Of a stretch of DNA of 64,000 bases, positions 1-64,000 are shown in pieces. Position numbers and translations under genes: made by a program. This DNA comes from Cupriavidus sp. EM10. Its GTDB lineage: Bacteria; Pseudomonadota; Gammaproteobacteria; Burkholderiales; Burkholderiaceae. Every line of letters starts with the position of its first letter. The stretch's first letter is position 1. The stretch covers positions 2,356,001-2,420,000 of the forward strand of contig NZ_CP076060.1 in the NCBI RefSeq assembly GCF_018729255.1, read 5' to 3'. The notes beneath the pieces are model-generated. The model did no database searches. It saw only the letters and a list, made by a program, of their open reading frames with translations, and was not told where the DNA came from.

Positions 1-702
1 GTAGGCGGCCTGCGGACCGGCCAGAAAAGCCACCGCATTGGCGATGTCTTCCGGCTGGCCCAGACGGCCCAGAGGAATGCGCGTCTTGAGAGCAGCATGC
101 TGCTCTTCGGACAGCACCTTCGTCATGTCGGTGTCGATAAAGCCCGGCGCCACGCAGTTCACCGTCACGTTGCGGCTGCCGATCTCGGCCGCCAGCGCGC
201 GGGTCATGCCTTCCACGCCGGCCTTGGCCGCCGCGTAATTCATCTGGCCCGGGTTGCCCGTCGAGCCCACCACCGACGTGATATTGATGATGCGGCCGCC
301 ACGGGCCTTCATCATCGGACGCAGCACGGCGCGTGCCAGGCGGAAGACCGCCGTCAGGTTCGTGTCGATGACGGACGTCCAGTCGTCGTCCTTCATGCGC
401 ATGGCCAGCTGGTCCTGCGTGATGCCGGCGTTGTTCACCAGCACCGCCAGGCCGCCGTGCGTCTTCACGATTTCGTCGATCACGGCGTCGCAGCGCGCGG
501 CGTCGTTCACGTTCAGTACCACGCCGTTACCCTTCAGCCCTTCAGCCGACAGGTATTCGCTGATGCCGGCCGCGCCAGATTCGCTCGTGGCCGTACCGAT
601 CACGGTAGCGCCCTGGCGTGCGAGTTCCAGCGCGATCGCCCGGCCGATTCCGCGCGAGGCGCCCGTTACCAGCGCGACCTGATTTTTCAGAGTCTTGCTC
701 AT
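1..702 (-). CDS. fabG: 3-oxoacyl-ACP reductase FabG (3' end cut by window)
   Basis: NADPH-dependent reduction of 3-oxoacyl-ACP in type II fatty acid synthesis, in the cytoplasm. The 234 visible codons are an uninterrupted short-chain dehydrogenase: cofactor motif TGASRGIG near residue 13, NNAG at 90-93, and the catalytic set Ser143, Tyr156, Lys160 (YAAAK). The family is about 245-250 residues, so roughly the last 15 lie beyond position 1. ATG at 700-702 is 20 bases past the fabD stop, so the two are probably co-transcribed as the tail of a plsX-fabH-fabD-fabG run. The end cannot be confirmed here; the identity is secure. Confidence 0.96.
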   Translation of the reverse strand, partial: MSKTLKNQVALVTGASRGIGRAIALELARQGATVIGTATSESGAAGISEYLSAEGLKGNGVVLNVNDAARCDAVIDEIVKTHGGLAVLVNNAGITQDQLAMRMKDDDWTSVIDTNLTAVFRLARAVLRPMMKARGGRIINITSVVGSTGNPGQMNYAAAKAGVEGMTRALAAEIGSRNVTVNCVAPGFIDTDMTKVLSEEQHAALKTRIPLGRLGQPEDIANAVAFLAGPQAAY

Positions 703-722
703 GTTGCGTTCGTTCCTTGCTC

Positions 723-1657
723 TTACTTCAGCAGCGCCAGCGTTTCCTGCAGAGACGCCGGATCAAAGATTGCACCACCAACCAGGTTGCCGTCGATGCG
801 CTTGGTCATGCCGGCCAGCACCTTGCCCGGGCCGCATTCGATCACATGGGTGACACCCTCGGCAGCCATCTTCTGCACGCACTCGACCCAGCGCACCGGC
901 GCAGCCGCCTGGCGCACCAGCGCATCCTTGATCTGGGCCGGATCGTTGACGATGGCCACGTCGACGTTGTTCACGAGCGGAATCGTCGGGGCGGAGAACG
1001 CCAGGCCAGCCATGCGTTCGCGCAGGCGGTCCGATGCGGGCTTGAGCAGCGACGAGTGGAACGGCGCCGATACCGGCAGTGGCAGCGCGCGCTTGGCGCC
1101 CTTGCCCTTGGCGATTTCGCAGGCCTTTTCCACTGCCGCCTTGTTCCCGGCGATCACGACCTGGGACGGGGCATTGAAGTTCACTGCCTCGACCACACCG
1201 GCGCCAGCCGCTGCGGCTTCCGCGCACGCGGCGCGCACGTCGTCATCGGACAGGCCGAGGATAGCGGCCATGCCGCCCTCGCCCACCGGCACCGCTTCCT
1301 GCATCGCCTGGGCGCGGAAGCGCACCAGCGGCACGGCGTCCGCGAACGGGATCACGCCCGCGGCCACCAGCGCGGAATACTCGCCAGGCTGTGACCCGCC
1401 ACCAGGGCCGGCGCCGGACCGCCGGCGTCGAGCCAGGCGCGGTACACGGCAACCGCCGCCGTCAGCATCACGGGCTGCGTGTTGGTCGTCAGGTTCAGGT
1501 CTTCGGCAGGGCCTTCGGCGATCAGCTTGCCGATGTCCTGGCCCAGCGCCGTCGAGGCTTCCTCGAGCGTGGCCCGTACCACCGGGTTGTCGGCAAACGC
1601 GTTCAGCATGCCAACCGACTGCGAACCCTGTCCGGGAAAAACGAATGCGAATTTCAT
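723..1657 (-). CDS. fabD: Malonyl-CoA:ACP transacylase FabD (single-base frameshift)
   Basis: Loads malonyl groups from CoA to acyl carrier protein for fatty acid elongation. The N-terminal part (residues 1-91) has the GQGSQ motif at 9-13 and the nucleophile elbow GHSL with Ser90. Directly after GHSL the frame breaks. Adding one G to the run at about 1384-1385 (plus-strand CC) gives GHSLGEYSALVAAG and joins a 214-residue remainder carrying the expected APFHSSLL histidine. Restored length is about 311 residues, normal for FabD. The enzyme is essential and unique here, so I read the break as a base-calling error. It lies between fabH and fabG. Confidence 0.93.
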
Positions 1658-1735
1658 CGGAAATCCAGTCTAGCTATACAAGGTTTCAACGTTGCGAACG
1701 GTGCGGCACGCAAGGGCGCGCGCACCGGCCGCATA

Positions 1736-2716
1736 TTACATGCGCAGCAGCACCGCGCCCCAGGTGAAGCCGCCGCCGACGCCTTCCATCAGCACGGTCT
1801 GCCCCGGCTTGATGCGGCCATCGCGCACGGCAACGTCCAGCGCGAGCGGAATCGACGCTGCCGACGTGTTGCCATGCTCGTGCACCGTGGCCACCATGCG
1901 CTCGCTCGGCAGGCCCAGCTTCTTGGCCGTGCCCTGCATGATGCGGATATTGGCCTGATGCGGAATCAGCCAGTCGATCTCGTCGGCCTGCATTTCAGCC
2001 GCGGCGATCGCCTCGCGCGCCACCTTGTCCAGCACGGTCACGGCCAGCTTGAACACGGCCTGGCCGTCCATGTGCAGGAAGGCGTTGCCGGTGATGGCGC
2101 CGCCCGACACATTGCCCGGCACACACAGGATGTCCACATGATTGCCATCCGAATGCATGGCCGACGACAGGATGCCCGGCTCATCCGAAGCGCTCAGCAC
2201 GACGGCGCCCGCGCCATCGCCAAACAGCACACAGGTGGTACGGTCGTTGAAATCGAGGATGCGCGAGAACACCTCAGACCCGATCACGAGCACGTTCTTG
2301 TGCGAGCCGCTGCGGATGAACTTGTCCGCCGTCGACATTGCATAGACAAAGCCCGAGCACACGGCCTGCAGGTCGAATGCCGCGCAATGGTTCGTGATGC
2401 CAAGCTTCTGCTGCACCAGGCAGGCGGTGCTCGGGAACACGAAATCGGGGGTCGACGTCGCCACGATGATCAGGTCGATGTCCTGGCGGTCGATGCCGGC
2501 GGCGGCAATCGCCTGCTCGGCGGCCTTGACGGCCAGGTCGCTCGACGTGACATCGGATTCGGCCCAGTGGCGCGCGGAAATGCCGCTGCGCGAGACGATC
2601 CACTCGTCGCTGGTCTCGATGCCCTTTTCGGCAAGCTGCACGGCGAGGTCGTGATTCGTGACGCGTCGCGGGGGCAGGTAGCTCCCCGTGCCGATGATTT
2701 TTGCGTACTTGGTCAT
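1736..2716 (-). CDS. fabH: Beta-ketoacyl-ACP synthase III FabH
   Basis: Condenses acetyl-CoA with malonyl-ACP, the first step of type II fatty acid synthesis. The 326-residue protein has normal length and the complete triad: Cys120 in QAVCSGF, His253 in PHQANIR and Asn283 in HGNTSAAS. It follows plsX by about 90 bases and precedes fabD by about 80, the usual beta-proteobacterial order. The second cysteine at 99 (PSTAC) is conserved in the family but is not the nucleophile. Confidence 0.97.
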
Positions 2717-2806
2717 GAGTATGTCGGATCGTGGTGCTTACCGGCCCGCCCGGGCCAGGCCATCGGGCGGAACGTCCGGCCACCCGCCTGCGGCGGGCGC
2801 GCGGCC

Positions 2807-3886
2807 TCAGGCGGCACGGGTATCGGAATGTGGGTCCGGCGAGTCGGTCTCCGGGCCGCCCGTCGCGGCGCCAGCGGCACCGGACTTGTTGGCAAAGGCC
2901 TTGGCAATGCGCTCGATGACGCCATTTCTGGCCGCATCATACCCGCGTTTTATCGCCCACTCAAAAGAATGGGCGTCGGCGGAACCGTGGCTCTTGATCA
3001 CCAGCCCCCGCAGCCCCAGCAGCGATGCGCCGTTGTAGCGGGCGGGATCGAGCCGCCGCGCCAGGCGCGACAGCACCGGCATCGCCACGGCCGCCAGCAG
3101 CTTGGTGAACCACGAGCGCGTGAACTCTTCCTTGATCATGCTGCCGATCATCTTGGCCAGGCCCTCGGTGCTCTTGAGCGCCACGTTGCCGACGAAGCCG
3201 TCGCAGACGACGATGTCGGTCGTGCCCTTGAAGATGTCGTTGCCTTCCACGTTGCCGTAGAAGTTGAGCTCGGAAGCGCGCAGCAGCTCGCCGGCGGCCT
3301 TGACCACCTCGTTGCCCTTGATCACTTCCTCGCCAATATTGAGCAGGCCCACCGTCGGGTGGTCCTTGTGATCCACCACCGCGACCATGGCCTCGGCCAT
3401 GCGAGCGAACTGCAGCAGGTGCTCCGGCTCGCAGTCGGCGTTGGCACCGAGATCGAGCACCGTGGTGCCCCAGCCCTGTTCGTTGGGAATCGTGGTGGCG
3501 ATGGCCGGCCGCTCGATACCTTCGAGCGTCTTCAGCACATAGCGTGAGACCGCCATCAGCGCGCCGGTATTGCCAGCGGAAATACAGGCGCCAGCCTTGC
3601 CTTCCTTGACTTGCGTCACGGCCACGCGCATCGAAGAGTCTTTCTTCTTGCGCAGCGCCACTTCCACCGGGTCATCCATGGTGATGACTTCGGTCGCGGG
3701 CACGATGGTCACGCGCGGATGATCGCTTGCATGCAGCTTCTTCAGCTGTGCGCCGATGGCGTCGGGCAGGCCGACGAGGATCATCTCGGCGTCGTCGTGA
3801 CGGGAAAGAAAACTGATCGCTGCCGGCACTGTCACGGAGACTCCGTGATCACCGCCCATGCAGTCGATAGCGAGCTTGATCGTCAT
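2807..3886 (-). CDS. plsX: Phosphate acyltransferase PlsX
   Basis: Makes acyl-phosphate from acyl-ACP, feeding PlsY for the first acylation of glycerol-3-phosphate; a peripheral membrane enzyme. The 359-residue product starts [15 protein letters not shown], the family's signature N-terminus. That fixes the ATG at 3884-3886 rather than an in-frame upstream codon at 3943, which would add 19 residues unlike the family. The C-terminus is Gly/Ala/Asp-rich and probably disordered. A hairpin terminator separates it from rpmF upstream, so some transcription may start in between. Confidence 0.96.
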
Positions 3887-3991
3887 TGTTTCCTGATACG
3901 GAAAGCGCGCCGGCACCCGCCGCATCGGTTCGCGGGGACGCAACCAGCCGGACGCGCGGATACGCTGCGGTGCGGGCGACGAGCGCCCAAC

Positions 3992-4019
3992 AAAAAAGCG
4001 GCAACGAGCTTGCCGCTTT
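3992..4019 (-). terminator. Rho-independent terminator after rpmF
   Basis: On the minus strand, downstream of rpmF, the stem AAGCGGCAA / TTGCCGCTT with loop GCTCG is followed by a T run. It lies about 60 bases past the L32 stop and about 105 bases ahead of plsX. It would let L32 be made in excess over the fatty-acid genes. Confidence 0.8.
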
Positions 4020-4078
4020 CCTGTTTTACACCTGACAACGTGCGCGAGCGAGACACAGGGTCACGCCAGACGACCTGG

Positions 4079-4258
4079 TCAGTCGTTCTTGGTCTTGATG
4101 ACCTTGCGACCACGGTAGTAGCCGTTCGGGCTGACGTGGTGGCGCAGGTGCGTTTCGCCCGTGGTCGGTTCGACGGCCAGGGGGGCGACCGACAGATGGT
4201 CGTGCGAACGGTGCATGCCGCGCTTGGACGGCGACTTCTTGTTCTGTTGAACAGCCAT
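4079..4258 (-). CDS. rpmF: 50S ribosomal protein L32
   Basis: Small protein of the large ribosomal subunit. The 59-residue product begins [20 protein letters not shown] and ends VIKTKND, typical of bacterial L32. A good Shine-Dalgarno (AAGGAGT) lies just upstream of ATG 4256-4258. It sits between yceD and plsX, the conserved yceD-rpmF-plsX-fab arrangement. The proteobacterial copy seen here has no CxxC zinc pairs. Confidence 0.97.
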
Positions 4259-4379
4259 GATGACTCCTTCGAGAATTTTGCGATATTAACACACGCATCC
4301 TGCGCAAGGCGTAGCCGGGGCCCGGCTGGATGCTTGACTTGCTACCGTGAGACCCGCCACGGCCACGCTCCGCGCGGCT

Positions 4380-4997
4380 TCAGTGTTTGGTCTTCAGGCC
4401 GGCCAGCGCCGCAAAGGGCGAAGGCCGCTTTTCTTCCGCGGGCGGAGCCTCGGGCTCCACCTCGCCGTCCGCGCCGGTCACGAGCGACTCGTGCACCGTC
4501 GGGCAGACTTCATGTTTCGGTGCCGTAGGCAACGCCAACAGCACTTCGTCTTCAATCAGTTCCAGCACCGAAAATTTCTTAGAACCCACGAGCACGTCGA
4601 GTTCGTCGTCATCCATCGGCACTTCGTCGGCGGCCTCTTCGCTGGCCACCACTTCAAAACGCATGTCCGTCGCGATCGGCTCGGGGTAGATCCCCAGGCA
4701 GCGCTGGCAATCGAGCCAGACGCGGCCGTTGACCGTCACGTCGACGAACAGTCGCTGCGATACCGGCGCACCGGGCGCCGAGGCCTCTTCGCGGACAAAG
4801 CCGCTCAGTGTGTACGAGAAAACTTCGTCCCGGGCCGACGCTGGCGCATCGGCGGCCGTCTCGGCTAAGATGCGCGGCAAATCGCGCATCGGCACCTCTC
4901 CCGCCACGTTGCCACCTTTGCGGCAGAAGGCGAAGAGATCGGTTTCACGCAGGTCGAATGCCACGGCGGACGCCGTTGGCTGGGTCGGCTGACTCAT
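4380..4997 (-). CDS. yceD: YceD/DUF177 family protein
   Basis: Homologue of YceD (DUF177), a protein linked in E. coli to 23S rRNA accumulation and almost always encoded next to rpmF. The 205-residue product has the family's CQRCL motif at about 122-126 followed by an acidic stretch (MDDDELDVL). It ends in an acidic Pro/Glu-rich tail. I chose MSQPTQP at 4995-4997; an in-frame start at 5045 would add 16 residues unlike the family. The molecular role is not established. Confidence 0.88.
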   Translation of the reverse strand: MSQPTQPTASAVAFDLRETDLFAFCRKGGNVAGEVPMRDLPRILAETAADAPASARDEVFSYTLSGFVREEASAPGAPVSQRLFVDVTVNGRVWLDCQRCLGIYPEPIATDMRFEVVASEEAADEVPMDDDELDVLVGSKKFSVLELIEDEVLLALPTAPKHEVCPTVHESLVTGADGEVEPEAPPAEEKRPSPFAALAGLKTKH

Positions 4998-5152
4998 ACA
5001 GGCTGAATCGCAATAAATGCCTTGTTTGCCACACGTCGCTGGCACCGTAATGTGCCTGTGCAGCCAAACGCGCGATTATACGTTGAATTTCCCGGAGCGG
5101 TCAAAGTATACAAGCCGAAAACCGTTCCTCACCGCTTCTGGCGCCATTCTAT

Positions 5153-5752
5153 ATGTCATCCGACTCCCGCCCTGCCCTGATCCTCGGGTCGAGCTCACCT
5201 TACCGCCGCGACCTGCTGGCGCGCCTGCGGATCCCGTTCGAGGTAGCCACGCCCGACATCGACGAAACGCCCCTGCCGGGCGAGCGTCCCGACGCCACGG
5301 CACTGCGCCTGGCCCGGCTGAAGGCCGAAGCCATCGCAACGCGGCACCCGGGCGCGCTGGTGATCGGCTCCGACCAGGTGTGCACGCTCGACGACCTGCA
5401 GATCGGCAAACCCGGCACCCACGACAAGGCACTGGCCCAGCTGCAGCTGATGCGTGGCAAAACCGTCACCTTTCACTCGGCCTTGTGCCTGCTCGACAGC
5501 CGTACCGGCGTGGCGCAACTGGCCGACGTGCAGACGCTGGTCACGTTCCGCAATCTGAGCGATGCGGAGCTCGACGCCTACCTGCGTATCGAAACCCCCT
5601 ACGATTGCGCTGGCAGCGCCAAGGCCGAAGGCCTGGGCATTGCCCTGCTGTCGCGCGTGGAGTCGGACGATCCCACCGCCCTGATCGGCCTGCCTCTTGT
5701 GGCGCTGACCGGCATGCTGCGCCAGGCCGGCTACCCGTTCTTTGGAGCCTGA
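5153..5752 (+). CDS. maf: Maf/YceF nucleoside triphosphate pyrophosphatase
   Basis: Probable house-cleaning pyrophosphatase that hydrolyses non-canonical nucleotides; the YceF subgroup acts on 7-methyl-GTP. The 199-residue protein has the N-terminal substrate loop LGSSSPYRRDLL, the DIDE motif near residue 39 and the catalytic-Asp segment VIGSDQV near residue 80. It is divergent from yceD and ends three bases before the next gene, suggesting a two-gene operon. The YceF versus YhdE specificity call is by overall resemblance only. Confidence 0.92.
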   Translation: MSSDSRPALILGSSSPYRRDLLARLRIPFEVATPDIDETPLPGERPDATALRLARLKAEAIATRHPGALVIGSDQVCTLDDLQIGKPGTHDKALAQLQLMRGKTVTFHSALCLLDSRTGVAQLADVQTLVTFRNLSDAELDAYLRIETPYDCAGSAKAEGLGIALLSRVESDDPTALIGLPLVALTGMLRQAGYPFFGA

Positions 5753-5755
5753 ACC

Positions 5756-6487
5756 ATGGCCGGCACGCTTTTCCTGATTCCCAACACGCTGGGCAAGCGC
5801 GACGAATCCGATCCGGTGATGGATGTGATTCCCGCCGGCGTCCAGCAGATCGCGGCGCGGCTCGACTATCTGGTGGCCGAGAACGCCAAGACGGCGCGCG
5901 CCTTTCTGAAGAAACTTGGCGAAACCGCGCCGCTGGCGCATGCCATCCAGCAGATCGAGATCCGCGAGCTGAACGTCAATACGAAGGCGGATGCGCTGGA
6001 CGCGCTGCTCGACCCCATCGCGGCCGGGCGCGACGGCGGCCTGCTGTCCGAAGCAGGCGTGCCCGCCGTGGCCGATCCGGGCGCCGACCTGGTGCGCCTC
6101 GCGCACTCGCGTGGTATTACGGTGCGCCCATTGGTTGGCCCCAGTTCGATCCTGCTGGCGGTAATGGGTTCGGGCCTGAACGGCCAGAGCTTCGCGTTCA
6201 ATGGCTATCTGCCCGTGGACGCCGCCGAGCGCGCCAGGCGCCTGCGCGAGCTGGAACAGCATTCACGCAAGGCCAGGCAAACCCAGGTCTGGATCGAGAC
6301 GCCCTATCGGAACGGCGCGCTGCTCGACGCGTTGCGCCAGCATTGCTCCGGCACCACGCTGCTGTCGATCGCCATCGACCTGACGCTGCCGACGGAGACC
6401 ATCGTCACGCTGCCGATCTCTGCCTGGCGGCCCGATCGGCTGGCCCTGCACAAGCGCCCGGCGATTTTTTCGTTGCTGGCGGTGTAG
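5756..6487 (+). CDS. RsmI-like SAM-dependent methyltransferase
   Basis: A 243-residue member of the tetrapyrrole-methylase fold that resembles the 16S rRNA 2'-O-methyltransferase RsmI but is shorter. Visible motifs are the SAM-binding SEAGVPAVADPG near residue 100 and VGPSSILLAVMGSGL near 128. Full RsmI is about 280-300 residues with a C-terminal extension absent here, so this is probably the shorter paralogue common in beta-proteobacteria. Its substrate is unknown to me. It follows maf by three bases. Confidence 0.82.
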   Translation: MAGTLFLIPNTLGKRDESDPVMDVIPAGVQQIAARLDYLVAENAKTARAFLKKLGETAPLAHAIQQIEIRELNVNTKADALDALLDPIAAGRDGGLLSEAGVPAVADPGADLVRLAHSRGITVRPLVGPSSILLAVMGSGLNGQSFAFNGYLPVDAAERARRLRELEQHSRKARQTQVWIETPYRNGALLDALRQHCSGTTLLSIAIDLTLPTETIVTLPISAWRPDRLALHKRPAIFSLLAV

Positions 6488-6505
6488 TGTGTGCCGCCTT
6501 CGACT

Positions 6506-6519
6506 ACTAGTTAACTAGT
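6506..6519. repeat. Perfect 14-bp palindrome ACTAGTTAACTAGT
   Basis: Lies 18 bases past the stop of the RsmI-like gene in the convergent gap before sppA. It contains GTTAAC and two CTAG tetranucleotides, which are rare in GC-rich proteobacterial DNA. It carries stop codons in every frame. Function is unknown. Confidence 0.6.
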
Positions 6520-6532
6520 AAGCAGTTGGCGC

Positions 6533-6562
6533 CTTTCCGCCCGCCTCCCGCCAGGGAGAGGT
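6533..6562. repeat. GC-rich palindrome past the sppA stop
   Basis: The segment CCTCCCGCCAGGGAGAGG forms an imperfect hairpin about 20 bases beyond the sppA stop codon. It is a weak relative of the better palindromes at 30398-30427, 46557-46590 and 50239-50271. No T run follows. Confidence 0.45.
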
Positions 6563-6580
6563 CGGCAAGGCGCCAGATTC

Positions 6581-7741
6581 TCAGCGCACGGCCGGTGCCG
6601 ACGCGTTCATCAGCATCATCTTCATGGCCGCGGAACCCATCGCCGCGCCGAACCGCTTGGCCACGCGCTCGGCAATGTTCTCCTTGACCGTGTAATCGAC
6701 GATGTCCTCGGCCTTGAACAGGTCGCGAGCCACGTAGTCGGCACTGCCAAGGCCATCGGCCAGGCCCAGCTCCACCGCGCGCTCGCCCGACCAGAACAGG
6801 CCCGAGAACAGGTCCGGGTCGCTCTTGAGCCGGTCGCCCCGCCCTTCCTTGACCACGTCGATGAACTGCTGGTGGATCTGCTTGAGCATCGATTCCGCGA
6901 ACGCCTTCTGGCGCGGCACCTCGGGCGAAAACGGATCGAGCATGCCCTTGTTGGCGCCCGACGTGTACAGCCGGCGTTGGACGCCCAGCTTGTCCATCAG
7001 GCCCGTGAAGCCAAAGCCGTCCATCAGCACGCCGATCGAGCCGACGATGCTGGCCTTGTCGACATAGATCTTGTCGGCCGCTGCAGCGACGTAGTAACCG
7101 CCCGAGGCGCAGATTTCCTCCACGACCACGTAGAACGGCTTGTCCGGATAGATCTTGCGCAGCCGGTGGATCTCGTCGTTGATGATGCCCGCCTGCACCG
7201 GCGAACCACCGGGCGAGTTGATCTTCAGGATCACGCCGGCAGCCGTGGTATCGGCAAACGCCGCCTGCAGCGATGCATTGATCGATTCGGCGCTGGCTGG
7301 CGTGCCGGCGGCGATCTCGCCCTCCAGCGTGACCATCGCCGTGTGGCGACCGCTGGTGCTGGTCAGGCTGTCGCCCTTGAAATCGATCACGGCAAAGAGG
7401 ATCAGCGCCAGGATGCCCAGCCCCACCAGCCGGAAGAAGATCTTCCAGCGCCGCGCCGCGCGCTGCTCGCGCAGGCCGGCCATCAGCACCTTTTCCAGCA
7501 CATCGCGTTCCCAGCCGCCGCTGGTGCCGCCCACCGGCGCGGCGGCCTTGCCGGCCATGCGCGCCTGGCGCTCGTCGGATTCGCGCCGGGCGGCATCGTC
7601 GCCGGCCTTCAGTTCACGCTCCAGCGGATAGTCCGCATGCTGCGCCGTTTCCAGCGTCTCGTTGCCGGGCGAGCGTTCGTCGGGACGCTGCCCAGGTTGA
7701 CCCGGTTGTTCGGATGATGGCGGTTTTTGCTGTTCTGTCAT
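6581..7741 (-). CDS. sppA: Signal peptide peptidase SppA (S49 family)
   Basis: Membrane serine protease that degrades cleaved signal peptides. The 386-residue protein has a polar N-terminal tail of about 85 residues, one membrane segment at about 95-115 (FFRLVGLGILALILFAVI), then the S49 domain. The domain includes KINSPGGSP and the catalytic block EEICASGGYYVAAAADKIY, with the nucleophile serine and the general-base lysine further on. This is the short SppA form. The start MTEQQ at 7739-7741 was preferred over a codon at 7762, which would overlap the Rieske gene's stop. It follows that gene by 17 bases. Confidence 0.92.
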   Translation of the reverse strand: MTEQQKPPSSEQPGQPGQRPDERSPGNETLETAQHADYPLERELKAGDDAARRESDERQARMAGKAAAPVGGTSGGWERDVLEKVLMAGLREQRAARRWKIFFRLVGLGILALILFAVIDFKGDSLTSTSGRHTAMVTLEGEIAAGTPASAESINASLQAAFADTTAAGVILKINSPGGSPVQAGIINDEIHRLRKIYPDKPFYVVVEEICASGGYYVAAAADKIYVDKASIVGSIGVLMDGFGFTGLMDKLGVQRRLYTSGANKGMLDPFSPEVPRQKAFAESMLKQIHQQFIDVVKEGRGDRLKSDPDLFSGLFWSGERAVELGLADGLGSADYVARDLFKAEDIVDYTVKENIAERVAKRFGAAMGSAAMKMMLMNASAPAVR

Positions 7742-7758
7742 GCAGTTGGACTCAAGCG

Positions 7759-8163
7759 TCAAACGGACACCCGGCTCCGCTCAACCGGCGTCGGGCGCAA
7801 AAAAGGGGCTTCGGGCTGCCAGAAGACGGCGCCCTCGCGTTCCTCGATGCGGAGCTTGGCCAGCGCGGCGCCCCGGCAAGGGCCGCCCACGCAGAGGCCG
7901 GTGTCTGGCGCGTAGGTCGCGCCATGTGTCGCACACATCAAGTATAGGCCCGCACTATCGAAAAACTGTCCTTCCTGCCAGTCGAGCTCCATGGGCACAT
8001 GCGCGCACTGGTTCAGGTAGCCGTAGGCCACGCCGTCGTAGCGGATCGCAAAAGCGCCAATATCGCGCGATGCCATGCGAACGGTGAAGCGCACCCCGGC
8101 GCCGCCATCCACCAGGTCGGCCGCCGCGCAAAGGCGGCGCGGCGCCAGGTTGTCGTCAGGCAT
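7759..8163 (-). CDS. Small Rieske [2Fe-2S] protein
   Basis: A 134-residue single-domain Rieske protein, probably a soluble electron carrier or redox-linked accessory protein. The ligand pairs are CAH (about residue 54) and CATH (about 77), spaced as in Rieske ferredoxins. No membrane segment is visible. The ATG at 8161-8163 overlaps the stop of the HAD gene by 8 bases, implying translational coupling; upstream in-frame codons run back into the HAD gene. Partner and substrate are unknown. The order rluC-HAD-Rieske-sppA appears to be one minus-strand run. Confidence 0.88.
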   Translation of the reverse strand: MPDDNLAPRRLCAAADLVDGGAGVRFTVRMASRDIGAFAIRYDGVAYGYLNQCAHVPMELDWQEGQFFDSAGLYLMCATHGATYAPDTGLCVGGPCRGAALAKLRIEEREGAVFWQPEAPFLRPTPVERSRVSV

Positions 8164-8815
8164 GGTCGAGCAGCCACTGCTGCAGGTCGGCAATCGACGT
8201 GGCGCAATGCACGGGCGCCATGGCGCGCAGCGAATCGGCCGGATGTGCGCCATAGCAGACACCCAGACCCTGCGCCCCAGCGTTGATTGCCATCTGCAGA
8301 TCGTGCGTGGTGTCGCCGATCATGACCGTGCGCTCGATGTCCTGACCCAGTTCGCGCGTGAGCTCATGCAGCATGGCCGGATGCGGCTTCGAGAATGTCT
8401 CGTCCGCGCAACGCGTGGCGTCGAACAGCTTGCCCAGGCCCGTGCTGGCCATCGCGCGTTCCAATCCCACGCGGGTCTTGCCGGTAGCCACGCCAAGGAA
8501 ATAGTGCTCGGCGTGCAGCGTCTCCAGCATTTCGCGCACGCCGGGGAACAGCACCAGATCGGCGTCGCGGGTCAGGAAGTGATAGCGGTAGCGCTCGGCC
8601 AGGCGCGGATAGTCGGCCGGATCGAGCGTCGGCACGGCATACGACAGCGCGTCCTTCAGCCCAAGCCCGATCACGTGGCTGGCGGCGCTGTCGTCGGGCA
8701 CCGGCAAGCCCAGGTCGCGGCTGGCCAGTTGAATGCACTTGGCGATGGTCGGGGTGGAATCCATCAGGGTTCCATCCCAGTCGAAGACGATCAGGTCGAA
8801 GCGCTGCCTGCCCAT
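8156..8815 (-). CDS. HAD hydrolase, phosphoglycolate phosphatase-like
   Basis: Haloacid dehalogenase-superfamily phosphatase of 219 residues. Motif I FDWDGTLMDST gives the nucleophile and acid aspartates near residues 11 and 13. Motif II lies in VATGKTR, with a downstream lysine in SKPHP and the motif IV pair in MIGDTTHD. Length and cap resemble Gph/PGP-type enzymes, but the substrate cannot be read from sequence. It starts about 60 bases after the rluC stop and overlaps the Rieske gene. Confidence 0.88.
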   Translation of the reverse strand: MGRQRFDLIVFDWDGTLMDSTPTIAKCIQLASRDLGLPVPDDSAASHVIGLGLKDALSYAVPTLDPADYPRLAERYRYHFLTRDADLVLFPGVREMLETLHAEHYFLGVATGKTRVGLERAMASTGLGKLFDATRCADETFSKPHPAMLHELTRELGQDIERTVMIGDTTHDLQMAINAGAQGLGVCYGAHPADSLRAMAPVHCATSIADLQQWLLDHA

Positions 8816-8876
8816 TGCGGTCCTTGGTCGATGCGGAAAGTGTTGCGGAAAGGGATTGCGCCGTCTGGGCCAGTCT

Positions 8877-9874
8877 TCACGACGCGGCGCCGATCTGGGT
8901 CAATTGTTGCAAAAAATCGACACATTCGGGAGGCAGCGGCGCAGATACAGTAATCGGCTCGCCTGTGCTCGGATGGGTGAACGTCAATTTGTGCGCATGC
9001 AGGAACATCCGTTTGATGCCCGGCTTCGCGCCGCTGCGGGAAAGTGCCTTGTTGAGTCCAAAATCGCCGTATTTCTCGTCGCCAACGATGGGAAAGCCGG
9101 TCGACTGCAGATGCACGCGGATCTGGTGGGTGCGTCCCGTCTTCAGCTCGGCCTCCAGCAGCGTGAACCCTTCAAAGGCCTTCACGCGGTTGAAAACCGT
9201 ATGCGACGCCAGCCCATCGGCCTGGACACGCACGCGGCGCTCGCCGTCGGGCGTGCTGTACTTATATAGAGGCAGCTTGACGTGCTGGCGCGCATTGGGG
9301 AATTCGCCGGCCACGCAGGCGAAGTAACGCTTGTCCATGTCGCTGCCACGAATCTGCTCGTGCAGGTGCACCAGCGCCGACCGCTTCTTGGCCAGCACCA
9401 GGATGCCCGACGTTTCGCGGTCCAACCGATGCACCAGTTCCAGGAACTTGGCCTCCGGGCGCGCCCGGCGCAGTTGCTCGATCACGCCGAAAGCCACGCC
9501 CGACCCGCCATGCACGGCCACGCCCGCGGGCTTGTCGATCACCAGCAGGTGGGTGTCCTCGAACAGGATCGGGAATTCTCCAGCCGGCACGAAAGTGCCT
9601 TCTGCTGCCTTTTCCGCCATGCGAATCGGGGGGATTCGTACGACATCGCCCAGCTTCAGCCGGTAAGTGGCATCGATCCGCCCCTTATTCACCCGCACCT
9701 CGCCCGAGCGCAGCACCCGATAGATGTGGCTCTTGGGCACCCCTTGGCAACCTTCAGCAGGAAGTTGTCGATGCGCTGCCCTTCGGCGCTTTCGTCGATC
9801 GTGACATACGCCACCTGGAGGCCGCTGGCGCGGGAGCGCGGCTCCGTTTCAATTTGATGGCGTAACTCATTCAT
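8877..9874 (-). CDS. rluC: 23S rRNA pseudouridine synthase RluC (single-base frameshift)
   Basis: Makes pseudouridines at 955, 2504 and 2580 of 23S rRNA in E. coli. The N-terminus MNELRHQIETEP and half of the S4 domain (EGQRIDNFLLKVAKG) are in one frame. The rest (PKSHIYRVLRSGEVRVNKG, then the RluA-family domain with HRLDRETSG catalytic Asp and GRTHQIRVH) is in another. One added C at the plus-strand run 9740-9743 joins them as AKGVPKSHIY. Restored length is about 332 residues, normal for RluC. I treat the break as a sequencing error. It is divergent from rne, as in E. coli. Confidence 0.93.
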
Positions 9875-10876
9875 TTTCAATATAATTTCCCGGCCGTACC
9901 CGGCCAAATGCCGGGAATGTGCGACCTGTGTAAGCGATGTTTGGCGCGAACCCCTACCGGATGCCTGCCATTTTTGCGGCAAGCCGGAACGGGATATGCA
10001 GGGCATCCAGGCAGTTGTCTTGGGTAGTCCCACCAGTATCCGCGCGAGATCTGGCATTTTACACTTCGGGTTGCCGCCAGCCCGGCCTGTCTCCCGCATG
10101 TTGCGTACCCCGCGCAGCGCCAGACAGGCAAATGGTGGCAATTGCAGCACGCACGCGCCGCGCCGGCGCGCAGGAAGTCGCCCAGAGGCGGCTTCGGCAA
10201 CCAGCCGGCCGACACGTTGGAAACAGAGTGTTCAGGTAGAAAAGAATTCAATGCGGGTGCCAGCAAAGGGCATCCGCATCGGTGAGAGAAGACCGCCCGC
10301 ACCGGGAACCGGTGCCGGCCCGGCAGGTGACACCCTGCCAACCGACCTGCAGTACCCGCCGCGACTTGCCGGAAATCGTCGTAGTTCGATGTAGTCGACG
10401 ATCTGGCAGCGGCGCCCGAGCGCAGAACGCTAACAAGCAGCGGCGCGCCCGCCAGCGGACAGGTCGGTTTGGCAATGGCATGCAACTGCTGCGTCCGGAT
10501 GACTTGCTCTTTGACGCGTCCTGGCCATCCCGGCCCGGCTGCGATGGGCAGCGTTGCCCGTGCCGCATGGCACGGCCGACATGCCGCCCTCGCCCCCGGC
10601 CCGCCGGTATCCGCCAGCTATCGCTGCATCGGGAGCAAGGCCCATTTGCCCTCTCCCGACCCGGCAGCGGATCGCCCGCAGGCTTTTTGCGGATGACGGG
10701 ACGCCGACACCCTCTCCTTTCACCCGCGCCCAGCCGGCCGCATTAGCAGAACGCGCCCGGCAACTCCGGCAATTCTCCCGCCCTCGCTCTCTTTCCTCGC
10801 GTGCTCCCTGGAACGTCGCGGGCATGACCCATTCATGACCCATCGGGCTCCCGCGACACTGGAGTGAGGTATTGCG
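9875..10876. other. 1 kb gene-free divergent region, rluC / rne leader
   Basis: No ORF here resembles a known protein on either strand and none has convincing start context. It must hold the rluC promoter and a long rne leader. Two short perfect hairpins sit side by side: GCACCGG-GAA-CCGGTGC at 10299-10315 and GGCAGG-TGACAC-CCTGCC at 10322-10339. In E. coli the rne 5' UTR has hairpins that let RNase E control its own mRNA; I infer, without proof, a similar role. Confidence 0.6.
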
Positions 10877-13800
10877 ATGAAACGCATGCTGTTTAACGCG
10901 ACGCAACAGGAGGAGTTGCGCGTCGCGATCGTCGATGGTCAGAAACTGATCGACATCGACATCGAAACTGCCGGGCGCGAACAGCGCAAGGGCAACATCT
11001 ACAAGGGTGTCATTACCCGCATCGAGCCATCGCTGGAAGCCTGCTTCGTCAATTACGGCGAAGAGCGCCACGGCTTCCTGCCGTTCAAGGAAGTGGCCCG
11101 CGCCTTCTTCAAGGACGGCGTGGACGTGCGCAACGCGCGCATCCAGGACGCCCTGCATGAAGGCCAGGAACTGATCGTCCAGGTTGAAAAGGAAGAACGC
11201 GGCAACAAGGGCGCCGCCCTGACCACGTTCATCTCGCTGGCCGGCCGCTACCTGGTGCTGATGCCGAACAACCCGCGCGGCGGCGGCGTGTCGCGCCGCA
11301 TCGAGGGCGAGGACCGCCAGGAACTGCGCGAGACGATGGCGCAGCTGCAGGTGCCGGAAGGCATGAGCATCATCGCCCGCACTGCCGGCATCGGCCGTGC
11401 CGCCGAGGAACTGCAGTGGGACCTGAACTACCTGCTGCAACTGTGGAAGGCCATCGACGGCGCCGCCGGCGACAACAAGGCCCCGCTGCTGATCTACCTG
11501 GAATCGAGCCTGGTTATCCGGGCCATCCGCGATTACTTCCAGCCCGATATCGGCGAGATCCTGATCGATACCGACGAGATCTACGAGCAGGCCCGCGCCT
11601 TCATGAGCGTGGTCATGCCCGACAACATGAGCCGCGTGAAGAAGTACCGCGACGACGTGCCGCTCTTCTCGCGTTTCCAGATCGAGCACCAGATCGAATC
11701 GGCGTACTCGCGCATGGTGATGCTGCCGTCCGGCGGTGCCATCGTGATCGACCATACCGAAGCCCTCGTGTCGGTTGACGTGAACTCGGCCCGCGCCACC
11801 AAGGGTGCGGACATCGAGGAAACCGCGCTGCGCACGAACCTGGAAGCCGCCGACGAAATCGCCCGCCAGCTGCGCCTGCGCGACCTGGGCGGCCTGATCG
11901 TGATCGACTTCATCGACATGGAGTCCGGCAAGGCCCAGAAGGACGTGGAAACGCGCCTGAAGGACGCGCTGCGCCACGACCGCGCCCGCGTGCAGATGGG
12001 CAAGATCAGCCGCTTCGGCCTGATGGAGCTGTCGCGCCAGCGCCTGCGTCCGTCGCTGTCGGAAGGCTCGCACATCACCTGCCCGCGCTGCAATGGAACA
12101 GGTCATATCCGCGATACCGAATCGTCCGCCCTGCAGGTGCTGCGCATCATCCAGGAAGAGGCGATGAAGGAAAACACGGCCGCCATCCACTGCCAGGTGC
12201 CGGTGGAAGTGGCCGCTTTCCTGCTGAACGAGAAGCGCCAGGACATCAACCTGATCGAACTGCGCTTCAAGGTCAATGTGCTGCTGATCCCGAACAAGCA
12301 TCTGGAGACGCCGCATTACAAGCTGGAGCGCCTGCGCCACGACGATCCGCGCCTGGAAGACTCGACCGCCAGCTATCGCATGGCCGAGGCCGCCGCGAAG
12401 GAACTGGAAGCCGACACGAGCTACAGCAGCCGCAAGAAGGAAGATGCGCGTCCGCGCCAGGAAGCAGCCGTCAAGGGCATCACGCCCGACGCGCCGGCCC
12501 CGGTGTCGGTGCCGCGCCCCGAGCGCGCACCGAAGCCGGAAGCCACCCCGGCCGCCCGTCCTGCACCGGCTACCCAGCCGGTGGCCGGCGGCGGTTTCTT
12601 TGCCTGGCTGAAGGGTCTGTTCGGCGCGAATCCGGCACCGGCCCCCGTGGCCGAGCCGGTGAAGCCGGCCGCCGAAGCCCAGGCTCGCGGCGAAGGCCGC
12701 CAGGGCCGCGGCGAGCGCGGCCAGCGTGGTGAACGCGGCGAGCGTGGCGAAGGCCGCCAGGGCCGCGGCGAACCGCGCGGCGAGCGTGGTGAACGTGGCG
12801 AGCGCGGCGAGCGCCAGGGTCGTGGCCAGCGCGGCGAGCGCACGGAACGTGCCGAACGCGGCGAACGCGCCGATGCGCAACGCGGCGAGGCCCGCGAGCA
12901 ACGGGAACCGCGCGAACAGCGCGAGCCGCGTGGCGAGCGTCAACCGCGTGGCGAACGGCAGCCGCGTGAAGCCCAGCAGGCCACGCCGGCCGTCGCCCAA
13001 GGCGGCGAGCGCACGGAAGCCCGCCGGGAACGCAACCAGGAACGCCGCGAGCGTCAACGCGAACGCCAGCGCGAGCGCGCCGAGTCCCGCGAGACCGAGG
13101 AAAACCTGAACGTTGAAGGCACTGCGCCGCAATCGGCATTCGAGGCAGCCCAGGCCGCACCGGCCGTCATCGCTGCCGTGGATGTGCCGGAAGGTGCATT
13201 CGGCGATGCTGCAACGGCAGAAGCCGGTGAAGGCGAAGAGCGCCGCCGCCGCAATCGTCGGGGTCGCAACCGCTACCGCCGCGACCGCGAGGACGGTGCC
13301 AACCTCGAAGTCAACGAAGGCAGCCTGGCCGAAGTCAGCGCCGGCGTGACCGAGTCGGAAGAAGAATCGGCATCGGTGCAGCCGGCCGAGGTGGCCCAGG
13401 TGGCCCAGCAGGCTGCCCCGGCACCGGTGGCACAGACCGTGGCACCGGCGGAAGCCGTGGCCGTGGTCCGCGAGCCCGTCGAGCATGCCGAGCCCGTCAA
13501 GCCGGCCCCGGCCGCCGAGCCGGTCTTCGCCGCCGTGAGCGAGCCGCAACCGGCCCCGGTCGTGACGCCTGCCCCGGCCTATCAGGCCGTGGAGACGGCC
13601 GCTGCCGAAGCCCCGGCCATCCAGGCGCCTGCCGTGGAAGCGCCGGCACCGGTTGCTACCGCACCGGTGGTGCCCGAGCCCGTCGTCACGACCCCGGAAG
13701 TGATCGCGGCACCGGTTCCCGCCGTGGAAGCTCCGGCACCGGCCGCCGTTGCGCAGGCCACCGTCACTGCTCCGGCTGCCACGAGCACGCCGGCCCTGGA

Positions 13801-14008
13801 GTCGATGCTGGCGACCGCCGGCTTGGAGTGGGTGCGCACTGACAGCGCCAAGCACGCCGCCGCGCAGGAAGCCGCCGCGCGCATCGCACCGGCACCGCGC
13901 GTGCCGCGCGAGCGCAAGCCGCTGCCGCCGCTGCCGGAAGGCCCGATGGTCCTGGTGGAAACCGGTGGCCAGCAGCGCGAAATGGCCCAGCAACAGCAGC
14001 AGCAATAA
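10877..14008 (+). CDS. rne: Ribonuclease E
   Basis: Endoribonuclease for rRNA/tRNA processing and mRNA decay, and scaffold of the degradosome. The 1043-residue protein starts [22 protein letters not shown]. It has the S1 domain (about 36-120), the catalytic DNase-I-like domain with aspartates in [11 protein letters not shown] (about 302) and IVIDFIDM (about 345), and the zinc-link CPRCNGTGH near 401-407. The C-terminal half is non-catalytic: a [11 protein letters not shown] membrane-anchoring-type helix near 575, a dense Arg/Glu/Gly repeat block (about 600-740), an RNA-binding [14 protein letters not shown] segment, a long Ala/Pro/Val/Glu-rich linker, and a short conserved end closing in six glutamines. 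Confidence 0.97.
12690..13095 (+). repeat. Arg/Gly/Glu-rich coding repeat in the RNase E tail
   Basis: Within rne, codons for RGER-, QGRG- and REQREP-type units repeat imperfectly for about 135 residues, making strongly repetitive DNA (GAGCGTGGCGAACG and variants). It is an intrinsically disordered, charge-patterned segment expected to bind RNA or partner proteins. Copy number of the units is likely to vary between strains. Confidence 0.85.
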
Positions 14009-14042
14009 GGCGGCACGCCGCCACTGCACGCTGTGCAACAGG

Positions 14043-14069
14043 AAGGGACGGCAGCCGCCGTCCCTTTTT
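14043..14069 (+). terminator. Rho-independent terminator of rne
   Basis: The hairpin AGGGACGGC-A-GCCGTCCCT, with a tight loop, is followed by TTTTC and lies about 35 bases past the rne stop. Confidence 0.88.
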
Positions 14070-14259
14070 CATTTGCGCAGGCCGTGTCGCCCGCGTGACT
14101 TGGCGCAGCGCAGCAAGCTGTACTGCAGTGCGCAGCCATAAACTGTGCTGCTGTCACGACAGTGTTGCGCACGGCGACAAGCCGCCCTCGGCTAGAATGG
14201 CAGGCAGAACGGCCACCCGGGCGCCCCCCGCACCGGTCAGCCGCGGCCCCACTCTGCCC

Positions 14260-15384
14260 ATGACCGATACCGTCATTCCGATTCTTGACCTGCGCGACCA
14301 TCGATACCGTTCGATGGTGCCGAGCATCCCGTCGCGCCTGCAGGCGCCGACCGGGCTCGTGGCCGATACCCGGGGCCGGCCGCTGCACGACCTGCGCATC
14401 TCCGTCACCGATCGCTGCAACTTTCGCTGCGTCTACTGCATGCCGAAGGAAGTGTTCGACAAGGACTACACATTCCTGCCGCACTCGGAGCTGCTGAGTT
14501 TCGAGGAAATCGAGCGCGTTGCGCGCCTGTTCGTGGCCCAGGGCGTCGAGAAGATCCGGCTGACCGGCGGCGAGCCGCTGCTGCGCAAGAATATCGAGCG
14601 CCTGGTGGAAATGCTGGCGCGCATCGAGACCGCGTCCGGCAAGCCGCTGGACCTGACGCTGACCACCAATGCGTCGCTGCTGGCGCGCAAGGCGCAGTCG
14701 CTGCGCGACGCGGGGTTGACCCGTGTCACGGTCAGTCTGGATGCCATCGACGACGTCACGTTCCGCAAGATGAACGACGTCGATTTTGCGGTGCGCGACG
14801 TGCTGCATGGCATCGAGGTCGCCCAGGCCGTCGGGCTCGCGCCGATCAAGGTCAACATGGTGGTCAAGCGCGGCACCAACGACCAGGAAATCGTGCCCAT
14901 GGCCCGTCACTTCCGGAACAGCGGCATCATCGTGCGCTTTATCGAGTTCATGGATGTCGGGGCCAGCAACCACTGGCAAATGGACGAAGTACTATCGTCG
15001 GCGGACGTCGTGCGCCGTATCGACGAGACGTTTCCGCTGGAAGCCGTGCAGGCCAACTATTCGGGCGAGACGGCCGAACGCTGGCGCTATCGCGATGGCG
15101 GCGGCGAGATCGGCGTGATTTCCAGCGTGACGCACGCCTTCTGCGGGGATTGCAGCCGCATCCGGCTGTCCACCGAAGGCCGGCTATACCTGTGCCTGTT
15201 TGCCACCGAGGGCTACGATCTGCGCGCGCTGCTGCGCGGCGGGCGCAGCGACCTGGAGATCGGCAACGCCATCGCCCAGGTCTGGCAGGCGCGTACCGAC
15301 AACTATTCCGAACAGCGCAGCGATCCGGCCGTGCGCGCGGCGCGCGCCGAGAGCAAGATCGAAATGTCGTATATCGGCGGCTGA
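14260..15384 (+). CDS. moaA: GTP 3',8-cyclase MoaA
   Basis: Radical SAM enzyme that starts molybdenum cofactor synthesis, converting GTP to 3',8-cyclo-GTP. The 374-residue protein has the SAM cluster motif CNFRCVYC near residues 52-59, the SAM-binding TGGEPLLRK, and the C-terminal cluster [18 protein letters not shown] with CxxC-13-C spacing. ATG 14260 (MTDTVIPIL) gives a normal length; the frame is open upstream to 14095 but that part looks non-coding. Its stop overlaps the mobA start (TGATG). Confidence 0.95.
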
Positions 15385-15995
15385 TGATTGCGCGCGACGA
15401 CATCACGGGCCTGATCCTGGCCGGGGGCCGCGGCAGCCGGATGGGCGGCACCGACAAGGGCCTGCAGCCGTTCCGGGGGTCGCCGATGGTGCAGCACACA
15501 CTGCAGCGCCTGGCCCCGCAAGCCGGCACCCTGCTGATCAATGCCAACCGCAATCTCGACCGCTACGCCGCGTTCGGCGTGCCAGTGATCGCCGACACCC
15601 TCGCAGATTTCGCCGGACCGCTGGCCGGCATGCTGGCCGGGCTGACCCAGTGCCAGACGCCGTGGCTCATCACCGCCCCGTGCGACACCCCCTTCATGCC
15701 CGCCGATCTGGTGGCCCGCCTGGCCCGGGGTATCGAGGATGAACATGCCGACATCGCGGTGCCTGTGACCGTCGACGCCGATGGCCGTCGCCGCCTGCAA
15801 CCCGTGTTCTGCCTGATGCCGGTCACGGCCGCCGCATCGCTGCGCGCCTATGTGGAGGCAGGCGACCGCAAGATCGAAAAATGGGTCACGGGACAGCGGC
15901 TGGCGCAGGTGGTCTTCGACGACGCCCAGGCCTTTGCCAACATCAATACGCTGGACGAACTCCGCGCGCACGAAGCCGCCACGCGATCCGGCTAG
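15384..15995 (+). CDS. mobA: Molybdenum cofactor guanylyltransferase MobA
   Basis: Transfers GMP from GTP to molybdopterin to make the bis-MGD form used by DMSO-reductase-family enzymes. The 203-residue protein has the nucleotide-binding loop LILAGGRGSRMGGTDKGL at about 9-26 and the metal-binding aspartate in TAPCDTPF. ATG shares a base with the moaA stop, so translation is coupled. Presence of MobA next to moaA and moeA indicates a complete late cofactor pathway. Confidence 0.94.
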   Translation: MIARDDITGLILAGGRGSRMGGTDKGLQPFRGSPMVQHTLQRLAPQAGTLLINANRNLDRYAAFGVPVIADTLADFAGPLAGMLAGLTQCQTPWLITAPCDTPFMPADLVARLARGIEDEHADIAVPVTVDADGRRRLQPVFCLMPVTAAASLRAYVEAGDRKIEKWVTGQRLAQVVFDDAQAFANINTLDELRAHEAATRSG

Positions 15996-16046
15996 ACTCT
16001 CAACCAAATCCTTCATCGCTGACGCGCCGCGTGTCACGACCACACC

Positions 16047-17330
16047 ATGCCTTCGCTGCAATCCGTCATCTCCTGCCAGTCCGACTACGACCCCACCGCC
16101 CTGCCGGTGGATCAGGCCAACGCGATCATTGCCGATGTGGTCGACCCGGTCCGTGGCATCGAGCAACTGGCGATCCGCACCGCGCTGGACCGCGTGCTGG
16201 CCGTGGACGTCATCTCGCCAATCGACGTCCCCGCGCATGACAATTCGGCCATGGATGGCTACGCGTTCTCCAGCCAGGCGCTGGGCAGCGATGCCAGTAT
16301 TGCGCTGGAAGTCATCGGCACCGCCTACGCAGGCAACGCGTTCGCAGGCGAGGCGCTGGCCGGGCAGGCGGTTCGCATCATGACCGGCGCGATCATGCCG
16401 GCTGGCTGCGACACCGTGATTCCGCAGGAATTCGTCGAAATCCAGGCGGGCGGCAACCTGATCCGCTTCGCGCCCGATGCCGTGCGGGCCGGTGACAACC
16501 GCCGCCTGCGTGGCGAAGACCTGGCCCGCGGCCAAGCCGCATTGCATGCGGGCCGGATCCTGAGGCCGGCCGACCTGGGCATGCTGGCGTCGCTGGGCGT
16601 GGCCGAGGTCAAGGTGCGCCGGCGGCTGCGGGTGGCGTTCTTCTCGACCGGTGACGAATTGCGCTCGATCGGCGAGCCACTCGATCCGGGCTGCGTCTAC
16701 GACTCGAACCGCTATACGCTGCACGGCATGCTGCGCCGACTCAACGTCGAACTGATCGATATGGGTGTGGTGCGCGACGACCCCGAAACCATGGAAGCCG
16801 CGTTCCGCAGCGCGTGCGAAAACGCCGACGCCATCATCACGTCAGGTGGCGTATCGGTCGGCGATGCCGACTATACGAAGCAGATCATGGAAAAACTGGG
16901 CGACGTCACGTTCTGGAAGATCGCCATGCGCCCGGGACGCCCAATGGCTTTCGGCAAGATTTCGTCGAACGGCCACGATGCCGTGCTGTTCGGGCTGCCC
17001 GGCAATCCGGTGGCCGTGATGGTCACCTTCTATCATTTCGTGCGCGGCGCCCTGCATCGCCTGATGGGCGCCAACGTGGCGCCGCTGCCGCGCGTCCGAG
17101 TGCGTACGGCCACGCCGATCCGCAAAAAGCCCGGCCGGACCGAATTCCAGCGCGGCATTCTCGCCCCTGACGCCGACGGCAACCTGGAGGTGCGGCTGAC
17201 GGGCCAGCAAGGTTCGGGCGTGCTGCGGTCGATGAGCGAAGCCAACTGCTTTGTCGTGCTCGATCACGACCAGGGCTCCGTAGAAGCTGGCGATACCGTG
17301 CACGTCATGCTGTTCGACGGGCTGGTCTGA
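16047..17330 (+). CDS. moeA: Molybdopterin molybdenumtransferase MoeA
   Basis: Inserts molybdate into adenylylated molybdopterin. The 427-residue product has the MoeA N-terminal domain (DVPAHDNSAMDGYAF), the MoCF_biosynth core with SGGVSVGDADYTK, AMRPGRPMAFG and FGLPGNPVAVMVTF, and a C-terminal domain. All are of standard size. It begins 51 bases after mobA and is likely the last gene of moaA-mobA-moeA. Confidence 0.95.
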   Translation: MPSLQSVISCQSDYDPTALPVDQANAIIADVVDPVRGIEQLAIRTALDRVLAVDVISPIDVPAHDNSAMDGYAFSSQALGSDASIALEVIGTAYAGNAFAGEALAGQAVRIMTGAIMPAGCDTVIPQEFVEIQAGGNLIRFAPDAVRAGDNRRLRGEDLARGQAALHAGRILRPADLGMLASLGVAEVKVRRRLRVAFFSTGDELRSIGEPLDPGCVYDSNRYTLHGMLRRLNVELIDMGVVRDDPETMEAAFRSACENADAIITSGGVSVGDADYTKQIMEKLGDVTFWKIAMRPGRPMAFGKISSNGHDAVLFGLPGNPVAVMVTFYHFVRGALHRLMGANVAPLPRVRVRTATPIRKKPGRTEFQRGILAPDADGNLEVRLTGQQGSGVLRSMSEANCFVVLDHDQGSVEAGDTVHVMLFDGLV

Positions 17331-17597
17331 GGCAGGGCTTCCGGCGTCCCGTCTCGCGGAACATCGCGTGGCGGGCATGAATGCTTCTGATTCATGCGTC
17401 ACTCGCCTTGCCAGGCACCAGTCACCCGGAGCGGTCACATGGGGTGGTGTCGTTTTTGTGCCGCATACATTATCGGAAAGCACTGTAGCCGCCTGAAATG
17501 CCTCCTCCACCGGTCATGCGGTCTAGGCGTCGCAAGCCCCAATCGCTACACTTGCAGCACGAAAATCCGAATCCCCAACAATATCTTGTCCGTCGTC

Positions 17598-17879
17598 ATG
17601 CACCAGGAGATCACGTACCTCCACCCCGTCAAGACAGCCCGTGCGCTCGTGCTTGTCTATCTGTGCTTTTCGGTGCCGATCGTGGCCATGGGCCTGTTCG
17701 TCGCCTTCGTGCGGTATGGCGACCTGCCCGGCTTCGCGGTCTTTACCGCCCTGATCCTCAATGCGCTGATCGGCTTTGGCCTGCTCTGGCTGGGCTGCCG
17801 CGCCTATAACTGGGTAGCCGCCCGCTTTGGCGGCATCGAAGTTCACATTCGTGAACTGAGCCCCGAAGACCGCGAGTAA
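17598..17879 (+). CDS. Small two-helix membrane protein, unknown function
   Basis: I do not recognise this 93-residue protein. From MHQEITYLHPV it has two hydrophobic segments: about 13-36 (ALVLVYLCFSVPIVAMGLFVAFV) and about 44-66 (FAVFTALILNALIGFGLLWLG). It ends in a polar tail, so it is probably an inner-membrane protein. The frame is open upstream to 17394, but the hydrophobic layout and codon quality begin at 17598. Its stop abuts the convergent rmuC stop with no spacer. I see nothing else in the 17331-17597 gap. Confidence 0.65.
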   Translation: MHQEITYLHPVKTARALVLVYLCFSVPIVAMGLFVAFVRYGDLPGFAVFTALILNALIGFGLLWLGCRAYNWVAARFGGIEVHIRELSPEDRE

Positions 17880-19270
17880 TCAGCCCGGCCGGTCCTCCTG
17901 CTGCCCCGCGCTCTCGTCGGCCGGGGCAGTTTCGGTGGTGGCTGCGGTGGTGGCTTCAGTGGTCGTTCCCCCGCCCATCATCCCCGACGTTCCCAGCAAC
18001 TGCTCGGCAATCTCGCCCGGCAGCGCCTCCACGGTGCGCAGTTTGCGCTCCATCTGCCGTGTTCGGACTTCCGCCTGCTCGATATTGCGCGCCGCGCGCA
18101 CCAGCGTATCGCGCGTCCTGGCCAGAACTTCGCCAAATTTGCCAAATTCCGTCTTCACGGCGCCCAGCACCTCCCACACCTCGCTCGACCGCTTTTCCAG
18201 CGCCAGCGTCCGGAATCCCATCTGCAGGCTGTTGAGCAGCGCCGTCAGCGTCGTGGGGCCAGCCACGGTCACGCGGAAATCGCGCTGCAGCATGTCTGTC
18301 AGCCCCGGTCGCCGCAGCACTTCGGCATAGAGCCCTTCAGTGGGCAGGAACAGGATGGCGAAGTCGGTGGTGGCCGGCGGCGCCAGGTATTTCTCCGCGA
18401 TGGTCTGCGCTTCGCGGCGCACGGCGACTTCGAGTTCGCGGCTGGACGCGTTCACACCATCCACATCGCCCCGCTCCTGCGCGTCGACCAGGCGTTCGTA
18501 CTGCTCCTTCGGGAACTTGGCGTCGATGGGCAGCCAGACCGGGCTGCCGCCGACCTCGCGGCCCGGCAGGCGGATGGCAAACTCCACCCGCGCCCCGAGC
18601 TCGCGACGGTCTCCACGTTCTTGCTGTATTGGTCCGGCGTCAGGATCTGTTCGAGCAGCATGGCCAGCTGCACTTCGCCCCAGGTGCCGCGCGTCTTGAC
18701 GTTGGTCAGCACGCGCTTGAGGTCGCCCACCCCCTGCGCCAGCATCTGCATTTCGCCCAGCCCGCGATGCACCTGCTCCAGCCGCTCCGACACCAGCTTG
18801 AACGATTCGCCGAGCCGTTGTTCCAGTGTGGCGTGCAGCTTCTCGTCCACCGTACGTCGCATTTCCTCCAGTTTGGCCGCGTTATTGGCCTCGATATCGC
18901 GCAGCTTCTGCTCCAGCGTCGTCCGCACGTCCGCCAGCCGGCGTTCGTTGGCTTCCGACATCTGCGCAAGCTGTTGCTGCTGCACCGTGGCGATGCTCGT
19001 CAACTGAGACGACAACTGCTGCTGGAACCGCAGCATCTGCTGCCCCGATTCGCTGCGATTGCCGCGCGCCGTCTCGGCCAGCTCGGTGCGCAGTTCGCGC
19101 TCCAGGCGCTCCAGCCCGCGCGCGGTGTCCTCGCGGACGTCGTCGCGCAGGTCGCCGAGCATCGGCAACAGCTCACCGGTGCCGGTGCGCGACTGGCGAA
19201 TCAACAACACGATCAGCAGGATCACGGCCGCCACCGCGGCGGCCAGGGTCAACAAGGGGATCAGCGACAT
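17880..19270 (-). CDS. rmuC: DNA recombination protein RmuC (single-base frameshift)
   Basis: RmuC-family protein, associated with limiting recombination between inverted repeats and possibly a nuclease. The N-terminal part has one membrane helix (about 3-25) and a long coiled coil (about 40-190), ending in RGTWGEVQLAMLLEQIL. The frame breaks after NVETVASSG. Adding one G (plus-strand C run 18593-18596) continues into ARVEFAIRLPG and the conserved WLPIDAKFPKEQYERL core, to a Thr/Glu-rich tail. Restored length is about 463 residues. ATG 19268-19270 (MSLIPLL) puts the helix at the N-terminus. The break is most likely a sequencing error. Confidence 0.9.
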
Positions 19271-19298
19271 GGGAGTGAAAGCTGGCAAGCCGGTCGCC

Positions 19299-20303
19299 TC
19301 AACGGCGACGCGGCATGACCTCGGGATTGATCACGGTCTGCGGCTTGCCGGCCTGCGGGCCGGCGTCGAGCGCGGCGATCAGGTTGTCGGCCGCCAGATT
19401 GGCCATCGCGCGCCGCGTCTTTTCCGAAGCGCTGGCGATGTGCGGCGTCAGTACCACGTTCGGCACGGTCAGCAGGTCGGGATGCACGCTCGGCTCGCCT
19501 TCGAACACATCGAGCCCGGCGGCGAAGATCCTGCGATCGCGCAGCGCGGCGGCCAGCGCGGCGTCGTCGACAATGCCGCCGCGCGCCAGGTTGATCAGCG
19601 TGGCCGTGGGCTTCATCAGCGCCAGCTCCGCCGCGCCGATGGCATGGTGGCTTTCCGGGCTGTACGGCAGCACCAGGATCAGATGATCCGACTGCTTCAG
19701 CAGATCCGCCTTGCTGACGTAGCGCGCATTGAGCGACTGCTCGACATCGGCCGGCAACTGGCTGCGGTTGTGGTACAGCACCTGCATGCCGAAGCCCGCC
19801 GCACGGCGCGCCAGCCCCTGGCCGATACGGCCCATGCCGAGGATGCCGAGCGTGCTGCCGTACACGTCCATGCCGACCAGCATGTCATAGCTCCAGCGCT
19901 CCCACTTGCCGGCGCGCAGGTAGTGCTCGCTCTCGGTCACGCGGCGCGCGGTGGCCATCAGCAGCGCCCAGCCGAAATCGGCGGTGGTCTCGGTCAGCAC
20001 GTCCGGCGTGTTGGTCGCCACGATGCCTGCGGCGGTCAGCGCCGGCACATCGAGGTTGTTGTAGCCCACCGCCATGTTGCAGACCGCCCGCAGCTGCGGC
20101 AGCGCGGCAACCAGGTCCCCATCGATCCGGTCGGCCGCGTTGGCCAGCACGCCAGCCTTGCCAGCCAGCCGGGCACGTAGCGCCGCCGCGTCGAGGACCA
20201 CGTCCTCCTGGTTGGCATCGACATCGAAATACTGCGAAAGGCGCTCGATCACATCGGGAAAGATGGCGCGTGTGACAAGGACGGGGGGCTTCATGGCAGT
20301 CAT
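19299..20303 (-). CDS. D-2-hydroxyacid dehydrogenase (glyoxylate/hydroxypyruvate reductase type)
   Basis: NAD(P)H-dependent reductase of the D-isomer family, most like GhrB/glycerate dehydrogenases that reduce glyoxylate or hydroxypyruvate. It shows the Rossmann motif GILGMGRIGQGLARR, the substrate Arg in NLARGGIVDD, the Glu in DVFEGEPSV and the His in TPHIAS. Starting at ATG 20301-20303 (MTAMKPP) the protein is 334 residues; this ATG overlaps the nhaD stop as ATGA, which favours it over the next ATG at 20294. True substrate is not readable from sequence. Confidence 0.9.
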   Translation of the reverse strand: MTAMKPPVLVTRAIFPDVIERLSQYFDVDANQEDVVLDAAALRARLAGKAGVLANAADRIDGDLVAALPQLRAVCNMAVGYNNLDVPALTAAGIVATNTPDVLTETTADFGWALLMATARRVTESEHYLRAGKWERWSYDMLVGMDVYGSTLGILGMGRIGQGLARRAAGFGMQVLYHNRSQLPADVEQSLNARYVSKADLLKQSDHLILVLPYSPESHHAIGAAELALMKPTATLINLARGGIVDDAALAAALRDRRIFAAGLDVFEGEPSVHPDLLTVPNVVLTPHIASASEKTRRAMANLAADNLIAALDAGPQAGKPQTVINPEVMPRRR

Positions 20304-21730
20304 ACGTGGAAAAAGAGGAACGTCATCACCAGGAACAGCGGCACCAGCACGGCGCAGGACCACGCCATGTAGCCGAAGAAGCTCGGCATGCGCACGCCAC
20401 GGCTTTCGGCAATCGCCTTGACCATCAGGTTGGGCGCGTTGCCGATATAGGTATTGGCGCCCATGAACACGGCGCCGGCCGAGATGGCGGCCAGCGTCGA
20501 GGCATCGCGCGTCATCAGCGTGGCCGCGTCGCCGCCGGCGGTATTGAAGAACACCAGGTAGGTCGGCGCATTATCCAGAAACGACGACAGGATGCCGGTG
20601 GCCCAGAAGTACATGCTGTCGATCGGCTGCCCGTTGTTGTCGCTGACCGCACGGATCACGCCCGAGAACGCGCCATCGGTGCCGGCCTTGAGCATGGCGA
20701 TGACCGGGATGATCGTCAGGAAGATGCCGGCAAACAGCTTGCCGACCTCCAGCATCGGCTCCCAGTTGAATTCGTTGCCGCTGCGCGCGGCATGCGGCGT
20801 GGCCAGCAGCGACACCAGCGTCACGCCCACAAGCAGCACATCGCGCACCAGGGCGGGCAGCGGCACCTCGGTGCCCATGACGTCGAACGCGATGCCGGGC
20901 TTCCACAGCCCGCTCATCAGCACCAGCCCCACCACGGCGGCCAGCAGCACGAAATTGATCTTGCCCTCGAGCCGGATGCCCGCCGAGTCCGGCGTCGGGT
21001 CCTGCGCGGCCGGCAACTCTTCCTCGCGCTTGAGGAAGTAGTACCGGTCGACGACGTAGAACAGCGCCAGCAGCACCACCCAGATGAAGATCGTCTCGGG
21101 CAGGATATTGCGCAGCGTCCACGAGAACTCCACGCCCTTCAGGAAGCCCAGGAACAGCGGTGGATCGCCCAGCGGCGTCAACGCGCCGCCGGCATTGGCC
21201 ACCAGGAAGATAAAGAACACCACCACGTGCGCCACGTGGCGACGGTTGTCATTGGCGCGCAACAGCGGCCGGATCAGCAGCATCGCCGCGCCCGTGGTGC
21301 CCATCAGGCTGGCCAGCACCGTGCCGAGCGCGAGGATACCGGTATTCAGGCGCGGGGTGGCGTGCAGGTTGCCCCGCACGCAGATGCCGCCCGCCACCAC
21401 ATAGAGCGCGGTCAGCAGGACGATGAACGGGATGTACTCGCCCAGCAGCGCATGAACCGTGTTGGCCACGGCGGCGTGCAGGCCGAACTGCGCGGCGAAC
21501 GGTACCAGGAACAGCGCACCCCAGGCCGCGGCGATCTTGCCATAGTGGTGATGCCAGAACTTGGGCGCGACCAGCGGAAACAGCGCGATCGACAGCAGGA
21601 TGCCGGCAAACGGCACGCCCCACACCGGCGACAGCGAGGCGCCATCGAGATCGGCCGCGAAGGACACGGCTGGCGACAGCAGCAACGCGGCCAGCAAATA
21701 TTGAGGAAGCAGCGTGGCAACACGACGCAT
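20300..21730 (-). CDS. nhaD: Na+/H+ antiporter NhaD
   Basis: Inner-membrane ion-transporter-superfamily antiporter that exports sodium in exchange for protons. The 476-residue protein has an N-terminal signal-like helix (AVSFA before AADL) and many hydrophobic segments. Family-typical stretches include LMGTTGAAMLLIRPLLRAN, ANAGGALTPLGDPPLFLGFL and SSFLDNAPTYLVFFN. Length fits NhaD. It is translationally coupled by an ATGA overlap to the dehydrogenase downstream, an unusual partnership with no obvious shared role. Confidence 0.93.
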   Translation of the reverse strand: MRRVATLLPQYLLAALLLSPAVSFAADLDGASLSPVWGVPFAGILLSIALFPLVAPKFWHHHYGKIAAAWGALFLVPFAAQFGLHAAVANTVHALLGEYIPFIVLLTALYVVAGGICVRGNLHATPRLNTGILALGTVLASLMGTTGAAMLLIRPLLRANDNRRHVAHVVVFFIFLVANAGGALTPLGDPPLFLGFLKGVEFSWTLRNILPETIFIWVVLLALFYVVDRYYFLKREEELPAAQDPTPDSAGIRLEGKINFVLLAAVVGLVLMSGLWKPGIAFDVMGTEVPLPALVRDVLLVGVTLVSLLATPHAARSGNEFNWEPMLEVGKLFAGIFLTIIPVIAMLKAGTDGAFSGVIRAVSDNNGQPIDSMYFWATGILSSFLDNAPTYLVFFNTAGGDAATLMTRDASTLAAISAGAVFMGANTYIGNAPNLMVKAIAESRGVRMPSFFGYMAWSCAVLVPLFLVMTFLFFHV

Positions 21731-21947
21731 CGGACAGCAATCTCCTTAATCGCAACACACGCCCGGCGACCCGTGCGAAACACGGCCGGACGGTGAGACA
21801 GACGACAAGGCGCACGCGTCCGGGGTGGTTACCAGGGCGGTGGGACGGCAGCACGCGGCGAAGGGCTCAGTGTAAAGCAAACCCTTTTGCGAATGGTCTG
21901 AAAGTGCCGCGATTCTGGTGGGAATCGGTGCCGCAGCGGCGCGTCGA

Positions 21948-22634
21948 TCAGCGCTGGTCGACGAGGATCACGTGGACCCGATACGGGCCGTGAGCGCCCA
22001 GCACGATGGTTTGCTCGATATCGCCCGTGCGCGATGGGCCGCTGATGATATTGGTGGCGCGCGGCAACTCGCCGTGCTCGGCGCGCATGCGCGCGAACGC
22101 CTCTTCCAGATTGCCGACGATGCGCGAGACCGGCACCACGGCGATATGGGTTTCGGGCAGCAGCGCGGCCGATGCAAAGGTGTCGGGGCCCGACAGCAGC
22201 ATCAGCGAACCCGTCTCGGCAATCGCCACAAAGCAGCCGGTGATGCCGACCAGGTCGCCATGCTCGCGGTCCGCCTGCGGCTCGCGCACCGGCGGCCGGC
22301 ATTCCACGTCGAGACCCTGCGCGGCCCACGGCAGGTCACCCAGGCTGGTCCAGGCTACGGCGCGGCGCGTCAGCTTCAGACCATCCAGATAGTGCAGCAC
22401 GGCACCGGGCACCTCGGCCAGCGTGGCCACGCGGTCCACCGTGGACGCCATCTTCTGTGCCTGCACGCTGAAGGCGGCGGCGCGGTCTTCGGCCACATCG
22501 GGCTGCGGGCCCTGCGGATGGCGCGCCAGGTAGTCGGCCACGGCGTCGCGCTCGCCCTGCGTCACGGTTGCCCCCCTGCCCTGGGCGGCACGAATGCGGG
22601 CGAAGATGCGGTCACGGGCGGCGTTCGTTTCCAT
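21948..22634 (-). CDS. LutC-like LUD-domain protein (lactate utilisation), solitary
   Basis: Protein of 228 residues with the LUD fold of LutC/YkgG, a component of the LutABC L-lactate oxidation complex. It has GITGCFVAIAETGSLML and the glycine-rich ISGPSRTGDIEQTIVLGAHGP near the C-terminus, both family hallmarks. ATG 22632-22634 (METNAARD) was chosen because upstream in-frame codons read through the pncB end. No LutA or LutB lies beside it (pncB upstream, nhaD downstream), so either those genes are elsewhere or this copy works alone. Confidence 0.85.
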   Translation of the reverse strand: METNAARDRIFARIRAAQGRGATVTQGERDAVADYLARHPQGPQPDVAEDRAAAFSVQAQKMASTVDRVATLAEVPGAVLHYLDGLKLTRRAVAWTSLGDLPWAAQGLDVECRPPVREPQADREHGDLVGITGCFVAIAETGSLMLLSGPDTFASAALLPETHIAVVPVSRIVGNLEEAFARMRAEHGELPRATNIISGPSRTGDIEQTIVLGAHGPYRVHVILVDQR

Positions 22635-22728
22635 GGTGTGGGCCTGAAGGGTTGCGGGCACGGCGATTATAGGAAAACCGCGCTGGCCGTGGATGAATCC
22701 GACTAAGGAAACGGATGAGTGAACCTCG

Positions 22729-23907
22729 TCAGGCCGCGTGTCGAACCTCGAACACCTGCCGCAGGTACGCAAGGTAGCCCGGATCGTCGCACATGGTCTT
22801 CTCCGGCGTGTCCGACAGCTTGGCCACCGGCTGGCCGTTGCAGCGCACCATCTTGATGACGATCTGCAGCGGCGTGTAGCCCAGGTCGTTGGTCAGGTTG
22901 GTGCCCACGCCAAACGCCAGCTTGCAGCGGCCATGAAACCGCTCGTACAGCTCGATGACCTTCGGGATGTTGAGCGCGTCGCTGAAGATCAGCGTCTTGC
23001 CGCGCGGGTCGACGCGGTTGGCGGCGTAGTGGGCGATCATGCGCTCGCCCCACTCGAACGGGTCGCCGGAGTCATGCCGCACGCCGTCGAACAGCTTGCA
23101 GAAGTACAGGTCGAAGTCGCGCAGGAACGCATCGAAGCCGTAGGTATCCGACAGCGCGATCCCCAGGTCGCCGCGATATTCGCGCGCCCAGTTCTCCAGC
23201 GCATAGACCTGCGAGTCGCGCAGGCGCGGACCCAGCGCCTGGCAAGCCTGCAGGTATTCATGCGCCATCGTGCCCAGCGGCGTCATGTTGTGCGTCCGGG
23301 CGAAGTGGACATTGCTGGTGCCGGCAAGCTGCGGGCCCAGGATATCGCGCATCGACAGCAGCACCTCTTCCTGCCAGTCGCGCGAGAAGCGCCGGCGGGT
23401 GCCGTAGTCAGCGATCACGCAGTCCTCGTACTTCGACGATTTCAGCAGGGCCAGCTTGGCCTCGAGCCGGCGTCGTCCTTCGGCCAGGTCGGCTTGCGGC
23501 TGCGTCCGGCGGAAGTAGACCTCGTTGACGATTGCTAGCAGCGGGATCTCGAACAGGATCGTATGCAGCCACGGCCCGCGGATCGTGATGTCGATCTCGC
23601 CATGGCCCTGCGCCGACGGCTGGACGACCACGTATTTCTGGTTCAGATGGAACAGCGCCAGGAAATCGACGAAATCGCTCTTGATGAAGCGCATGCCACG
23701 CAGGTACGCCAGTTCGTCGTCGGAAAAACGCAGATCGCACAGTTGGCGGATCTCGTCGCGGATTTCGTCGACATACGGCGTCAGGTCGACGCCGGCGTTG
23801 CGGCATTTGAAGCGGTATTCGACTTCGGCCTGCGGAAAGTGGTGCAGCACCACCTGCATCATCGTGAACTTGTACAGGTCGGTGTCGAGCAGGGAACGGA
23901 TGATCAT
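22729..23907 (-). CDS. pncB: Nicotinate phosphoribosyltransferase PncB
   Basis: Converts nicotinate and PRPP to nicotinate mononucleotide in NAD salvage. The 392-residue protein has [15 protein letters not shown] at the N-terminus, the phosphorylatable histidine in GTMAHEY, and [20 protein letters not shown] plus [12 protein letters not shown] in the C-terminal half. Length and motifs match the proteobacterial PncB group. It stands about 90 bases from the next gene on each side. Confidence 0.96.
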
Positions 23908-23999
23908 AGCGAAGCCAAGGCCTGGGGCGCGGCGAAGTCAGGCCATCATGCTAACCGAAAGTCACGCGCGGCATGGGGATGTCCGGCCGGTGCACATGG

Positions 24000-24533
24000 T
24001 CAGCCCCCATCGAGCCCGCGCAGCGCCGGCGACGTCTGCCGGCCGGGCCGCTTCGATTGCAGGCACCACAGCCGCTGGCCCTGCTGGCCGGGGCAGGTCA
24101 CCAGCGTGGCCTGCGTGCGCGGCACGGCCGCCGGCAGCGGATCGGCGAAATTGGCAGACGCCACCATGATGCGTTCCTGGTAGACCGGCTGCCCGGCCCG
24201 GTCGAACCGGAGCACCTGGATCAGGGTATCGGGCGAAGGCTGCAGGTCCTTGTCGCACGGCAGGAAGCCGTCGCGGTTGCAGTTCGCCATGGCCATGCCC
24301 GCCGGGGTGCGGATCACGCTGAAGCTGTCCCAGTCGAAAGCGGTCAGCGCGGTCAGTGCCACGGGCTGGTCGGTGCGGGCCCGCCACGCCACCAGGCGCG
24401 ACACCACGCTATCGGCCATTTCGCCGGGTAGGGCTGGCGCTGGCTGGGCCGATGCGCCCGCGCCCAGCATGGCGCAAAGTACCGCTGCACCGGTCAAACG
24501 GGCCATCCGGCGGCAGATCAGGCTGGCGGACAT
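24000..24533 (-). CDS. Secreted hypothetical protein
   Basis: I do not recognise this 177-residue protein. It has a clear signal peptide (positively charged start, hydrophobic core TGAAVLCAMLGAGASA, cleavage probably before QPAPALP). Four cysteines in the mature part (NCNRDGFLPC and TCPGQQGQRLWC) could form two disulfides, so a periplasmic location is likely. ATG 24531-24533 was chosen; a TTG six bases upstream is possible. It lies upstream of pncB on the same strand and is divergent from fdxA. Confidence 0.7.
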   Translation of the reverse strand: MSASLICRRMARLTGAAVLCAMLGAGASAQPAPALPGEMADSVVSRLVAWRARTDQPVALTALTAFDWDSFSVIRTPAGMAMANCNRDGFLPCDKDLQPSPDTLIQVLRFDRAGQPVYQERIMVASANFADPLPAAVPRTQATLVTCPGQQGQRLWCLQSKRPGRQTSPALRGLDGG

Positions 24534-24972
24534 GAGCAAATCCCTTCGCTAGGTTGCTTTCGATCAACATGTGCGCAAGGCACGGAAGCGGTAAGGCGGG
24601 GGCCGGCGGGTGTACCCGCGGGCCTGAAAAGCCACGCATGACACAGGGGAATAGTAGTCCGGCATCCCGCGCAACGGATACCGATCGACCCCCAATCTGG
24701 CGCCAAAAGCCGCTCCGGCGCCGATTTCGTCCCAAAAGTACATAAAGAAATAAGAAAACTATCTTACCCGGCTATATAGACTCACTATCCTTGCGAGAAG
24801 GCTCAGCTACAATATCGGTCTTTGAAAGGCCTCGGCCCTCGCTCGCCCCAAGTTATCCCGATTGACACGCGCGGTGTTTGGCGCGTAACGGGCAACTCGC
24901 CAGAGCGACCGGCAAGAATCCGGCCTTGGACAATATCCCCATCGAAGACCGATCCGTTTTTCTGGAACCGAA
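24534..24972. other. Divergent intergenic region ahead of fdxA
   Basis: A 439-base gap with a locally AT-rich patch at about 24738-24820 amid GC-rich DNA, the likely promoter zone for fdxA. A TACAAT hexamer in GCTACAATATCGG at about 24808-24820 could be a -10. No convincing -35, gene or RNA fold was found. Confidence 0.5.
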
Positions 24973-25296
24973 ATGACTCACGTTGTCACCGAAGCCTGCA
25001 TCCGTTGCCGTTACACCGACTGCGTTGATGTGTGTCCGGTCGATTGTTTCCGCGAAGGCCCGAACTTCCTGGCCATCGATCCCGACGAATGCATCGACTG
25101 CGCCGTGTGCGTGGCCGAGTGCCCGGTGAACGCGATTTACGCCGAGGAAGATGTGCCCGGCGACCAGCAGCAGTTCATTGACCTGAACGCCGAGCTGGCC
25201 CGCAACTGGCCGTCCATCACCAAGACCAAGGCCCCGCTGGCCGAGGCCGAGGAATGGAAGGACGCCACCGACAAGCTGCAATACCTGCAGCGCTAA
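24973..25296 (+). CDS. fdxA: 7Fe ferredoxin FdxA
   Basis: Soluble low-potential electron carrier with one [3Fe-4S] and one [4Fe-4S] cluster. The 107-residue protein carries [18 protein letters not shown] at 9-26 and [16 protein letters not shown] at about 40-55, the two cluster-binding halves, followed by the C-terminal extension typical of FdxA ([11 protein letters not shown]). It precedes a ferredoxin reductase gene by 137 bases, suggesting a redox pair. Confidence 0.95.
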
Positions 25297-25433
25297 GAAA
25301 GACTGACGCGACGGGTGGCAAGACCCTGCCGGCGGCACGCCGGAGTTGCCTGCCCGGCGTCGCAGAAAGCCGTCCCCACGCGCTTTCCCGTAATACCGGG
25401 CACCTGCCGTGCCCACAACGTATCAGGACGAAT

Positions 25434-26537
25434 ATGGACTTGAGCATTCCAAATCCCGTGGCCGACGCAACCCAGCAGGCGGGCGGCAACACCGGCGGCC
25501 AGCCGCTGGAAATCGACGCGCTGATCGTTGGCGCGGGCCCCGTTGGCCTGTTCCAGGTGTTCGAACTCGGCCTGCTCGAAATCAAGGCGCACGTGATCGA
25601 CTCGCTCAAGGTAGTGGGCGGCCAGTGCGTGGAACTGTATCCGGACAAGCCGATCTACGACATCCCGGCCGTGCCCATCTGCACGGGCCAGGAACTGACC
25701 GACAACCTGCTCAAGCAGATCGAGCCGTTCTCGCCCACGTTCCACCTGGGGCAGGAAGTCAGCGTCGTCGAACGCCGTGAAGACGGCCGCTTCTTCATCG
25801 AGACGTCGCTCGGAACCCGCTTCATCACCAAGACCATCTTCATCGCCGCCGGCGTGGGTTCGTTCCAGCCGCGCACGGTCAAGGTGGAAGGCATCGACAA
25901 GTTCGAAGGCAAGCAGCTGTTCTACCGCGTGAAGGAGCCCAGCCGCTTCCACGGCCGCAACCTGGTGATCGTCGGCGGTGGCGATTCGGCGCTGGACTGG
26001 GCGCTGGACCTGCATGGCAAGGCGGAGTCGATCGTGCTGATCCATCGCCGCGACGGCTTCCGTGCCGCGCCCGCGTCGGTGGCCAAGATGCGCGACCTGT
26101 GCGAACAGATGGAAATGCAATTCATGGTCGGCCAGATCGGCGGCTATGAAGAGAAGGACGGCGTGCTCACCGAGATCAAGGTGACGGGCGGCGACGGCGT
26201 GACCCGCCGCATGCCGCTGGACGACCTGCTGGTGTTCTTCGGCCTGTCGCCGAAGCTCGGCCCGATCGCCGAGTGGGGCCTGGACCTGGAGCGCAAGCAG
26301 ATCAAGGTGGATACCGAGAAGTTCGAGACGAACATTCCGGGCATCTTTGCCGTGGGTGACATCAACACCTACCCGGGCAAGAAGAAGCTGATCCTGTCGG
26401 GCTTCCACGAAGCCGCGCTGGCAGCGTTCGGCGCCGCACCGTACATCTTCCCGGACAAGAAGATCCACATGCAGTACACGACGACTTCGCCGAAGCTGCA
26501 CAAGGTGCTGGGCGTCGAATCGCCGGTGTTCGACTGA
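25434..26537 (+). CDS. Ferredoxin--NADP+ reductase, thioredoxin-reductase-like type
   Basis: FAD enzyme of 367 residues that passes electrons between NADPH and ferredoxin. It shows the FAD-binding [13 protein letters not shown] near residue 32, the second dinucleotide motif [14 protein letters not shown] near 179, and the C-terminal FAD motif [16 protein letters not shown]. It lacks the CxxC pair of true thioredoxin reductases, so it belongs with the ferredoxin-NADP reductase type 2 group. The ATG at 25434 (MDLSIPNP) is preferred; the frame is open further upstream into fdxA. It is the probable partner of FdxA. Confidence 0.92.
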
Positions 26538-26556
26538 ACTGTCGAAGGCCTCCGCA

Positions 26557-26583
26557 GAAAAATCGCCTCCGGGCGATTTTTTT
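26557..26583 (+). terminator. Rho-independent terminator after the ferredoxin reductase
   Basis: The stem AATCGCC / GGCGATT with loop TCCG is flanked by an A run before and seven T after, about 20 bases past the stop. It could act in both directions. Confidence 0.85.
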
Positions 26584-26585
26584 GT

Positions 26586-26613
26586 TTGCACAATTTAAAA
26601 AGCTGGCTATAAT
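26586..26613 (+). promoter_or_regulatory. Sigma-70-like promoter, distal, ahead of tRNA-Asn
   Basis: TTGCAC at 26586-26591 and TATAAT at 26608-26613 with a 16-base spacer. Its end, AGCTGGCTATAAT, nearly repeats the proximal promoter's AGCTGGTTATAAT. Confidence 0.55.
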
Positions 26614-26734
26614 GCGGCCTCGCTGTTGAACACGGCAACGCAGCAAAAGGCGGAAACGCCCAGCGCTGGCCGGTTTCGAGGCGAACCAGAGTTTCAGCGA
26701 CAACTTCTGACGCAAACAAAACGTTAAAAAGTTG

Positions 26735-26764
26735 TTGACGAAACGAAGAGAAGCTGGTTATAAT
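26735..26764 (+). promoter_or_regulatory. Sigma-70-like promoter, proximal, ahead of tRNA-Asn
   Basis: TTGACG at 26735-26740 and a perfect TATAAT at 26759-26764 with an 18-base spacer. The start point would be near 26771, just before the tRNA. Confidence 0.75.
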
Positions 26765-26779
26765 TTCTTTCTCAGCTGT

Positions 26780-26855
26780 TCCCCGATAGCTCAGTCGGTA
26801 GAGCGCCGGACTGTTAATCCGTAGGTCCCTGGTTCGAGCCCAGGTCGGGGAGCCA
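26780..26855 (+). tRNA. tRNA-Asn (GUU)
   Basis: A 76-base cloverleaf. The acceptor arm TCCCCGA pairs with TCGGGGA, the D-arm is GCTCAGTCGGTAGAGC, and the anticodon arm CCGGACTGTTAATCCGTAGG region carries anticodon GTT. The T-arm is CCTGGTTCGAGCCCAGG. The discriminator G and an encoded CCA close the gene. A terminator follows 14 bases later. Confidence 0.97.
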
Positions 26856-27467
26856 ACCGATAGAAGATGAAGGCCGATGCGAAAGCATCGGCCTTTTTCT
26901 TTCTCCGCTGCATTCTTTGTCCGCTGCATCCAGGCCACCGCTCCGTGGCACCCTCCCCTCACCCGCACGTTCCAGGAAGTCCTGGCCGATGTGGCTGTGA
27001 TGAACAGCCGCTGGCTCCGACCTGGACCAGGCAGCGAGGAAGCGCTTCGAACGCCTCATGACGCTGGTGTTGCGGACATCGGCCTGGGGTAGCCTGTTGC
27101 CTCGATGCAAAACCGTCGAAAAGGCAGTCCGAAAGGCGTACTCCGGCACATTATCTGAGGTATCATCTCGGATTGCCCTGAATAGCTTGACTCCCGTCCG
27201 GTATACCTGTAAAAGCTTACCGGGCGTATTTCTTGCGCAATATCCACGGAAACAGGTAGTCGCCAAGTTTTTACCTAGCTAGGAAAATTTGGCCCGTCAC
27301 CCCTGACACAGGCAGTACGGATTTCGGTCCGCAGCAGGTTCTAGGGGGCGCACCACGGCATTCGCCGCAGCGTGCGATACCACCGTCACGGCAGGCTCCG
27401 GAGCCCGGCGTGACACGTTTCCCTCCTATGAACCCACCGCCTCTGGCGGTTATCCTGAAGGACTGAA
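26856..27467. other. 612-base gap between tRNA-Asn and rpsU, no gene recognised
   Basis: Contains the tRNA terminator, then about 550 bases with several short ORFs on both strands, none resembling a known protein or having a good ribosome site. The stretch from about 27100 to 27300 is less GC-rich than its surroundings. It carries GTATAC at 27201-27206 within an inverted repeat (CCGGTA at 27198-27203, TACCGG at 27218-27223) and the palindrome CCTAGCTAGG at 27274-27283. The rpsU promoter or leader must be here. Confidence 0.6.
26870..26899 (+). terminator. Rho-independent terminator of tRNA-Asn
   Basis: A perfect stem AAGGCCGATGC / GCATCGGCCTT with GAAA loop is followed by TTTCTTTC. Confidence 0.92.
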
Positions 27468-27680
27468 TTGACTAAGATCGTTCTGAAACCGGGCGAGCCC
27501 GTTGAAGTTGCAATGCGTCGTTTCCGTCGCTCCATTCTGCAGACTGGACTGATCGTGGAACTGAAGAGCCGCACCGCCTACGAAAAGCCGACGACCGAGC
27601 GCAAGCGCAAGAAGAAGGCTGCCGAGGCCCGTCTGCGCAAGCGTCTGCGCATGCAAATGCTGCCGAAGAAGCTCTACTGA
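27468..27680 (+). CDS. rpsU: 30S ribosomal protein S21 (paralogue, TTG start)
   Basis: Small ribosomal subunit protein that helps mRNA engagement. The 70-residue protein reads [19 protein letters not shown] and ends MQMLPKKLY, with the basic [18 protein letters not shown] core. The start is TTG at 27468, preceded by GAAGGACT. No ATG fits the N-terminus. Burkholderiaceae often have more than one S21 gene, and the divergent N-terminus suggests this is a secondary copy. It is followed by a strong terminator, so it is monocistronic. Confidence 0.95.
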
Positions 27681-27697
27681 TTCGGGCATTGCCAAAG

Positions 27698-27727
27698 AAA
27701 AACCGCCAGTTCGCTGGCGGTTTTTTT
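27698..27727 (+). terminator. Rho-independent terminator of rpsU
   Basis: The stem AAAAACCGCCAG / CTGGCGGTTTTT with loop TTCG is followed by more T. The A run before it would also let it stop transcription from the convergent LysE-family gene. Confidence 0.93.
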
Positions 27728-27766
27728 CGTCCACGTTTCCCGGCTGGCCGGGAAGCGATCGAAATG

Positions 27767-28384
27767 TCAGGTGCGCGTGGCGATCAACGCCCCGGCGCCG
27801 ATCAGCGTGATGCCGCCCGCGCGCTGCACGTTGGCTTGCGCGCGCTGCGAGGTCAGCCGCGTGGCCAGCGAGCGGGCCAGCAGCGCATAGACCATGGCAT
27901 TCGCCGTAGCCAGCACCACGAACGTCGGAATCAGCACCACAGCCTGCGGCCAGAAGGCCAGTTTGGCGTCGATGAACTGGGGCACGAAGGCCACAAAGAA
28001 CACGATGCTCTTCGGGTTCAGCGCCGTCACCAGCCATGCCTTGGCAAAGCGCTGGCGTCCGCTGCCCGACTGCGACGCCACATCGAGCGAGCGCGCACGA
28101 CCGGCGGTGCGCAGGGCCTGCACGCCCAGATAGACCAGGTAGGCGGCGCCGGCCCATTTCAGGCCCGTGAACAGCGTGGCCGAGGCCGCCAGGACCGCGC
28201 CCAGGCCCGCCATCGACAGCGTAAAGGCGGTCAGGTCTCCAGCGGCCACGCCAGCCACCGTGGCATAGGCACTGCGGCCGCGATGCGCAAGGGCATCGCC
28301 GATCACCAGGAGGATGGTCGGCCCGGGGATGATCAGCAGCACCACGCTGGTCAGCACGAACGTGATCCAGTGTTCGAAAGACAT
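27767..28384 (-). CDS. LysE/RhtB family amino acid exporter
   Basis: A 205-residue inner-membrane exporter with about six hydrophobic segments. It has the family N-terminal motif IIPGPTILLVIGDAL followed by GRSAYATVAGVAAGD, and the conserved AKAWLVTALNPKSIVFFVAF. Substrate is unknown; relatives export lysine, threonine, homoserine or leucine. It is convergent with rpsU and divergent from the ABC exporter genes. Confidence 0.9.
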   Translation of the reverse strand: MSFEHWITFVLTSVVLLIIPGPTILLVIGDALAHRGRSAYATVAGVAAGDLTAFTLSMAGLGAVLAASATLFTGLKWAGAAYLVYLGVQALRTAGRARSLDVASQSGSGRQRFAKAWLVTALNPKSIVFFVAFVPQFIDAKLAFWPQAVVLIPTFVVLATANAMVYALLARSLATRLTSQRAQANVQRAGGITLIGAGALIATRT

Positions 28385-28587
28385 GGGTTCTCCTCGCTAC
28401 GTCGTTGTTATCTGAAAACGATGAGCGTACGCCTGTCCGCCCGGCCCTGCCAGTCCCGCCGCCTCCCCCACTCCGCCCATGCGTGCCCGTATGACCCTGC
28501 GAATGGAATTGTCTTGCTGCGATGCGCCAACAATGCGTCACGCGATGGCCGGCATAATGGGAGCAAATCGCTCGCAGGGACTTTGCC

Positions 28588-29499
28588 TTGACTGCCATCC
28601 TTCAGATGCGCAATGTGCGCAAACGCTACGGCGACCAGCTCGTCGTCGACAATCTCGACCTGGAAGTCCAGCCGGGCCAATGTTTCGGACTGCTGGGCCC
28701 CAATGGCGCCGGCAAGACCACCACGCTGCGCATGCTGCTGGGGCTGACCACGCCCGAATCCGGCACGCTGACACTGTGCGGCGAACCGATCCCCCTGCGC
28801 GCCCCGCAGGCCCGCATGCGCGTGGGCGTGGTGCCGCAGTTCGACAATCTCGACCCCGATTTCTCTGTGATCGAAAACCTGCGCATCTTCGGCCGGTATT
28901 TCGGGCTGTCGTCGGCCAGGATTGCCGAGCAGGTGCCGAAGCTGCTGGAGTTCGCGCGGCTGGAGAACAAGGCCCATGCGCAGGTGCGCGACCTGTCTGG
29001 CGGCATGCGCCGGCGCCTGACCGTGGCCCGCGCGCTGATCAACGATCCGGACCTGCTGGTCATGGACGAGCCCACCACGGGCCTTGACCCGCAGGCGCGC
29101 CATCTGATCTGGGAACGCCTCAAGTCGCTGCTGGGCGCGGGCAAGACCATCCTGCTCACCACCCACTTCATGGAAGAGGCCGAACGGCTCTGCAACCACC
29201 TGTGCGTGATCGACGCCGGGCGCAAGATCGCCGAAGGCAAGCCGCACGAGCTGATCGATCGCGAGATCGGCTGCGATGTGGTGGAAGTCTATGGCGATGA
29301 ACTGGAACCGCTGCGCCACACGCTGACGCCGCTGGCCGACCGCTGTGAAATGCGCGGCGAGACGCTGTTCTGCTACGTGCGCGACCCCGATCCCCTGCTG
29401 GCCGCGCTGCACGGCAAGGGCGGCGTGCGCTACCTGCACCGCCCGGCCAATCTCGAGGACGTTTTCCTCAAGCTGACCGGCCGCGAGATGAGAGATTGA
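28588..29499 (+). CDS. ABC exporter ATP-binding protein, NodI type
   Basis: ATPase of a type ABC-2 exporter. The 303-residue protein has Walker [10 protein letters not shown] near residue 39, signature LSGGMRRRL, Walker [13 protein letters not shown] and switch His in [12 protein letters not shown]. The C-terminal region resembles NodI. The start is TTG at 28588 (MTAILQM) with GCAGGGAC upstream; the ATG at 28606 would trim six residues. Despite the family name there are no nod genes nearby, so a role in nodulation factor export should not be assumed. Confidence 0.9.
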
Positions 29500-29508
29500 G
29501 AGACTGAG

Positions 29509-30363
29509 ATGAGCGAACAGGATCCACGCAATCCCGACGTCGCAATTTCGCCAGATTTGGCGGCATCGACGGCCCCCCAGCACTATCCCCAACCCCTGCT
29601 GCCGCGCAACGGGCGCAACTGGATGATGGTCTGGTATCGCAACTACATGGTCTGGAAGAAGCTGGCCATCCCGTCGATGATCGGCAACCTGGCCGATCCG
29701 ATGATCTACCTGTTCGGGCTGGGCCTTGGCCTGGGCCTGCTGGTGGGCCAGGTACACGGCGTGTCGTATATCGCCTTCCTGGCGGCCGGCACCACGGCAT
29801 CGAGCGTGATGATGTCGGCCAGTTTCGAGGCGATGTATTCGGCGTTCTCGCGCATGCACGTGCAGCGCACGTGGGAGGCCATCATGCATGCGCCGCTGAC
29901 ACTCGGCGACGTGGTGCTGGGGGAGGTGCTCTGGGCGGCCAGCAAGGCGGTGCTGTCGGGCGCGGCCATCATGATCGTGGCGGGCCTGCTCGGCTATGCG
30001 CAGTTCCCGGGTGCGCTGGCCGCGCTGCCGGTGATCGTGCTGGCTGGCATCGCCTTCGCCAGCCTGGCGATGATCATCACGGCGCTGGCGCCGAGCTACG
30101 ACTTCTTCATGTTCTACCAGACGTTGATCATGACGCCGATGCTGCTGCTGTCGGGTGTGTTCTTCCCGCTGGAGCAACTGCCCGAAGGCGCGCAGAAGGC
30201 GACGATGGTCCTGCCGCTGGCGCACGCAGTGGCACTGATTCGTCCGTTGATGCTGGGAAGGCCGGTGGAAAACGCCGCGGTGCATCTGGCCGTACTGGCG
30301 GCCTATGCGGCGGTGGCGCTGGTGGCGGCGCTGGTGCTGCTGCGCAGGCGCTTGCTGCGGTAA
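29509..30363 (+). CDS. ABC-2 exporter permease, NodJ type
   Basis: Membrane subunit of 284 residues with about six hydrophobic segments. The motif block LSGVFFPLEQLPEGAQ is typical of NodJ/ABC-2 permeases. The N-terminus has a polar 40-residue leader ending WYRNYMVWKKLAIPS. It starts 9 bases after the ATPase gene and clearly pairs with it. Substrate unknown. Confidence 0.9.
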   Translation: MSEQDPRNPDVAISPDLAASTAPQHYPQPLLPRNGRNWMMVWYRNYMVWKKLAIPSMIGNLADPMIYLFGLGLGLGLLVGQVHGVSYIAFLAAGTTASSVMMSASFEAMYSAFSRMHVQRTWEAIMHAPLTLGDVVLGEVLWAASKAVLSGAAIMIVAGLLGYAQFPGALAALPVIVLAGIAFASLAMIITALAPSYDFFMFYQTLIMTPMLLLSGVFFPLEQLPEGAQKATMVLPLAHAVALIRPLMLGRPVENAAVHLAVLAAYAAVALVAALVLLRRRLLR

Positions 30364-30397
30364 GCGAATCTGCTACCGGACTGCTGCCCTCTCCCCC

Positions 30398-30427
30398 GGC
30401 CCCTCTCCCGCAGGCGGGAGAGGGGAG
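30398..30427. repeat. GC palindrome between convergent nodJ-like and metZ genes
   Basis: CCCCTCTCCCGC-AGG-CGGGAGAGGGG is an almost perfect hairpin 18 bases past the metZ stop and about 35 past the permease stop. A short A run (AGAAAAACC) on its metZ side gives only a weak terminator tail for plus-strand readers reversed. Best copy of a family also at 46557 and 50239. Confidence 0.75.
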
Positions 30428-30444
30428 AAAAACCAGAGAAATCT

Positions 30445-31653
30445 TTACTGGCCCAGACCCCGCAGCAAATCGGCCTTCAGGTCTTCCACCGATTCCAGGC
30501 CCACGGCCAGGCGGATCAAACCCTCGGTGATGCCTGCCGAAGCCTTCGCTTCCGGGGCTACACGGCCGTGCGTGGTCGTGTACGGATGCGTGATGGTCGT
30601 GCGGGTGTCACCCAGGTTGCCCGTGATCGAGCACAGCTTCGTGTTGTCGATCACGCGCCAGGCGTTGGCACGCATCTGTTCCGGCGCATCGCCCTTCAGC
30701 TCGAACGACACGATGGCCCCGCCGCCGCTTTGCTGGCGTTGGGCCACCTCGTACTGCGGGTGCGACTTCAGCGCCGGGTGGAACACGCGGTTCACGGCCG
30801 GGTGCGACTCCAGGAACCCGGCCAGCGCCAGCGCGCTCTGCGAATGGCGCTCCATGCGGATCGCCAGCGTTTCCATGCCCTTGAGCATCACCCAGGCGTT
30901 GAAGGCCGACAGCGTCGGGCCGGCCGTACGCACGAACGGGAAGACCTTGCCCATGATGAAGTCGTGCTTGCCCAGCACGGCGCCGCCCAGCACGCGGCCC
31001 TGGCCGTCGATGTGCTTGGTGGCCGAATGCACCACCACGTCGGCACCGAACTTGATCGGCTGTTGCAGCGCCGGCGAGCAGAAGCAGTTGTCCACCACGA
31101 ACAGCGCGCCCGCGTTGTGCGCGATCTCGCCCACGGCCGCGATGTCCGAAATCTCGGTCAGCGGGTTCGACGGCGTTTCCAGGAAGAACAGCTTCGTATT
31201 GGGCTTCACGGCCGCACGCCAGGCCGCCAGGTCGGTGCCGTCGACGTAGGTCGTCTCGACGCCGAACTTGGCCAGGATCGTGTTGAACAGCGTCATGGTC
31301 GACCCGAAGATCGAACGCGAGCTGACCAGGTGGTCCCCGGACTGCAGCGTCGCCAGCGCCACCGACAGGATCGCGCTCATGCCCGACGCCGTGGCCATGC
31401 AGGCCTCGGCGCCTTCCAGCGCGGCCAGGCGCGACTGGAACATCGACACGGTCGGGTTGGTGAAGCGCGAGTACGTGTAGCCCTCTTCCGAGTTGGCAAA
31501 CCGCTCGGCGGCCTCGGCGGCGCTGTTGAAGCAGAAGCTGGAGGTCAGGTACATCGCCTCCGAGTGCTCCATGAACTCGCCGGTACGCAGCGTGCCGGCG
31601 CGCACGCCAAGGGTGTCAATGCCGTAGGACTCGGGTTGGAACGGTTCGCTCAT
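30445..31653 (-). CDS. metZ: O-succinylhomoserine sulfhydrylase MetZ
   Basis: PLP enzyme that makes homocysteine from O-succinylhomoserine and sulfide in methionine synthesis. The 402-residue Cys/Met-metabolism protein has TYSRFTNPTV near residue 60, ETPSNPLTEISDI, the PLP aspartate in VVDNCFCSP and the PLP lysine in SATKHIDGQGR. Cystathionine gamma-synthase is the main alternative; context after purF and the exact motifs fit MetZ. It starts 28 bases after the purF stop, so the two are co-transcribed. Confidence 0.93.
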   Translation of the reverse strand: MSEPFQPESYGIDTLGVRAGTLRTGEFMEHSEAMYLTSSFCFNSAAEAAERFANSEEGYTYSRFTNPTVSMFQSRLAALEGAEACMATASGMSAILSVALATLQSGDHLVSSRSIFGSTMTLFNTILAKFGVETTYVDGTDLAAWRAAVKPNTKLFFLETPSNPLTEISDIAAVGEIAHNAGALFVVDNCFCSPALQQPIKFGADVVVHSATKHIDGQGRVLGGAVLGKHDFIMGKVFPFVRTAGPTLSAFNAWVMLKGMETLAIRMERHSQSALALAGFLESHPAVNRVFHPALKSHPQYEVAQRQQSGGGAIVSFELKGDAPEQMRANAWRVIDNTKLCSITGNLGDTRTTITHPYTTTHGRVAPEAKASAGITEGLIRLAVGLESVEDLKADLLRGLGQ

Positions 31654-31681
31654 GCTGCTGTGCTGCCCAATGTTGTGGTTG

Positions 31682-33214
31682 TTATTCGTTGCCGCCCGAG
31701 CGCTGCAGGTGCAGCTGCGAGCTCTCGGTGTCGCCGCCGTTGGTACCTTCGCGGTCGGCCTGGCTGCGCGCCGTTTCCAGGCGGTCCAGGTAGGCCTCGT
31801 CGATATCGCCGGTGATGTACTTGCCGTCGAAGCACGACGCGTCGAAGTCGCGCAGGTTCGGGTTGATGTCGCGCACGGCCTGCTTCATCGATTCCACGTC
31901 CTGGTACACCAGCTGGTCGGCGCCGATCATGCGCGCCACTTCCTCGTCGGTGCGGCCATGCGCGACCAGCTCGGCGCGCGTGGGCATGTCGATGCCGTAC
32001 ACGTTCGGAAACTTCACGGGCGGCGCTGCCGAGGCAAAGATCACCTTCTTGGCGCCCGCGTCGCGGGCCATCTGCACGATCTCGAACGACGTGGTGCCGC
32101 GCACGATCGAGTCGTCGACGATCAGCACGTTCTTGCCCTTGAACTCCACGCCCATGGCATTCAGCTTCTGGCGCACGGACTTCTTGCGCACCGCCTGGCC
32201 CGGCATGATGAACGTGCGGCCCACATAGCGGTTCTTGAAGAAGCCCTCGCGGTACGGCACGCCCAGCGCGTTGGCCACCTGCATGGCGGCCGGACGGCTC
32301 GAATCGGGAATCGGCATGACCACGTCGATCTCGCCAGCCGGCACTTCGCGGCGGATCTTCTCGGCAAGATAGTCGCCCATGCGCAGGCGGGCGTCGTAGA
32401 CGGGCACGCCGTCGATGCACGAGTCCGGGCGCGCCAGGTACACGAATTCAAAGATGCACGGCGTCAGCTGCGGGTTGTCGGCGCACTGCTTGCTGTGGAA
32501 CTTGCCGTCCAGGTCGATGAAGATCGCCTCGCCCGGCGCCACGTCGCGCTCCATGGTGTAGCCCATGCCTTCGAGCGCCACCGATTCCGAGGCAATCAGG
32601 TATTCCTTGCCAGTCGGCGTGTCCACGCTGCCGATGCACAGCGGGCGGATGCCGAACGGGTCGCGCACGGCCAGCAGGCCGTAGCCCGAGATCTGCGCGG
32701 TGATGGCATAGGCGCCCTTCACGCGGCGATGCATGCCGCTGACTGCCGTGAAGATGGTCTCCGGCTCCAGCGACTTGCCATTGCTGGCGCGATACAGCTC
32801 GTCGGCCAGCACGTTCAGCAGCACTTCGGAATCCGAATGCGTGTTGATGTGGCGACGGTCGCGGCGGAACATCTCCTCGCGCAGCTGATCCGAATTGGTC
32901 AGGTTGCCGTTGTGGGCCAGGATGATGCCGTACGGCGCGTTCACGTAGAACGGCTGGGCTTCTTCCTCGCTCGATGCGGAGCCGGCGGTCGGGTAACGCA
33001 CCTGGCCGATACCGGACGTGCCCGGCAGGCCGCGCATGTTGCGCGTGCGGAACACGTCGCGCACCAGGCCGTTGGCCTTGTGCATGTGGAAGGTGCTGCC
33101 ATTGGCCGTGGCGATGCCGGCTGCATCCTGTCCGCGGTGTTGCAACAGCAGCAGGCTGTCATAGATCAGTTGGTTGACAGGGCTGGTGGAAACCACGCCG
33201 ACGATACCGCACAT
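31682..33214 (-). CDS. purF: Amidophosphoribosyltransferase PurF
   Basis: First committed enzyme of purine synthesis. The 510-residue protein keeps the catalytic Cys2 (MCGIVGVV, exposed after Met removal), the glutaminase motifs RYPTAGSAS and HNGNLTN, and the PRPP site VLIVDDSIVRGTTS. Length is normal. It lies between cvpA and metZ, the arrangement cvpA-purF known from E. coli. Confidence 0.97.
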   Translation of the reverse strand: MCGIVGVVSTSPVNQLIYDSLLLLQHRGQDAAGIATANGSTFHMHKANGLVRDVFRTRNMRGLPGTSGIGQVRYPTAGSASSEEEAQPFYVNAPYGIILAHNGNLTNSDQLREEMFRRDRRHINTHSDSEVLLNVLADELYRASNGKSLEPETIFTAVSGMHRRVKGAYAITAQISGYGLLAVRDPFGIRPLCIGSVDTPTGKEYLIASESVALEGMGYTMERDVAPGEAIFIDLDGKFHSKQCADNPQLTPCIFEFVYLARPDSCIDGVPVYDARLRMGDYLAEKIRREVPAGEIDVVMPIPDSSRPAAMQVANALGVPYREGFFKNRYVGRTFIMPGQAVRKKSVRQKLNAMGVEFKGKNVLIVDDSIVRGTTSFEIVQMARDAGAKKVIFASAAPPVKFPNVYGIDMPTRAELVAHGRTDEEVARMIGADQLVYQDVESMKQAVRDINPNLRDFDASCFDGKYITGDIDEAYLDRLETARSQADREGTNGGDTESSQLHLQRSGGNE

Positions 33215-33329
33215 GCCGAACTCCCAGGAAAGGCAAATTGATTCAGGGGCGCTGCTCCGTCATGTACGCGACGGAACTGCGTTGATACTGCGCCGCGAGC
33301 GTGAAACGTTCAAGCGCTCGCGTCTCGAT

Positions 33330-33827
33330 TCAGGTCTTCACGTACTTGGCCAGGTCGGGCGGCAGCCATTGGCGCAGTTCGCCCATCGCCTGGATCACAT
33401 ACGGGCGCGACACCGCGTCGCGCCAGAACGGTTCATCCGGCAACTTCGTGAGCCCCGCCAGCACGACGATCAGCATCACGATCAGTACACCCCGCGCCAG
33501 CCCGAACACAAGGCCCAGGCCACGGTCCGCCGGCTTCAGCCCGGTGGTTTCCAGCAACTGGCCCAGGATCGCCCCGGCCAGCGCCGACACGATCCACGTG
33601 CCGAAGAACACGGTCAGGAAGCCCAGCGCACTGCGCGTCAGCTCGCCGCCCGGCAGCGATTCCGGCATCCACTTCGCGGCCATGCCGCCAAAGTGATACG
33701 CCAGCACGAATGCCACGACCCAGCCCACCAGGGCCAGTACCTCGCGCACCAGGCCGCGCAGCACGCCAATCAGGGCCGACGACACCAGGATGAAGGCCAC
33801 GCCATAGTCAAAGAAGGTAAAAGCCAT
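33330..33827 (-). CDS. cvpA: CvpA family membrane protein
   Basis: Inner-membrane protein required in E. coli for colicin V production and linked to envelope homeostasis. The 165-residue product has four hydrophobic segments. It begins MAFTFFDYGVAFILVSSALIG and has the family GLVREVLALVGWVVAFVLA region. It lies immediately upstream of purF, as in many proteobacteria. Confidence 0.92.
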   Translation of the reverse strand: MAFTFFDYGVAFILVSSALIGVLRGLVREVLALVGWVVAFVLAYHFGGMAAKWMPESLPGGELTRSALGFLTVFFGTWIVSALAGAILGQLLETTGLKPADRGLGLVFGLARGVLIVMLIVVLAGLTKLPDEPFWRDAVSRPYVIQAMGELRQWLPPDLAKYVKT

Positions 33828-33926
33828 GCGTGCGATGCGGGTTCCTGTCAGATGGGGGCGAACTGCCGCCGTGCAACCGGGATGTCTTCAGCGTCAGGGA
33901 TGACGGCAACATTGCCGTCCGGGAAG

Positions 33927-34682
33927 TTACTGCTCCACCACCCTGGAGGTGAGGCCGATCGACCGCACCTTCCGGTCGGCCGCATCGGCGGCGTCGCGGC
34001 TGGCAAACGGGCCCGCGCGCAGCAGGATGCGGTCGCCGTCGGCCAGCGTCTTCTTTTCGACGAACGCCGGCACCTTGCTCTCCTTGAGCTTGGCCAGCCA
34101 GTTCTTCGCGCGCTCTTCCGAAGAGAACGCGCCAATCAGGATCAGGTACTTGGTGTTGGCGGCAGCGGGCTTGTCGGCCGGCTTGTCCGCAGGCTTCTCG
34201 GCAGGCCTGGCTTCGGCCACCTTGGTGTCGGCCTTGACCTCGGGCTTCGCGTCCGCCTTCGGCTTGTCGGCCGCCGGTGCGTTGACGATTTCCTCGCCTG
34301 CGTCCAGCGCGGCGTCGTTGCGGCTGGCATTGGCCGACGGCGGCAGCGCCTGCGCCTTGCGCGCCTCGACCTTGGGCTTCTGCGCGCCCTGGCCGTTGGC
34401 CACGCTGACGGCCACGTCGTCCGACACAGGCCGTGGCTTGTGCTCGAAAACGATCGGCAGCACGATGACCGCCGCGGCAAGCAGCACCACGGCGCCGATC
34501 AGCCGGCGACGTGCACGTTGTTTCTGGGGGAAGTCGGGGTCGAGGGTGTCATCCGCGTATTCGTCGGCCTGCCGGCGCGACGCGCCGATGCCGGCGCCGG
34601 ATTCCGCCCGTGTACGGCGAGCGCCGCGTTCGGGTGCCGGGTCAGTGCCCTTGCGGGTCGAGAACAGCGAAAGCAGGCCCAT
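33927..34682 (-). CDS. SPOR-domain protein, DedD/FtsN-like
   Basis: Bitopic cell-division-type protein of 251 residues. It has a basic cytoplasmic tail, one membrane helix at about 63-82 (LIGAVVLLAAAVIVLPIVF), and a long Lys/Ala/Pro-rich periplasmic linker. A C-terminal SPOR domain (about 175-251, from YLILIGAFSSEERAKNWLAKL) would bind denuded peptidoglycan at the septum. Position after folC and before cvpA matches dedD in E. coli. ATG 34680-34682 (MGLLSLF) was chosen over an in-frame codon at 34754. Confidence 0.9.
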   Translation of the reverse strand: MGLLSLFSTRKGTDPAPERGARRTRAESGAGIGASRRQADEYADDTLDPDFPQKQRARRRLIGAVVLLAAAVIVLPIVFEHKPRPVSDDVAVSVANGQGAQKPKVEARKAQALPPSANASRNDAALDAGEEIVNAPAADKPKADAKPEVKADTKVAEARPAEKPADKPADKPAAANTKYLILIGAFSSEERAKNWLAKLKESKVPAFVEKKTLADGDRILLRAGPFASRDAADAADRKVRSIGLTSRVVEQ

Positions 34683-34768
34683 AGATGCCCAAAGAGTGGT
34701 GTTCGGTGTGATGCCGATCCGGCCCGGGAGTTCAGCCAGGAATCGACTCAGCAATGCAGTTCAGCGAT

Positions 34769-36079
34769 TCAGTTGGCCTGCGTGGCGCGATATGCCATCA
34801 CGCCAGCCACGGTATGGAACGATCCGAAGACCAGGATTCTATCATTCTCGGTTGCCCTCTCGATGGCATCGCGATACGCCAGTTCCGGACTCGAGAAGCA
34901 TGCCGCGGTGTTGTCCGGCCCTTCCTGGAAGCCCGTGGCGTCCAGTGCCTCGCGCAGGTCACTGGCCGTGGCAGCGCGCGCCGTGGGCAAGTCGCACAGG
35001 CACCAGTGGTCCACCTTGTCGGCCACGTGGCGCAGCACGCCCGCGATGTCCTTGTCCGCCATGGCCCCGAACACCGCATAGGTGTAGCGGAAAAACCCCA
35101 TGTTTTCCATGTTCTGGCCCAGCGTGGCCGCCGCGTGCGGATTATGCGCCACATCGAGGATCACGGCCGGGCGCCCCGGGATTACCTGGAAGCGGCCCGG
35201 CAGTTCCACGAAGGCCAGCCCGTTGCGCACTTCCTGCGCGCTGACCGGCAGGCGGGGGCGCATGGCCTGCAGCGCCGCCAGCGCCGCCGACGCGTTCAGC
35301 AACTGGTTGGCGCCCCGCAATGCCGGGTAGCCCAGCCCGTTGAGCTTGCGGTCGCGGCCGGTCCAGTCCCATTGCTGTCGCTCCTGGCCTGCGGCGGCCT
35401 GGTGGCGGAAGTCGCGGCCCACCAGCCAAAGGTCGGCGCCAATGGCCTCGGCATGGTCGATCAGCGATTGCGGCGGCAGCGGGTCGCCGCAGATGGCCGG
35501 CACGTGGGGGCGGAAGATGCCGGCCTTTTCATAGCCGATTTTCTCGCGCGTGTCGCCCAGGTACTGGGTGTGGTCGATGTCGACGCTGGTGATGACCGCG
35601 CAGTCCGTGTCGATCACGTTGACCGCGTCCAGTCGGCCGCCCAGGCCCACTTCCAGGATGATCGCGTCCAGCCCGGCCGCCGCGAACATGTGGATGATGG
35701 CCAGCGTCGTGAATTCGAAATACGTCAGGCTGACCGGATCGGCAAAGCTGGTGCGGGCGCGCTCCACGGCCTCGAAGTGCGGCAGCAGCTGCGCGTCGGT
35801 GGCCTGCTCGCCGTTCAGGCGGGCACGCTCGTTGAAGGTGATCAGGTGGGGCGACGTATGCAGGCCCACCTTGTAGCCAGCCTCCAGCAGGATGCGTTCG
35901 AGCATCGCGCAGGTCGATCCCTTGCCGTTGGTGCCGCCCACCGTGAACACCACGGCGTCGATGCGCAAGCCCAGCGCTTCCTTGACGCGCGTGATACGCG
36001 TCAATCCCATGTCGATGCCCACGGGATGGGCGGTTTCCAAGTGCTGAAGCCAGTCGGGGAGAGTGTGGAAGATGGGCAT
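34769..36079 (-). CDS. folC: Bifunctional dihydrofolate/folylpolyglutamate synthase FolC
   Basis: Adds glutamates to dihydropteroate and folates. The 436-residue Mur-ligase-like protein has the P-loop VGGTNGKGSTCAMLER near residue 46, the LTYFEFTTLAIIHMF Omega region and VEVGLGGRLDAVN-type motif, plus the C-terminal HNPHAAATL. ATG 36077-36079 (MPIFHTL) was chosen; a GTG 15 bases upstream is possible. It follows accD across a terminator. Confidence 0.95.
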   Translation of the reverse strand: MPIFHTLPDWLQHLETAHPVGIDMGLTRITRVKEALGLRIDAVVFTVGGTNGKGSTCAMLERILLEAGYKVGLHTSPHLITFNERARLNGEQATDAQLLPHFEAVERARTSFADPVSLTYFEFTTLAIIHMFAAAGLDAIILEVGLGGRLDAVNVIDTDCAVITSVDIDHTQYLGDTREKIGYEKAGIFRPHVPAICGDPLPPQSLIDHAEAIGADLWLVGRDFRHQAAAGQERQQWDWTGRDRKLNGLGYPALRGANQLLNASAALAALQAMRPRLPVSAQEVRNGLAFVELPGRFQVIPGRPAVILDVAHNPHAAATLGQNMENMGFFRYTYAVFGAMADKDIAGVLRHVADKVDHWCLCDLPTARAATASDLREALDATGFQEGPDNTAACFSSPELAYRDAIERATENDRILVFGSFHTVAGVMAYRATQAN

Positions 36080-36100
36080 GCTGTATGACGACACGACTAA

Positions 36101-36135
36101 AAAACAAAATGGCGCGGGTGGGTACCCGCGCCATT
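36101..36135 (-). terminator. Rho-independent terminator between accD and folC
   Basis: On the minus strand, ATGGCGCGGGT / ACCCGCGCCAT with loop ACCC is followed by TTTGTTTTTT. It starts about 25 bases past the accD stop and may attenuate folC expression. Confidence 0.9.
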
Positions 36136-36158
36136 GTCCTGCAAATCACGCTACCGCG

Positions 36159-37031
36159 TCAGGCCACCGCATCGGCCGGCTGCTTCTGCAGCAGCGCCAG
36201 CAACTGGGCCAGTTCCGCGCGCAGGCGGCGACGGTCGACGATCATGTCGATGGCGCCCTTCTGCAGCAGGAACTCGGCGCGCTGGAAGCCTTCCGGCAGC
36301 TTCTCGCGCACGGTCTGCTCGATCACGCGCGGGCCGGCAAAGCCGATCAGCGCCTTGGGCTCGGCAATCACCACATCGCCCAGGAACGCGAACGATGCCG
36401 ACACGCCGCCCATGGTCGGGTCGGTCAGCACGCTGATGAACGGCAGCTTTGCGCTGGCCAGCTGGTTCAGCATGGCCGTCGTCTTGGCCATCTGCATCAG
36501 CGACAGCAGGCTTTCCTGCATGCGCGCACCGCCCGTGGCGGTCACGCAGATGAACGGCACCTTCTGCTCCAGCGCGGCTTGCGCGCCGCGCGCGAAGCGC
36601 TCGCCGACCACGGAGCCCATCGAACCGCCCATGAACTCGAATTCGAAGCAGGCCACGACCACCGGAATCGTGTGGATCGCGCCGCCCACGACCACCATCG
36701 CGTCGGTCTCGCCCGTGTCATCCATGGCGGCCTTGATGCGGTCCGGATACTTTTTCGTGTCCTTGAACTTCAGCGCGTCCACCGGCACGATTTCCTGGCC
36801 GATCTCGAAGCGGCCTTCGGCGTCCAGCAGCTTGTCCAGGCGCTCGCGCGAGCGGATGCGCATGTGGTGGTCGCACTTCGGGCAGACGTGCAGATTGGCT
36901 TCCACGTCGGTGCGGTACAGCGTCGACTCGCACGACGGGCACTTGACCCACAGCCCTTCCGGAATGCCCTTGCGGGTGGAGGGGTCGGTCTGTTGAATCT
37001 TGGGAGGCAGGAGTTTATCCAACCAGCTCAT
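36159..37031 (-). CDS. accD: Acetyl-CoA carboxylase carboxyltransferase beta subunit AccD
   Basis: Half of the carboxyltransferase that makes malonyl-CoA. The 290-residue protein has the N-terminal zinc ribbon with cysteines in CPSC (about 29-32) and CPKC (about 51-54). The crotonase-like core follows, with [23 protein letters not shown] and [16 protein letters not shown] strong ribosome site (AAAGGAGCTTTC) precedes ATG 37029-37031. It lies 218 bases after trpA. Confidence 0.97.
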
Positions 37032-37221
37032 GAAAGCTCCTTTCGGATAGCTGCCGCCCGCGCATCGACACCCCCTTTCTGAGGGGCGGACACAGGGGAC
37101 GGCAGGGAATCAGGCCGCGAATTTACCACGCCCGGCACGGCCCGACTAAGCAAAACGCGACGATTGTGCTTTATACGTCTCAACAAGCAGCAATTCGTCC
37201 ACGTTCTCCGGGCAACTCGTC

Positions 37222-37249
37222 ACGCTTTCGACACGCTTTCGACACGCGT
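37222..37249. repeat. Short tandem repeat past the trpA stop
   Basis: ACGCTTTCGAC occurs twice back to back (37222-37232, 37233-37243), followed by a partial third unit, ending at the trpA stop codon. Too short to suggest a function. Confidence 0.6.
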
Positions 37250-38047
37250 TCAGGCGTCGAGTGCCTGGCGGATGTCGGCGATAAAGGCACGCAGGGCTTC
37301 CACGGCCTTCTCGCGCGGGGCGTCTTCCAGCAGTTGCACCAGGCGGCTGCCGATCACCACGGCATCCGACACGCTGCCGATGGCGCGTGCCGTCTGCGCG
37401 TCGCGGATGCCGAAGCCCACGCCCACGGGCAGGTTGGCGTGCTGCTTGATCAGCGGCAGGCGGGCCGCCACGCTTTCCAGGTCGATCTGCGCCGAACCGG
37501 TCACACCCTTGAGCGACACGTAATACAGATAGCCGCTGGCCACCTTGGCCACGGCCGCGATGCGGTCGTCGGTCGACGTCGGCGCCAGCAGGAAGATCGG
37601 ATCCATCTGGTTGGCGTGCATCAGCCCGGCAAACGACTCGCATTCCTCTGGCGGGTAGTCGACCACCAGCACGCCGTCCACGCCCGCCGCCGAGGCGGCC
37701 TTGGCGAAGGTTTCCTCGCCCATGCGCTCGATCGGGTTGGCATAGCCCATCAGCACCACCGGCGTGGTGTCGTTGGTCTGGCGGAATTCCTTGACCCAGG
37801 CCAGCACCTGCGTCAGCGAGACGCCTTGCGCCAGGGCGCGCTCCGAGGCGCGCTGGATCACCGGGCCATCGGCCATGGGGTCCGAAAACGGCACGCCAAG
37901 CTCGATCACGTCGGCGCCGCCCTCCACCAGCGCGTGCATCAGCGGCACGGTCAGCGCGGGCGCCGGGTCGCCGGCGGTAATGAACGGAATCAGGCCCTTC
38001 TTCTGCTGCGCGGCCAGTGCCGCGAAAGTCTTCTGGATACGGGACAT
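37250..38047 (-). CDS. trpA: Tryptophan synthase alpha subunit TrpA
   Basis: Splits indole-3-glycerol phosphate to indole. The 265-residue TIM-barrel has the catalytic Glu in [17 protein letters not shown] (about 49), the second catalytic Asp near 60, and the phosphate loop [15 protein letters not shown] 38045-38047 (MSRIQKT) gives the usual N-terminus; another ATG lies 12 bases upstream. A methyltransferase gene sits between it and trpB, 16 bases upstream. Confidence 0.96.
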
Positions 38048-38063
38048 GTCGTTGGCCATCGAA

Positions 38064-38980
38064 TCAGATAAGGCGCTGCACCGCCGATGCCTCGTCACTG
38101 GCATCGTCGTTGGCAGCAGCCAGGGTCTCGGGAGCATCGGGCTGGATCTGCGCGTACACCGGCTGGGCAGCCGTCACGCGGTCGCGCACCAGCGCGGCGT
38201 ACTGCGGATTCATCTCAAAGCCGACAAAGCGCCGGCCGTGGCGCACGCAGGCCACAGCCGTGGTGCCGCTGCCCGTGAACGGGTCAAGCACGACGCCGCC
38301 CGGCGGGCAGCTCGACAGCACCATGCGCTCGACGATCTCCAGCGGCTTCTGCGTCGGATGATCGGCGCGCTCGGGGTCCTGCCGGTGAATGCGCGGCACG
38401 CTCCACAGGTCCTTCGGGTTGTAGCCCACTTCGAGCCACTTCTTGCCCTCGAAGCGCGGACGGCTGCGCGCCTTCTTGGTCTCGGCGTCGTACGGAATGC
38501 GCACCGGGTCCAGGTCGAAGTAGTAGTCGCGCTGGCGGGCAAAGAAGCCGATGTTGTCGTGCACCGACGAGAACTTGCGCGTGGTGCCGCCCATGCTCGG
38601 CACGCGGCGGTCCCAGATGATCTCGTTGATCATCGTCAGCCGCTTCTTGAGCATCACGAACAGCTCGGGCGAGTACTGCCACGTGCAGAACAGGTACAGC
38701 GTGCCCTTGGGGGCCAGCTTCGGGATGATGGCATCCATCCAGCGCTCGGACCATTCCAGGTAGGCATCGCCCGACAGCAGGTCGGAATCGTTGCCATAGT
38801 CCTTGCCCAGGCCATAGGGCGGATCGGCGACGATCAGGTCGACCGACCCGTCTTCGATGCGCTTGATGCCTTCGAGCGCGTCTTCCTGGTACAGGCGGAC
38901 GGCTGCGGTGTCGAGGATGTCGAACGGCGCCGCGGCGCCGCCCTCTTCCGCTTGGGGGTGTCAGGGGGCAGCGCACGCAT
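38064..38980 (-). CDS. Orphan DNA methyltransferase, beta class (single-base frameshift)
   Basis: Solitary adenine-N6 or cytosine-N4 DNA methylase between trpB and trpA. ATG at 38978-38980 shares a base with the trpB stop (TAATG). The first residues [13 protein letters not shown] are in one frame. Adding one G at the plus-strand C run 38941-38943 continues as [15 protein letters not shown] and restores about 305 residues. Catalytic motif [11 protein letters not shown] comes early and the SAM motif [10 protein letters not shown] late, the beta-class order. No restriction gene is adjacent. I recall that Burkholderiaceae share a trp-linked methylase assigned to GTWWAC in Ralstonia methylome work; that specificity is inference here. 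Confidence 0.9.
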
Positions 38981-40173
38981 TACAGCTTCAAGCCTCCACG
39001 TTCGGCCACGGTGTGCATGTCCTTGTCGCCACGACCGGACAGGTTCACCAGCAGCAGCTTGTCCCTGGGCAGCGTCGGCGCCAGCTTGCACGCGTAGGCG
39101 ATGGCATGGCTCGATTCCAGCGCGGGGATGATGCCTTCGATCCGGCAGCAGTCGTGAAACGCCTTCAGCGCTTCGTCATCGGTGATCGGCACGTACTGCG
39201 CGCGGTTGATGTCCTTGAGCCACGCGTGCTCGGGACCCACGCCGGGGTAGTCCAGGCCGGCCGATACCGAATGGGTCTCGATGATCTGGCCGTTCTCGTC
39301 CTGCAGCAGGTAAGTGCGGTTGCCGTGCAGCACGCCCGGCGAGCCGCCGGTCAGCGACGCCGCGTGGCGCCCGGTGTCCAGGCCGTCGCCAGCCGCTTCC
39401 ACGCCGATCAGCTGCACGTCCTTGTGGTCGATGTACGGGTAGAAAATACCCATCGCGTTCGAGCCGCCGCCCACGCAGGCGATCACGGCATCGGGCTGGC
39501 GGCCGGTCAGCTCGGGCATCTGCACCTTCGATTCCTCGCCGATCACGCACTGGAAGTCACGCACCATCATCGGATACGGGTGCGGGCCGGCTACCGTGCC
39601 GATGATGTAGAACGTGGTTTCGACGTTGGTCACCCAGTCGCGCATCGCTTCGTTGAGCGCGTCCTTGAGCGTCTTCGAGCCGCTTTCCACCGGCACCACC
39701 GTGGCGCCCAGCAGTTTCATGCGGTAGACGTTGGCCGCCTGGCGGCGCACGTCCTCGGAGCCCATGTAGACCACGCACTCCATGCCGAAGCGCGCGGCGA
39801 TGGTGGCCGTGGCCACGCCGTGCTGGCCGGCGCCGGTCTCGGCGATCACGCGCTTCTTGCCCATGCGCTTGGCCAGCAGCGCCTGGCCGATTACGTTGTT
39901 GATCTTGTGGGCGCCGGTGTGGTTCAGGTCCTCGCGCTTGAAGAAAATCTGGGCGCCGCCCAGCGTCTCGCTCCAGCGCTGCGCGTGATAGATCGGCGAC
40001 GGGCGGCCGACAAAGTGCTTCAGCTCGCGCTGGAATTCGGCGTTGAAGTCCGCGTCCTGCTGGTAGTGCGCATAGGCCTCGCGCAGTTCATCCAGCGCGT
40101 GGACCAGGGTTTCGGAAACGAAGCTACCGCCATACGGGCCGAAATGGCCTCGGGAATCGGGCAAGTCGTACAT
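38980..40173 (-). CDS. trpB: Tryptophan synthase beta subunit TrpB
   Basis: PLP enzyme that joins indole and serine to make tryptophan. The 397-residue protein has the PLP lysine in [11 protein letters not shown] (about 90), the catalytic Glu in AETGAGQHG and the phosphate loop [13 protein letters not shown] 40171-40173 (MYDLPDS) gives the family N-terminus; the frame is open upstream towards trpF but that part is not conserved. Its stop overlaps the methyltransferase start. Confidence 0.97.
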
Positions 40174-40309
40174 GTCCAGGCTCTCAGGTGGCGCCTCGCG
40201 CACAATGGCGGCGAAGCGCATCAAATTCGATATCAGGCGATCGGGGGCGATCGAGGCACCGGGCGACCGGTGGCGGGCGGGGACGGCGCGGGATTGTTGC
40301 CGGGTGGCG

Positions 40310-41020
40310 CTACTGGCCGGCCTGTCCTGCATCCGCCATGCGCACGGCGCGCACAAACGCGGCAATGCGGGCGTGGTCCTTCACACCCTTCGACGCCTCC
40401 ACGCCGCTGCTCACATCCACGGCGTAGGGGCGCACGCGCTCAATCGCACCAGCGACGTTTTGCGCGTTCAACCCACCACTCAAAACGATGCGAGGAGCGT
40501 CGCTTGCGGGCAGGCTGGTCGGATTGGGCGGAAGCCATTGAGCAGGAATCAGGGTCCAGTCGAAGACGTGGCCGCCACCGCCATAGCCTTCCACGAAGGC
40601 GTCGAGCAACAGGCCGGCAGCGTCACGGTATTGATCGCCGAATTCTACCAAATCGAGCCCCAACTGGACACGGGCCGCCCGCACAAACGGTAGCCGGCAA
40701 CGGCGGGCGATATCCGTGCATTGCTGCGCCGTCTCGTCGCCATGGAACTGGAGTAGCGTCAGCGGCACACGCTCGGTGACATGCGCCACTTCCTCGGCAT
40801 CGGCGTTGACGAACAGGCCGGTCACGGTTACGAACGGGGGCACCTGCTCGGCCAGCGCCGCCGCTCGCGCCACGTCCACGAAGCGCGGGCTCTTGTCGTA
40901 GAACACCAGGCCGATGGCATCGGCGCCGGCATCGACGGCGGCGCGCACGTCTTCCGGGCGCGTCAGGCCGCAGATCTTGATACGCGTGCGCGGCGGCACG
41001 CGGCCCGAATCAGTCGCCAT
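40310..41020 (-). CDS. trpF: Phosphoribosylanthranilate isomerase TrpF
   Basis: Amadori rearrangement step in tryptophan synthesis. The 236-residue TIM barrel has the catalytic Cys in [12 protein letters not shown], the catalytic Asp near residue 145 (HVFDWTL) and the phosphate loop [16 protein letters not shown] 41018-41020 overlaps the truA stop by 11 bases, implying coupling. No trpE, trpG, trpD or trpC is in this window. Confidence 0.95.
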
Positions 41021-41840
41021 TGTCGGAACCATCGGCAAATACTCCGTGGAAGAAGCTGGCGGACGCATCCGCCCTGGGAAGCCGGTACGGCTCAGGATAC
41101 TTCACGTCGACCAGGTACAGCCCGTCGGGCATGAACGTCGGCGCGGCCTTCTGGCGGTTGCGGCCGGCCAGCACCTCGGCCATCCATTCCGCCGGATAGC
41201 GGCCCCGCCCCACGGCCACCAGACAGCCCATCAGGTTGCGCACCATGTGGTGCAGGAAGGCGCTGGCGCGAAAGCGCAGGAACACCCAGTGACCGTCGTC
41301 GCGGATCGTCACGTCGTACATTGTCTTGACCGGCGACTTGGCCTGGCATTCGGCTGCGCGGAAGGCCGAGAAATCATGCTCGCCCAGCAGGCAGGCCGCG
41401 GCCGCGCGCATCGCATCGACGTCGATCCGCTGCCCCGGGGGCAGCATCTGGTAGCCCGCCCGGCCGTGGATCATCGGCACGCGGTGCGGGCCGGTGTAGA
41501 GCGCGTAGTAATACATCCGCTCGTAGGCCAGAAAGCGCGCGTGGAAGCCTTCGTCCACCGGCTCGGCCCATTGCAGCGCGATCGACGGCGGCAGGAAGGC
41601 ATTGACGCCGCGCACCCACGAGAACTTGTCGCGATCCAGCTCGGTATCCAGATGGATCACCTGGCCCAGCGCATGCACGCCGGTATCGGTCCGCCCCGCC
41701 ACCGTGGTCAGCAGGCGCGTCCCCGCAAAGCGCTCGATGGCGTCTTCCAGGCGGTCCTGCACGGTATTGCGGTGGGGCTGCGACTGCCAGCCGGAAAAGG
41801 CCGAACCGTCGTAGTGAAGTCCGATGGCGATGCGATTCAT
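41010..41840 (-). CDS. truA: tRNA pseudouridine(38-40) synthase TruA
   Basis: Modifies positions 38-40 of tRNA anticodon stems. The 276-residue protein begins [19 protein letters not shown]. It has the catalytic aspartate in [15 protein letters not shown] (about 56) and the C-terminal [17 protein letters not shown]. An in-frame codon at 41912 lies inside the upstream terminator and is rejected. Confidence 0.96.
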
Positions 41841-41856
41841 GAGTGTGGCGATGCCC

Positions 41857-41894
41857 AAAAACAAAATGCGCCGGAAGGGACGCTTCCGGCGCAT
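41857..41894 (-). terminator. Rho-independent terminator of fimV
   Basis: On the minus strand, ATGCGCCGGAAG / CTTCCGGCGCAT with a short loop runs into TTTGTTTTTG. It lies about 90 bases past the fimV stop, so truA probably has its own promoter or depends on read-through. Confidence 0.9.
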
Positions 41895-41984
41895 CGCTTC
41901 GGGCTGCGGCACCCCGTATCAACGGCGTGTCGCAAACCCTGCATCATACCGGCCTTTGGGTCGGAACCCGCGGGCCATCCCGCG

Positions 41985-44834
41985 TCAGGCGACGTCGCGC
42001 AGCAGCGTGCGGGCCTCGGTCTGCAGCGGGTCTTCCGACTGCTCCACCACTTCCTGCAGCAGCTCGCGGGCGCCTTCCTTGTCACCGATCTCGATATAGG
42101 CACGCGCCAGGTCCAGCTTGATCTGCATGTCGCGGCTACCATCCATGCCGGTGACCGACAGCGTGCTGGCCGACACCCCATGGGTGGAATCGCCCAGGCC
42201 TTCGGACGTGACACGGGTCAGGTCGATCGGCTCGACCAGCTTGCCGTTCTGGAGCATCGTCGGCGCCGGCAGCGGCACGGTCGATTCCGTCAGCGACGGG
42301 GCATCGAACGCGGCCACCGGGGCCGGCTCGTCCGCGACGGCAGCACCCGGATTCACGGCGTTCAGGTCCAGCGACAGGCTGGACATGTCGAATTCCAGCG
42401 GACGCGAACGCGTCGGGGTATCGAGCGCCGGCACGTCGGCCAGATGGCGATCGCCATCCGCCGGCAGATTCAGCCCGTCGTCGTGGCGCTCGTCCAGGAC
42501 GTCGTCCAGACGGGCTACCGGTTCCGACTGGAACTCGTTACCGAACACCAGCGCGGCCGACTCCGGTGCCACGATCGGCTCGCCCGGCGCGGGTGCCGGG
42601 AACGCATCGAGCGGCAGCGCCAGGTCCGGCATGGCCGATGCCTGGACAGGCTCCTGCAGCGACTGCGCGGGGTCTTGCGTGCGCCACTGATCGGCCGCCG
42701 GCGTCGTCGTGTCGGCTTCCGCCGTGGCGTCCGGCGCCACCGACAGGTACAGCGCGTTGCTCGGGTCCAGCTTCCGGCCCATTTCCGCGACCTGTTGCCA
42801 GTCCGCACCTTGTCCGCCTACCTGGGCGAACATTTCTTCTGCGATCACTCGGAAACCTTCCACATCCTGACGAGTGTTGTAAATCTCCAGCAGCTTCAGG
42901 CGGATAGCCTGGCGCTCCGGATTCTGTTGCAACGCTTCGCGCAGGATTTCCTCGGCCTGCACGTCGCGTCCGTACGCGATGTACACCTCGGCCTCGGCGA
43001 TCGGGTCGACTTCGGTCGCTTCGGGCGAGTTGTTGCCGATGCGGAAGTCGGCGCCGAACACGCTGTGCTGCGACGTGTCGACGCTCTGGCCGCCAGCCGT
43101 GCCGAACAACGAGTGTCCGCCGGCCATGACCGTGCTTTCCTGGGACAGGATGCTGTCACCGAAACCGGTGTTTTCGCTCGCCTTCTGCTTCTGGCGGCGG
43201 CGATAGTACGCATATCCGCCAAGCAACGCAACCAGCACACCCGCGCCCGGCAGCAGCATCGGATTGGCGAGCAGTTCGTCAAGGAACGACGGCTCGGGCA
43301 TCGGCTGGACGACAGGCGGCTTCTTCTTCGCGGCAACCGGCGCCGAAGCGGCGGCAGCCGGGGCCGAAGCGCTGGCCTGCGCTGCCGATGCGGACGGCGC
43401 CGCAGCCGTGGCCGTCGGCGCCGAGGCCGCAGCGGTGGCAGCGGCCGGCGCCGGTTCCGGCGTGGCGGTGCTCGGTGCATCGGCCTTGGCCGGCTCGGCT
43501 GGTACAACCGTCGGCGCCGGCGCGGCGGCGGTATCGGCGGCCTTGCCTGCAGCGGGGGCTGCGCCCGTAGCCGCCGCAGCGGCCGTGGCGCCCTTGGCTG
43601 GCTGGCCGTTCTGGTTAAGCTTCGAAAGCTCCGCGTTCTTCAGCTCCATCAGGCGCTGCATGTCGGAGATATTCTTTTCGAGATCGGCGACGCGCGACTC
43701 GGCGTCCTTCAGCTTGCGCTGGTTGGCCACGTCGGCTTCCGCCTTGGCCTGCGCGCCCTTCTCGGCCTTCGACAGCTTCAGTTCGTCACGCGGACCCGCG
43801 TTCGGCACCGTGGTGTCCTGAACGCGCGCCGTCACGTTGCCCGACTGCTCGCGGCCCGAGCCGGCTTCCACCGACTTGGCGGCAGCGGCGGCGGCCAGGC
43901 GGCTGCGATAGCTGTCGAAACCTTGCGTGCGCGCCACCACTTCGCGGCGCGCCTCGCGCGGGCTCACCGACTGGGCCTGCTGGGCGCTCGGCACCTTCAG
44001 CACGGCCCCGGACTTGATCCGGTTGATGTTCCCGCCGATGAAGGCGTTGGGGTTGTTGCGGTAGAGCGCGAGCAGCATCTGCTCCAGCGACACCGAATCG
44101 ACGCCCTGCGAGGCATCGCCGGCGATCGAGTAGAGCGTATCGCCCTGCTGGACCGTGTAGTTGCCGCTGGCAGCGACGCCATCGGCCACGGCAGCGGGCG
44201 CCTGGGTGCGGCGCGGCTGACGGGCTGGGGTCGGAGCTGGAGCGGGGGCGGGAACCTTGGCGGCCGGCGCTGCGGAAGGCGCGGCAGCAAGCGGCGCCGG
44301 CGCGGGTGCCGCGGCCGGAGATGCGTCGGGCGTGGCGGCCTGCACCACCGTGGTGGGCGAGAACGCCTGGTTCGACGGCTTGGCGCCAGCGGGATCCAGC
44401 AGGAAGGTATAGGCCCGCGTGACCTTGCCGCTGGACCAGCTCATGTCGACCAGGATGTCGACGAACGGTTCGCTGAGCGGCTGGTTGGACCGCACGGTGG
44501 CCACGTAGGTACCGTTCGGACGCTTCTGCACGTCGAGCTTCACGTTTGCAATGGCCGACAGATAGGTCAGCCCGGCACGTGAATAGGCGGACGGCGCGGC
44601 AAGCTTGACGGCCAGGCTGTCAGCTTCCTCAGGCGTCACGCCGGTGATATCGATTTCAGCCTGGAGCGGTTGCCCCAGATTGGATTGAACCCTTAATTGT
44701 CCGAACCCCGCGGCATACGCGGCAGGCTGCGCAAGCAGCAGACCGGCAGCCGTGATGGCCAGCGTTGACCAGCGCTGACGAACAGTAGGCGCATCTTTCC
44801 GGCGATGTAGGCTCACACTCACCTCGTGCTCCAT
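41985..44834 (-). CDS. fimV: FimV-like polar hub / pilus assembly protein
   Basis: Inner-membrane, peptidoglycan-binding protein related to FimV, which organises type IV pili and polar machinery. The 949-residue protein has a signal peptide (about 1-41, cleavage after AAYA) and the conserved N-terminal FimV domain (GFGQLRVQSNLGQPL). A LysM motif follows near 229 (YTVQQGDTLYSIAG), then a coiled coil at about 370-415, long Ala/Pro-rich linkers, and a membrane helix near 535-555 followed by YYRRRQKQK. The C-terminus is a FimV TPR-like domain (LDLARAYIEIGDKEGA). It lies between asd and truA, the usual position. Confidence 0.94.
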   Translation of the reverse strand: MEHEVSVSLHRRKDAPTVRQRWSTLAITAAGLLLAQPAAYAAGFGQLRVQSNLGQPLQAEIDITGVTPEEADSLAVKLAAPSAYSRAGLTYLSAIANVKLDVQKRPNGTYVATVRSNQPLSEPFVDILVDMSWSSGKVTRAYTFLLDPAGAKPSNQAFSPTTVVQAATPDASPAAAPAPAPLAAAPSAAPAAKVPAPAPAPTPARQPRRTQAPAAVADGVAASGNYTVQQGDTLYSIAGDASQGVDSVSLEQMLLALYRNNPNAFIGGNINRIKSGAVLKVPSAQQAQSVSPREARREVVARTQGFDSYRSRLAAAAAAKSVEAGSGREQSGNVTARVQDTTVPNAGPRDELKLSKAEKGAQAKAEADVANQRKLKDAESRVADLEKNISDMQRLMELKNAELSKLNQNGQPAKGATAAAAATGAAPAAGKAADTAAAPAPTVVPAEPAKADAPSTATPEPAPAAATAAASAPTATAAAPSASAAQASASAPAAAASAPVAAKKKPPVVQPMPEPSFLDELLANPMLLPGAGVLVALLGGYAYYRRRQKQKASENTGFGDSILSQESTVMAGGHSLFGTAGGQSVDTSQHSVFGADFRIGNNSPEATEVDPIAEAEVYIAYGRDVQAEEILREALQQNPERQAIRLKLLEIYNTRQDVEGFRVIAEEMFAQVGGQGADWQQVAEMGRKLDPSNALYLSVAPDATAEADTTTPAADQWRTQDPAQSLQEPVQASAMPDLALPLDAFPAPAPGEPIVAPESAALVFGNEFQSEPVARLDDVLDERHDDGLNLPADGDRHLADVPALDTPTRSRPLEFDMSSLSLDLNAVNPGAAVADEPAPVAAFDAPSLTESTVPLPAPTMLQNGKLVEPIDLTRVTSEGLGDSTHGVSASTLSVTGMDGSRDMQIKLDLARAYIEIGDKEGARELLQEVVEQSEDPLQTEARTLLRDVA

Positions 44835-45037
44835 TTATGGTTTTTAGTAGCAGAAATTAACCCGATCCCAACAAATGGCTGGCTGGCGGGCGTCGAAACG
44901 GGCCGGCTTCGCGCCTGCCCTGCTGCGCGCCCATGTCGCCGCCATGCATCCCCGATGCACGGTGGCGTTGACCCCGTGGCCAAGCGCATGCCGGCTGTAT
45001 TGTGACGCAACCCCAGGAAAAAAAGCGTTCCGGATGC

Positions 45038-45066
45038 GACAACGCCGCGCTGAGGCGCGGCGTTGC
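45038..45066. terminator. Strong hairpin between asd and fimV
   Basis: CAACGCCGCGC-TGAG-GCGCGGCGTTG is a perfect 11-bp stem about 60 bases past the asd stop. On the minus strand a T run (CTTTTTTTCC) follows only after about 15 bases, so it is a possible rather than classical terminator. Confidence 0.6.
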
Positions 45067-45125
45067 TGGGAAAGCGGCGGATTCTGTTGCCTCCCTGCAA
45101 CGAAAGCAAGGAGGCCATCCGAGGG

Positions 45126-46262
45126 TCAACCCTCGATCAGAATGCGCAGCATACGCCGCAGGGGCTCGGCGGCGCCCCACAGCAGCTGATCGCCCACCGT
45201 GAAGGCGGACAGGTACTCGCCACCCATCTGCATCTTGCGCAGTCGGCCGACCGGAATCGTCAGCGTGCCCGTCACGGCGGCCGGCGTCAGGTCCTTCATG
45301 CTGGCTTCACGCGTGTTCGGCACGACCTTGGCCCACTGGTTGTTGGCGGCCAGCATGCCTTCGATCTCGTCCAGCGGCACATCGCGGCGCAGCTTGATCG
45401 TGAGCGCCTGCGAATGGCAGCGCATCGCGCCGATCCGCACGCACAGGCCGTCCACCGCGATCGGGCTGGCGCCGGTTGCGCCGACGAAGCCTTCGCCACG
45501 ACCCAGGATCTTGTTGGTCTCGGCGCCGCCCTTCCATTCTTCCTTGGAAACGCCGTTACCCAAATCCTTGTCGATCCAGGGAATCAGGTTGCCGGCCAGC
45601 GGCACGCCGAACTGCTTGGTCTCGTCAGCCGACAGGCCGTGCTGGGTCGACAGGATCTGGCGGTCGATTTCCAGGATGGCCGAAGCCGGATTGTCCAGCA
45701 GCGGCTTGACCGCGGCGTTCAGCGTACCGAACTGGGTCAGCAGTTCGCGCATGTGCTGGGCACCGCCGCCCGAAGCTGCCTGGTACGTCATCGAGGTCAT
45801 CCACTCGATCAGGTCGTGCTGGAACAGGCCGCCCAGGCCCATCATCATGCAGCTGACCGTGCAGTTGCCGCCGATGAAGTTCTTGACGCCCTTCGAGAGT
45901 GCGTCCTTGATCACGCCGAGATTGACCGGATCCAGGACGATGATGGCGTCGTCCTTCATGCGCAGCGACGACGCGGCGTCGATCCAGTAGCCGTTCCAGC
46001 CGGCGGCCCGCAGGCGCGGGAACACATCGTTCGTGTAGTCGCCGCCCTGGGCGGTGAGCACGACGTCGCACTTCTTCAGTGCTTCGATGTCGTTCGCGTC
46101 TTTCAGCGTGGTTTCATTCTTCGCCATGGCCGGGGCCTTGCCGCCGGCGTTGGACGTGCTGAAGAAAACGGGCTCGATATGGTCGAAATCGCCCTCTTCC
46201 TGCATACGCTGCATCAGGACGCTGCCGACCATTCCTCGCCAACCGACGAGACCTACAATCAT
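45126..46262 (-). CDS. asd: Aspartate-semialdehyde dehydrogenase Asd
   Basis: Second step of the aspartate pathway to lysine, threonine and methionine. The 378-residue protein has [20 protein letters not shown] for NADP binding, the catalytic Cys in [15 protein letters not shown] (about 134) and the His in [10 protein letters not shown]. It is the long Gram-negative type. It follows leuB after a 334-base gap. Confidence 0.97.
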
Positions 46263-46352
46263 GACTTACCTCGGATGTGATGTGAACTTCCCCGCCATTT
46301 TCCTCGCCCGGCGTGGCTGCGCGGGGAAGACGGGCAGGCACGACGAACGATC

Positions 46353-46481
46353 TTAGGGGATCGTTTTGGTAATGGTTTTAATCGTCGTTGCGGTCAGGCC
46401 GCGAGAATCCACGCCAATCGCGCCGCGGATAGCGGTGCGAGCAGCGGAAGCAGTCAGGAGGGACTGGTGGAATCGGGCCAT
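46353..46481 (-). CDS. Possible 42-residue small ORF between leuB and asd
   Basis: On the same strand as its neighbours, ATG 46479-46481 opens a frame reading MARFHQSLLTASAAR and ending IKTITKTIP, stop at 46353. It has no obvious ribosome-binding site, no membrane segment and no family I recognise. The codons are reasonable but the residue mix (Thr/Ala/Ile/Arg) is simple. It could be a real small protein or chance. Confidence 0.25.
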   Translation of the reverse strand: MARFHQSLLTASAARTAIRGAIGVDSRGLTATTIKTITKTIP

Positions 46482-46556
46482 AGCGGAAGAGTCTACACGA
46501 ATTTGCGGCGGTGCCGCAGGGGAAAATGCGGCGTGATGTGTTGCTCGCCGGCGGTT

Positions 46557-46590
46557 CTCTCCCCTCTCACGCCTGGCGGGAGAGGGGAGC
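46557..46590. repeat. GC palindrome past the leuB stop
   Basis: CTCCCCTCTC-ACGCCTGGCG-GGAGAGGGGAG begins 7 bases beyond the leuB stop. It has the same core (CCCCTCTC / GAGAGGGG) as the elements at 30398 and 50239. No T run, so it is more likely an mRNA 3'-end stabiliser or REP-like element than a standard terminator. Confidence 0.7.
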
Positions 46591-46596
46591 CAAGCC

Positions 46597-47664
46597 TTAC
46601 AGCGCCGCCAGCACTGCGTCGCCCATTTCCTTCGTACCGACCTGCTTGCAGCCCGGCGTCAGGATATCGCCCGTGCGGTAGCCCTGGGCCAGTACCTTCT
46701 TGACGGCGTTCTCGATGCGGTCGGCCTGCTCGGCGCGGTTCAGCGAGTAGCGCAGCATCATCGCGGCGGACAGGATCGTGGCCAGCGGATTGGCCACGCC
46801 CTTGCCGGCGATGTCCGGAGCCGAGCCGTGCGACGGTTCGTACAGGCCCTTGTTGTTGGCATCCAGCGAAGCCGACGGCAGCATGCCGATCGAGCCGGTC
46901 AGCATGGCGGCCTCGTCCGACAGGATGTCGCCGAACATGTTGCCGGTGACGATCACGTCGAAGCTCTTCGGGGCCTTCACCAGTTGCATCGCGGCGTTGT
47001 CCACGTACATGTGGGACAGCTCGACGTCCGGATATTCCTTGCTGACATCGATCACGATGTCCTTCCAGAACTGGAACGTTTCCAGTACGTTGGCCTTGTC
47101 CACGCTGCACAGCTTCTTGCCGCGCTTGGCGGCGGCCTGGAACGCCACGTGGGCGATGCGGCGGATTTCCGGCTCGCTGTAGCGCATCGTGTCGAAGCCT
47201 TCGCGGGCGCCCTTGAACAGGCCGTCCGGCGCCTCGCGCACGCCGCGCGGCTGGCCGAAGTAGATGTCGCCGTTCAGTTCGCGCACGATCAGGATGTCCA
47301 GGCCGGCCACCAGCTCGGGCTTCAGGCTCGATGCGCCGGTCAGTTCCGGATAGCAGATCGCCGGGCGGAAGTTGGCAAACAGCTGCAGGTGCTTGCGCAG
47401 GCCCAGGATGGCCTGCTCCGGGCGCAGCGGGCGCTCCAGGCTGTCGTACTTCCAGTCGCCCACGGCGCCGAACAGGATGGCGTCAGCCTCCTTGGCCAGC
47501 TTCAGCGTGTTTTCCGGCAGCGGATGGCCTTCGGCCTCGTAGCCGGCCCCGCCCACCGGGGCGGTTTCCATTTCGAACTTCTCGTCGAGGGCGTTCAGCA
47601 CCTTGACGGCTTCGGCAATGATTTCGGGGCCGATGCCGTCGCCCGGCAGGACTGCAATCTTCAT
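46597..47664 (-). CDS. leuB: 3-isopropylmalate dehydrogenase LeuB
   Basis: Oxidative decarboxylation step in leucine synthesis, NAD and metal dependent. The 355-residue protein begins [21 protein letters not shown]. It has the substrate arginines in [25 protein letters not shown] context, the metal and NAD region [20 protein letters not shown] and the C-terminal [13 protein letters not shown]. It follows leuD by 34 bases. Confidence 0.97.
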
Positions 47665-47698
47665 GTGTCTTCCTATCTATATATGAACGCGTCCGGCC

Positions 47699-48349
47699 TC
47701 AGCCCACCACGCGGTTGCCCAGCCACGGCATCTTCGTCAGGCGCTCGGCCTCGTAGGACTTGATCTTGTCCTTCTGGCGCAGCGTCAGGCCGATGTCGTC
47801 GAAGCCGTTCAGCATGCAGTACTTGCGGAACGGGGCGATATCGAACGGATAGCTGTTGCCGCCGGCCGTCACCACGACCTGCTTGTCCAGGTCGATCGTC
47901 AGCTGGTAGCCCGGGAATGCAACGGTCTCGTTGAACAGGTGGTCGACCTGGAGTTCGGTCAGCACCACCGGCAGCAGGCCGTTCTTGTAGCAGTTGTTGA
48001 AGAAGATGTCGGCAAAGCTGGGCGCGATCACGGCGCGGAAGCCGTATTGCGTGAGCGCCCACGGTGCGTGCTCGCGCGAGCTGCCGCAGCCGAAGTTGTT
48101 GCGCGCCAGCAGGATCGACGCGCCCTGGTAGCGCGGCTGGTTCAGCACGAAGTCCGGGTTCAGCGGACGCTTGCTGTTGTCCTGGCCCGGCTGGCCCACG
48201 TCCTTGTAGCGCCATTCGTCGAACAGGTTCGGGCCGAAGCCCGTGCGCTTGATCGACTTCAGGAACTGCTTCGGGATGATCGCGTCGGTGTCGACGTTTT
48301 CACGATCGAGCGGCGCCACGAGGCCGCTGTGTACGGTGAACTTTTCCAT
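47699..48349 (-). CDS. leuD: 3-isopropylmalate dehydratase small subunit LeuD
   Basis: Small subunit of isopropylmalate isomerase. The 216-residue protein has the aconitase swivel-domain features [16 protein letters not shown] near the start and [13 protein letters not shown] near residue 75. It works with LeuC encoded upstream; the lipoprotein gene lies between them. Confidence 0.97.
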
Positions 48350-48358
48350 GATGTGTCC

Positions 48359-48490
48359 TTACTTCCGGGCGGTGTTCTCGAGCGCCTGCCCGGCAGCCTG
48401 CGTGTCCTTGCCAAAGCCGGCAATCGTGTTGCAGCCAGCCAGTTGCAGCATGCCCAGGCATGCCAGCAGTGTGATCACGATCTTTTTCAT
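48359..48490 (-). CDS. Entericidin A/B family small lipoprotein
   Basis: A 43-residue lipoprotein too short for most gene finders. MKKIVITLLACLGMLQLAGC is a lipoprotein signal with lipobox LAGC (Cys20). The mature part NTIAGFGKDTQAAGQALE is the entericidin signature. Entericidins are small membrane-associated lipoproteins linked to stress and programmed death in E. coli. It sits between leuC and leuD, with 63 bases to leuC and 9 to leuD, so it would be co-transcribed with leucine synthesis genes. Confidence 0.88.
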   Translation of the reverse strand: MKKIVITLLACLGMLQLAGCNTIAGFGKDTQAAGQALENTARK

Positions 48491-48553
48491 GTTCTCTCTA
48501 TTCGAAAGTCGTGGTTGACCCGATGACCGGTTGACCGGTTACCCGTCGCGGCT

Positions 48554-49963
48554 TCAGCCGAGCTTGCGGATGTCGACGAAATGCCCCTCGATCGCAGCCG
48601 CGGCAGCCATGGCCGGGCTGACCAGGTGCGTACGGCCACCGGCGCCCTGGCGGCCTTCGAAGTTGCGGTTCGACGTGGACGCGCAGCGCTCGCCCGGTTC
48701 CAGGCGGTCGGCGTTCATCGCCAGGCACATCGAGCAGCCCGGTTCGCGCCATTCGAAGCCGGCAGCCTTGAAGACCTTGTCCAGTCCTTCGCGCTCGGCC
48801 TGTTCCTTGACCAGGCCCGAACCCGGCACCACCATCGCGAGCTTCACGTTCGATGCCACCTTGCGGCCCAGCTTCTGCACCACCCACGCGGCGGCGCGCA
48901 TGTCCTCGATCCGGCTGTTGGTGCACGAACCGATGAACACCTTGTCGATGTTGATCGCTTCCATCGGCGTGTTCGGCTGCAGGTTCATGTACTCCAGCGC
49001 GCGCTCCATGGCGTTGCGCTTGTTCGAATCCTTTTCCTTCTCGGGATCCGGCACGCGGTCTTCGATGCTGACGACCATCTCGGGCGACGTGCCCCACGTC
49101 ACCTGCGGACGGATGTCCTCGGCGCGCAGTTCCACCACCTTGTCGAAGTGGGCGCCGGCGTCCGAGTGCAGCGTGCGCCAGTAGCCAACGGCCTGCTCCC
49201 ATTCCACGCCCTGCGGCGCGTACGGGCGGCCCTTCACGTATTCGAGCGTGACGTCGTCCACGGCCACCAGGCCGGCACGTGCGCCGGCTTCGATGGCCAT
49301 GTTGCAGACCGTCATGCGCCCTTCCATGGTCAGGTCGCGGATGGCGGAGCCGGCGAATTCCATCGTGTAGCCGGTGCCGCCGGCCGTGCCGATCTTGCCG
49401 ATGATGGCCAGCACGATGTCCTTGGCGGTGCAGCCGCGCGGCAGCTTGCCTTCCACCTTGATCAGCATGTTCTTCGCCTTCTTGCCCAGCAGCGTCTGGG
49501 TGGCCAGCACGTGTTCCACTTCCGACGTGCCGATGCCATGCGCCAGCGCGCCGAACGCGCCGTGGGTGCTGGTGTGCGAATCGCCGCAGACCACGGTCAT
49601 GCCGGGCAGCGTGGCGCCCTGCTCGGGCCCGATCACGTGGACGATGCCCTGGCGGTGATCGTTCATCTTGAACTGCGTGATGCCGAAGGCGTCGCAGTTG
49701 GCGTCCAGCGTATCGACCTGGAGCTTCGAGATCGGGTCGGCGATGCCCTGCGTGCGGTCGGTGGTCGGCACGTTGTGGTCCGACACGGCCAGGTTCGCGC
49801 TGATGCGCCATACCGGACGCTCCGCCAGCTTCAGGCCTTCGAAGGCCTGCGGGCTGGTCACTTCATGCAGCAGATGACGGTCGATGTAGAGCAGCGTGGT
49901 GCCGTCTTCCTCGACGTGGACGGTGTGGTCATCCCAGAGTTTGTCGTAGAGCGTCTTGGCCAT
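48554..49963 (-). CDS. leuC: 3-isopropylmalate dehydratase large subunit LeuC
   Basis: Large [4Fe-4S] subunit of isopropylmalate isomerase. The 469-residue protein begins [16 protein letters not shown]. It has the [15 protein letters not shown] motif, the first cluster ligand in [11 protein letters not shown] (about 349) and the CxxC pair in [11 protein letters not shown] (about 410-413). ATG 49961-49963 fits the family; upstream frame is open but not conserved. First gene of leuC-lipoprotein-leuD-leuB. Confidence 0.97.
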
Positions 49964-50106
49964 GATGCGGGGGGGCAGACCGTCCGGCCGTATCCCGGGG
50001 GGCATACGACCGGCGCGTATCCGCGCGTAGTTTGCAGGGGAATGTGTTTTCCGGATGCCTTCGCGGGCAAGCAGGCTATTTTGCTGCTTTTCCGGCGCAG
50101 CCGGTG

Positions 50107-50128
50107 ATTGCTTGACATCGCAAGCGAT
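50107..50128. promoter_or_regulatory. Inverted repeat, candidate leuC operator
   Basis: ATTGCTTG-ACATCG-CAAGCGAT has 8-base arms with one mismatch, about 145 bases upstream of the leuC start. It could be a LysR-type or similar site. The regulator is not in the window. Confidence 0.4.
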
Positions 50129-50238
50129 TATGCCATGTGGACCCACCGCCGAAGGGCAGGCCGCACCGCCCGGGCGGCGGTCATTGGCGAAAGGGGGATT
50201 TCGTGGATGGCGAAGGCGGCTGACTTTGCCTCCGGCTG

Positions 50239-50271
50239 GCTCCCCTCTCCCGCCGTGCGGCAGAGGGGAGC
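50239..50271. repeat. GC palindrome past the livF stop
   Basis: GCTCCCCTCT-CCCGCCGTGCGGC-AGAGGGGAGC lies 10 bases beyond the livF stop, with the same CCCCTCT / AGAGGGG arms as the elements near metZ and leuB. Confidence 0.7.
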
Positions 50272-50280
50272 AAACCGGCC

Positions 50281-50981
<701 letters not shown>

Positions 50982-50982
<1 letters not shown>

Positions 50983-51745
50983 CAGTCCTCTCCCAGGTAG
51001 GCCTTGATCACGCGCGGGTCGTTGCGCACTTCGTCGGGCTTGCCGATCATGATCGGCTTGCCGTGCTCCATCACCAGGATGCGGTCCGACACGCCCATCA
51101 CCAGGCTCATGTCGTGCTCGATCAGCAGCACCGAGATGTTGAACTCGCGGCGCAGCCTGTCGATCAGCTGCTGCAGCTCGAGCTTTTCCTGCGGGTTCAG
51201 GCCGGCCGCCGGCTCGTCCAGCATCAGCAGGCGCGGCTTGGTGATCATGCAGCGCGCGATTTCCAGCCGGCGCTGGTGGCCGTACGACAGCGTGCCCGCC
51301 TCGCGGTTGGCCACGCTGGTCAGGCCCATGCGCTCCAGCCATTCGGCGGCACGCTCCAGCGCCTCGCGCTCGGCGCGGCGATAGGCGGGCGTGGCCAGCA
51401 GGCCGCGCAGCAGCCCGGCCTTGACCTGCCGGTGCTGGGCAACCATCAGGTTTTCCACGACGGTCAGCTGCTTGAACAGGCGGATGTTCTGGAACGTGCG
51501 CACCAGTCCGTGGCGTGCAACCACATGGCTCGGCTTGCGCGCGATCGAATGGCCGTCCAGCATCACCTCGCCGGCCGTGGGCTTGTAGAAGCCGCCCACG
51601 CAGTTGAACACGGTGGTCTTGCCGGCGCCGTTCGGGCCGATGATGGCAAAGACCTCGTCGCGACGCACATCGAACTCGATGCCGTCCACGGCCAGCAGGC
51701 CGCCGAAGCGCATCTGCAGGCCCGATACTTTCAGCATTTCAGTGC

Positions 51746-51749
<4 letters not shown>
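50982..51749 (-). CDS. livG: Branched-chain amino acid ABC transporter ATP-binding protein LivG
   Basis: The 255-residue partner ATPase. It has Walker [10 protein letters not shown] near residue 39, signature [15 protein letters not shown], Walker [14 protein letters not shown] and switch region [17 protein letters not shown]. The C-terminal BCA_ABC_TP_C extension ([16 protein letters not shown]) is typical. It overlaps livM by four bases (ATGA). Confidence 0.95.
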
Positions 51750-53020
<1,271 letters not shown>

Positions 53021-53032
53021 GTCGCCCTCCCC

Positions 53033-53958
<926 letters not shown>

Positions 53959-54040
53959 GCGGGGACCTTGTGGATCGGATGAGTCCGATGCGCGATGCCG
54001 ACCGCCCTTATGTGGCGGCTAACCGACATCGAACCGATAC

Positions 54041-54077
54041 CAAAACGCCCCGCAGGCCGGTTGGCCGCGGGGCGTTT
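54041..54077 (-). terminator. Hairpin between livJ and livH
   Basis: On the minus strand, GAAACGCCCCGCGGCC / GGCCTGCGGGGCGTTTTGG forms a long stem about 20 bases past the livJ stop, with a TTTT in its 3' arm. It probably acts as a partial terminator or 3'-end stabiliser, keeping binding protein in excess of permease. Confidence 0.75.
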
Positions 54078-54096
54078 CGCCAGGATGGCGCCGGGT

Positions 54097-55223
54097 TTAG
54101 TTGGCGGCGGTCTTCGTGGCGTCCTTGTGCCACGTGTAGACGACGAACTTGAACGACTTCAGGTCGCCCTTGGCGTCGTATTCGACCTTGCCGATCGGCG
54201 TGGTGAACGCGTTCTTGTGCATGTACGCGGCAACCTTGGTCGGGTCCGTGCTCTTGGCACCGGCGATGGCGTCGCCGATGATCTTGACGGCGGCGTAGGC
54301 CGGCATCTGGAACGGGCCGTTGGCGTCACGCTTCTTGTCGGCGAAAGCCTTCACCAGCGCGGCGTTGGCCGGGTCGGCCGAGAAGTCCGCCGGCAGCGTC
54401 ACGAGCATGCCTTCCGAAGCCGGGCCGGCAATGGCGGTCACGTCCTTGTTGCCCACGCCTTCGGGGCCCATGAACGTGGCCTTCACGCCCTGCTCGCGCG
54501 CCTGGCGCAGCAGCAGGCCCATTTCCGGGTGGTAGCCGCCGAAGTACACGAAGTCCACGCCCTGCGACTTCAGCTTGGTGATCACGGCCGAGTAGTCGGA
54601 ATCGCCGGCGTTGATGCCTTCGAACACCGCCACGGGATCTTGGCCGCTTCCAGGTCCTTCTTCACCGAGCTGGCGATGCCCTGGCCGTACGACTGCTTGT
54701 CGTGCAGCACGGCAACCTTCTTCGGCTTGACCTTGTTGATGATGTACTGGGCGGCGGCGGGGCCTTGCTGGTCGTCGCGGCCGATCGTGCGGAAGATGAA
54801 GTTGCGCTTCTTCGTTTCGGTCAGCTGCGGCGCGGTGGCCGACGGCGTCACCATCACGATGCCTTCGTTTTCGTAGATATCCGATGCCGGAATCGTCGAA
54901 CCCGAGCACACGTGACCGATCACGTAGTGGATGCCCTGGCTGACGATCTTGTTGGCCACGGCCACGGCCTGCTTCGGTTCGCAGGCGTCGTCCATCAGCA
55001 CCGCTTCGAACTTGTTGCCGTTGGCGCCGCCAGCCGCGTTGATCTGTTCGATCGCGGTCAGGGCACCGGCCTTGACCATGTCGCCGTACTGGGCAACCGA
55101 GCCGCTCATGGGGCCGGCGATGGCGATCTTGACGGTTTCGGCGTTGGCCGAGGTGAAGGCAGCGAGACCGGCAGTGGCAAGCACGGCGGCCATGGCAGTG
55201 GACGTGAGACGGGACAGCGTCAT
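54097..55223 (-). CDS. livJ: Branched-chain amino acid-binding protein LivJ/LivK type (single-base frameshift)
   Basis: Periplasmic leucine/isoleucine/valine-binding protein, about 375 residues when repaired. The signal peptide ends FTSANA, then the mature type I fold begins ETVKIAIAGPMSGS. DDACEPKQAVAVANKIVSQ and HVCSGSTIPASDIYENEGI are family segments. The frame fails after AAKIP at about 54633-54636; one extra base gives PVAVFEGINAGDSDYSAVITKL and the rest. Ribosome site AGGAGCTCCTG precedes ATG 55221-55223. First gene of livJHMGF. The break is probably a sequencing error. Confidence 0.92.
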
Positions 55224-55757
55224 CAGGAGCTCCTCGATTATGTATTGGGTCATTCCGGGCAGAGTCGGCATGACCGGCGCAATCGAACAACACCCGCGAG
55301 GAAGAAGCGCCGCCAGACGCGGCGAACGTACGGCCCAAAGCGGAAGTCGGGCCTGCGGTGAAGACAGTGAAGCGAATGCGGGGCCCGGCATGTGTCGGCG
55401 CACGCACATCCTGCGGATGGCACGTTCGCCGTAAGTTCGGAAAGACAACGTTGATGCGTTCTCTATTGCGCAAGCGCTTCGCCTGCCCCGCTTCTCCAAC
55501 GACGGCTGGCCGGAAGGGTGGCCCGGCTGCCGGTCGGCAAAGCAGTCCGCATTATAGGGGGAAAGTTGCACCCTGATGAAGTGGACTTGTTCGGCTTTGG
55601 AGAAAATCCGACAACTAATGCATCCGGTTGCAACCGCCCCAAGGCAGGAATCGTCGTCAAATTGGCCTTTCACAACAATTGTGCACAGCGGCATTTGCGG
55701 CGCATTCGCTGCTTTGCGCCACCTTGCGCAACCTCGCCCGGTGGCCGGACAAGAGCG
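55224..55757. other. livJ upstream region, no gene
   Basis: About 530 bases between livJ and the gltA terminator. No convincing ORF on either strand. The livJ promoter and any leader must be here; I could not assign hexamers with confidence. A CACAACAATTGTG near-palindrome lies at about 55671-55683. Confidence 0.5.
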
Positions 55758-55790
55758 AAAAAAACGCCCCGGGCTTGCCGGGGCGTTCCT
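55758..55790 (-). terminator. Rho-independent terminator of gltA
   Basis: On the minus strand, AACGCCCCGG-CAAG-CCCGGGGCGTT is followed by TTTTTTTC, about 25 bases past the gltA stop. It ends the sdh-gltA transcript. Confidence 0.93.
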
Positions 55791-55813
55791 GATGCAGCGA
55801 GGCGGAAGGCAGC

Positions 55814-57114
55814 TTAGCGCTTGGCCATGTCCGGCACGGTGCGCGCGGCGTTGCCGTTGAACAGCTGACGCGGACGGCCGATCTTGTATTCCGGATCGGT
55901 GATCATCTCTTCCCACTGCGAGATCCAGCCCGGCGTACGTGCCAGGGCGAAGATGCAGGTGAACAGCGAGGTCGGGATGCCCAGTGCGCGCTGCACGATG
56001 CCCGAATAGAAGTCCACGTTCGGGTACAGCTTGCGGCTGACGAAGTATTCGTCTTCCAGCGCGATCTTTTCCAGTTCCATGGCCAGCTTGAACAGCGGGT
56101 CGTTGTGCAGGCCCAGTTCGTTCAGCACTTCATGGCAGGTTTCGCGCATCAGCTTGGCGCGCGGATCGTAGTTCTTGTACACGCGGTGGCCAAAGCCCAT
56201 CAGGCGCACGCCCGAGTTCTTGTCCTTGACCTGCTTGATGAACTCGCCGATGTGGTCGACGCTGCCGATCTCTTCCAGCATCTTCAGCGCGGCTTCGTTC
56301 GCGCCGCCGTGGGCCGGACCCCACAGGCAGGCCACGCCGGCGGCGATGGCTGCGAACGGGTTCGTGCCCGACGAACCGGCCAGGCGCACGGTCGACGTCG
56401 ACGCGTTCTGCTCGTGGTCGGCGTGCAGGATGAAGATGCGGTCCAGCGCGCGCTCCAGCACCGGGTTCACGGTGTACGGTGCGCACGGCGTACCGAACAT
56501 CATGCGCATGAAGTTGCCCGAGTAGGACAGGTCGTTCTGCGGGTAGATGTACGGCTGGCCGATGTTGTACTTGTACGCCATGGCGACCAGGGTCGGCATC
56601 TTGGCGATCAGGCGGATGGCCGAGATCTCGCGCTGGTGCGGATCGTCGATGTCCATCGCGTCGTGGTAGAACGCGCTCATCGCACCCACCAGGCCCGTCA
56701 GCACGGCCATCGGGTGGGCGTCACGGCGGAAGCCGCGCAGGAAGAATTGCAGTTGCTCGTGAACCATCGTGTGGTTCATCACCGAGTTCACGAACTCTTC
56801 CTTCTGCTTGGCGTTGGGCAGCTCGCCCTTCAGCAGCAGGTAGCAGGTCTCGAGGTGGTCGCACTTCTCGGCCAGCTGTTCGATCGGGTAGCCGCGGTAC
56901 AGCAGTTCGCCCTTGTCACCGTCGATGTAGGTGATCTTCGAGTTGCACGAAGCGGTCGACATGAACCCCGGGTCATAGGTGAACTTGCCGGTTTGACCGT
57001 ACAGCTTGCGAATGTCGATCACATCCGGGCCAACGGTGCCCTGGTAGATCGGCAGCTCAACGCTGGGGAACCATCGGAAAACGATAGCGTGGCTTTCACA
57101 TCGGACGGCGTCAT
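55814..57114 (-). CDS. gltA: Citrate synthase GltA (single-base frameshift near the N-terminus)
   Basis: Condenses oxaloacetate and acetyl-CoA. A 402-residue frame from [14 protein letters not shown] runs to the stop and contains the active-site segments [26 protein letters not shown] and [15 protein letters not shown]. The true start is ATG 57112-57114 ([17 protein letters not shown]) in another frame. One extra base at the plus-strand G run 57065-57068 gives [21 protein letters not shown] and 433 residues, the normal length for type II enzymes. Starting at the internal methionine would lose the N-terminal regulatory domain strand. Read as a sequencing error. Confidence 0.94.
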
Positions 57115-57156
57115 GTCGGTTCCTTCAAATACTGTGAATATTAATGTTGACCAAAC

Positions 57157-57437
57157 TCAGACCGAACGCAGCAGGCTGAGTACCCGTTGCATCGGGGCGT
57201 GTCGAGCTCACCGTCAAGCTCCTTGCGGACAAGCAGCAGGTCCATCAACTCGTTGTCGCTGAGCTCGAACAGCTCGCCCAGCGATGCCACGTCCTCATCG
57301 GACAGGCTCTCCTCGTAACGGTTGAAGAAACGTTCGACGATGATGTCGTTCTCCAGGAGGCCGCGGCGGGCGCGCCAGCGAAGGCGGGCACGCTTGTGCG
57401 GGTCGGCCTGATGGGAGAAAGTGGTGGAAAGACTCAT
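57157..57437 (-). CDS. sdhE: Succinate dehydrogenase assembly factor SdhE (single-base frameshift)
   Basis: Promotes covalent FAD attachment to SdhA. From ATG 57435-57437 (MSLSTTFSHQ) the frame has RLRWRARRGLLENDIIVERF, matching the conserved RGxxE motif, and FELSDNELMDLLL. Near the C-terminus it breaks at the plus-strand G run 57194-57197. One extra base gives DTPPMQRVLSLLRSV and a stop at 57157, about 93 residues. Without the repair the frame reads 16 extra-family bases into the gltA gap. It sits between sdhB and gltA as expected. Confidence 0.9.
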
Positions 57438-57587
57438 GGTCAGCCTTCTTTGACCGGCGCCCCAGCCCGACTTGATACCGCATCGGGCTGACGCGCCGCT
57501 TACATCAGATACATCCACTGCATGCATTGCAGACTGCCTGTCCGCGCAGATCCTGCGGGGGCGCAGAAGGCAGTTTATACCGGGCAA

Positions 57588-58288
57588 TTAAACAGCGCGG
57601 CGAACCATCAGTTCCTTGATCTTGCCAATCGCCTTCGTCGGATTGAGGCCCTTCGGGCACACGTCGACGCAGTTCATGATGCTATGGCAACGGAACAGGC
57701 GGTACGGGTCGTTCAGGTTGTCCAGACGCTCACTGGTAGCCTGGTCGCGGCTGTCCGCGATAAAGCGGTAAGCCTGCAGCAGGCCGGCCGGGCCGACGAA
57801 CTTGTCCGGGTTCCACCAGAACGACGGGCACGACGTCGAGCAGCTGGCGCACAAGATGCACTCGTACAGGCCATCCAGCTCGTCGCGCTCCTGCGGCGAC
57901 TGCAGACGCTCCTTCTCGGGCGGCGGCTCGTCGTTGATCAGGAACGGCTTGATCGAGTTGTACTGCTTGAAGAAGTTCGTCATGTCGACGATCAGGTCGC
58001 GCACCACCGGCAGGCCGGGCAGCGGACGCAGCACGATGCGGTCCGGCAGCTCGCGCATGTTCGTCAGGCAGGCCAGGCCGTTCTTGCCGTTGATGTTCAT
58101 CGCGTCCGAGCCGCACACGCCTTCGCGGCACGAGCGACGGAACGAGATCGTCTCGTCCAGCTTCTTCAGCTTGACCAGCGCGTCCAGCAGCATGCGCTCG
58201 TGACCGTCGAGCTCGACCTCGTAGGTCTGCATGCGGGGGCTGCGTCCTTGTCCGGATCGTAGCGGTAGACTTCAAAAATACGCTTCAT
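57588..58288 (-). CDS. sdhB: Succinate dehydrogenase iron-sulfur subunit SdhB (single-base frameshift)
   Basis: Carries the [2Fe-2S], [4Fe-4S] and [3Fe-4S] clusters of complex II. The true start MKRIFEVYRYDPDKDAAP (ATG 58286-58288) breaks at the plus-strand G run 58235-58239. One extra base gives RMQTYEVELDGHE and joins the remaining 214 residues. These hold CREGVCGSDAMNING for the 2Fe cluster, CILCASCSTSCPSFW and CHSIMNCVDVCPKGL for the others. Repaired length is 233. Restarting at the internal MQTYEVEL would lose the first strand of the ferredoxin fold, so I favour a sequencing error. Confidence 0.94.
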
Positions 58289-58317
58289 TTCTGTGGGTCC
58301 TGTTTCTCTGTCGCCGC

Positions 58318-60096
58318 TTAGAAAGTACGGGCCTTCGGCGGAACCGATTCCACCGTCAGCGGTTGCATCTTCACCGGCTTGTAGTCCAGGCGGTTGCCTT
58401 CGCTGTAGAACAGCGTGTGCTTGAGCCAGTTGTCGTCGTCGCGGTTCGGGAAGTCGCTGTGGGCATGGGCGCCACGCGATTCCTTGCGGGCCGCGGCCGA
58501 GATCATCGTGGCCTTGGCCACTTCCACCAGGTTGGCCACTTCCAGGGCTTCCACCAGTGCGGTGTTGAAGACCTTGGACTTGTCCTTCAGGTGGATGTTG
58601 TTGGCACGCTCCGCCACTTCCAGGATGCGCTCGACGCCTTCGTCCATCAGCTTCTGCGTACGGAACACGCCGGCATGCGACTGCATGTTGCGGCGGATGT
58701 CGTTGGCCACGTCCTGGGTGTATTCGCCCGAGGTCGTTGCCTGCAGCTTGGCCAGACGGGCCATGGCGCGGTCGGCGGCATCGGCCGGCAGCGGCTTGTG
58801 TTCCTTCTGCTTGCTGGCGTTGGCGACGATGTGGTTGCCGGCCGCACGGCCGAACACCACCAGGTCCAGCAGCGAGTTGGTGCCCAGGCGGTTGGCGCCG
58901 TGCACCGACACGCACGAGCATTCGCCGATCGCGTAGAAACCGTTGACCACTTCGTTCGGGTTGCCGTTCTTCGGCACCACGACCTGGCCGTGGAAGTTCG
59001 TCGGAATGCCACCCATCTGGTAGTGGATGGTCGGCACGACGGGGATCGGTTCCTTGATCGCGTCGACGTTGGCGAACTTCATGCCGATTTCGCGGATCGA
59101 CGGCAGGCGCTTCATGATGGTCTCGGCACCGACGTGGGTCAGGTCGAGCAGCACGTAGTCGCCGTTCGGGCCGCAGCCACGGCCTTCCTTGATTTCCTGG
59201 TCCATCGAGCGCGACACGAAGTCACGCGGCGCCAGATCCTTCAGCGTCGGCGCATAGCGCTCCATGAAGCGCTCGCCATCCTTGTTACGCAGGATGCCGC
59301 CCTCGCCCCGCACGCCTTCCGTGATCAGCACGCCCGCGCCGGCCACGCCGGTCGGGTGGAACTGCCAGAATTCCATGTCTTCCAGCGGCACGCCGGCACG
59401 CGCCGCCATGCCCAGGCCATCACCGGTGTTGATGAAGGCGTTGGTGGAAGCCGCGTAGATGCGGCCGGCACCGCCGGTCGCGAACAGCGTGGTCTTGGCT
59501 TCGAGGATATAGACTTCGCCGGTTTCCATTTCCAGCGCGGTGACGCCCAGCACGTCGCCTTCTTCGTCGCGGATCAGGTCCAGTGCCATCCACTCGACGA
59601 AGAAATGCGTCTTGGCGCGCACATTACGCTGGTACAACGTGTGCAGCAGCGCATGGCCGGTACGGTCGGCGGCGGCGCAGGCGCGTTGCACCGGCTTTTC
59701 GCCGTAGTTGGCGGTGTGGCCGCCGAACGGACGCTGATAGATCGTGCCATCGGCGTTACGGTCGAACGGCATGCCGAAGTGCTCGAGCTCGTACACGACC
59801 TTGGGGGCTTCACGGCACATGAACTCGATGGCGTCCTGGTCACCCAGCCAGTCCGAGCCCTTGATGGTGTCGTAGAAGTGGTAGTGCCAGTTGTCCTCGC
59901 TCATGTTGCCCAGCGAGGCACCGATACCGCCCTGCGCCGCAACGGTGTGCGAGCGGGTCGGGAAAACCTTCGACAGCACGGCCACGCTCAGGCCGGCTTC
60001 CGCGAGCTGGAGGGATGCGCGCATCCCGGCGCCGCCCGCCCCGACGATGACCACGTCAAATTTGCGACGCGGCAATCCAGTCTTGACTGCGACCAT
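58318..60096 (-). CDS. sdhA: Succinate dehydrogenase flavoprotein subunit SdhA
   Basis: Oxidises succinate to fumarate and carries covalent FAD. The 592-residue protein has GAGGAGMRASLQLAEAG for FAD, the flavinylated histidine in SHTVAAQGGIGASLG, the active-site HPTGVAGAGVLITEGVRGEGG and the C-terminal HAHSDFPNRDD. It starts three bases after sdhD and precedes sdhB by 29. Confidence 0.97.
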   Translation of the reverse strand: MVAVKTGLPRRKFDVVIVGAGGAGMRASLQLAEAGLSVAVLSKVFPTRSHTVAAQGGIGASLGNMSEDNWHYHFYDTIKGSDWLGDQDAIEFMCREAPKVVYELEHFGMPFDRNADGTIYQRPFGGHTANYGEKPVQRACAAADRTGHALLHTLYQRNVRAKTHFFVEWMALDLIRDEEGDVLGVTALEMETGEVYILEAKTTLFATGGAGRIYAASTNAFINTGDGLGMAARAGVPLEDMEFWQFHPTGVAGAGVLITEGVRGEGGILRNKDGERFMERYAPTLKDLAPRDFVSRSMDQEIKEGRGCGPNGDYVLLDLTHVGAETIMKRLPSIREIGMKFANVDAIKEPIPVVPTIHYQMGGIPTNFHGQVVVPKNGNPNEVVNGFYAIGECSCVSVHGANRLGTNSLLDLVVFGRAAGNHIVANASKQKEHKPLPADAADRAMARLAKLQATTSGEYTQDVANDIRRNMQSHAGVFRTQKLMDEGVERILEVAERANNIHLKDKSKVFNTALVEALEVANLVEVAKATMISAAARKESRGAHAHSDFPNRDDDNWLKHTLFYSEGNRLDYKPVKMQPLTVESVPPKARTF

Positions 60097-60099
60097 TTA

Positions 60100-60465
60100 T
60101 TACACCCTCCAGAGAATCTGAGCAGCGTAGCCCGCGCAACCGACGAGCCACAGAATCGTAAGAACTTGCAGCACGAGGCGCACGGCCATCGGCTTCACAT
60201 AGTCCATCCAGATGTCGCGAATGCCAATCCAGGCGTGGAACAGCAGCGACAGGATGGTCAGGAACGTCAGGAGCTTCATCCATTGGTTGGCGAAGAGACC
60301 CGACCAGCCTTCGTAAGAAGGGTTGCCGAAGGCGAGATACACCACGGCGAGCACCACGGTGAACACCACCATGATGACTGCGGTAACGCGTTGCGCGAGC
60401 CAGTCTTTCAGACCGTAGTGCGCACCGACGACAAGACGCTTGGGACCGATATTGTTATTTGCCAC
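60100..60465 (-). CDS. sdhD: Succinate dehydrogenase membrane anchor SdhD
   Basis: A 121-residue three-helix anchor subunit that helps bind heme b and ubiquinone. It has segments near 28-48, 60-82 and 95-117, and the quinone/heme motif FHAWIGIRDIWMDY with the conserved histidine near residue 80. It lies between sdhC and sdhA. Confidence 0.94.
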   Translation of the reverse strand: MANNNIGPKRLVVGAHYGLKDWLAQRVTAVIMVVFTVVLAVVYLAFGNPSYEGWSGLFANQWMKLLTFLTILSLLFHAWIGIRDIWMDYVKPMAVRLVLQVLTILWLVGCAGYAAQILWRV

Positions 60466-60475
60466 GTGACTCTCC

Positions 60476-60886
60476 TCAGAACAGGCCGAAAAGCTTCAGC
60501 CCGAAAACCAGGGTGAGCAGCAGGCTGACGACCAGCACGGCCTTGGCCGACGTGGCCGAGGCGGGCTTCGAGACGCCGACGTGAACGTCCAGCAGCAGGA
60601 AGCGGATACCAGCGCAGAAGTGATGCAGGTAACCCCAGATCAGCGCCAGGATCACCAGCTTGACGAAGCCGTAGGACAGCAGGGCCGAGAACTTGGCGAA
60701 GCTCAGTTCGGAGGTGACGCTCTGTTCGAACAGGTACAGAACGAAAGGGAGGAGGAGGAACATCAAGGCACCGCTTACGCGATGCAGGATGGATACCTTG
60801 CCGGCCCAGGGCAACCGGTAGCGCGAGATTTGCGCGATACCGATGTTCCGGAACTCCGGCCTGGCTTGTTTGGCGGCTTCAGCCAT
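60476..60886 (-). CDS. sdhC: Succinate dehydrogenase cytochrome b556 subunit SdhC
   Basis: A 136-residue anchor with three membrane helices. It has RYRLPWAGKVSILHRVSGALMF-type N-terminal motif (short form SILHRVSG) and the heme histidine in LHHFCAGIRFLLLD. ATG 60884-60886 (MAEAAKQ) was chosen; an ATG 12 bases upstream (MGSRM) is possible. First gene of sdhCDAB-sdhE-gltA. Confidence 0.94.
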   Translation of the reverse strand: MAEAAKQARPEFRNIGIAQISRYRLPWAGKVSILHRVSGALMFLLLPFVLYLFEQSVTSELSFAKFSALLSYGFVKLVILALIWGYLHHFCAGIRFLLLDVHVGVSKPASATSAKAVLVVSLLLTLVFGLKLFGLF

Positions 60887-61258
60887 GCGAGACCCCATTT
60901 GCGATGAAAAGAAAACTGCAAAAGAACGACACTGCCATTACCCCCGATTGCATTGGCGCCGCACAGCGGTTACCGTGAATGCACCAGATTGCATCAAGCG
61001 TGTGGGTCCGCTGAATGCAAATGGATGCAGGGGAGCAAATCGACGTGATTTTAGCGCCTTTGTTGCGCGCCGCACCAATAATTTTCGCCTATCACGCACC
61101 AGCGCGACGTGCCCGACAATCGCACGCGACAATGCGCGCACCACTCCGGACACGAAATATCCGACCATTGCATTCATGAATGACAATGGTGGGCGCGCGT
61201 CCCATCTACGCAAGACAATAGTCAGCGTACGGGACAGACTTTCCATTGTCATGACACC
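60887..61258. promoter_or_regulatory. sdhC upstream region with TGCA repeats and an inverted repeat
   Basis: No gene seen. Five TGCA-centred repeats on the minus strand (TGCATTC, TGCATCC or TGCAATC) have their plus-strand copies beginning at 60946, 60976, 60987, 61012 and 61023. A possible promoter (minus TTGGTG at 61073-61078, TAAAAT at 61048-61053, 19-base spacer) would put them in the start-point/leader region. An inverted repeat at 61164-61190 has outer arms ACCATTG / CAATGGT around CATTCATGAATG. Confidence 0.45.
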
Positions 61259-62122
61259 TTAGCTCAGGTCGTTCTGATAATAGTGGCGCGTCGTGACATA
61301 AAGCCCACGGCGAACTTCCACCGGGCGGTCGCCGTAGGTGAACGACACACGTTCCACCGACAGCAGCGGCGTACCAGGTGCCACGGACAACAACTCGGCA
61401 GCCGTATTATCGGCAGGTACGGCACGAATCTTTTCCGTGGCGCGGATCATCCGTGTGCCGAACTCGGCTTCGAAGAGCGCATACATCGGGCCCTTCCACT
61501 CGTTCAGCTTCTCGGCCGTCAGGCCCTTGAAGTTGGCGCCCAGCAGCCAGATTTCGTCCAGCACCGTGGCTTCGTTGGAGAACGTCAGCACGCGGCGGAT
61601 CTGCACGACGCTGTCGCCGGTGCGGATATCGAGCAGCCGCGCGATCTCGGCCGGCGCCCGCAGCCGCTTGCATTCGAGCACGCGGCTGGCGCCGTAATGG
61701 GGTTCACCCTCGTCGGGTACCAGGCGCAGGAAGCGGAACTTGACCACGTCCTCGTGGTGGGTGGTCACGAACGTGCCCTTGCCCTGGCGGCGGGCCACCA
61801 GGTTGTCGGCGGCCAGTTCGTCGATCGCCTTGCGCACCGTGCCCTGGCTGACCTTGTAGCGCGCGGCCAGGTCCATCTCGCTCGGGATCATCTCGCCGGG
61901 CTTCCACTCGCCGGTCTGCAGGCTCTGCATGATGAGCGCCTTGATCTGCTGGTAGAGTGGACTGAACGTGGGGGATGGCGCGGCGGCCGGCGTGCTGGCC
62001 GGGGCCGTGGTATTTGACGAAGATGCGGGCGGCTGCGTCCCGGCACCGCTCTGTGGGGCGCCAGATTCCGGCGCGCCATTGGCAGCGGCGGCGGCGAGCT
62101 GGGACGTAGGCAGGGAAGACAT
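61259..62122 (-). CDS. GntR family regulator with UTRA domain (HutC type)
   Basis: Transcription factor of 287 residues. The first 50 are Ala/Ser/Pro/Thr-rich and probably disordered. A winged helix-turn-helix follows (about 53-120, with IPSEMDLAARYKVSQGTVRKAIDEL and ARRQGKGTFV), then a UTRA ligand-binding domain (about 130-285). It lies upstream of sdhC on the same strand and divergent from mdh, so it probably senses a metabolite and controls TCA-cycle genes and itself. Its promoter carries a perfect palindrome. Confidence 0.88.
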   Translation of the reverse strand: MSSLPTSQLAAAAANGAPESGAPQSGAGTQPPASSSNTTAPASTPAAAPSPTFSPLYQQIKALIMQSLQTGEWKPGEMIPSEMDLAARYKVSQGTVRKAIDELAADNLVARRQGKGTFVTTHHEDVVKFRFLRLVPDEGEPHYGASRVLECKRLRAPAEIARLLDIRTGDSVVQIRRVLTFSNEATVLDEIWLLGANFKGLTAEKLNEWKGPMYALFEAEFGTRMIRATEKIRAVPADNTAAELLSVAPGTPLLSVERVSFTYGDRPVEVRRGLYVTTRHYYQNDLS

Positions 62123-62538
62123 ACCCCGGATTCAACCACAAAAGCGAGAATCGCGTCCAGCGCGCTATGAAATGTCTTATGTCTTATATAAGACATATGA
62201 ATTGACATCAATCAGGGCGCACCCTACACTCGCGCAGGTCCGCGCCGCCGCTCCCCCGCCGGGTCTCTCCCCGGGCTGCCTGCCCACCTTTTGAAGCCTT
62301 GCGGATGCGGCGTGCCACATAGCAGTAGTAGACTTACGCCTTGTCGCCCTCGACGCCTGTCCACGGCCCGCGCGCTCCTCGTCGCGGCCCCACGGCAAGC
62401 CGCGGGCTGCCGGCGGATGCCAGCCTGCCCCGTGGCGACACGCGAACCAGCTCCCGGTGATGCGCCGGCCCCCTCCATACCCTGGATGGCCAGTTGCCAC
62501 CGACCGGTTACCCCCTCTTTTCGTTTGGAGACTTACTC
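62123..62538. other. Divergent gntR-mdh intergenic region
   Basis: A 416-base gap. The gntR-proximal end is AT-rich and carries the operator-like palindrome; the mdh-proximal part is GC-rich with no recognised gene. Short plus-strand ORFs here have no family or ribosome site. Confidence 0.55.
62172..62196. promoter_or_regulatory. Candidate GntR-family operator
   Basis: ATGTCTTATATAAGACAT (62179-62196) is a perfect 18-base palindrome, preceded by an overlapping extra half site ATGTCTTAT at 62172-62180. It lies about 57 bases upstream of the regulator's start. GT-N-TA-N-AC-like symmetry is typical of HutC-type GntR sites, so autoregulation is likely. Confidence 0.7.
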
Positions 62539-63522
62539 ATGGCTAAAGCCCCAATGCGCGTCGCAGTCACCGGCGCCGCTGGCCAGATCGGCTATTCCCT
62601 GCTGTTCCGCATCGCCAACGGCGACATGCTCGGCAAAGACCAGCCGGTCATCCTCCAACTGCTCGACCTCCCGCAAGCCCAGGCCGCCGTCAAGGGCGTG
62701 GTGATGGAACTGGAAGACTGCGCGTTCCCGCTGCTGGCCGGCGTGGTCATCACCGACGACCCCAAGGTTGCCTTCAAGGACGCCGACGTTGCCCTGCTGG
62801 TGGGCGCCCGTCCGCGTAGCAAGGGCATGGAGCGCAAGGACCTGCTCGAAGCCAACGCCCAGATCTTCACGGTGCAGGGCAAGGCCCTGGACGAAGTGGC
62901 CAGCCGCGACGTCAAGGTGCTGGTGGTGGGCAACCCGGCCAACACCAACGCCTACATCGCCATGAAGTCGGCGCCGAACCTGAAGCGCGAGAACTTCACG
63001 GCCATGCTGCGCCTGGACCACAACCGCGCCCTGTCGCAAATCGCCGCCAAGACCGGCAAGCCGGTGGCGTCGATCGAGAAGATGTTCGTGTGGGGCAACC
63101 ACAGCCCGACGATGTACGCCGACTACCGCTACGCCACCGTCGACGGCAAGAGCGTCAAGGACCTGATCAACGATCCGGTGTGGAACAACGACGTGTTCCT
63201 GCCGACCGTCGGCAAGCGCGGCGCCGCCATCATCGAAGCGCGCGGCCTGTCGTCGGCTGCCTCGGCCGCCAACGCCGCCATCGACCACGTGCATGACTGG
63301 GTGCTGGGCTCGAACGGCAAGGTCGTCACGATGGGCATCCCGTCGAACGGCGAATACGGCATTCCGAAGGACGTCATGTTCGGCTACCCGGTGACCACGG
63401 CCAACGGCAAGTACGAAATCGTGCAAGGCCTGGAAATCGACGCCTACAGCCAGGAAAAGATCAACATCACGCTCAAGGAACTGGAAGAAGAGCGTGCCGG
63501 CGTGCAACACCTGCTGGGCTGA
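62539..63522 (+). CDS. mdh: Malate dehydrogenase Mdh
   Basis: NAD-dependent malate/oxaloacetate interconversion in the TCA cycle. The 327-residue protein begins [20 protein letters not shown] (NAD motif). It has the substrate arginines in [27 protein letters not shown], and the catalytic Asp/His pair in RLDHNRAL and [14 protein letters not shown] site precedes ATG 62539; an upstream in-frame ATG at 62494 is rejected. It is divergent from gntR. Confidence 0.97.
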
Positions 63523-63547
63523 TCTTCCTCAAGAGCTTCCCGCTCAT

Positions 63548-63597
63548 GAAACCGGGGTCCGCATCGATCTGAAAATCGGCGCGGACCCCGGTTTTCA
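63548..63597 (+). terminator. Rho-independent terminator of mdh
   Basis: GAAACCGGGGTCCGC pairs with GCGGACCCCGGTTTTC across a 17-base loop, about 25 bases past the mdh stop. Confidence 0.8.
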
Positions 63598-63651
63598 TTG
63601 GGGCAGCCGTTTTGTCTTCACAATCATCCCCCGCTCCATACGTATATCAAC

Positions 63652-64000
63652 GTGCATCCATCCGAGGTCTTGTTCCAGGGCGAAGCCATTCCGGTGCAAC
63701 TGCCGGTCTGTGACCACTACGCGGGCAGCGAAAAGCTCATGCGCAAATCGCTTGCCCTGCAGCAAGCGCTTGGCCCCGTGTTCGACATTACGTTCGACTG
63801 CGAGGACGGCGCCGCCGTCGGGCTGGAGCGCGAGCATGCCCTGCTCTGCGCGCAGCTGATCAACAGCGCCGACAACCTGCACAACCGCGTGGGCGTGCGC
63901 ATCCACGACCCGGCGCACCCGGGTTGGCGCGACGACGTGGATATCCTGGTGTCCGCCGCCGGCGCCCGCCTGGCGTACGTAGTGGTGCCGAAGGTCACCG
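63652..64000 (+). CDS. HpcH/HpaI aldolase / CitE-like lyase (cut by window end)
   Basis: The frame from GTG 63652 (MHPSEVLFQGEAIPVQLPV) runs 116 codons to the end of the window without a stop. It shows ITFDCEDGAAVGLE, the metal-binding Glu/Asp pair region of CitE-like CoA-ester lyases, and RIHDPAHPGW with the conserved arginine. It is probably a CoA-ester lyase acting near the TCA or methylcitrate pathway. The GTG start is the only good choice; the substrate is unknown because the rest is missing. Confidence 0.82.
   Translation, partial: MHPSEVLFQGEAIPVQLPVCDHYAGSEKLMRKSLALQQALGPVFDITFDCEDGAAVGLEREHALLCAQLINSADNLHNRVGVRIHDPAHPGWRDDVDILVSAAGARLAYVVVPKVT

Follow-up and report, generated by a model that had tools for sequence, protein, structure and literature searches.

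Bacterial genomes assembled from long reads only are described as keeping residual errors in homopolymer length (PMC8812927, PMC8011154, PMC12007338). In the sections of these reports considered here, the systematic errors of nanopore data are said to consist mostly of homopolymer indels, and too many pseudogenes remained after a standard pipeline (PMC8011154); the deletion errors in the Kastor report follow the longer runs and are attributed to conservative length estimates (PMC12007338). The assembly of Cupriavidus sp. EM10 (G000) resembles the long-read-only assemblies in those sections in that frame-shifting homopolymer indels inflate its pseudogene count and are exposed by related genomes. 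It differs from them, as far as those sections go, in that G/C runs of only five to six bases are already short (6/25 and 2/4) and in its clear local cluster of events. Site by site, the breaks have the same sequence appearance as genuine slippage pseudogenes; unlike these, the pattern in G000 is one-directional in long runs, is found genome-wide and extends to single-copy housekeeping genes.

The window, by which we mean the whole stretch of DNA analysed, comprises 64,000 nt (positions 2,356,001 to 2,420,000 of G000:C1) of an assembly of 6.66 Mb in four contigs with a completeness of 97.5%; 11 of the 12 listed same-genus genomes reach 99-100% and the remaining one 54%. The syntenic stretch was compared from nine of these twelve Cupriavidus genomes (G001, G002 and G012 were left out). 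Over the aligned pieces G010, the sister of G000, is 92% identical to the window in DNA, G011 89% and the remaining seven 82-87%; G005 and G007 are distant relatives, and the coverage by G008 starts at about 8.1 kb of the window. Indels were scored by a strict rule on MAFFT alignments of the window with four to nine of the nine relatives per chunk (at least five sequences), the criterion being a gap in the window only, with five ungapped columns on each side. The rule was applied across the window outside about 26.2-28.8 kb, a stretch that fell short of the five sequences required (two chunks had no alignment and one had four sequences). A tblastn frame test set 54 G010 genes against the window and eight relatives; fabD was not among the 54, and the test is blind to sdhE, whose break lies too near the gene end. 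Beyond the window, about 227 kb of G000 was aligned with G010 and G011, and singletons among the three genomes were scored. Three-genome singletons were adopted because a pairwise G000/G010 scan of about 404 kb proved too noisy, flagging 93 of 316 ORFs in one direction and 85 of 321 in the other, often near gene ends or where the alignment had gaps. Conserved runs were scored in the third genome where the two others agree on run and flanks, and coding singletons were taken from conserved ORFs at least 15 codons from the ORF ends.

Frame breaks inside the window

The earlier note on this DNA had described nine genes as broken by one missing base each. All nine broken frames are present, at or within about 15 bases of where it had placed them, all are in minus-strand genes (Table 1), and intact copies of all nine genes exist in relatives. 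The gene names rest on NCBIfam and Pfam matches of the intact G010 copies, except for livJ, which is named from the window ORFs 54097-55473 and 54582-55916 that match complementary parts of PF13458 (periplasmic-binding family). The intact FabD of G010, 319 aa in length, passes NCBIfam TIGR00128. Two assignments are broader: the best match of the rluC-like product is the RluC model, below its NCBIfam cut-off, with an RluA-family model passed, and SdhE matches PF03937 while falling below the cut-off of the specific NCBIfam model.

Table 1. Genes and sites with one-base run or frame changes, in window positions
Feature	Position	Strand	Observation
fabD (malonyl-CoA ACP transacylase)	723..1657	-	two ORFs of 101 and 214 aa, frame broken near 1384
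Rieske-domain gene	7759..8262	-	A run one base short at 7798 in the window alone, within the last codons; absent from the earlier note
rluC-like 23S rRNA pseudouridine synthase gene	8877..10150	-	split near 9740
rmuC	17880..19366	-	frame broken around 18593-18605, placement ambiguous; the intact G010 copy matches PF02646
DNA methylase gene beside trpA	38067..39091	-	frame change near 38941-38957; PF01555 on the intact G010 copy
livH	53033..53958	-	split near 53665; NCBIfam NF008011 on the intact G010 copy
one-base run contraction just upstream of livH start (ATG at 53958)	53955..53965	.	event at 53960, absent from the earlier note
livJ	54097..55499	-	split near 54633
gltA (citrate synthase)	55814..57114	-	break near 57065, no more than about 16 codons into the gene
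sdhE	57158..57438 (ends approximate)	-	break near 57194, with roughly 12 codons left to the stop
sdhB	57588..58288	-	break near 58234-58241, no more than about 16-18 codons into the gene

By the strict rule the window carries nine one-base deletions and one one-base insertion of its own. Eight of the deletions are at named sites (1383, 9740, 18605, 53664, 54633, 57064, 57193 and 58238), the ninth is at 7798 and lies beyond the nine listed before, and the sole insertion, at 10217, is in no coding ORF. The claim that one added base joins the halves of each gene therefore holds as strict window-only deletions for eight of the nine. The methylase fails the strict test because its linker differs in length in most relatives, and the position of its break cannot be fixed; by tblastn its halves lie in two different frames, next to a whole trpA. 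All nine breaks are contractions and none is an expansion, as had been said, with the methylase judged against G010 only. The event at 7798 is thus a tenth, and it leaves the Rieske domain itself unaffected.

The number of window singletons alone is not decisive: counting coding and noncoding positions alike, the strict rule finds 10 frame-shifting singletons in the window and 0-13 in the matching stretch of each relative, the highest counts among relatives (13 and 8) being those of the distant G005 and G007, and the sister G010 having three. What sets the window apart is an excess in coding sequence and in runs. The tblastn test with the 54 G010 genes flagged 11 in the window (seven of the nine named genes and four others), compared with one to five in each of the eight relatives, and at most of the named sites both halves have high protein identity to G010. 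The four other flags were set aside, having been judged over-extended or noncoding G010 ORFs: one at 20.3-21.9 kb affects the first residues only, one at 24.9-25.6 kb is flagged in four relatives too, one is at 27.8-29.5 kb, and one at 37.6-38.2 kb is the upstream part of trpA, the gene itself being complete in a single window ORF.

At seven of the nine breaks the run can be seen to be shorter than its counterpart in one relative or more, and the placement is ambiguous at rmuC and the methylase, so the statement that eight lie in G/C runs is approximately right; at the fabD break the run is only two to three bases long. Seven of the nine breaks are in short runs and bacteria are known to show slippage at homopolymers, which might suggest a biological device whereby a polymerase or ribosome slips at the runs and so recovers the frame during expression. 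We consider such a device extremely improbable, as relatives keep nearly all of these genes in frame, G/C runs of four to six are short for slippage of this kind, and noncoding runs are shortened too, with a depletion that is genome-wide. The few flags that relatives do show at livH, livJ and rluC fall in the N-terminal 90 residues of the G010 ORF and resemble over-extended starts.

Affected genes beyond the window

Over the aligned 227 kb or so, coding frame-shifting singletons number 22 in 18 ORFs in G000, none in G010 and nine in eight ORFs in G011. The 22 consist of 21 deletions and one insertion, with 15 outside the window and seven inside it, namely six named sites and 53960. The last of these is probably noncoding, because the longer G010 ORF matches the LivH model only from its residue 26 onward; affected runs outside genes include 53960, taken as upstream of livH, and 27720, which is in no coding ORF. 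Ten ORFs with an event outside the window could be named through their intact G010 counterparts, and the genes affected there include those for acetate-CoA ligase and a DEAD-box helicase, as well as earP, lepA, pmbA, rsgA, gluQ and dnaG. The dnaG gene is present in G000 as two overlapping frames, with the event at an A/T run. An SdhA-family flavoprotein gene of G000 is likewise in two pieces.

These genes bear on whether the strain has truly lost them through slippage mutations. As published, the sequence does carry broken frames, and slippage in runs is a genuine mutational process, so that real decay could account for any one site. Decay would be expected in dispensable or backed-up genes, and the breaks are not confined to these: searches of G000 found no second full copy of fabD (only a 40% paralogue elsewhere), of gltA (only distant or partial relatives with 31-41% identity) or of sdhB, and no other copy of dnaG anywhere in the genome. 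Both fabD and dnaG are held to be essential. Decay is also at odds with the high identity to G010 in both halves at most sites, with the contraction of G/C runs of at least four bases and never their expansion, and with the sister G010, for which those 227 kb contain no frameshift singleton in coding sequence. We regard real gene loss as excluded in practice because single-copy fabD and dnaG are split, and we give it hardly any credence.

The earlier note had called several of the broken genes essential. Among them fabD is split with no second full copy. The breaks of gltA and sdhB are near the start and that of sdhE is near the end, so these genes by themselves leave lethality unproven; gltA and sdhB are the weaker evidence against decay because their breaks are early and translation could begin at a start further downstream (ORFs 55814-57022 and 57588-58232).

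Run length, direction and genome-wide run counts

Near the window the shortening of G/C runs is specific to this assembly, goes in one direction and depends on run length, and it is accompanied by a genome-wide deficit of long runs. Conserved G/C runs of three show no bias in G000 (one contracted and two expanded of 1811), whereas runs of four, five and six are contracted by one base in 3/225, 6/25 and 2/4 cases. Taken together, 11 of 254 conserved G/C runs of at least four bases are contracted in G000, against 0 of 246 in G010 and 1 of 246 in G011 (Fisher p 0.0009 and 0.006), and none of the 254 is expanded in the roughly 227 kb; in G010 one run of seven differs otherwise than by contraction. 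For G/C runs of at least five bases the figures are 8/29 in G000 and 0/43 in the comparison. A/T runs of at least five bases are contracted in 3 of 31 cases in G000, a small sample in which the difference from 8/29 is not significant (p 0.10), and in G011 two of 22 A/T runs of five are contracted.

All one-base deletions in the same region number 47 in G000 (37 in G/C), 12 in G010 (7) and 35 in G011 (17), and one-base insertions 13, 9 and 25. The emphasis placed earlier on G/C runs has to be relaxed for some events at A/T runs, such as 7798 and, outside the window, dnaG. A run of at least three remains after 21 of the 37 G/C deletions in G000 and after none of the 7 in G010 or the 17 in G011. 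Among the observations that count against under-calling in runs as the source of every event, the other 16 of the 37 in the aligned region leave a run under three, and two insertions turn a G/C run of three into one of four. Some individual events may be real mutations or alignment choices.

The deficit is seen in the whole genome as counts of exact runs, for which the relatives' genome sizes are rounded and Poisson p values would ignore the variation between genomes. G/C runs of six number 467 in G000 (70 per Mb) as against 89-132 per Mb in G001-G008, runs of seven number 37 as against 65-106 in G003, G004 and G006-G011 (87 predicted from the pooled relatives), and there is a single run of eight as against 6-23 in the relatives (11.6 predicted in the same way). 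A/T runs of six show no deficit, their 586 occurrences (88 per Mb) lying inside the 77-123 per Mb of eight relatives, and G/C runs of five in 264 kb are not reduced (678 per Mb versus 658-735). A deficit of long G/C runs with none in A/T runs of six fits under-calling; the undiminished density of G/C runs of five counts against it.

A lineage deficient in mismatch repair and accumulating run-length changes would look alike at single sites, since its changes too would be concentrated in homopolymers. Mutators expand runs as well as contract them, and in G000 there is no expansion among the 254 G/C runs of at least four bases; housekeeping genes are affected as well. A mutator is also argued against because substitutions on the G000 branch are not raised, being slightly fewer than on the G010 branch (2459 versus 2754 over 140,687 columns), and we find this origin scarcely believable. 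A combined account, in which the G/C runs are truly shorter through contraction-biased slippage at a normal substitution rate and the housekeeping frames are rescued by slippage at expression, deserves practically no weight either.

In the explanation that we prefer, the organism itself carries all nine genes unbroken and the consensus under-counts homopolymers, those of G/C above all; we hold it to be almost certainly correct. The homopolymer under-calling proposed in the earlier note is supported by effects that are length-dependent, assembly-specific and contraction-only at G/C runs of at least four bases, and that strike housekeeping and noncoding sequence alike. The four contigs and the completeness of 97.5%, below that of most same-genus genomes, speak for it as well. 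On this view the probability of an under-count rises steeply with run length, from about 1% at four bases to a quarter at five and about half of the few runs at six, and where an affected run is inside a gene the reading frame would break. The data would suit a long-read platform used without short-read polishing, with low or uneven read depth possibly producing local clusters.

Use of the assembly and local clustering

What was observed is almost certainly an ordinary sequencing artefact, useful mainly as a warning against trusting the resulting pseudogenes, and the G000 assembly is unfit for claims of pseudogenes, gene loss or essentiality. A rough extrapolation from 21 G/C contractions per about 227 kb suggests some 600 genome-wide, many of them in genes, a loose figure given that the events are clustered. 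Counts of run lengths in an assembly against those of its relatives can flag such assemblies without reads.

The clustering is plain at 53.6-58.3 kb, where six contractions fall (five named sites and the one just before livH); against a uniform spread of 21 events, simulation gives p of about 0.001. G/C runs of at least five bases are not denser there, at 0.64 versus 0.77 per kb, and uneven read depth is the likely cause of the cluster. The contractions also show a strand pattern, being in G in all six cases at 53.6-58.3 kb and in C in all five cases at 80.7-86.4 kb from the window start. We rejected this pattern as a separate signal, as it is in line with the numbers of G and C runs available in each stretch (13 and 7 in the first, 5 and 25 in the second).

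Run contractions beyond the nine named sites

The earlier note had listed nine genes with one-base frame breaks; it missed a further run contraction, which lies directly upstream of livH. Together with five of the named sites (livH, livJ, gltA, sdhE and sdhB) it forms a cluster of six contractions within 4.7 kb. The Rieske-domain gene is a tenth affected gene; its contraction is present in the window only, without a counterpart in relatives, and the Rieske domain is intact despite it.

Features in the window and elsewhere on contig C1 of the EM10 assembly (G000)
Feature	Position	Detail
Rieske-domain gene	7759-8262	One-base contraction of A run at 7798, last codons
Run contraction upstream of livH	53955-53965	
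tRNA-Asn gene	26780-26855	
DNA methylase gene	38067-39091	PF01555
dnaG	G000:C1:2513215-2515088 (outside window)	Two overlapping frames
SdhA-family flavoprotein gene	G000:C1:2870808-2872342 (outside window)	Two pieces

Split genes outside the window

The dnaG gene, present in a single copy in the assembly, is broken at an A/T run. The pieces of the SdhA-family flavoprotein gene, which we would guess to be nadB-like, fall in overlapping stretches.

Variable regions within the window

Past the tRNA-Asn gene, the region at 27000-28500, possibly an integration site, varies in length among relatives (about 1.4 kb longer in the same-genus genome G010), and a clean multi-genome alignment of it was not obtained. 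The DNA methylase gene, which trpA directly adjoins both here and in G010, carries a variable-length, fast-evolving linker close to its start.
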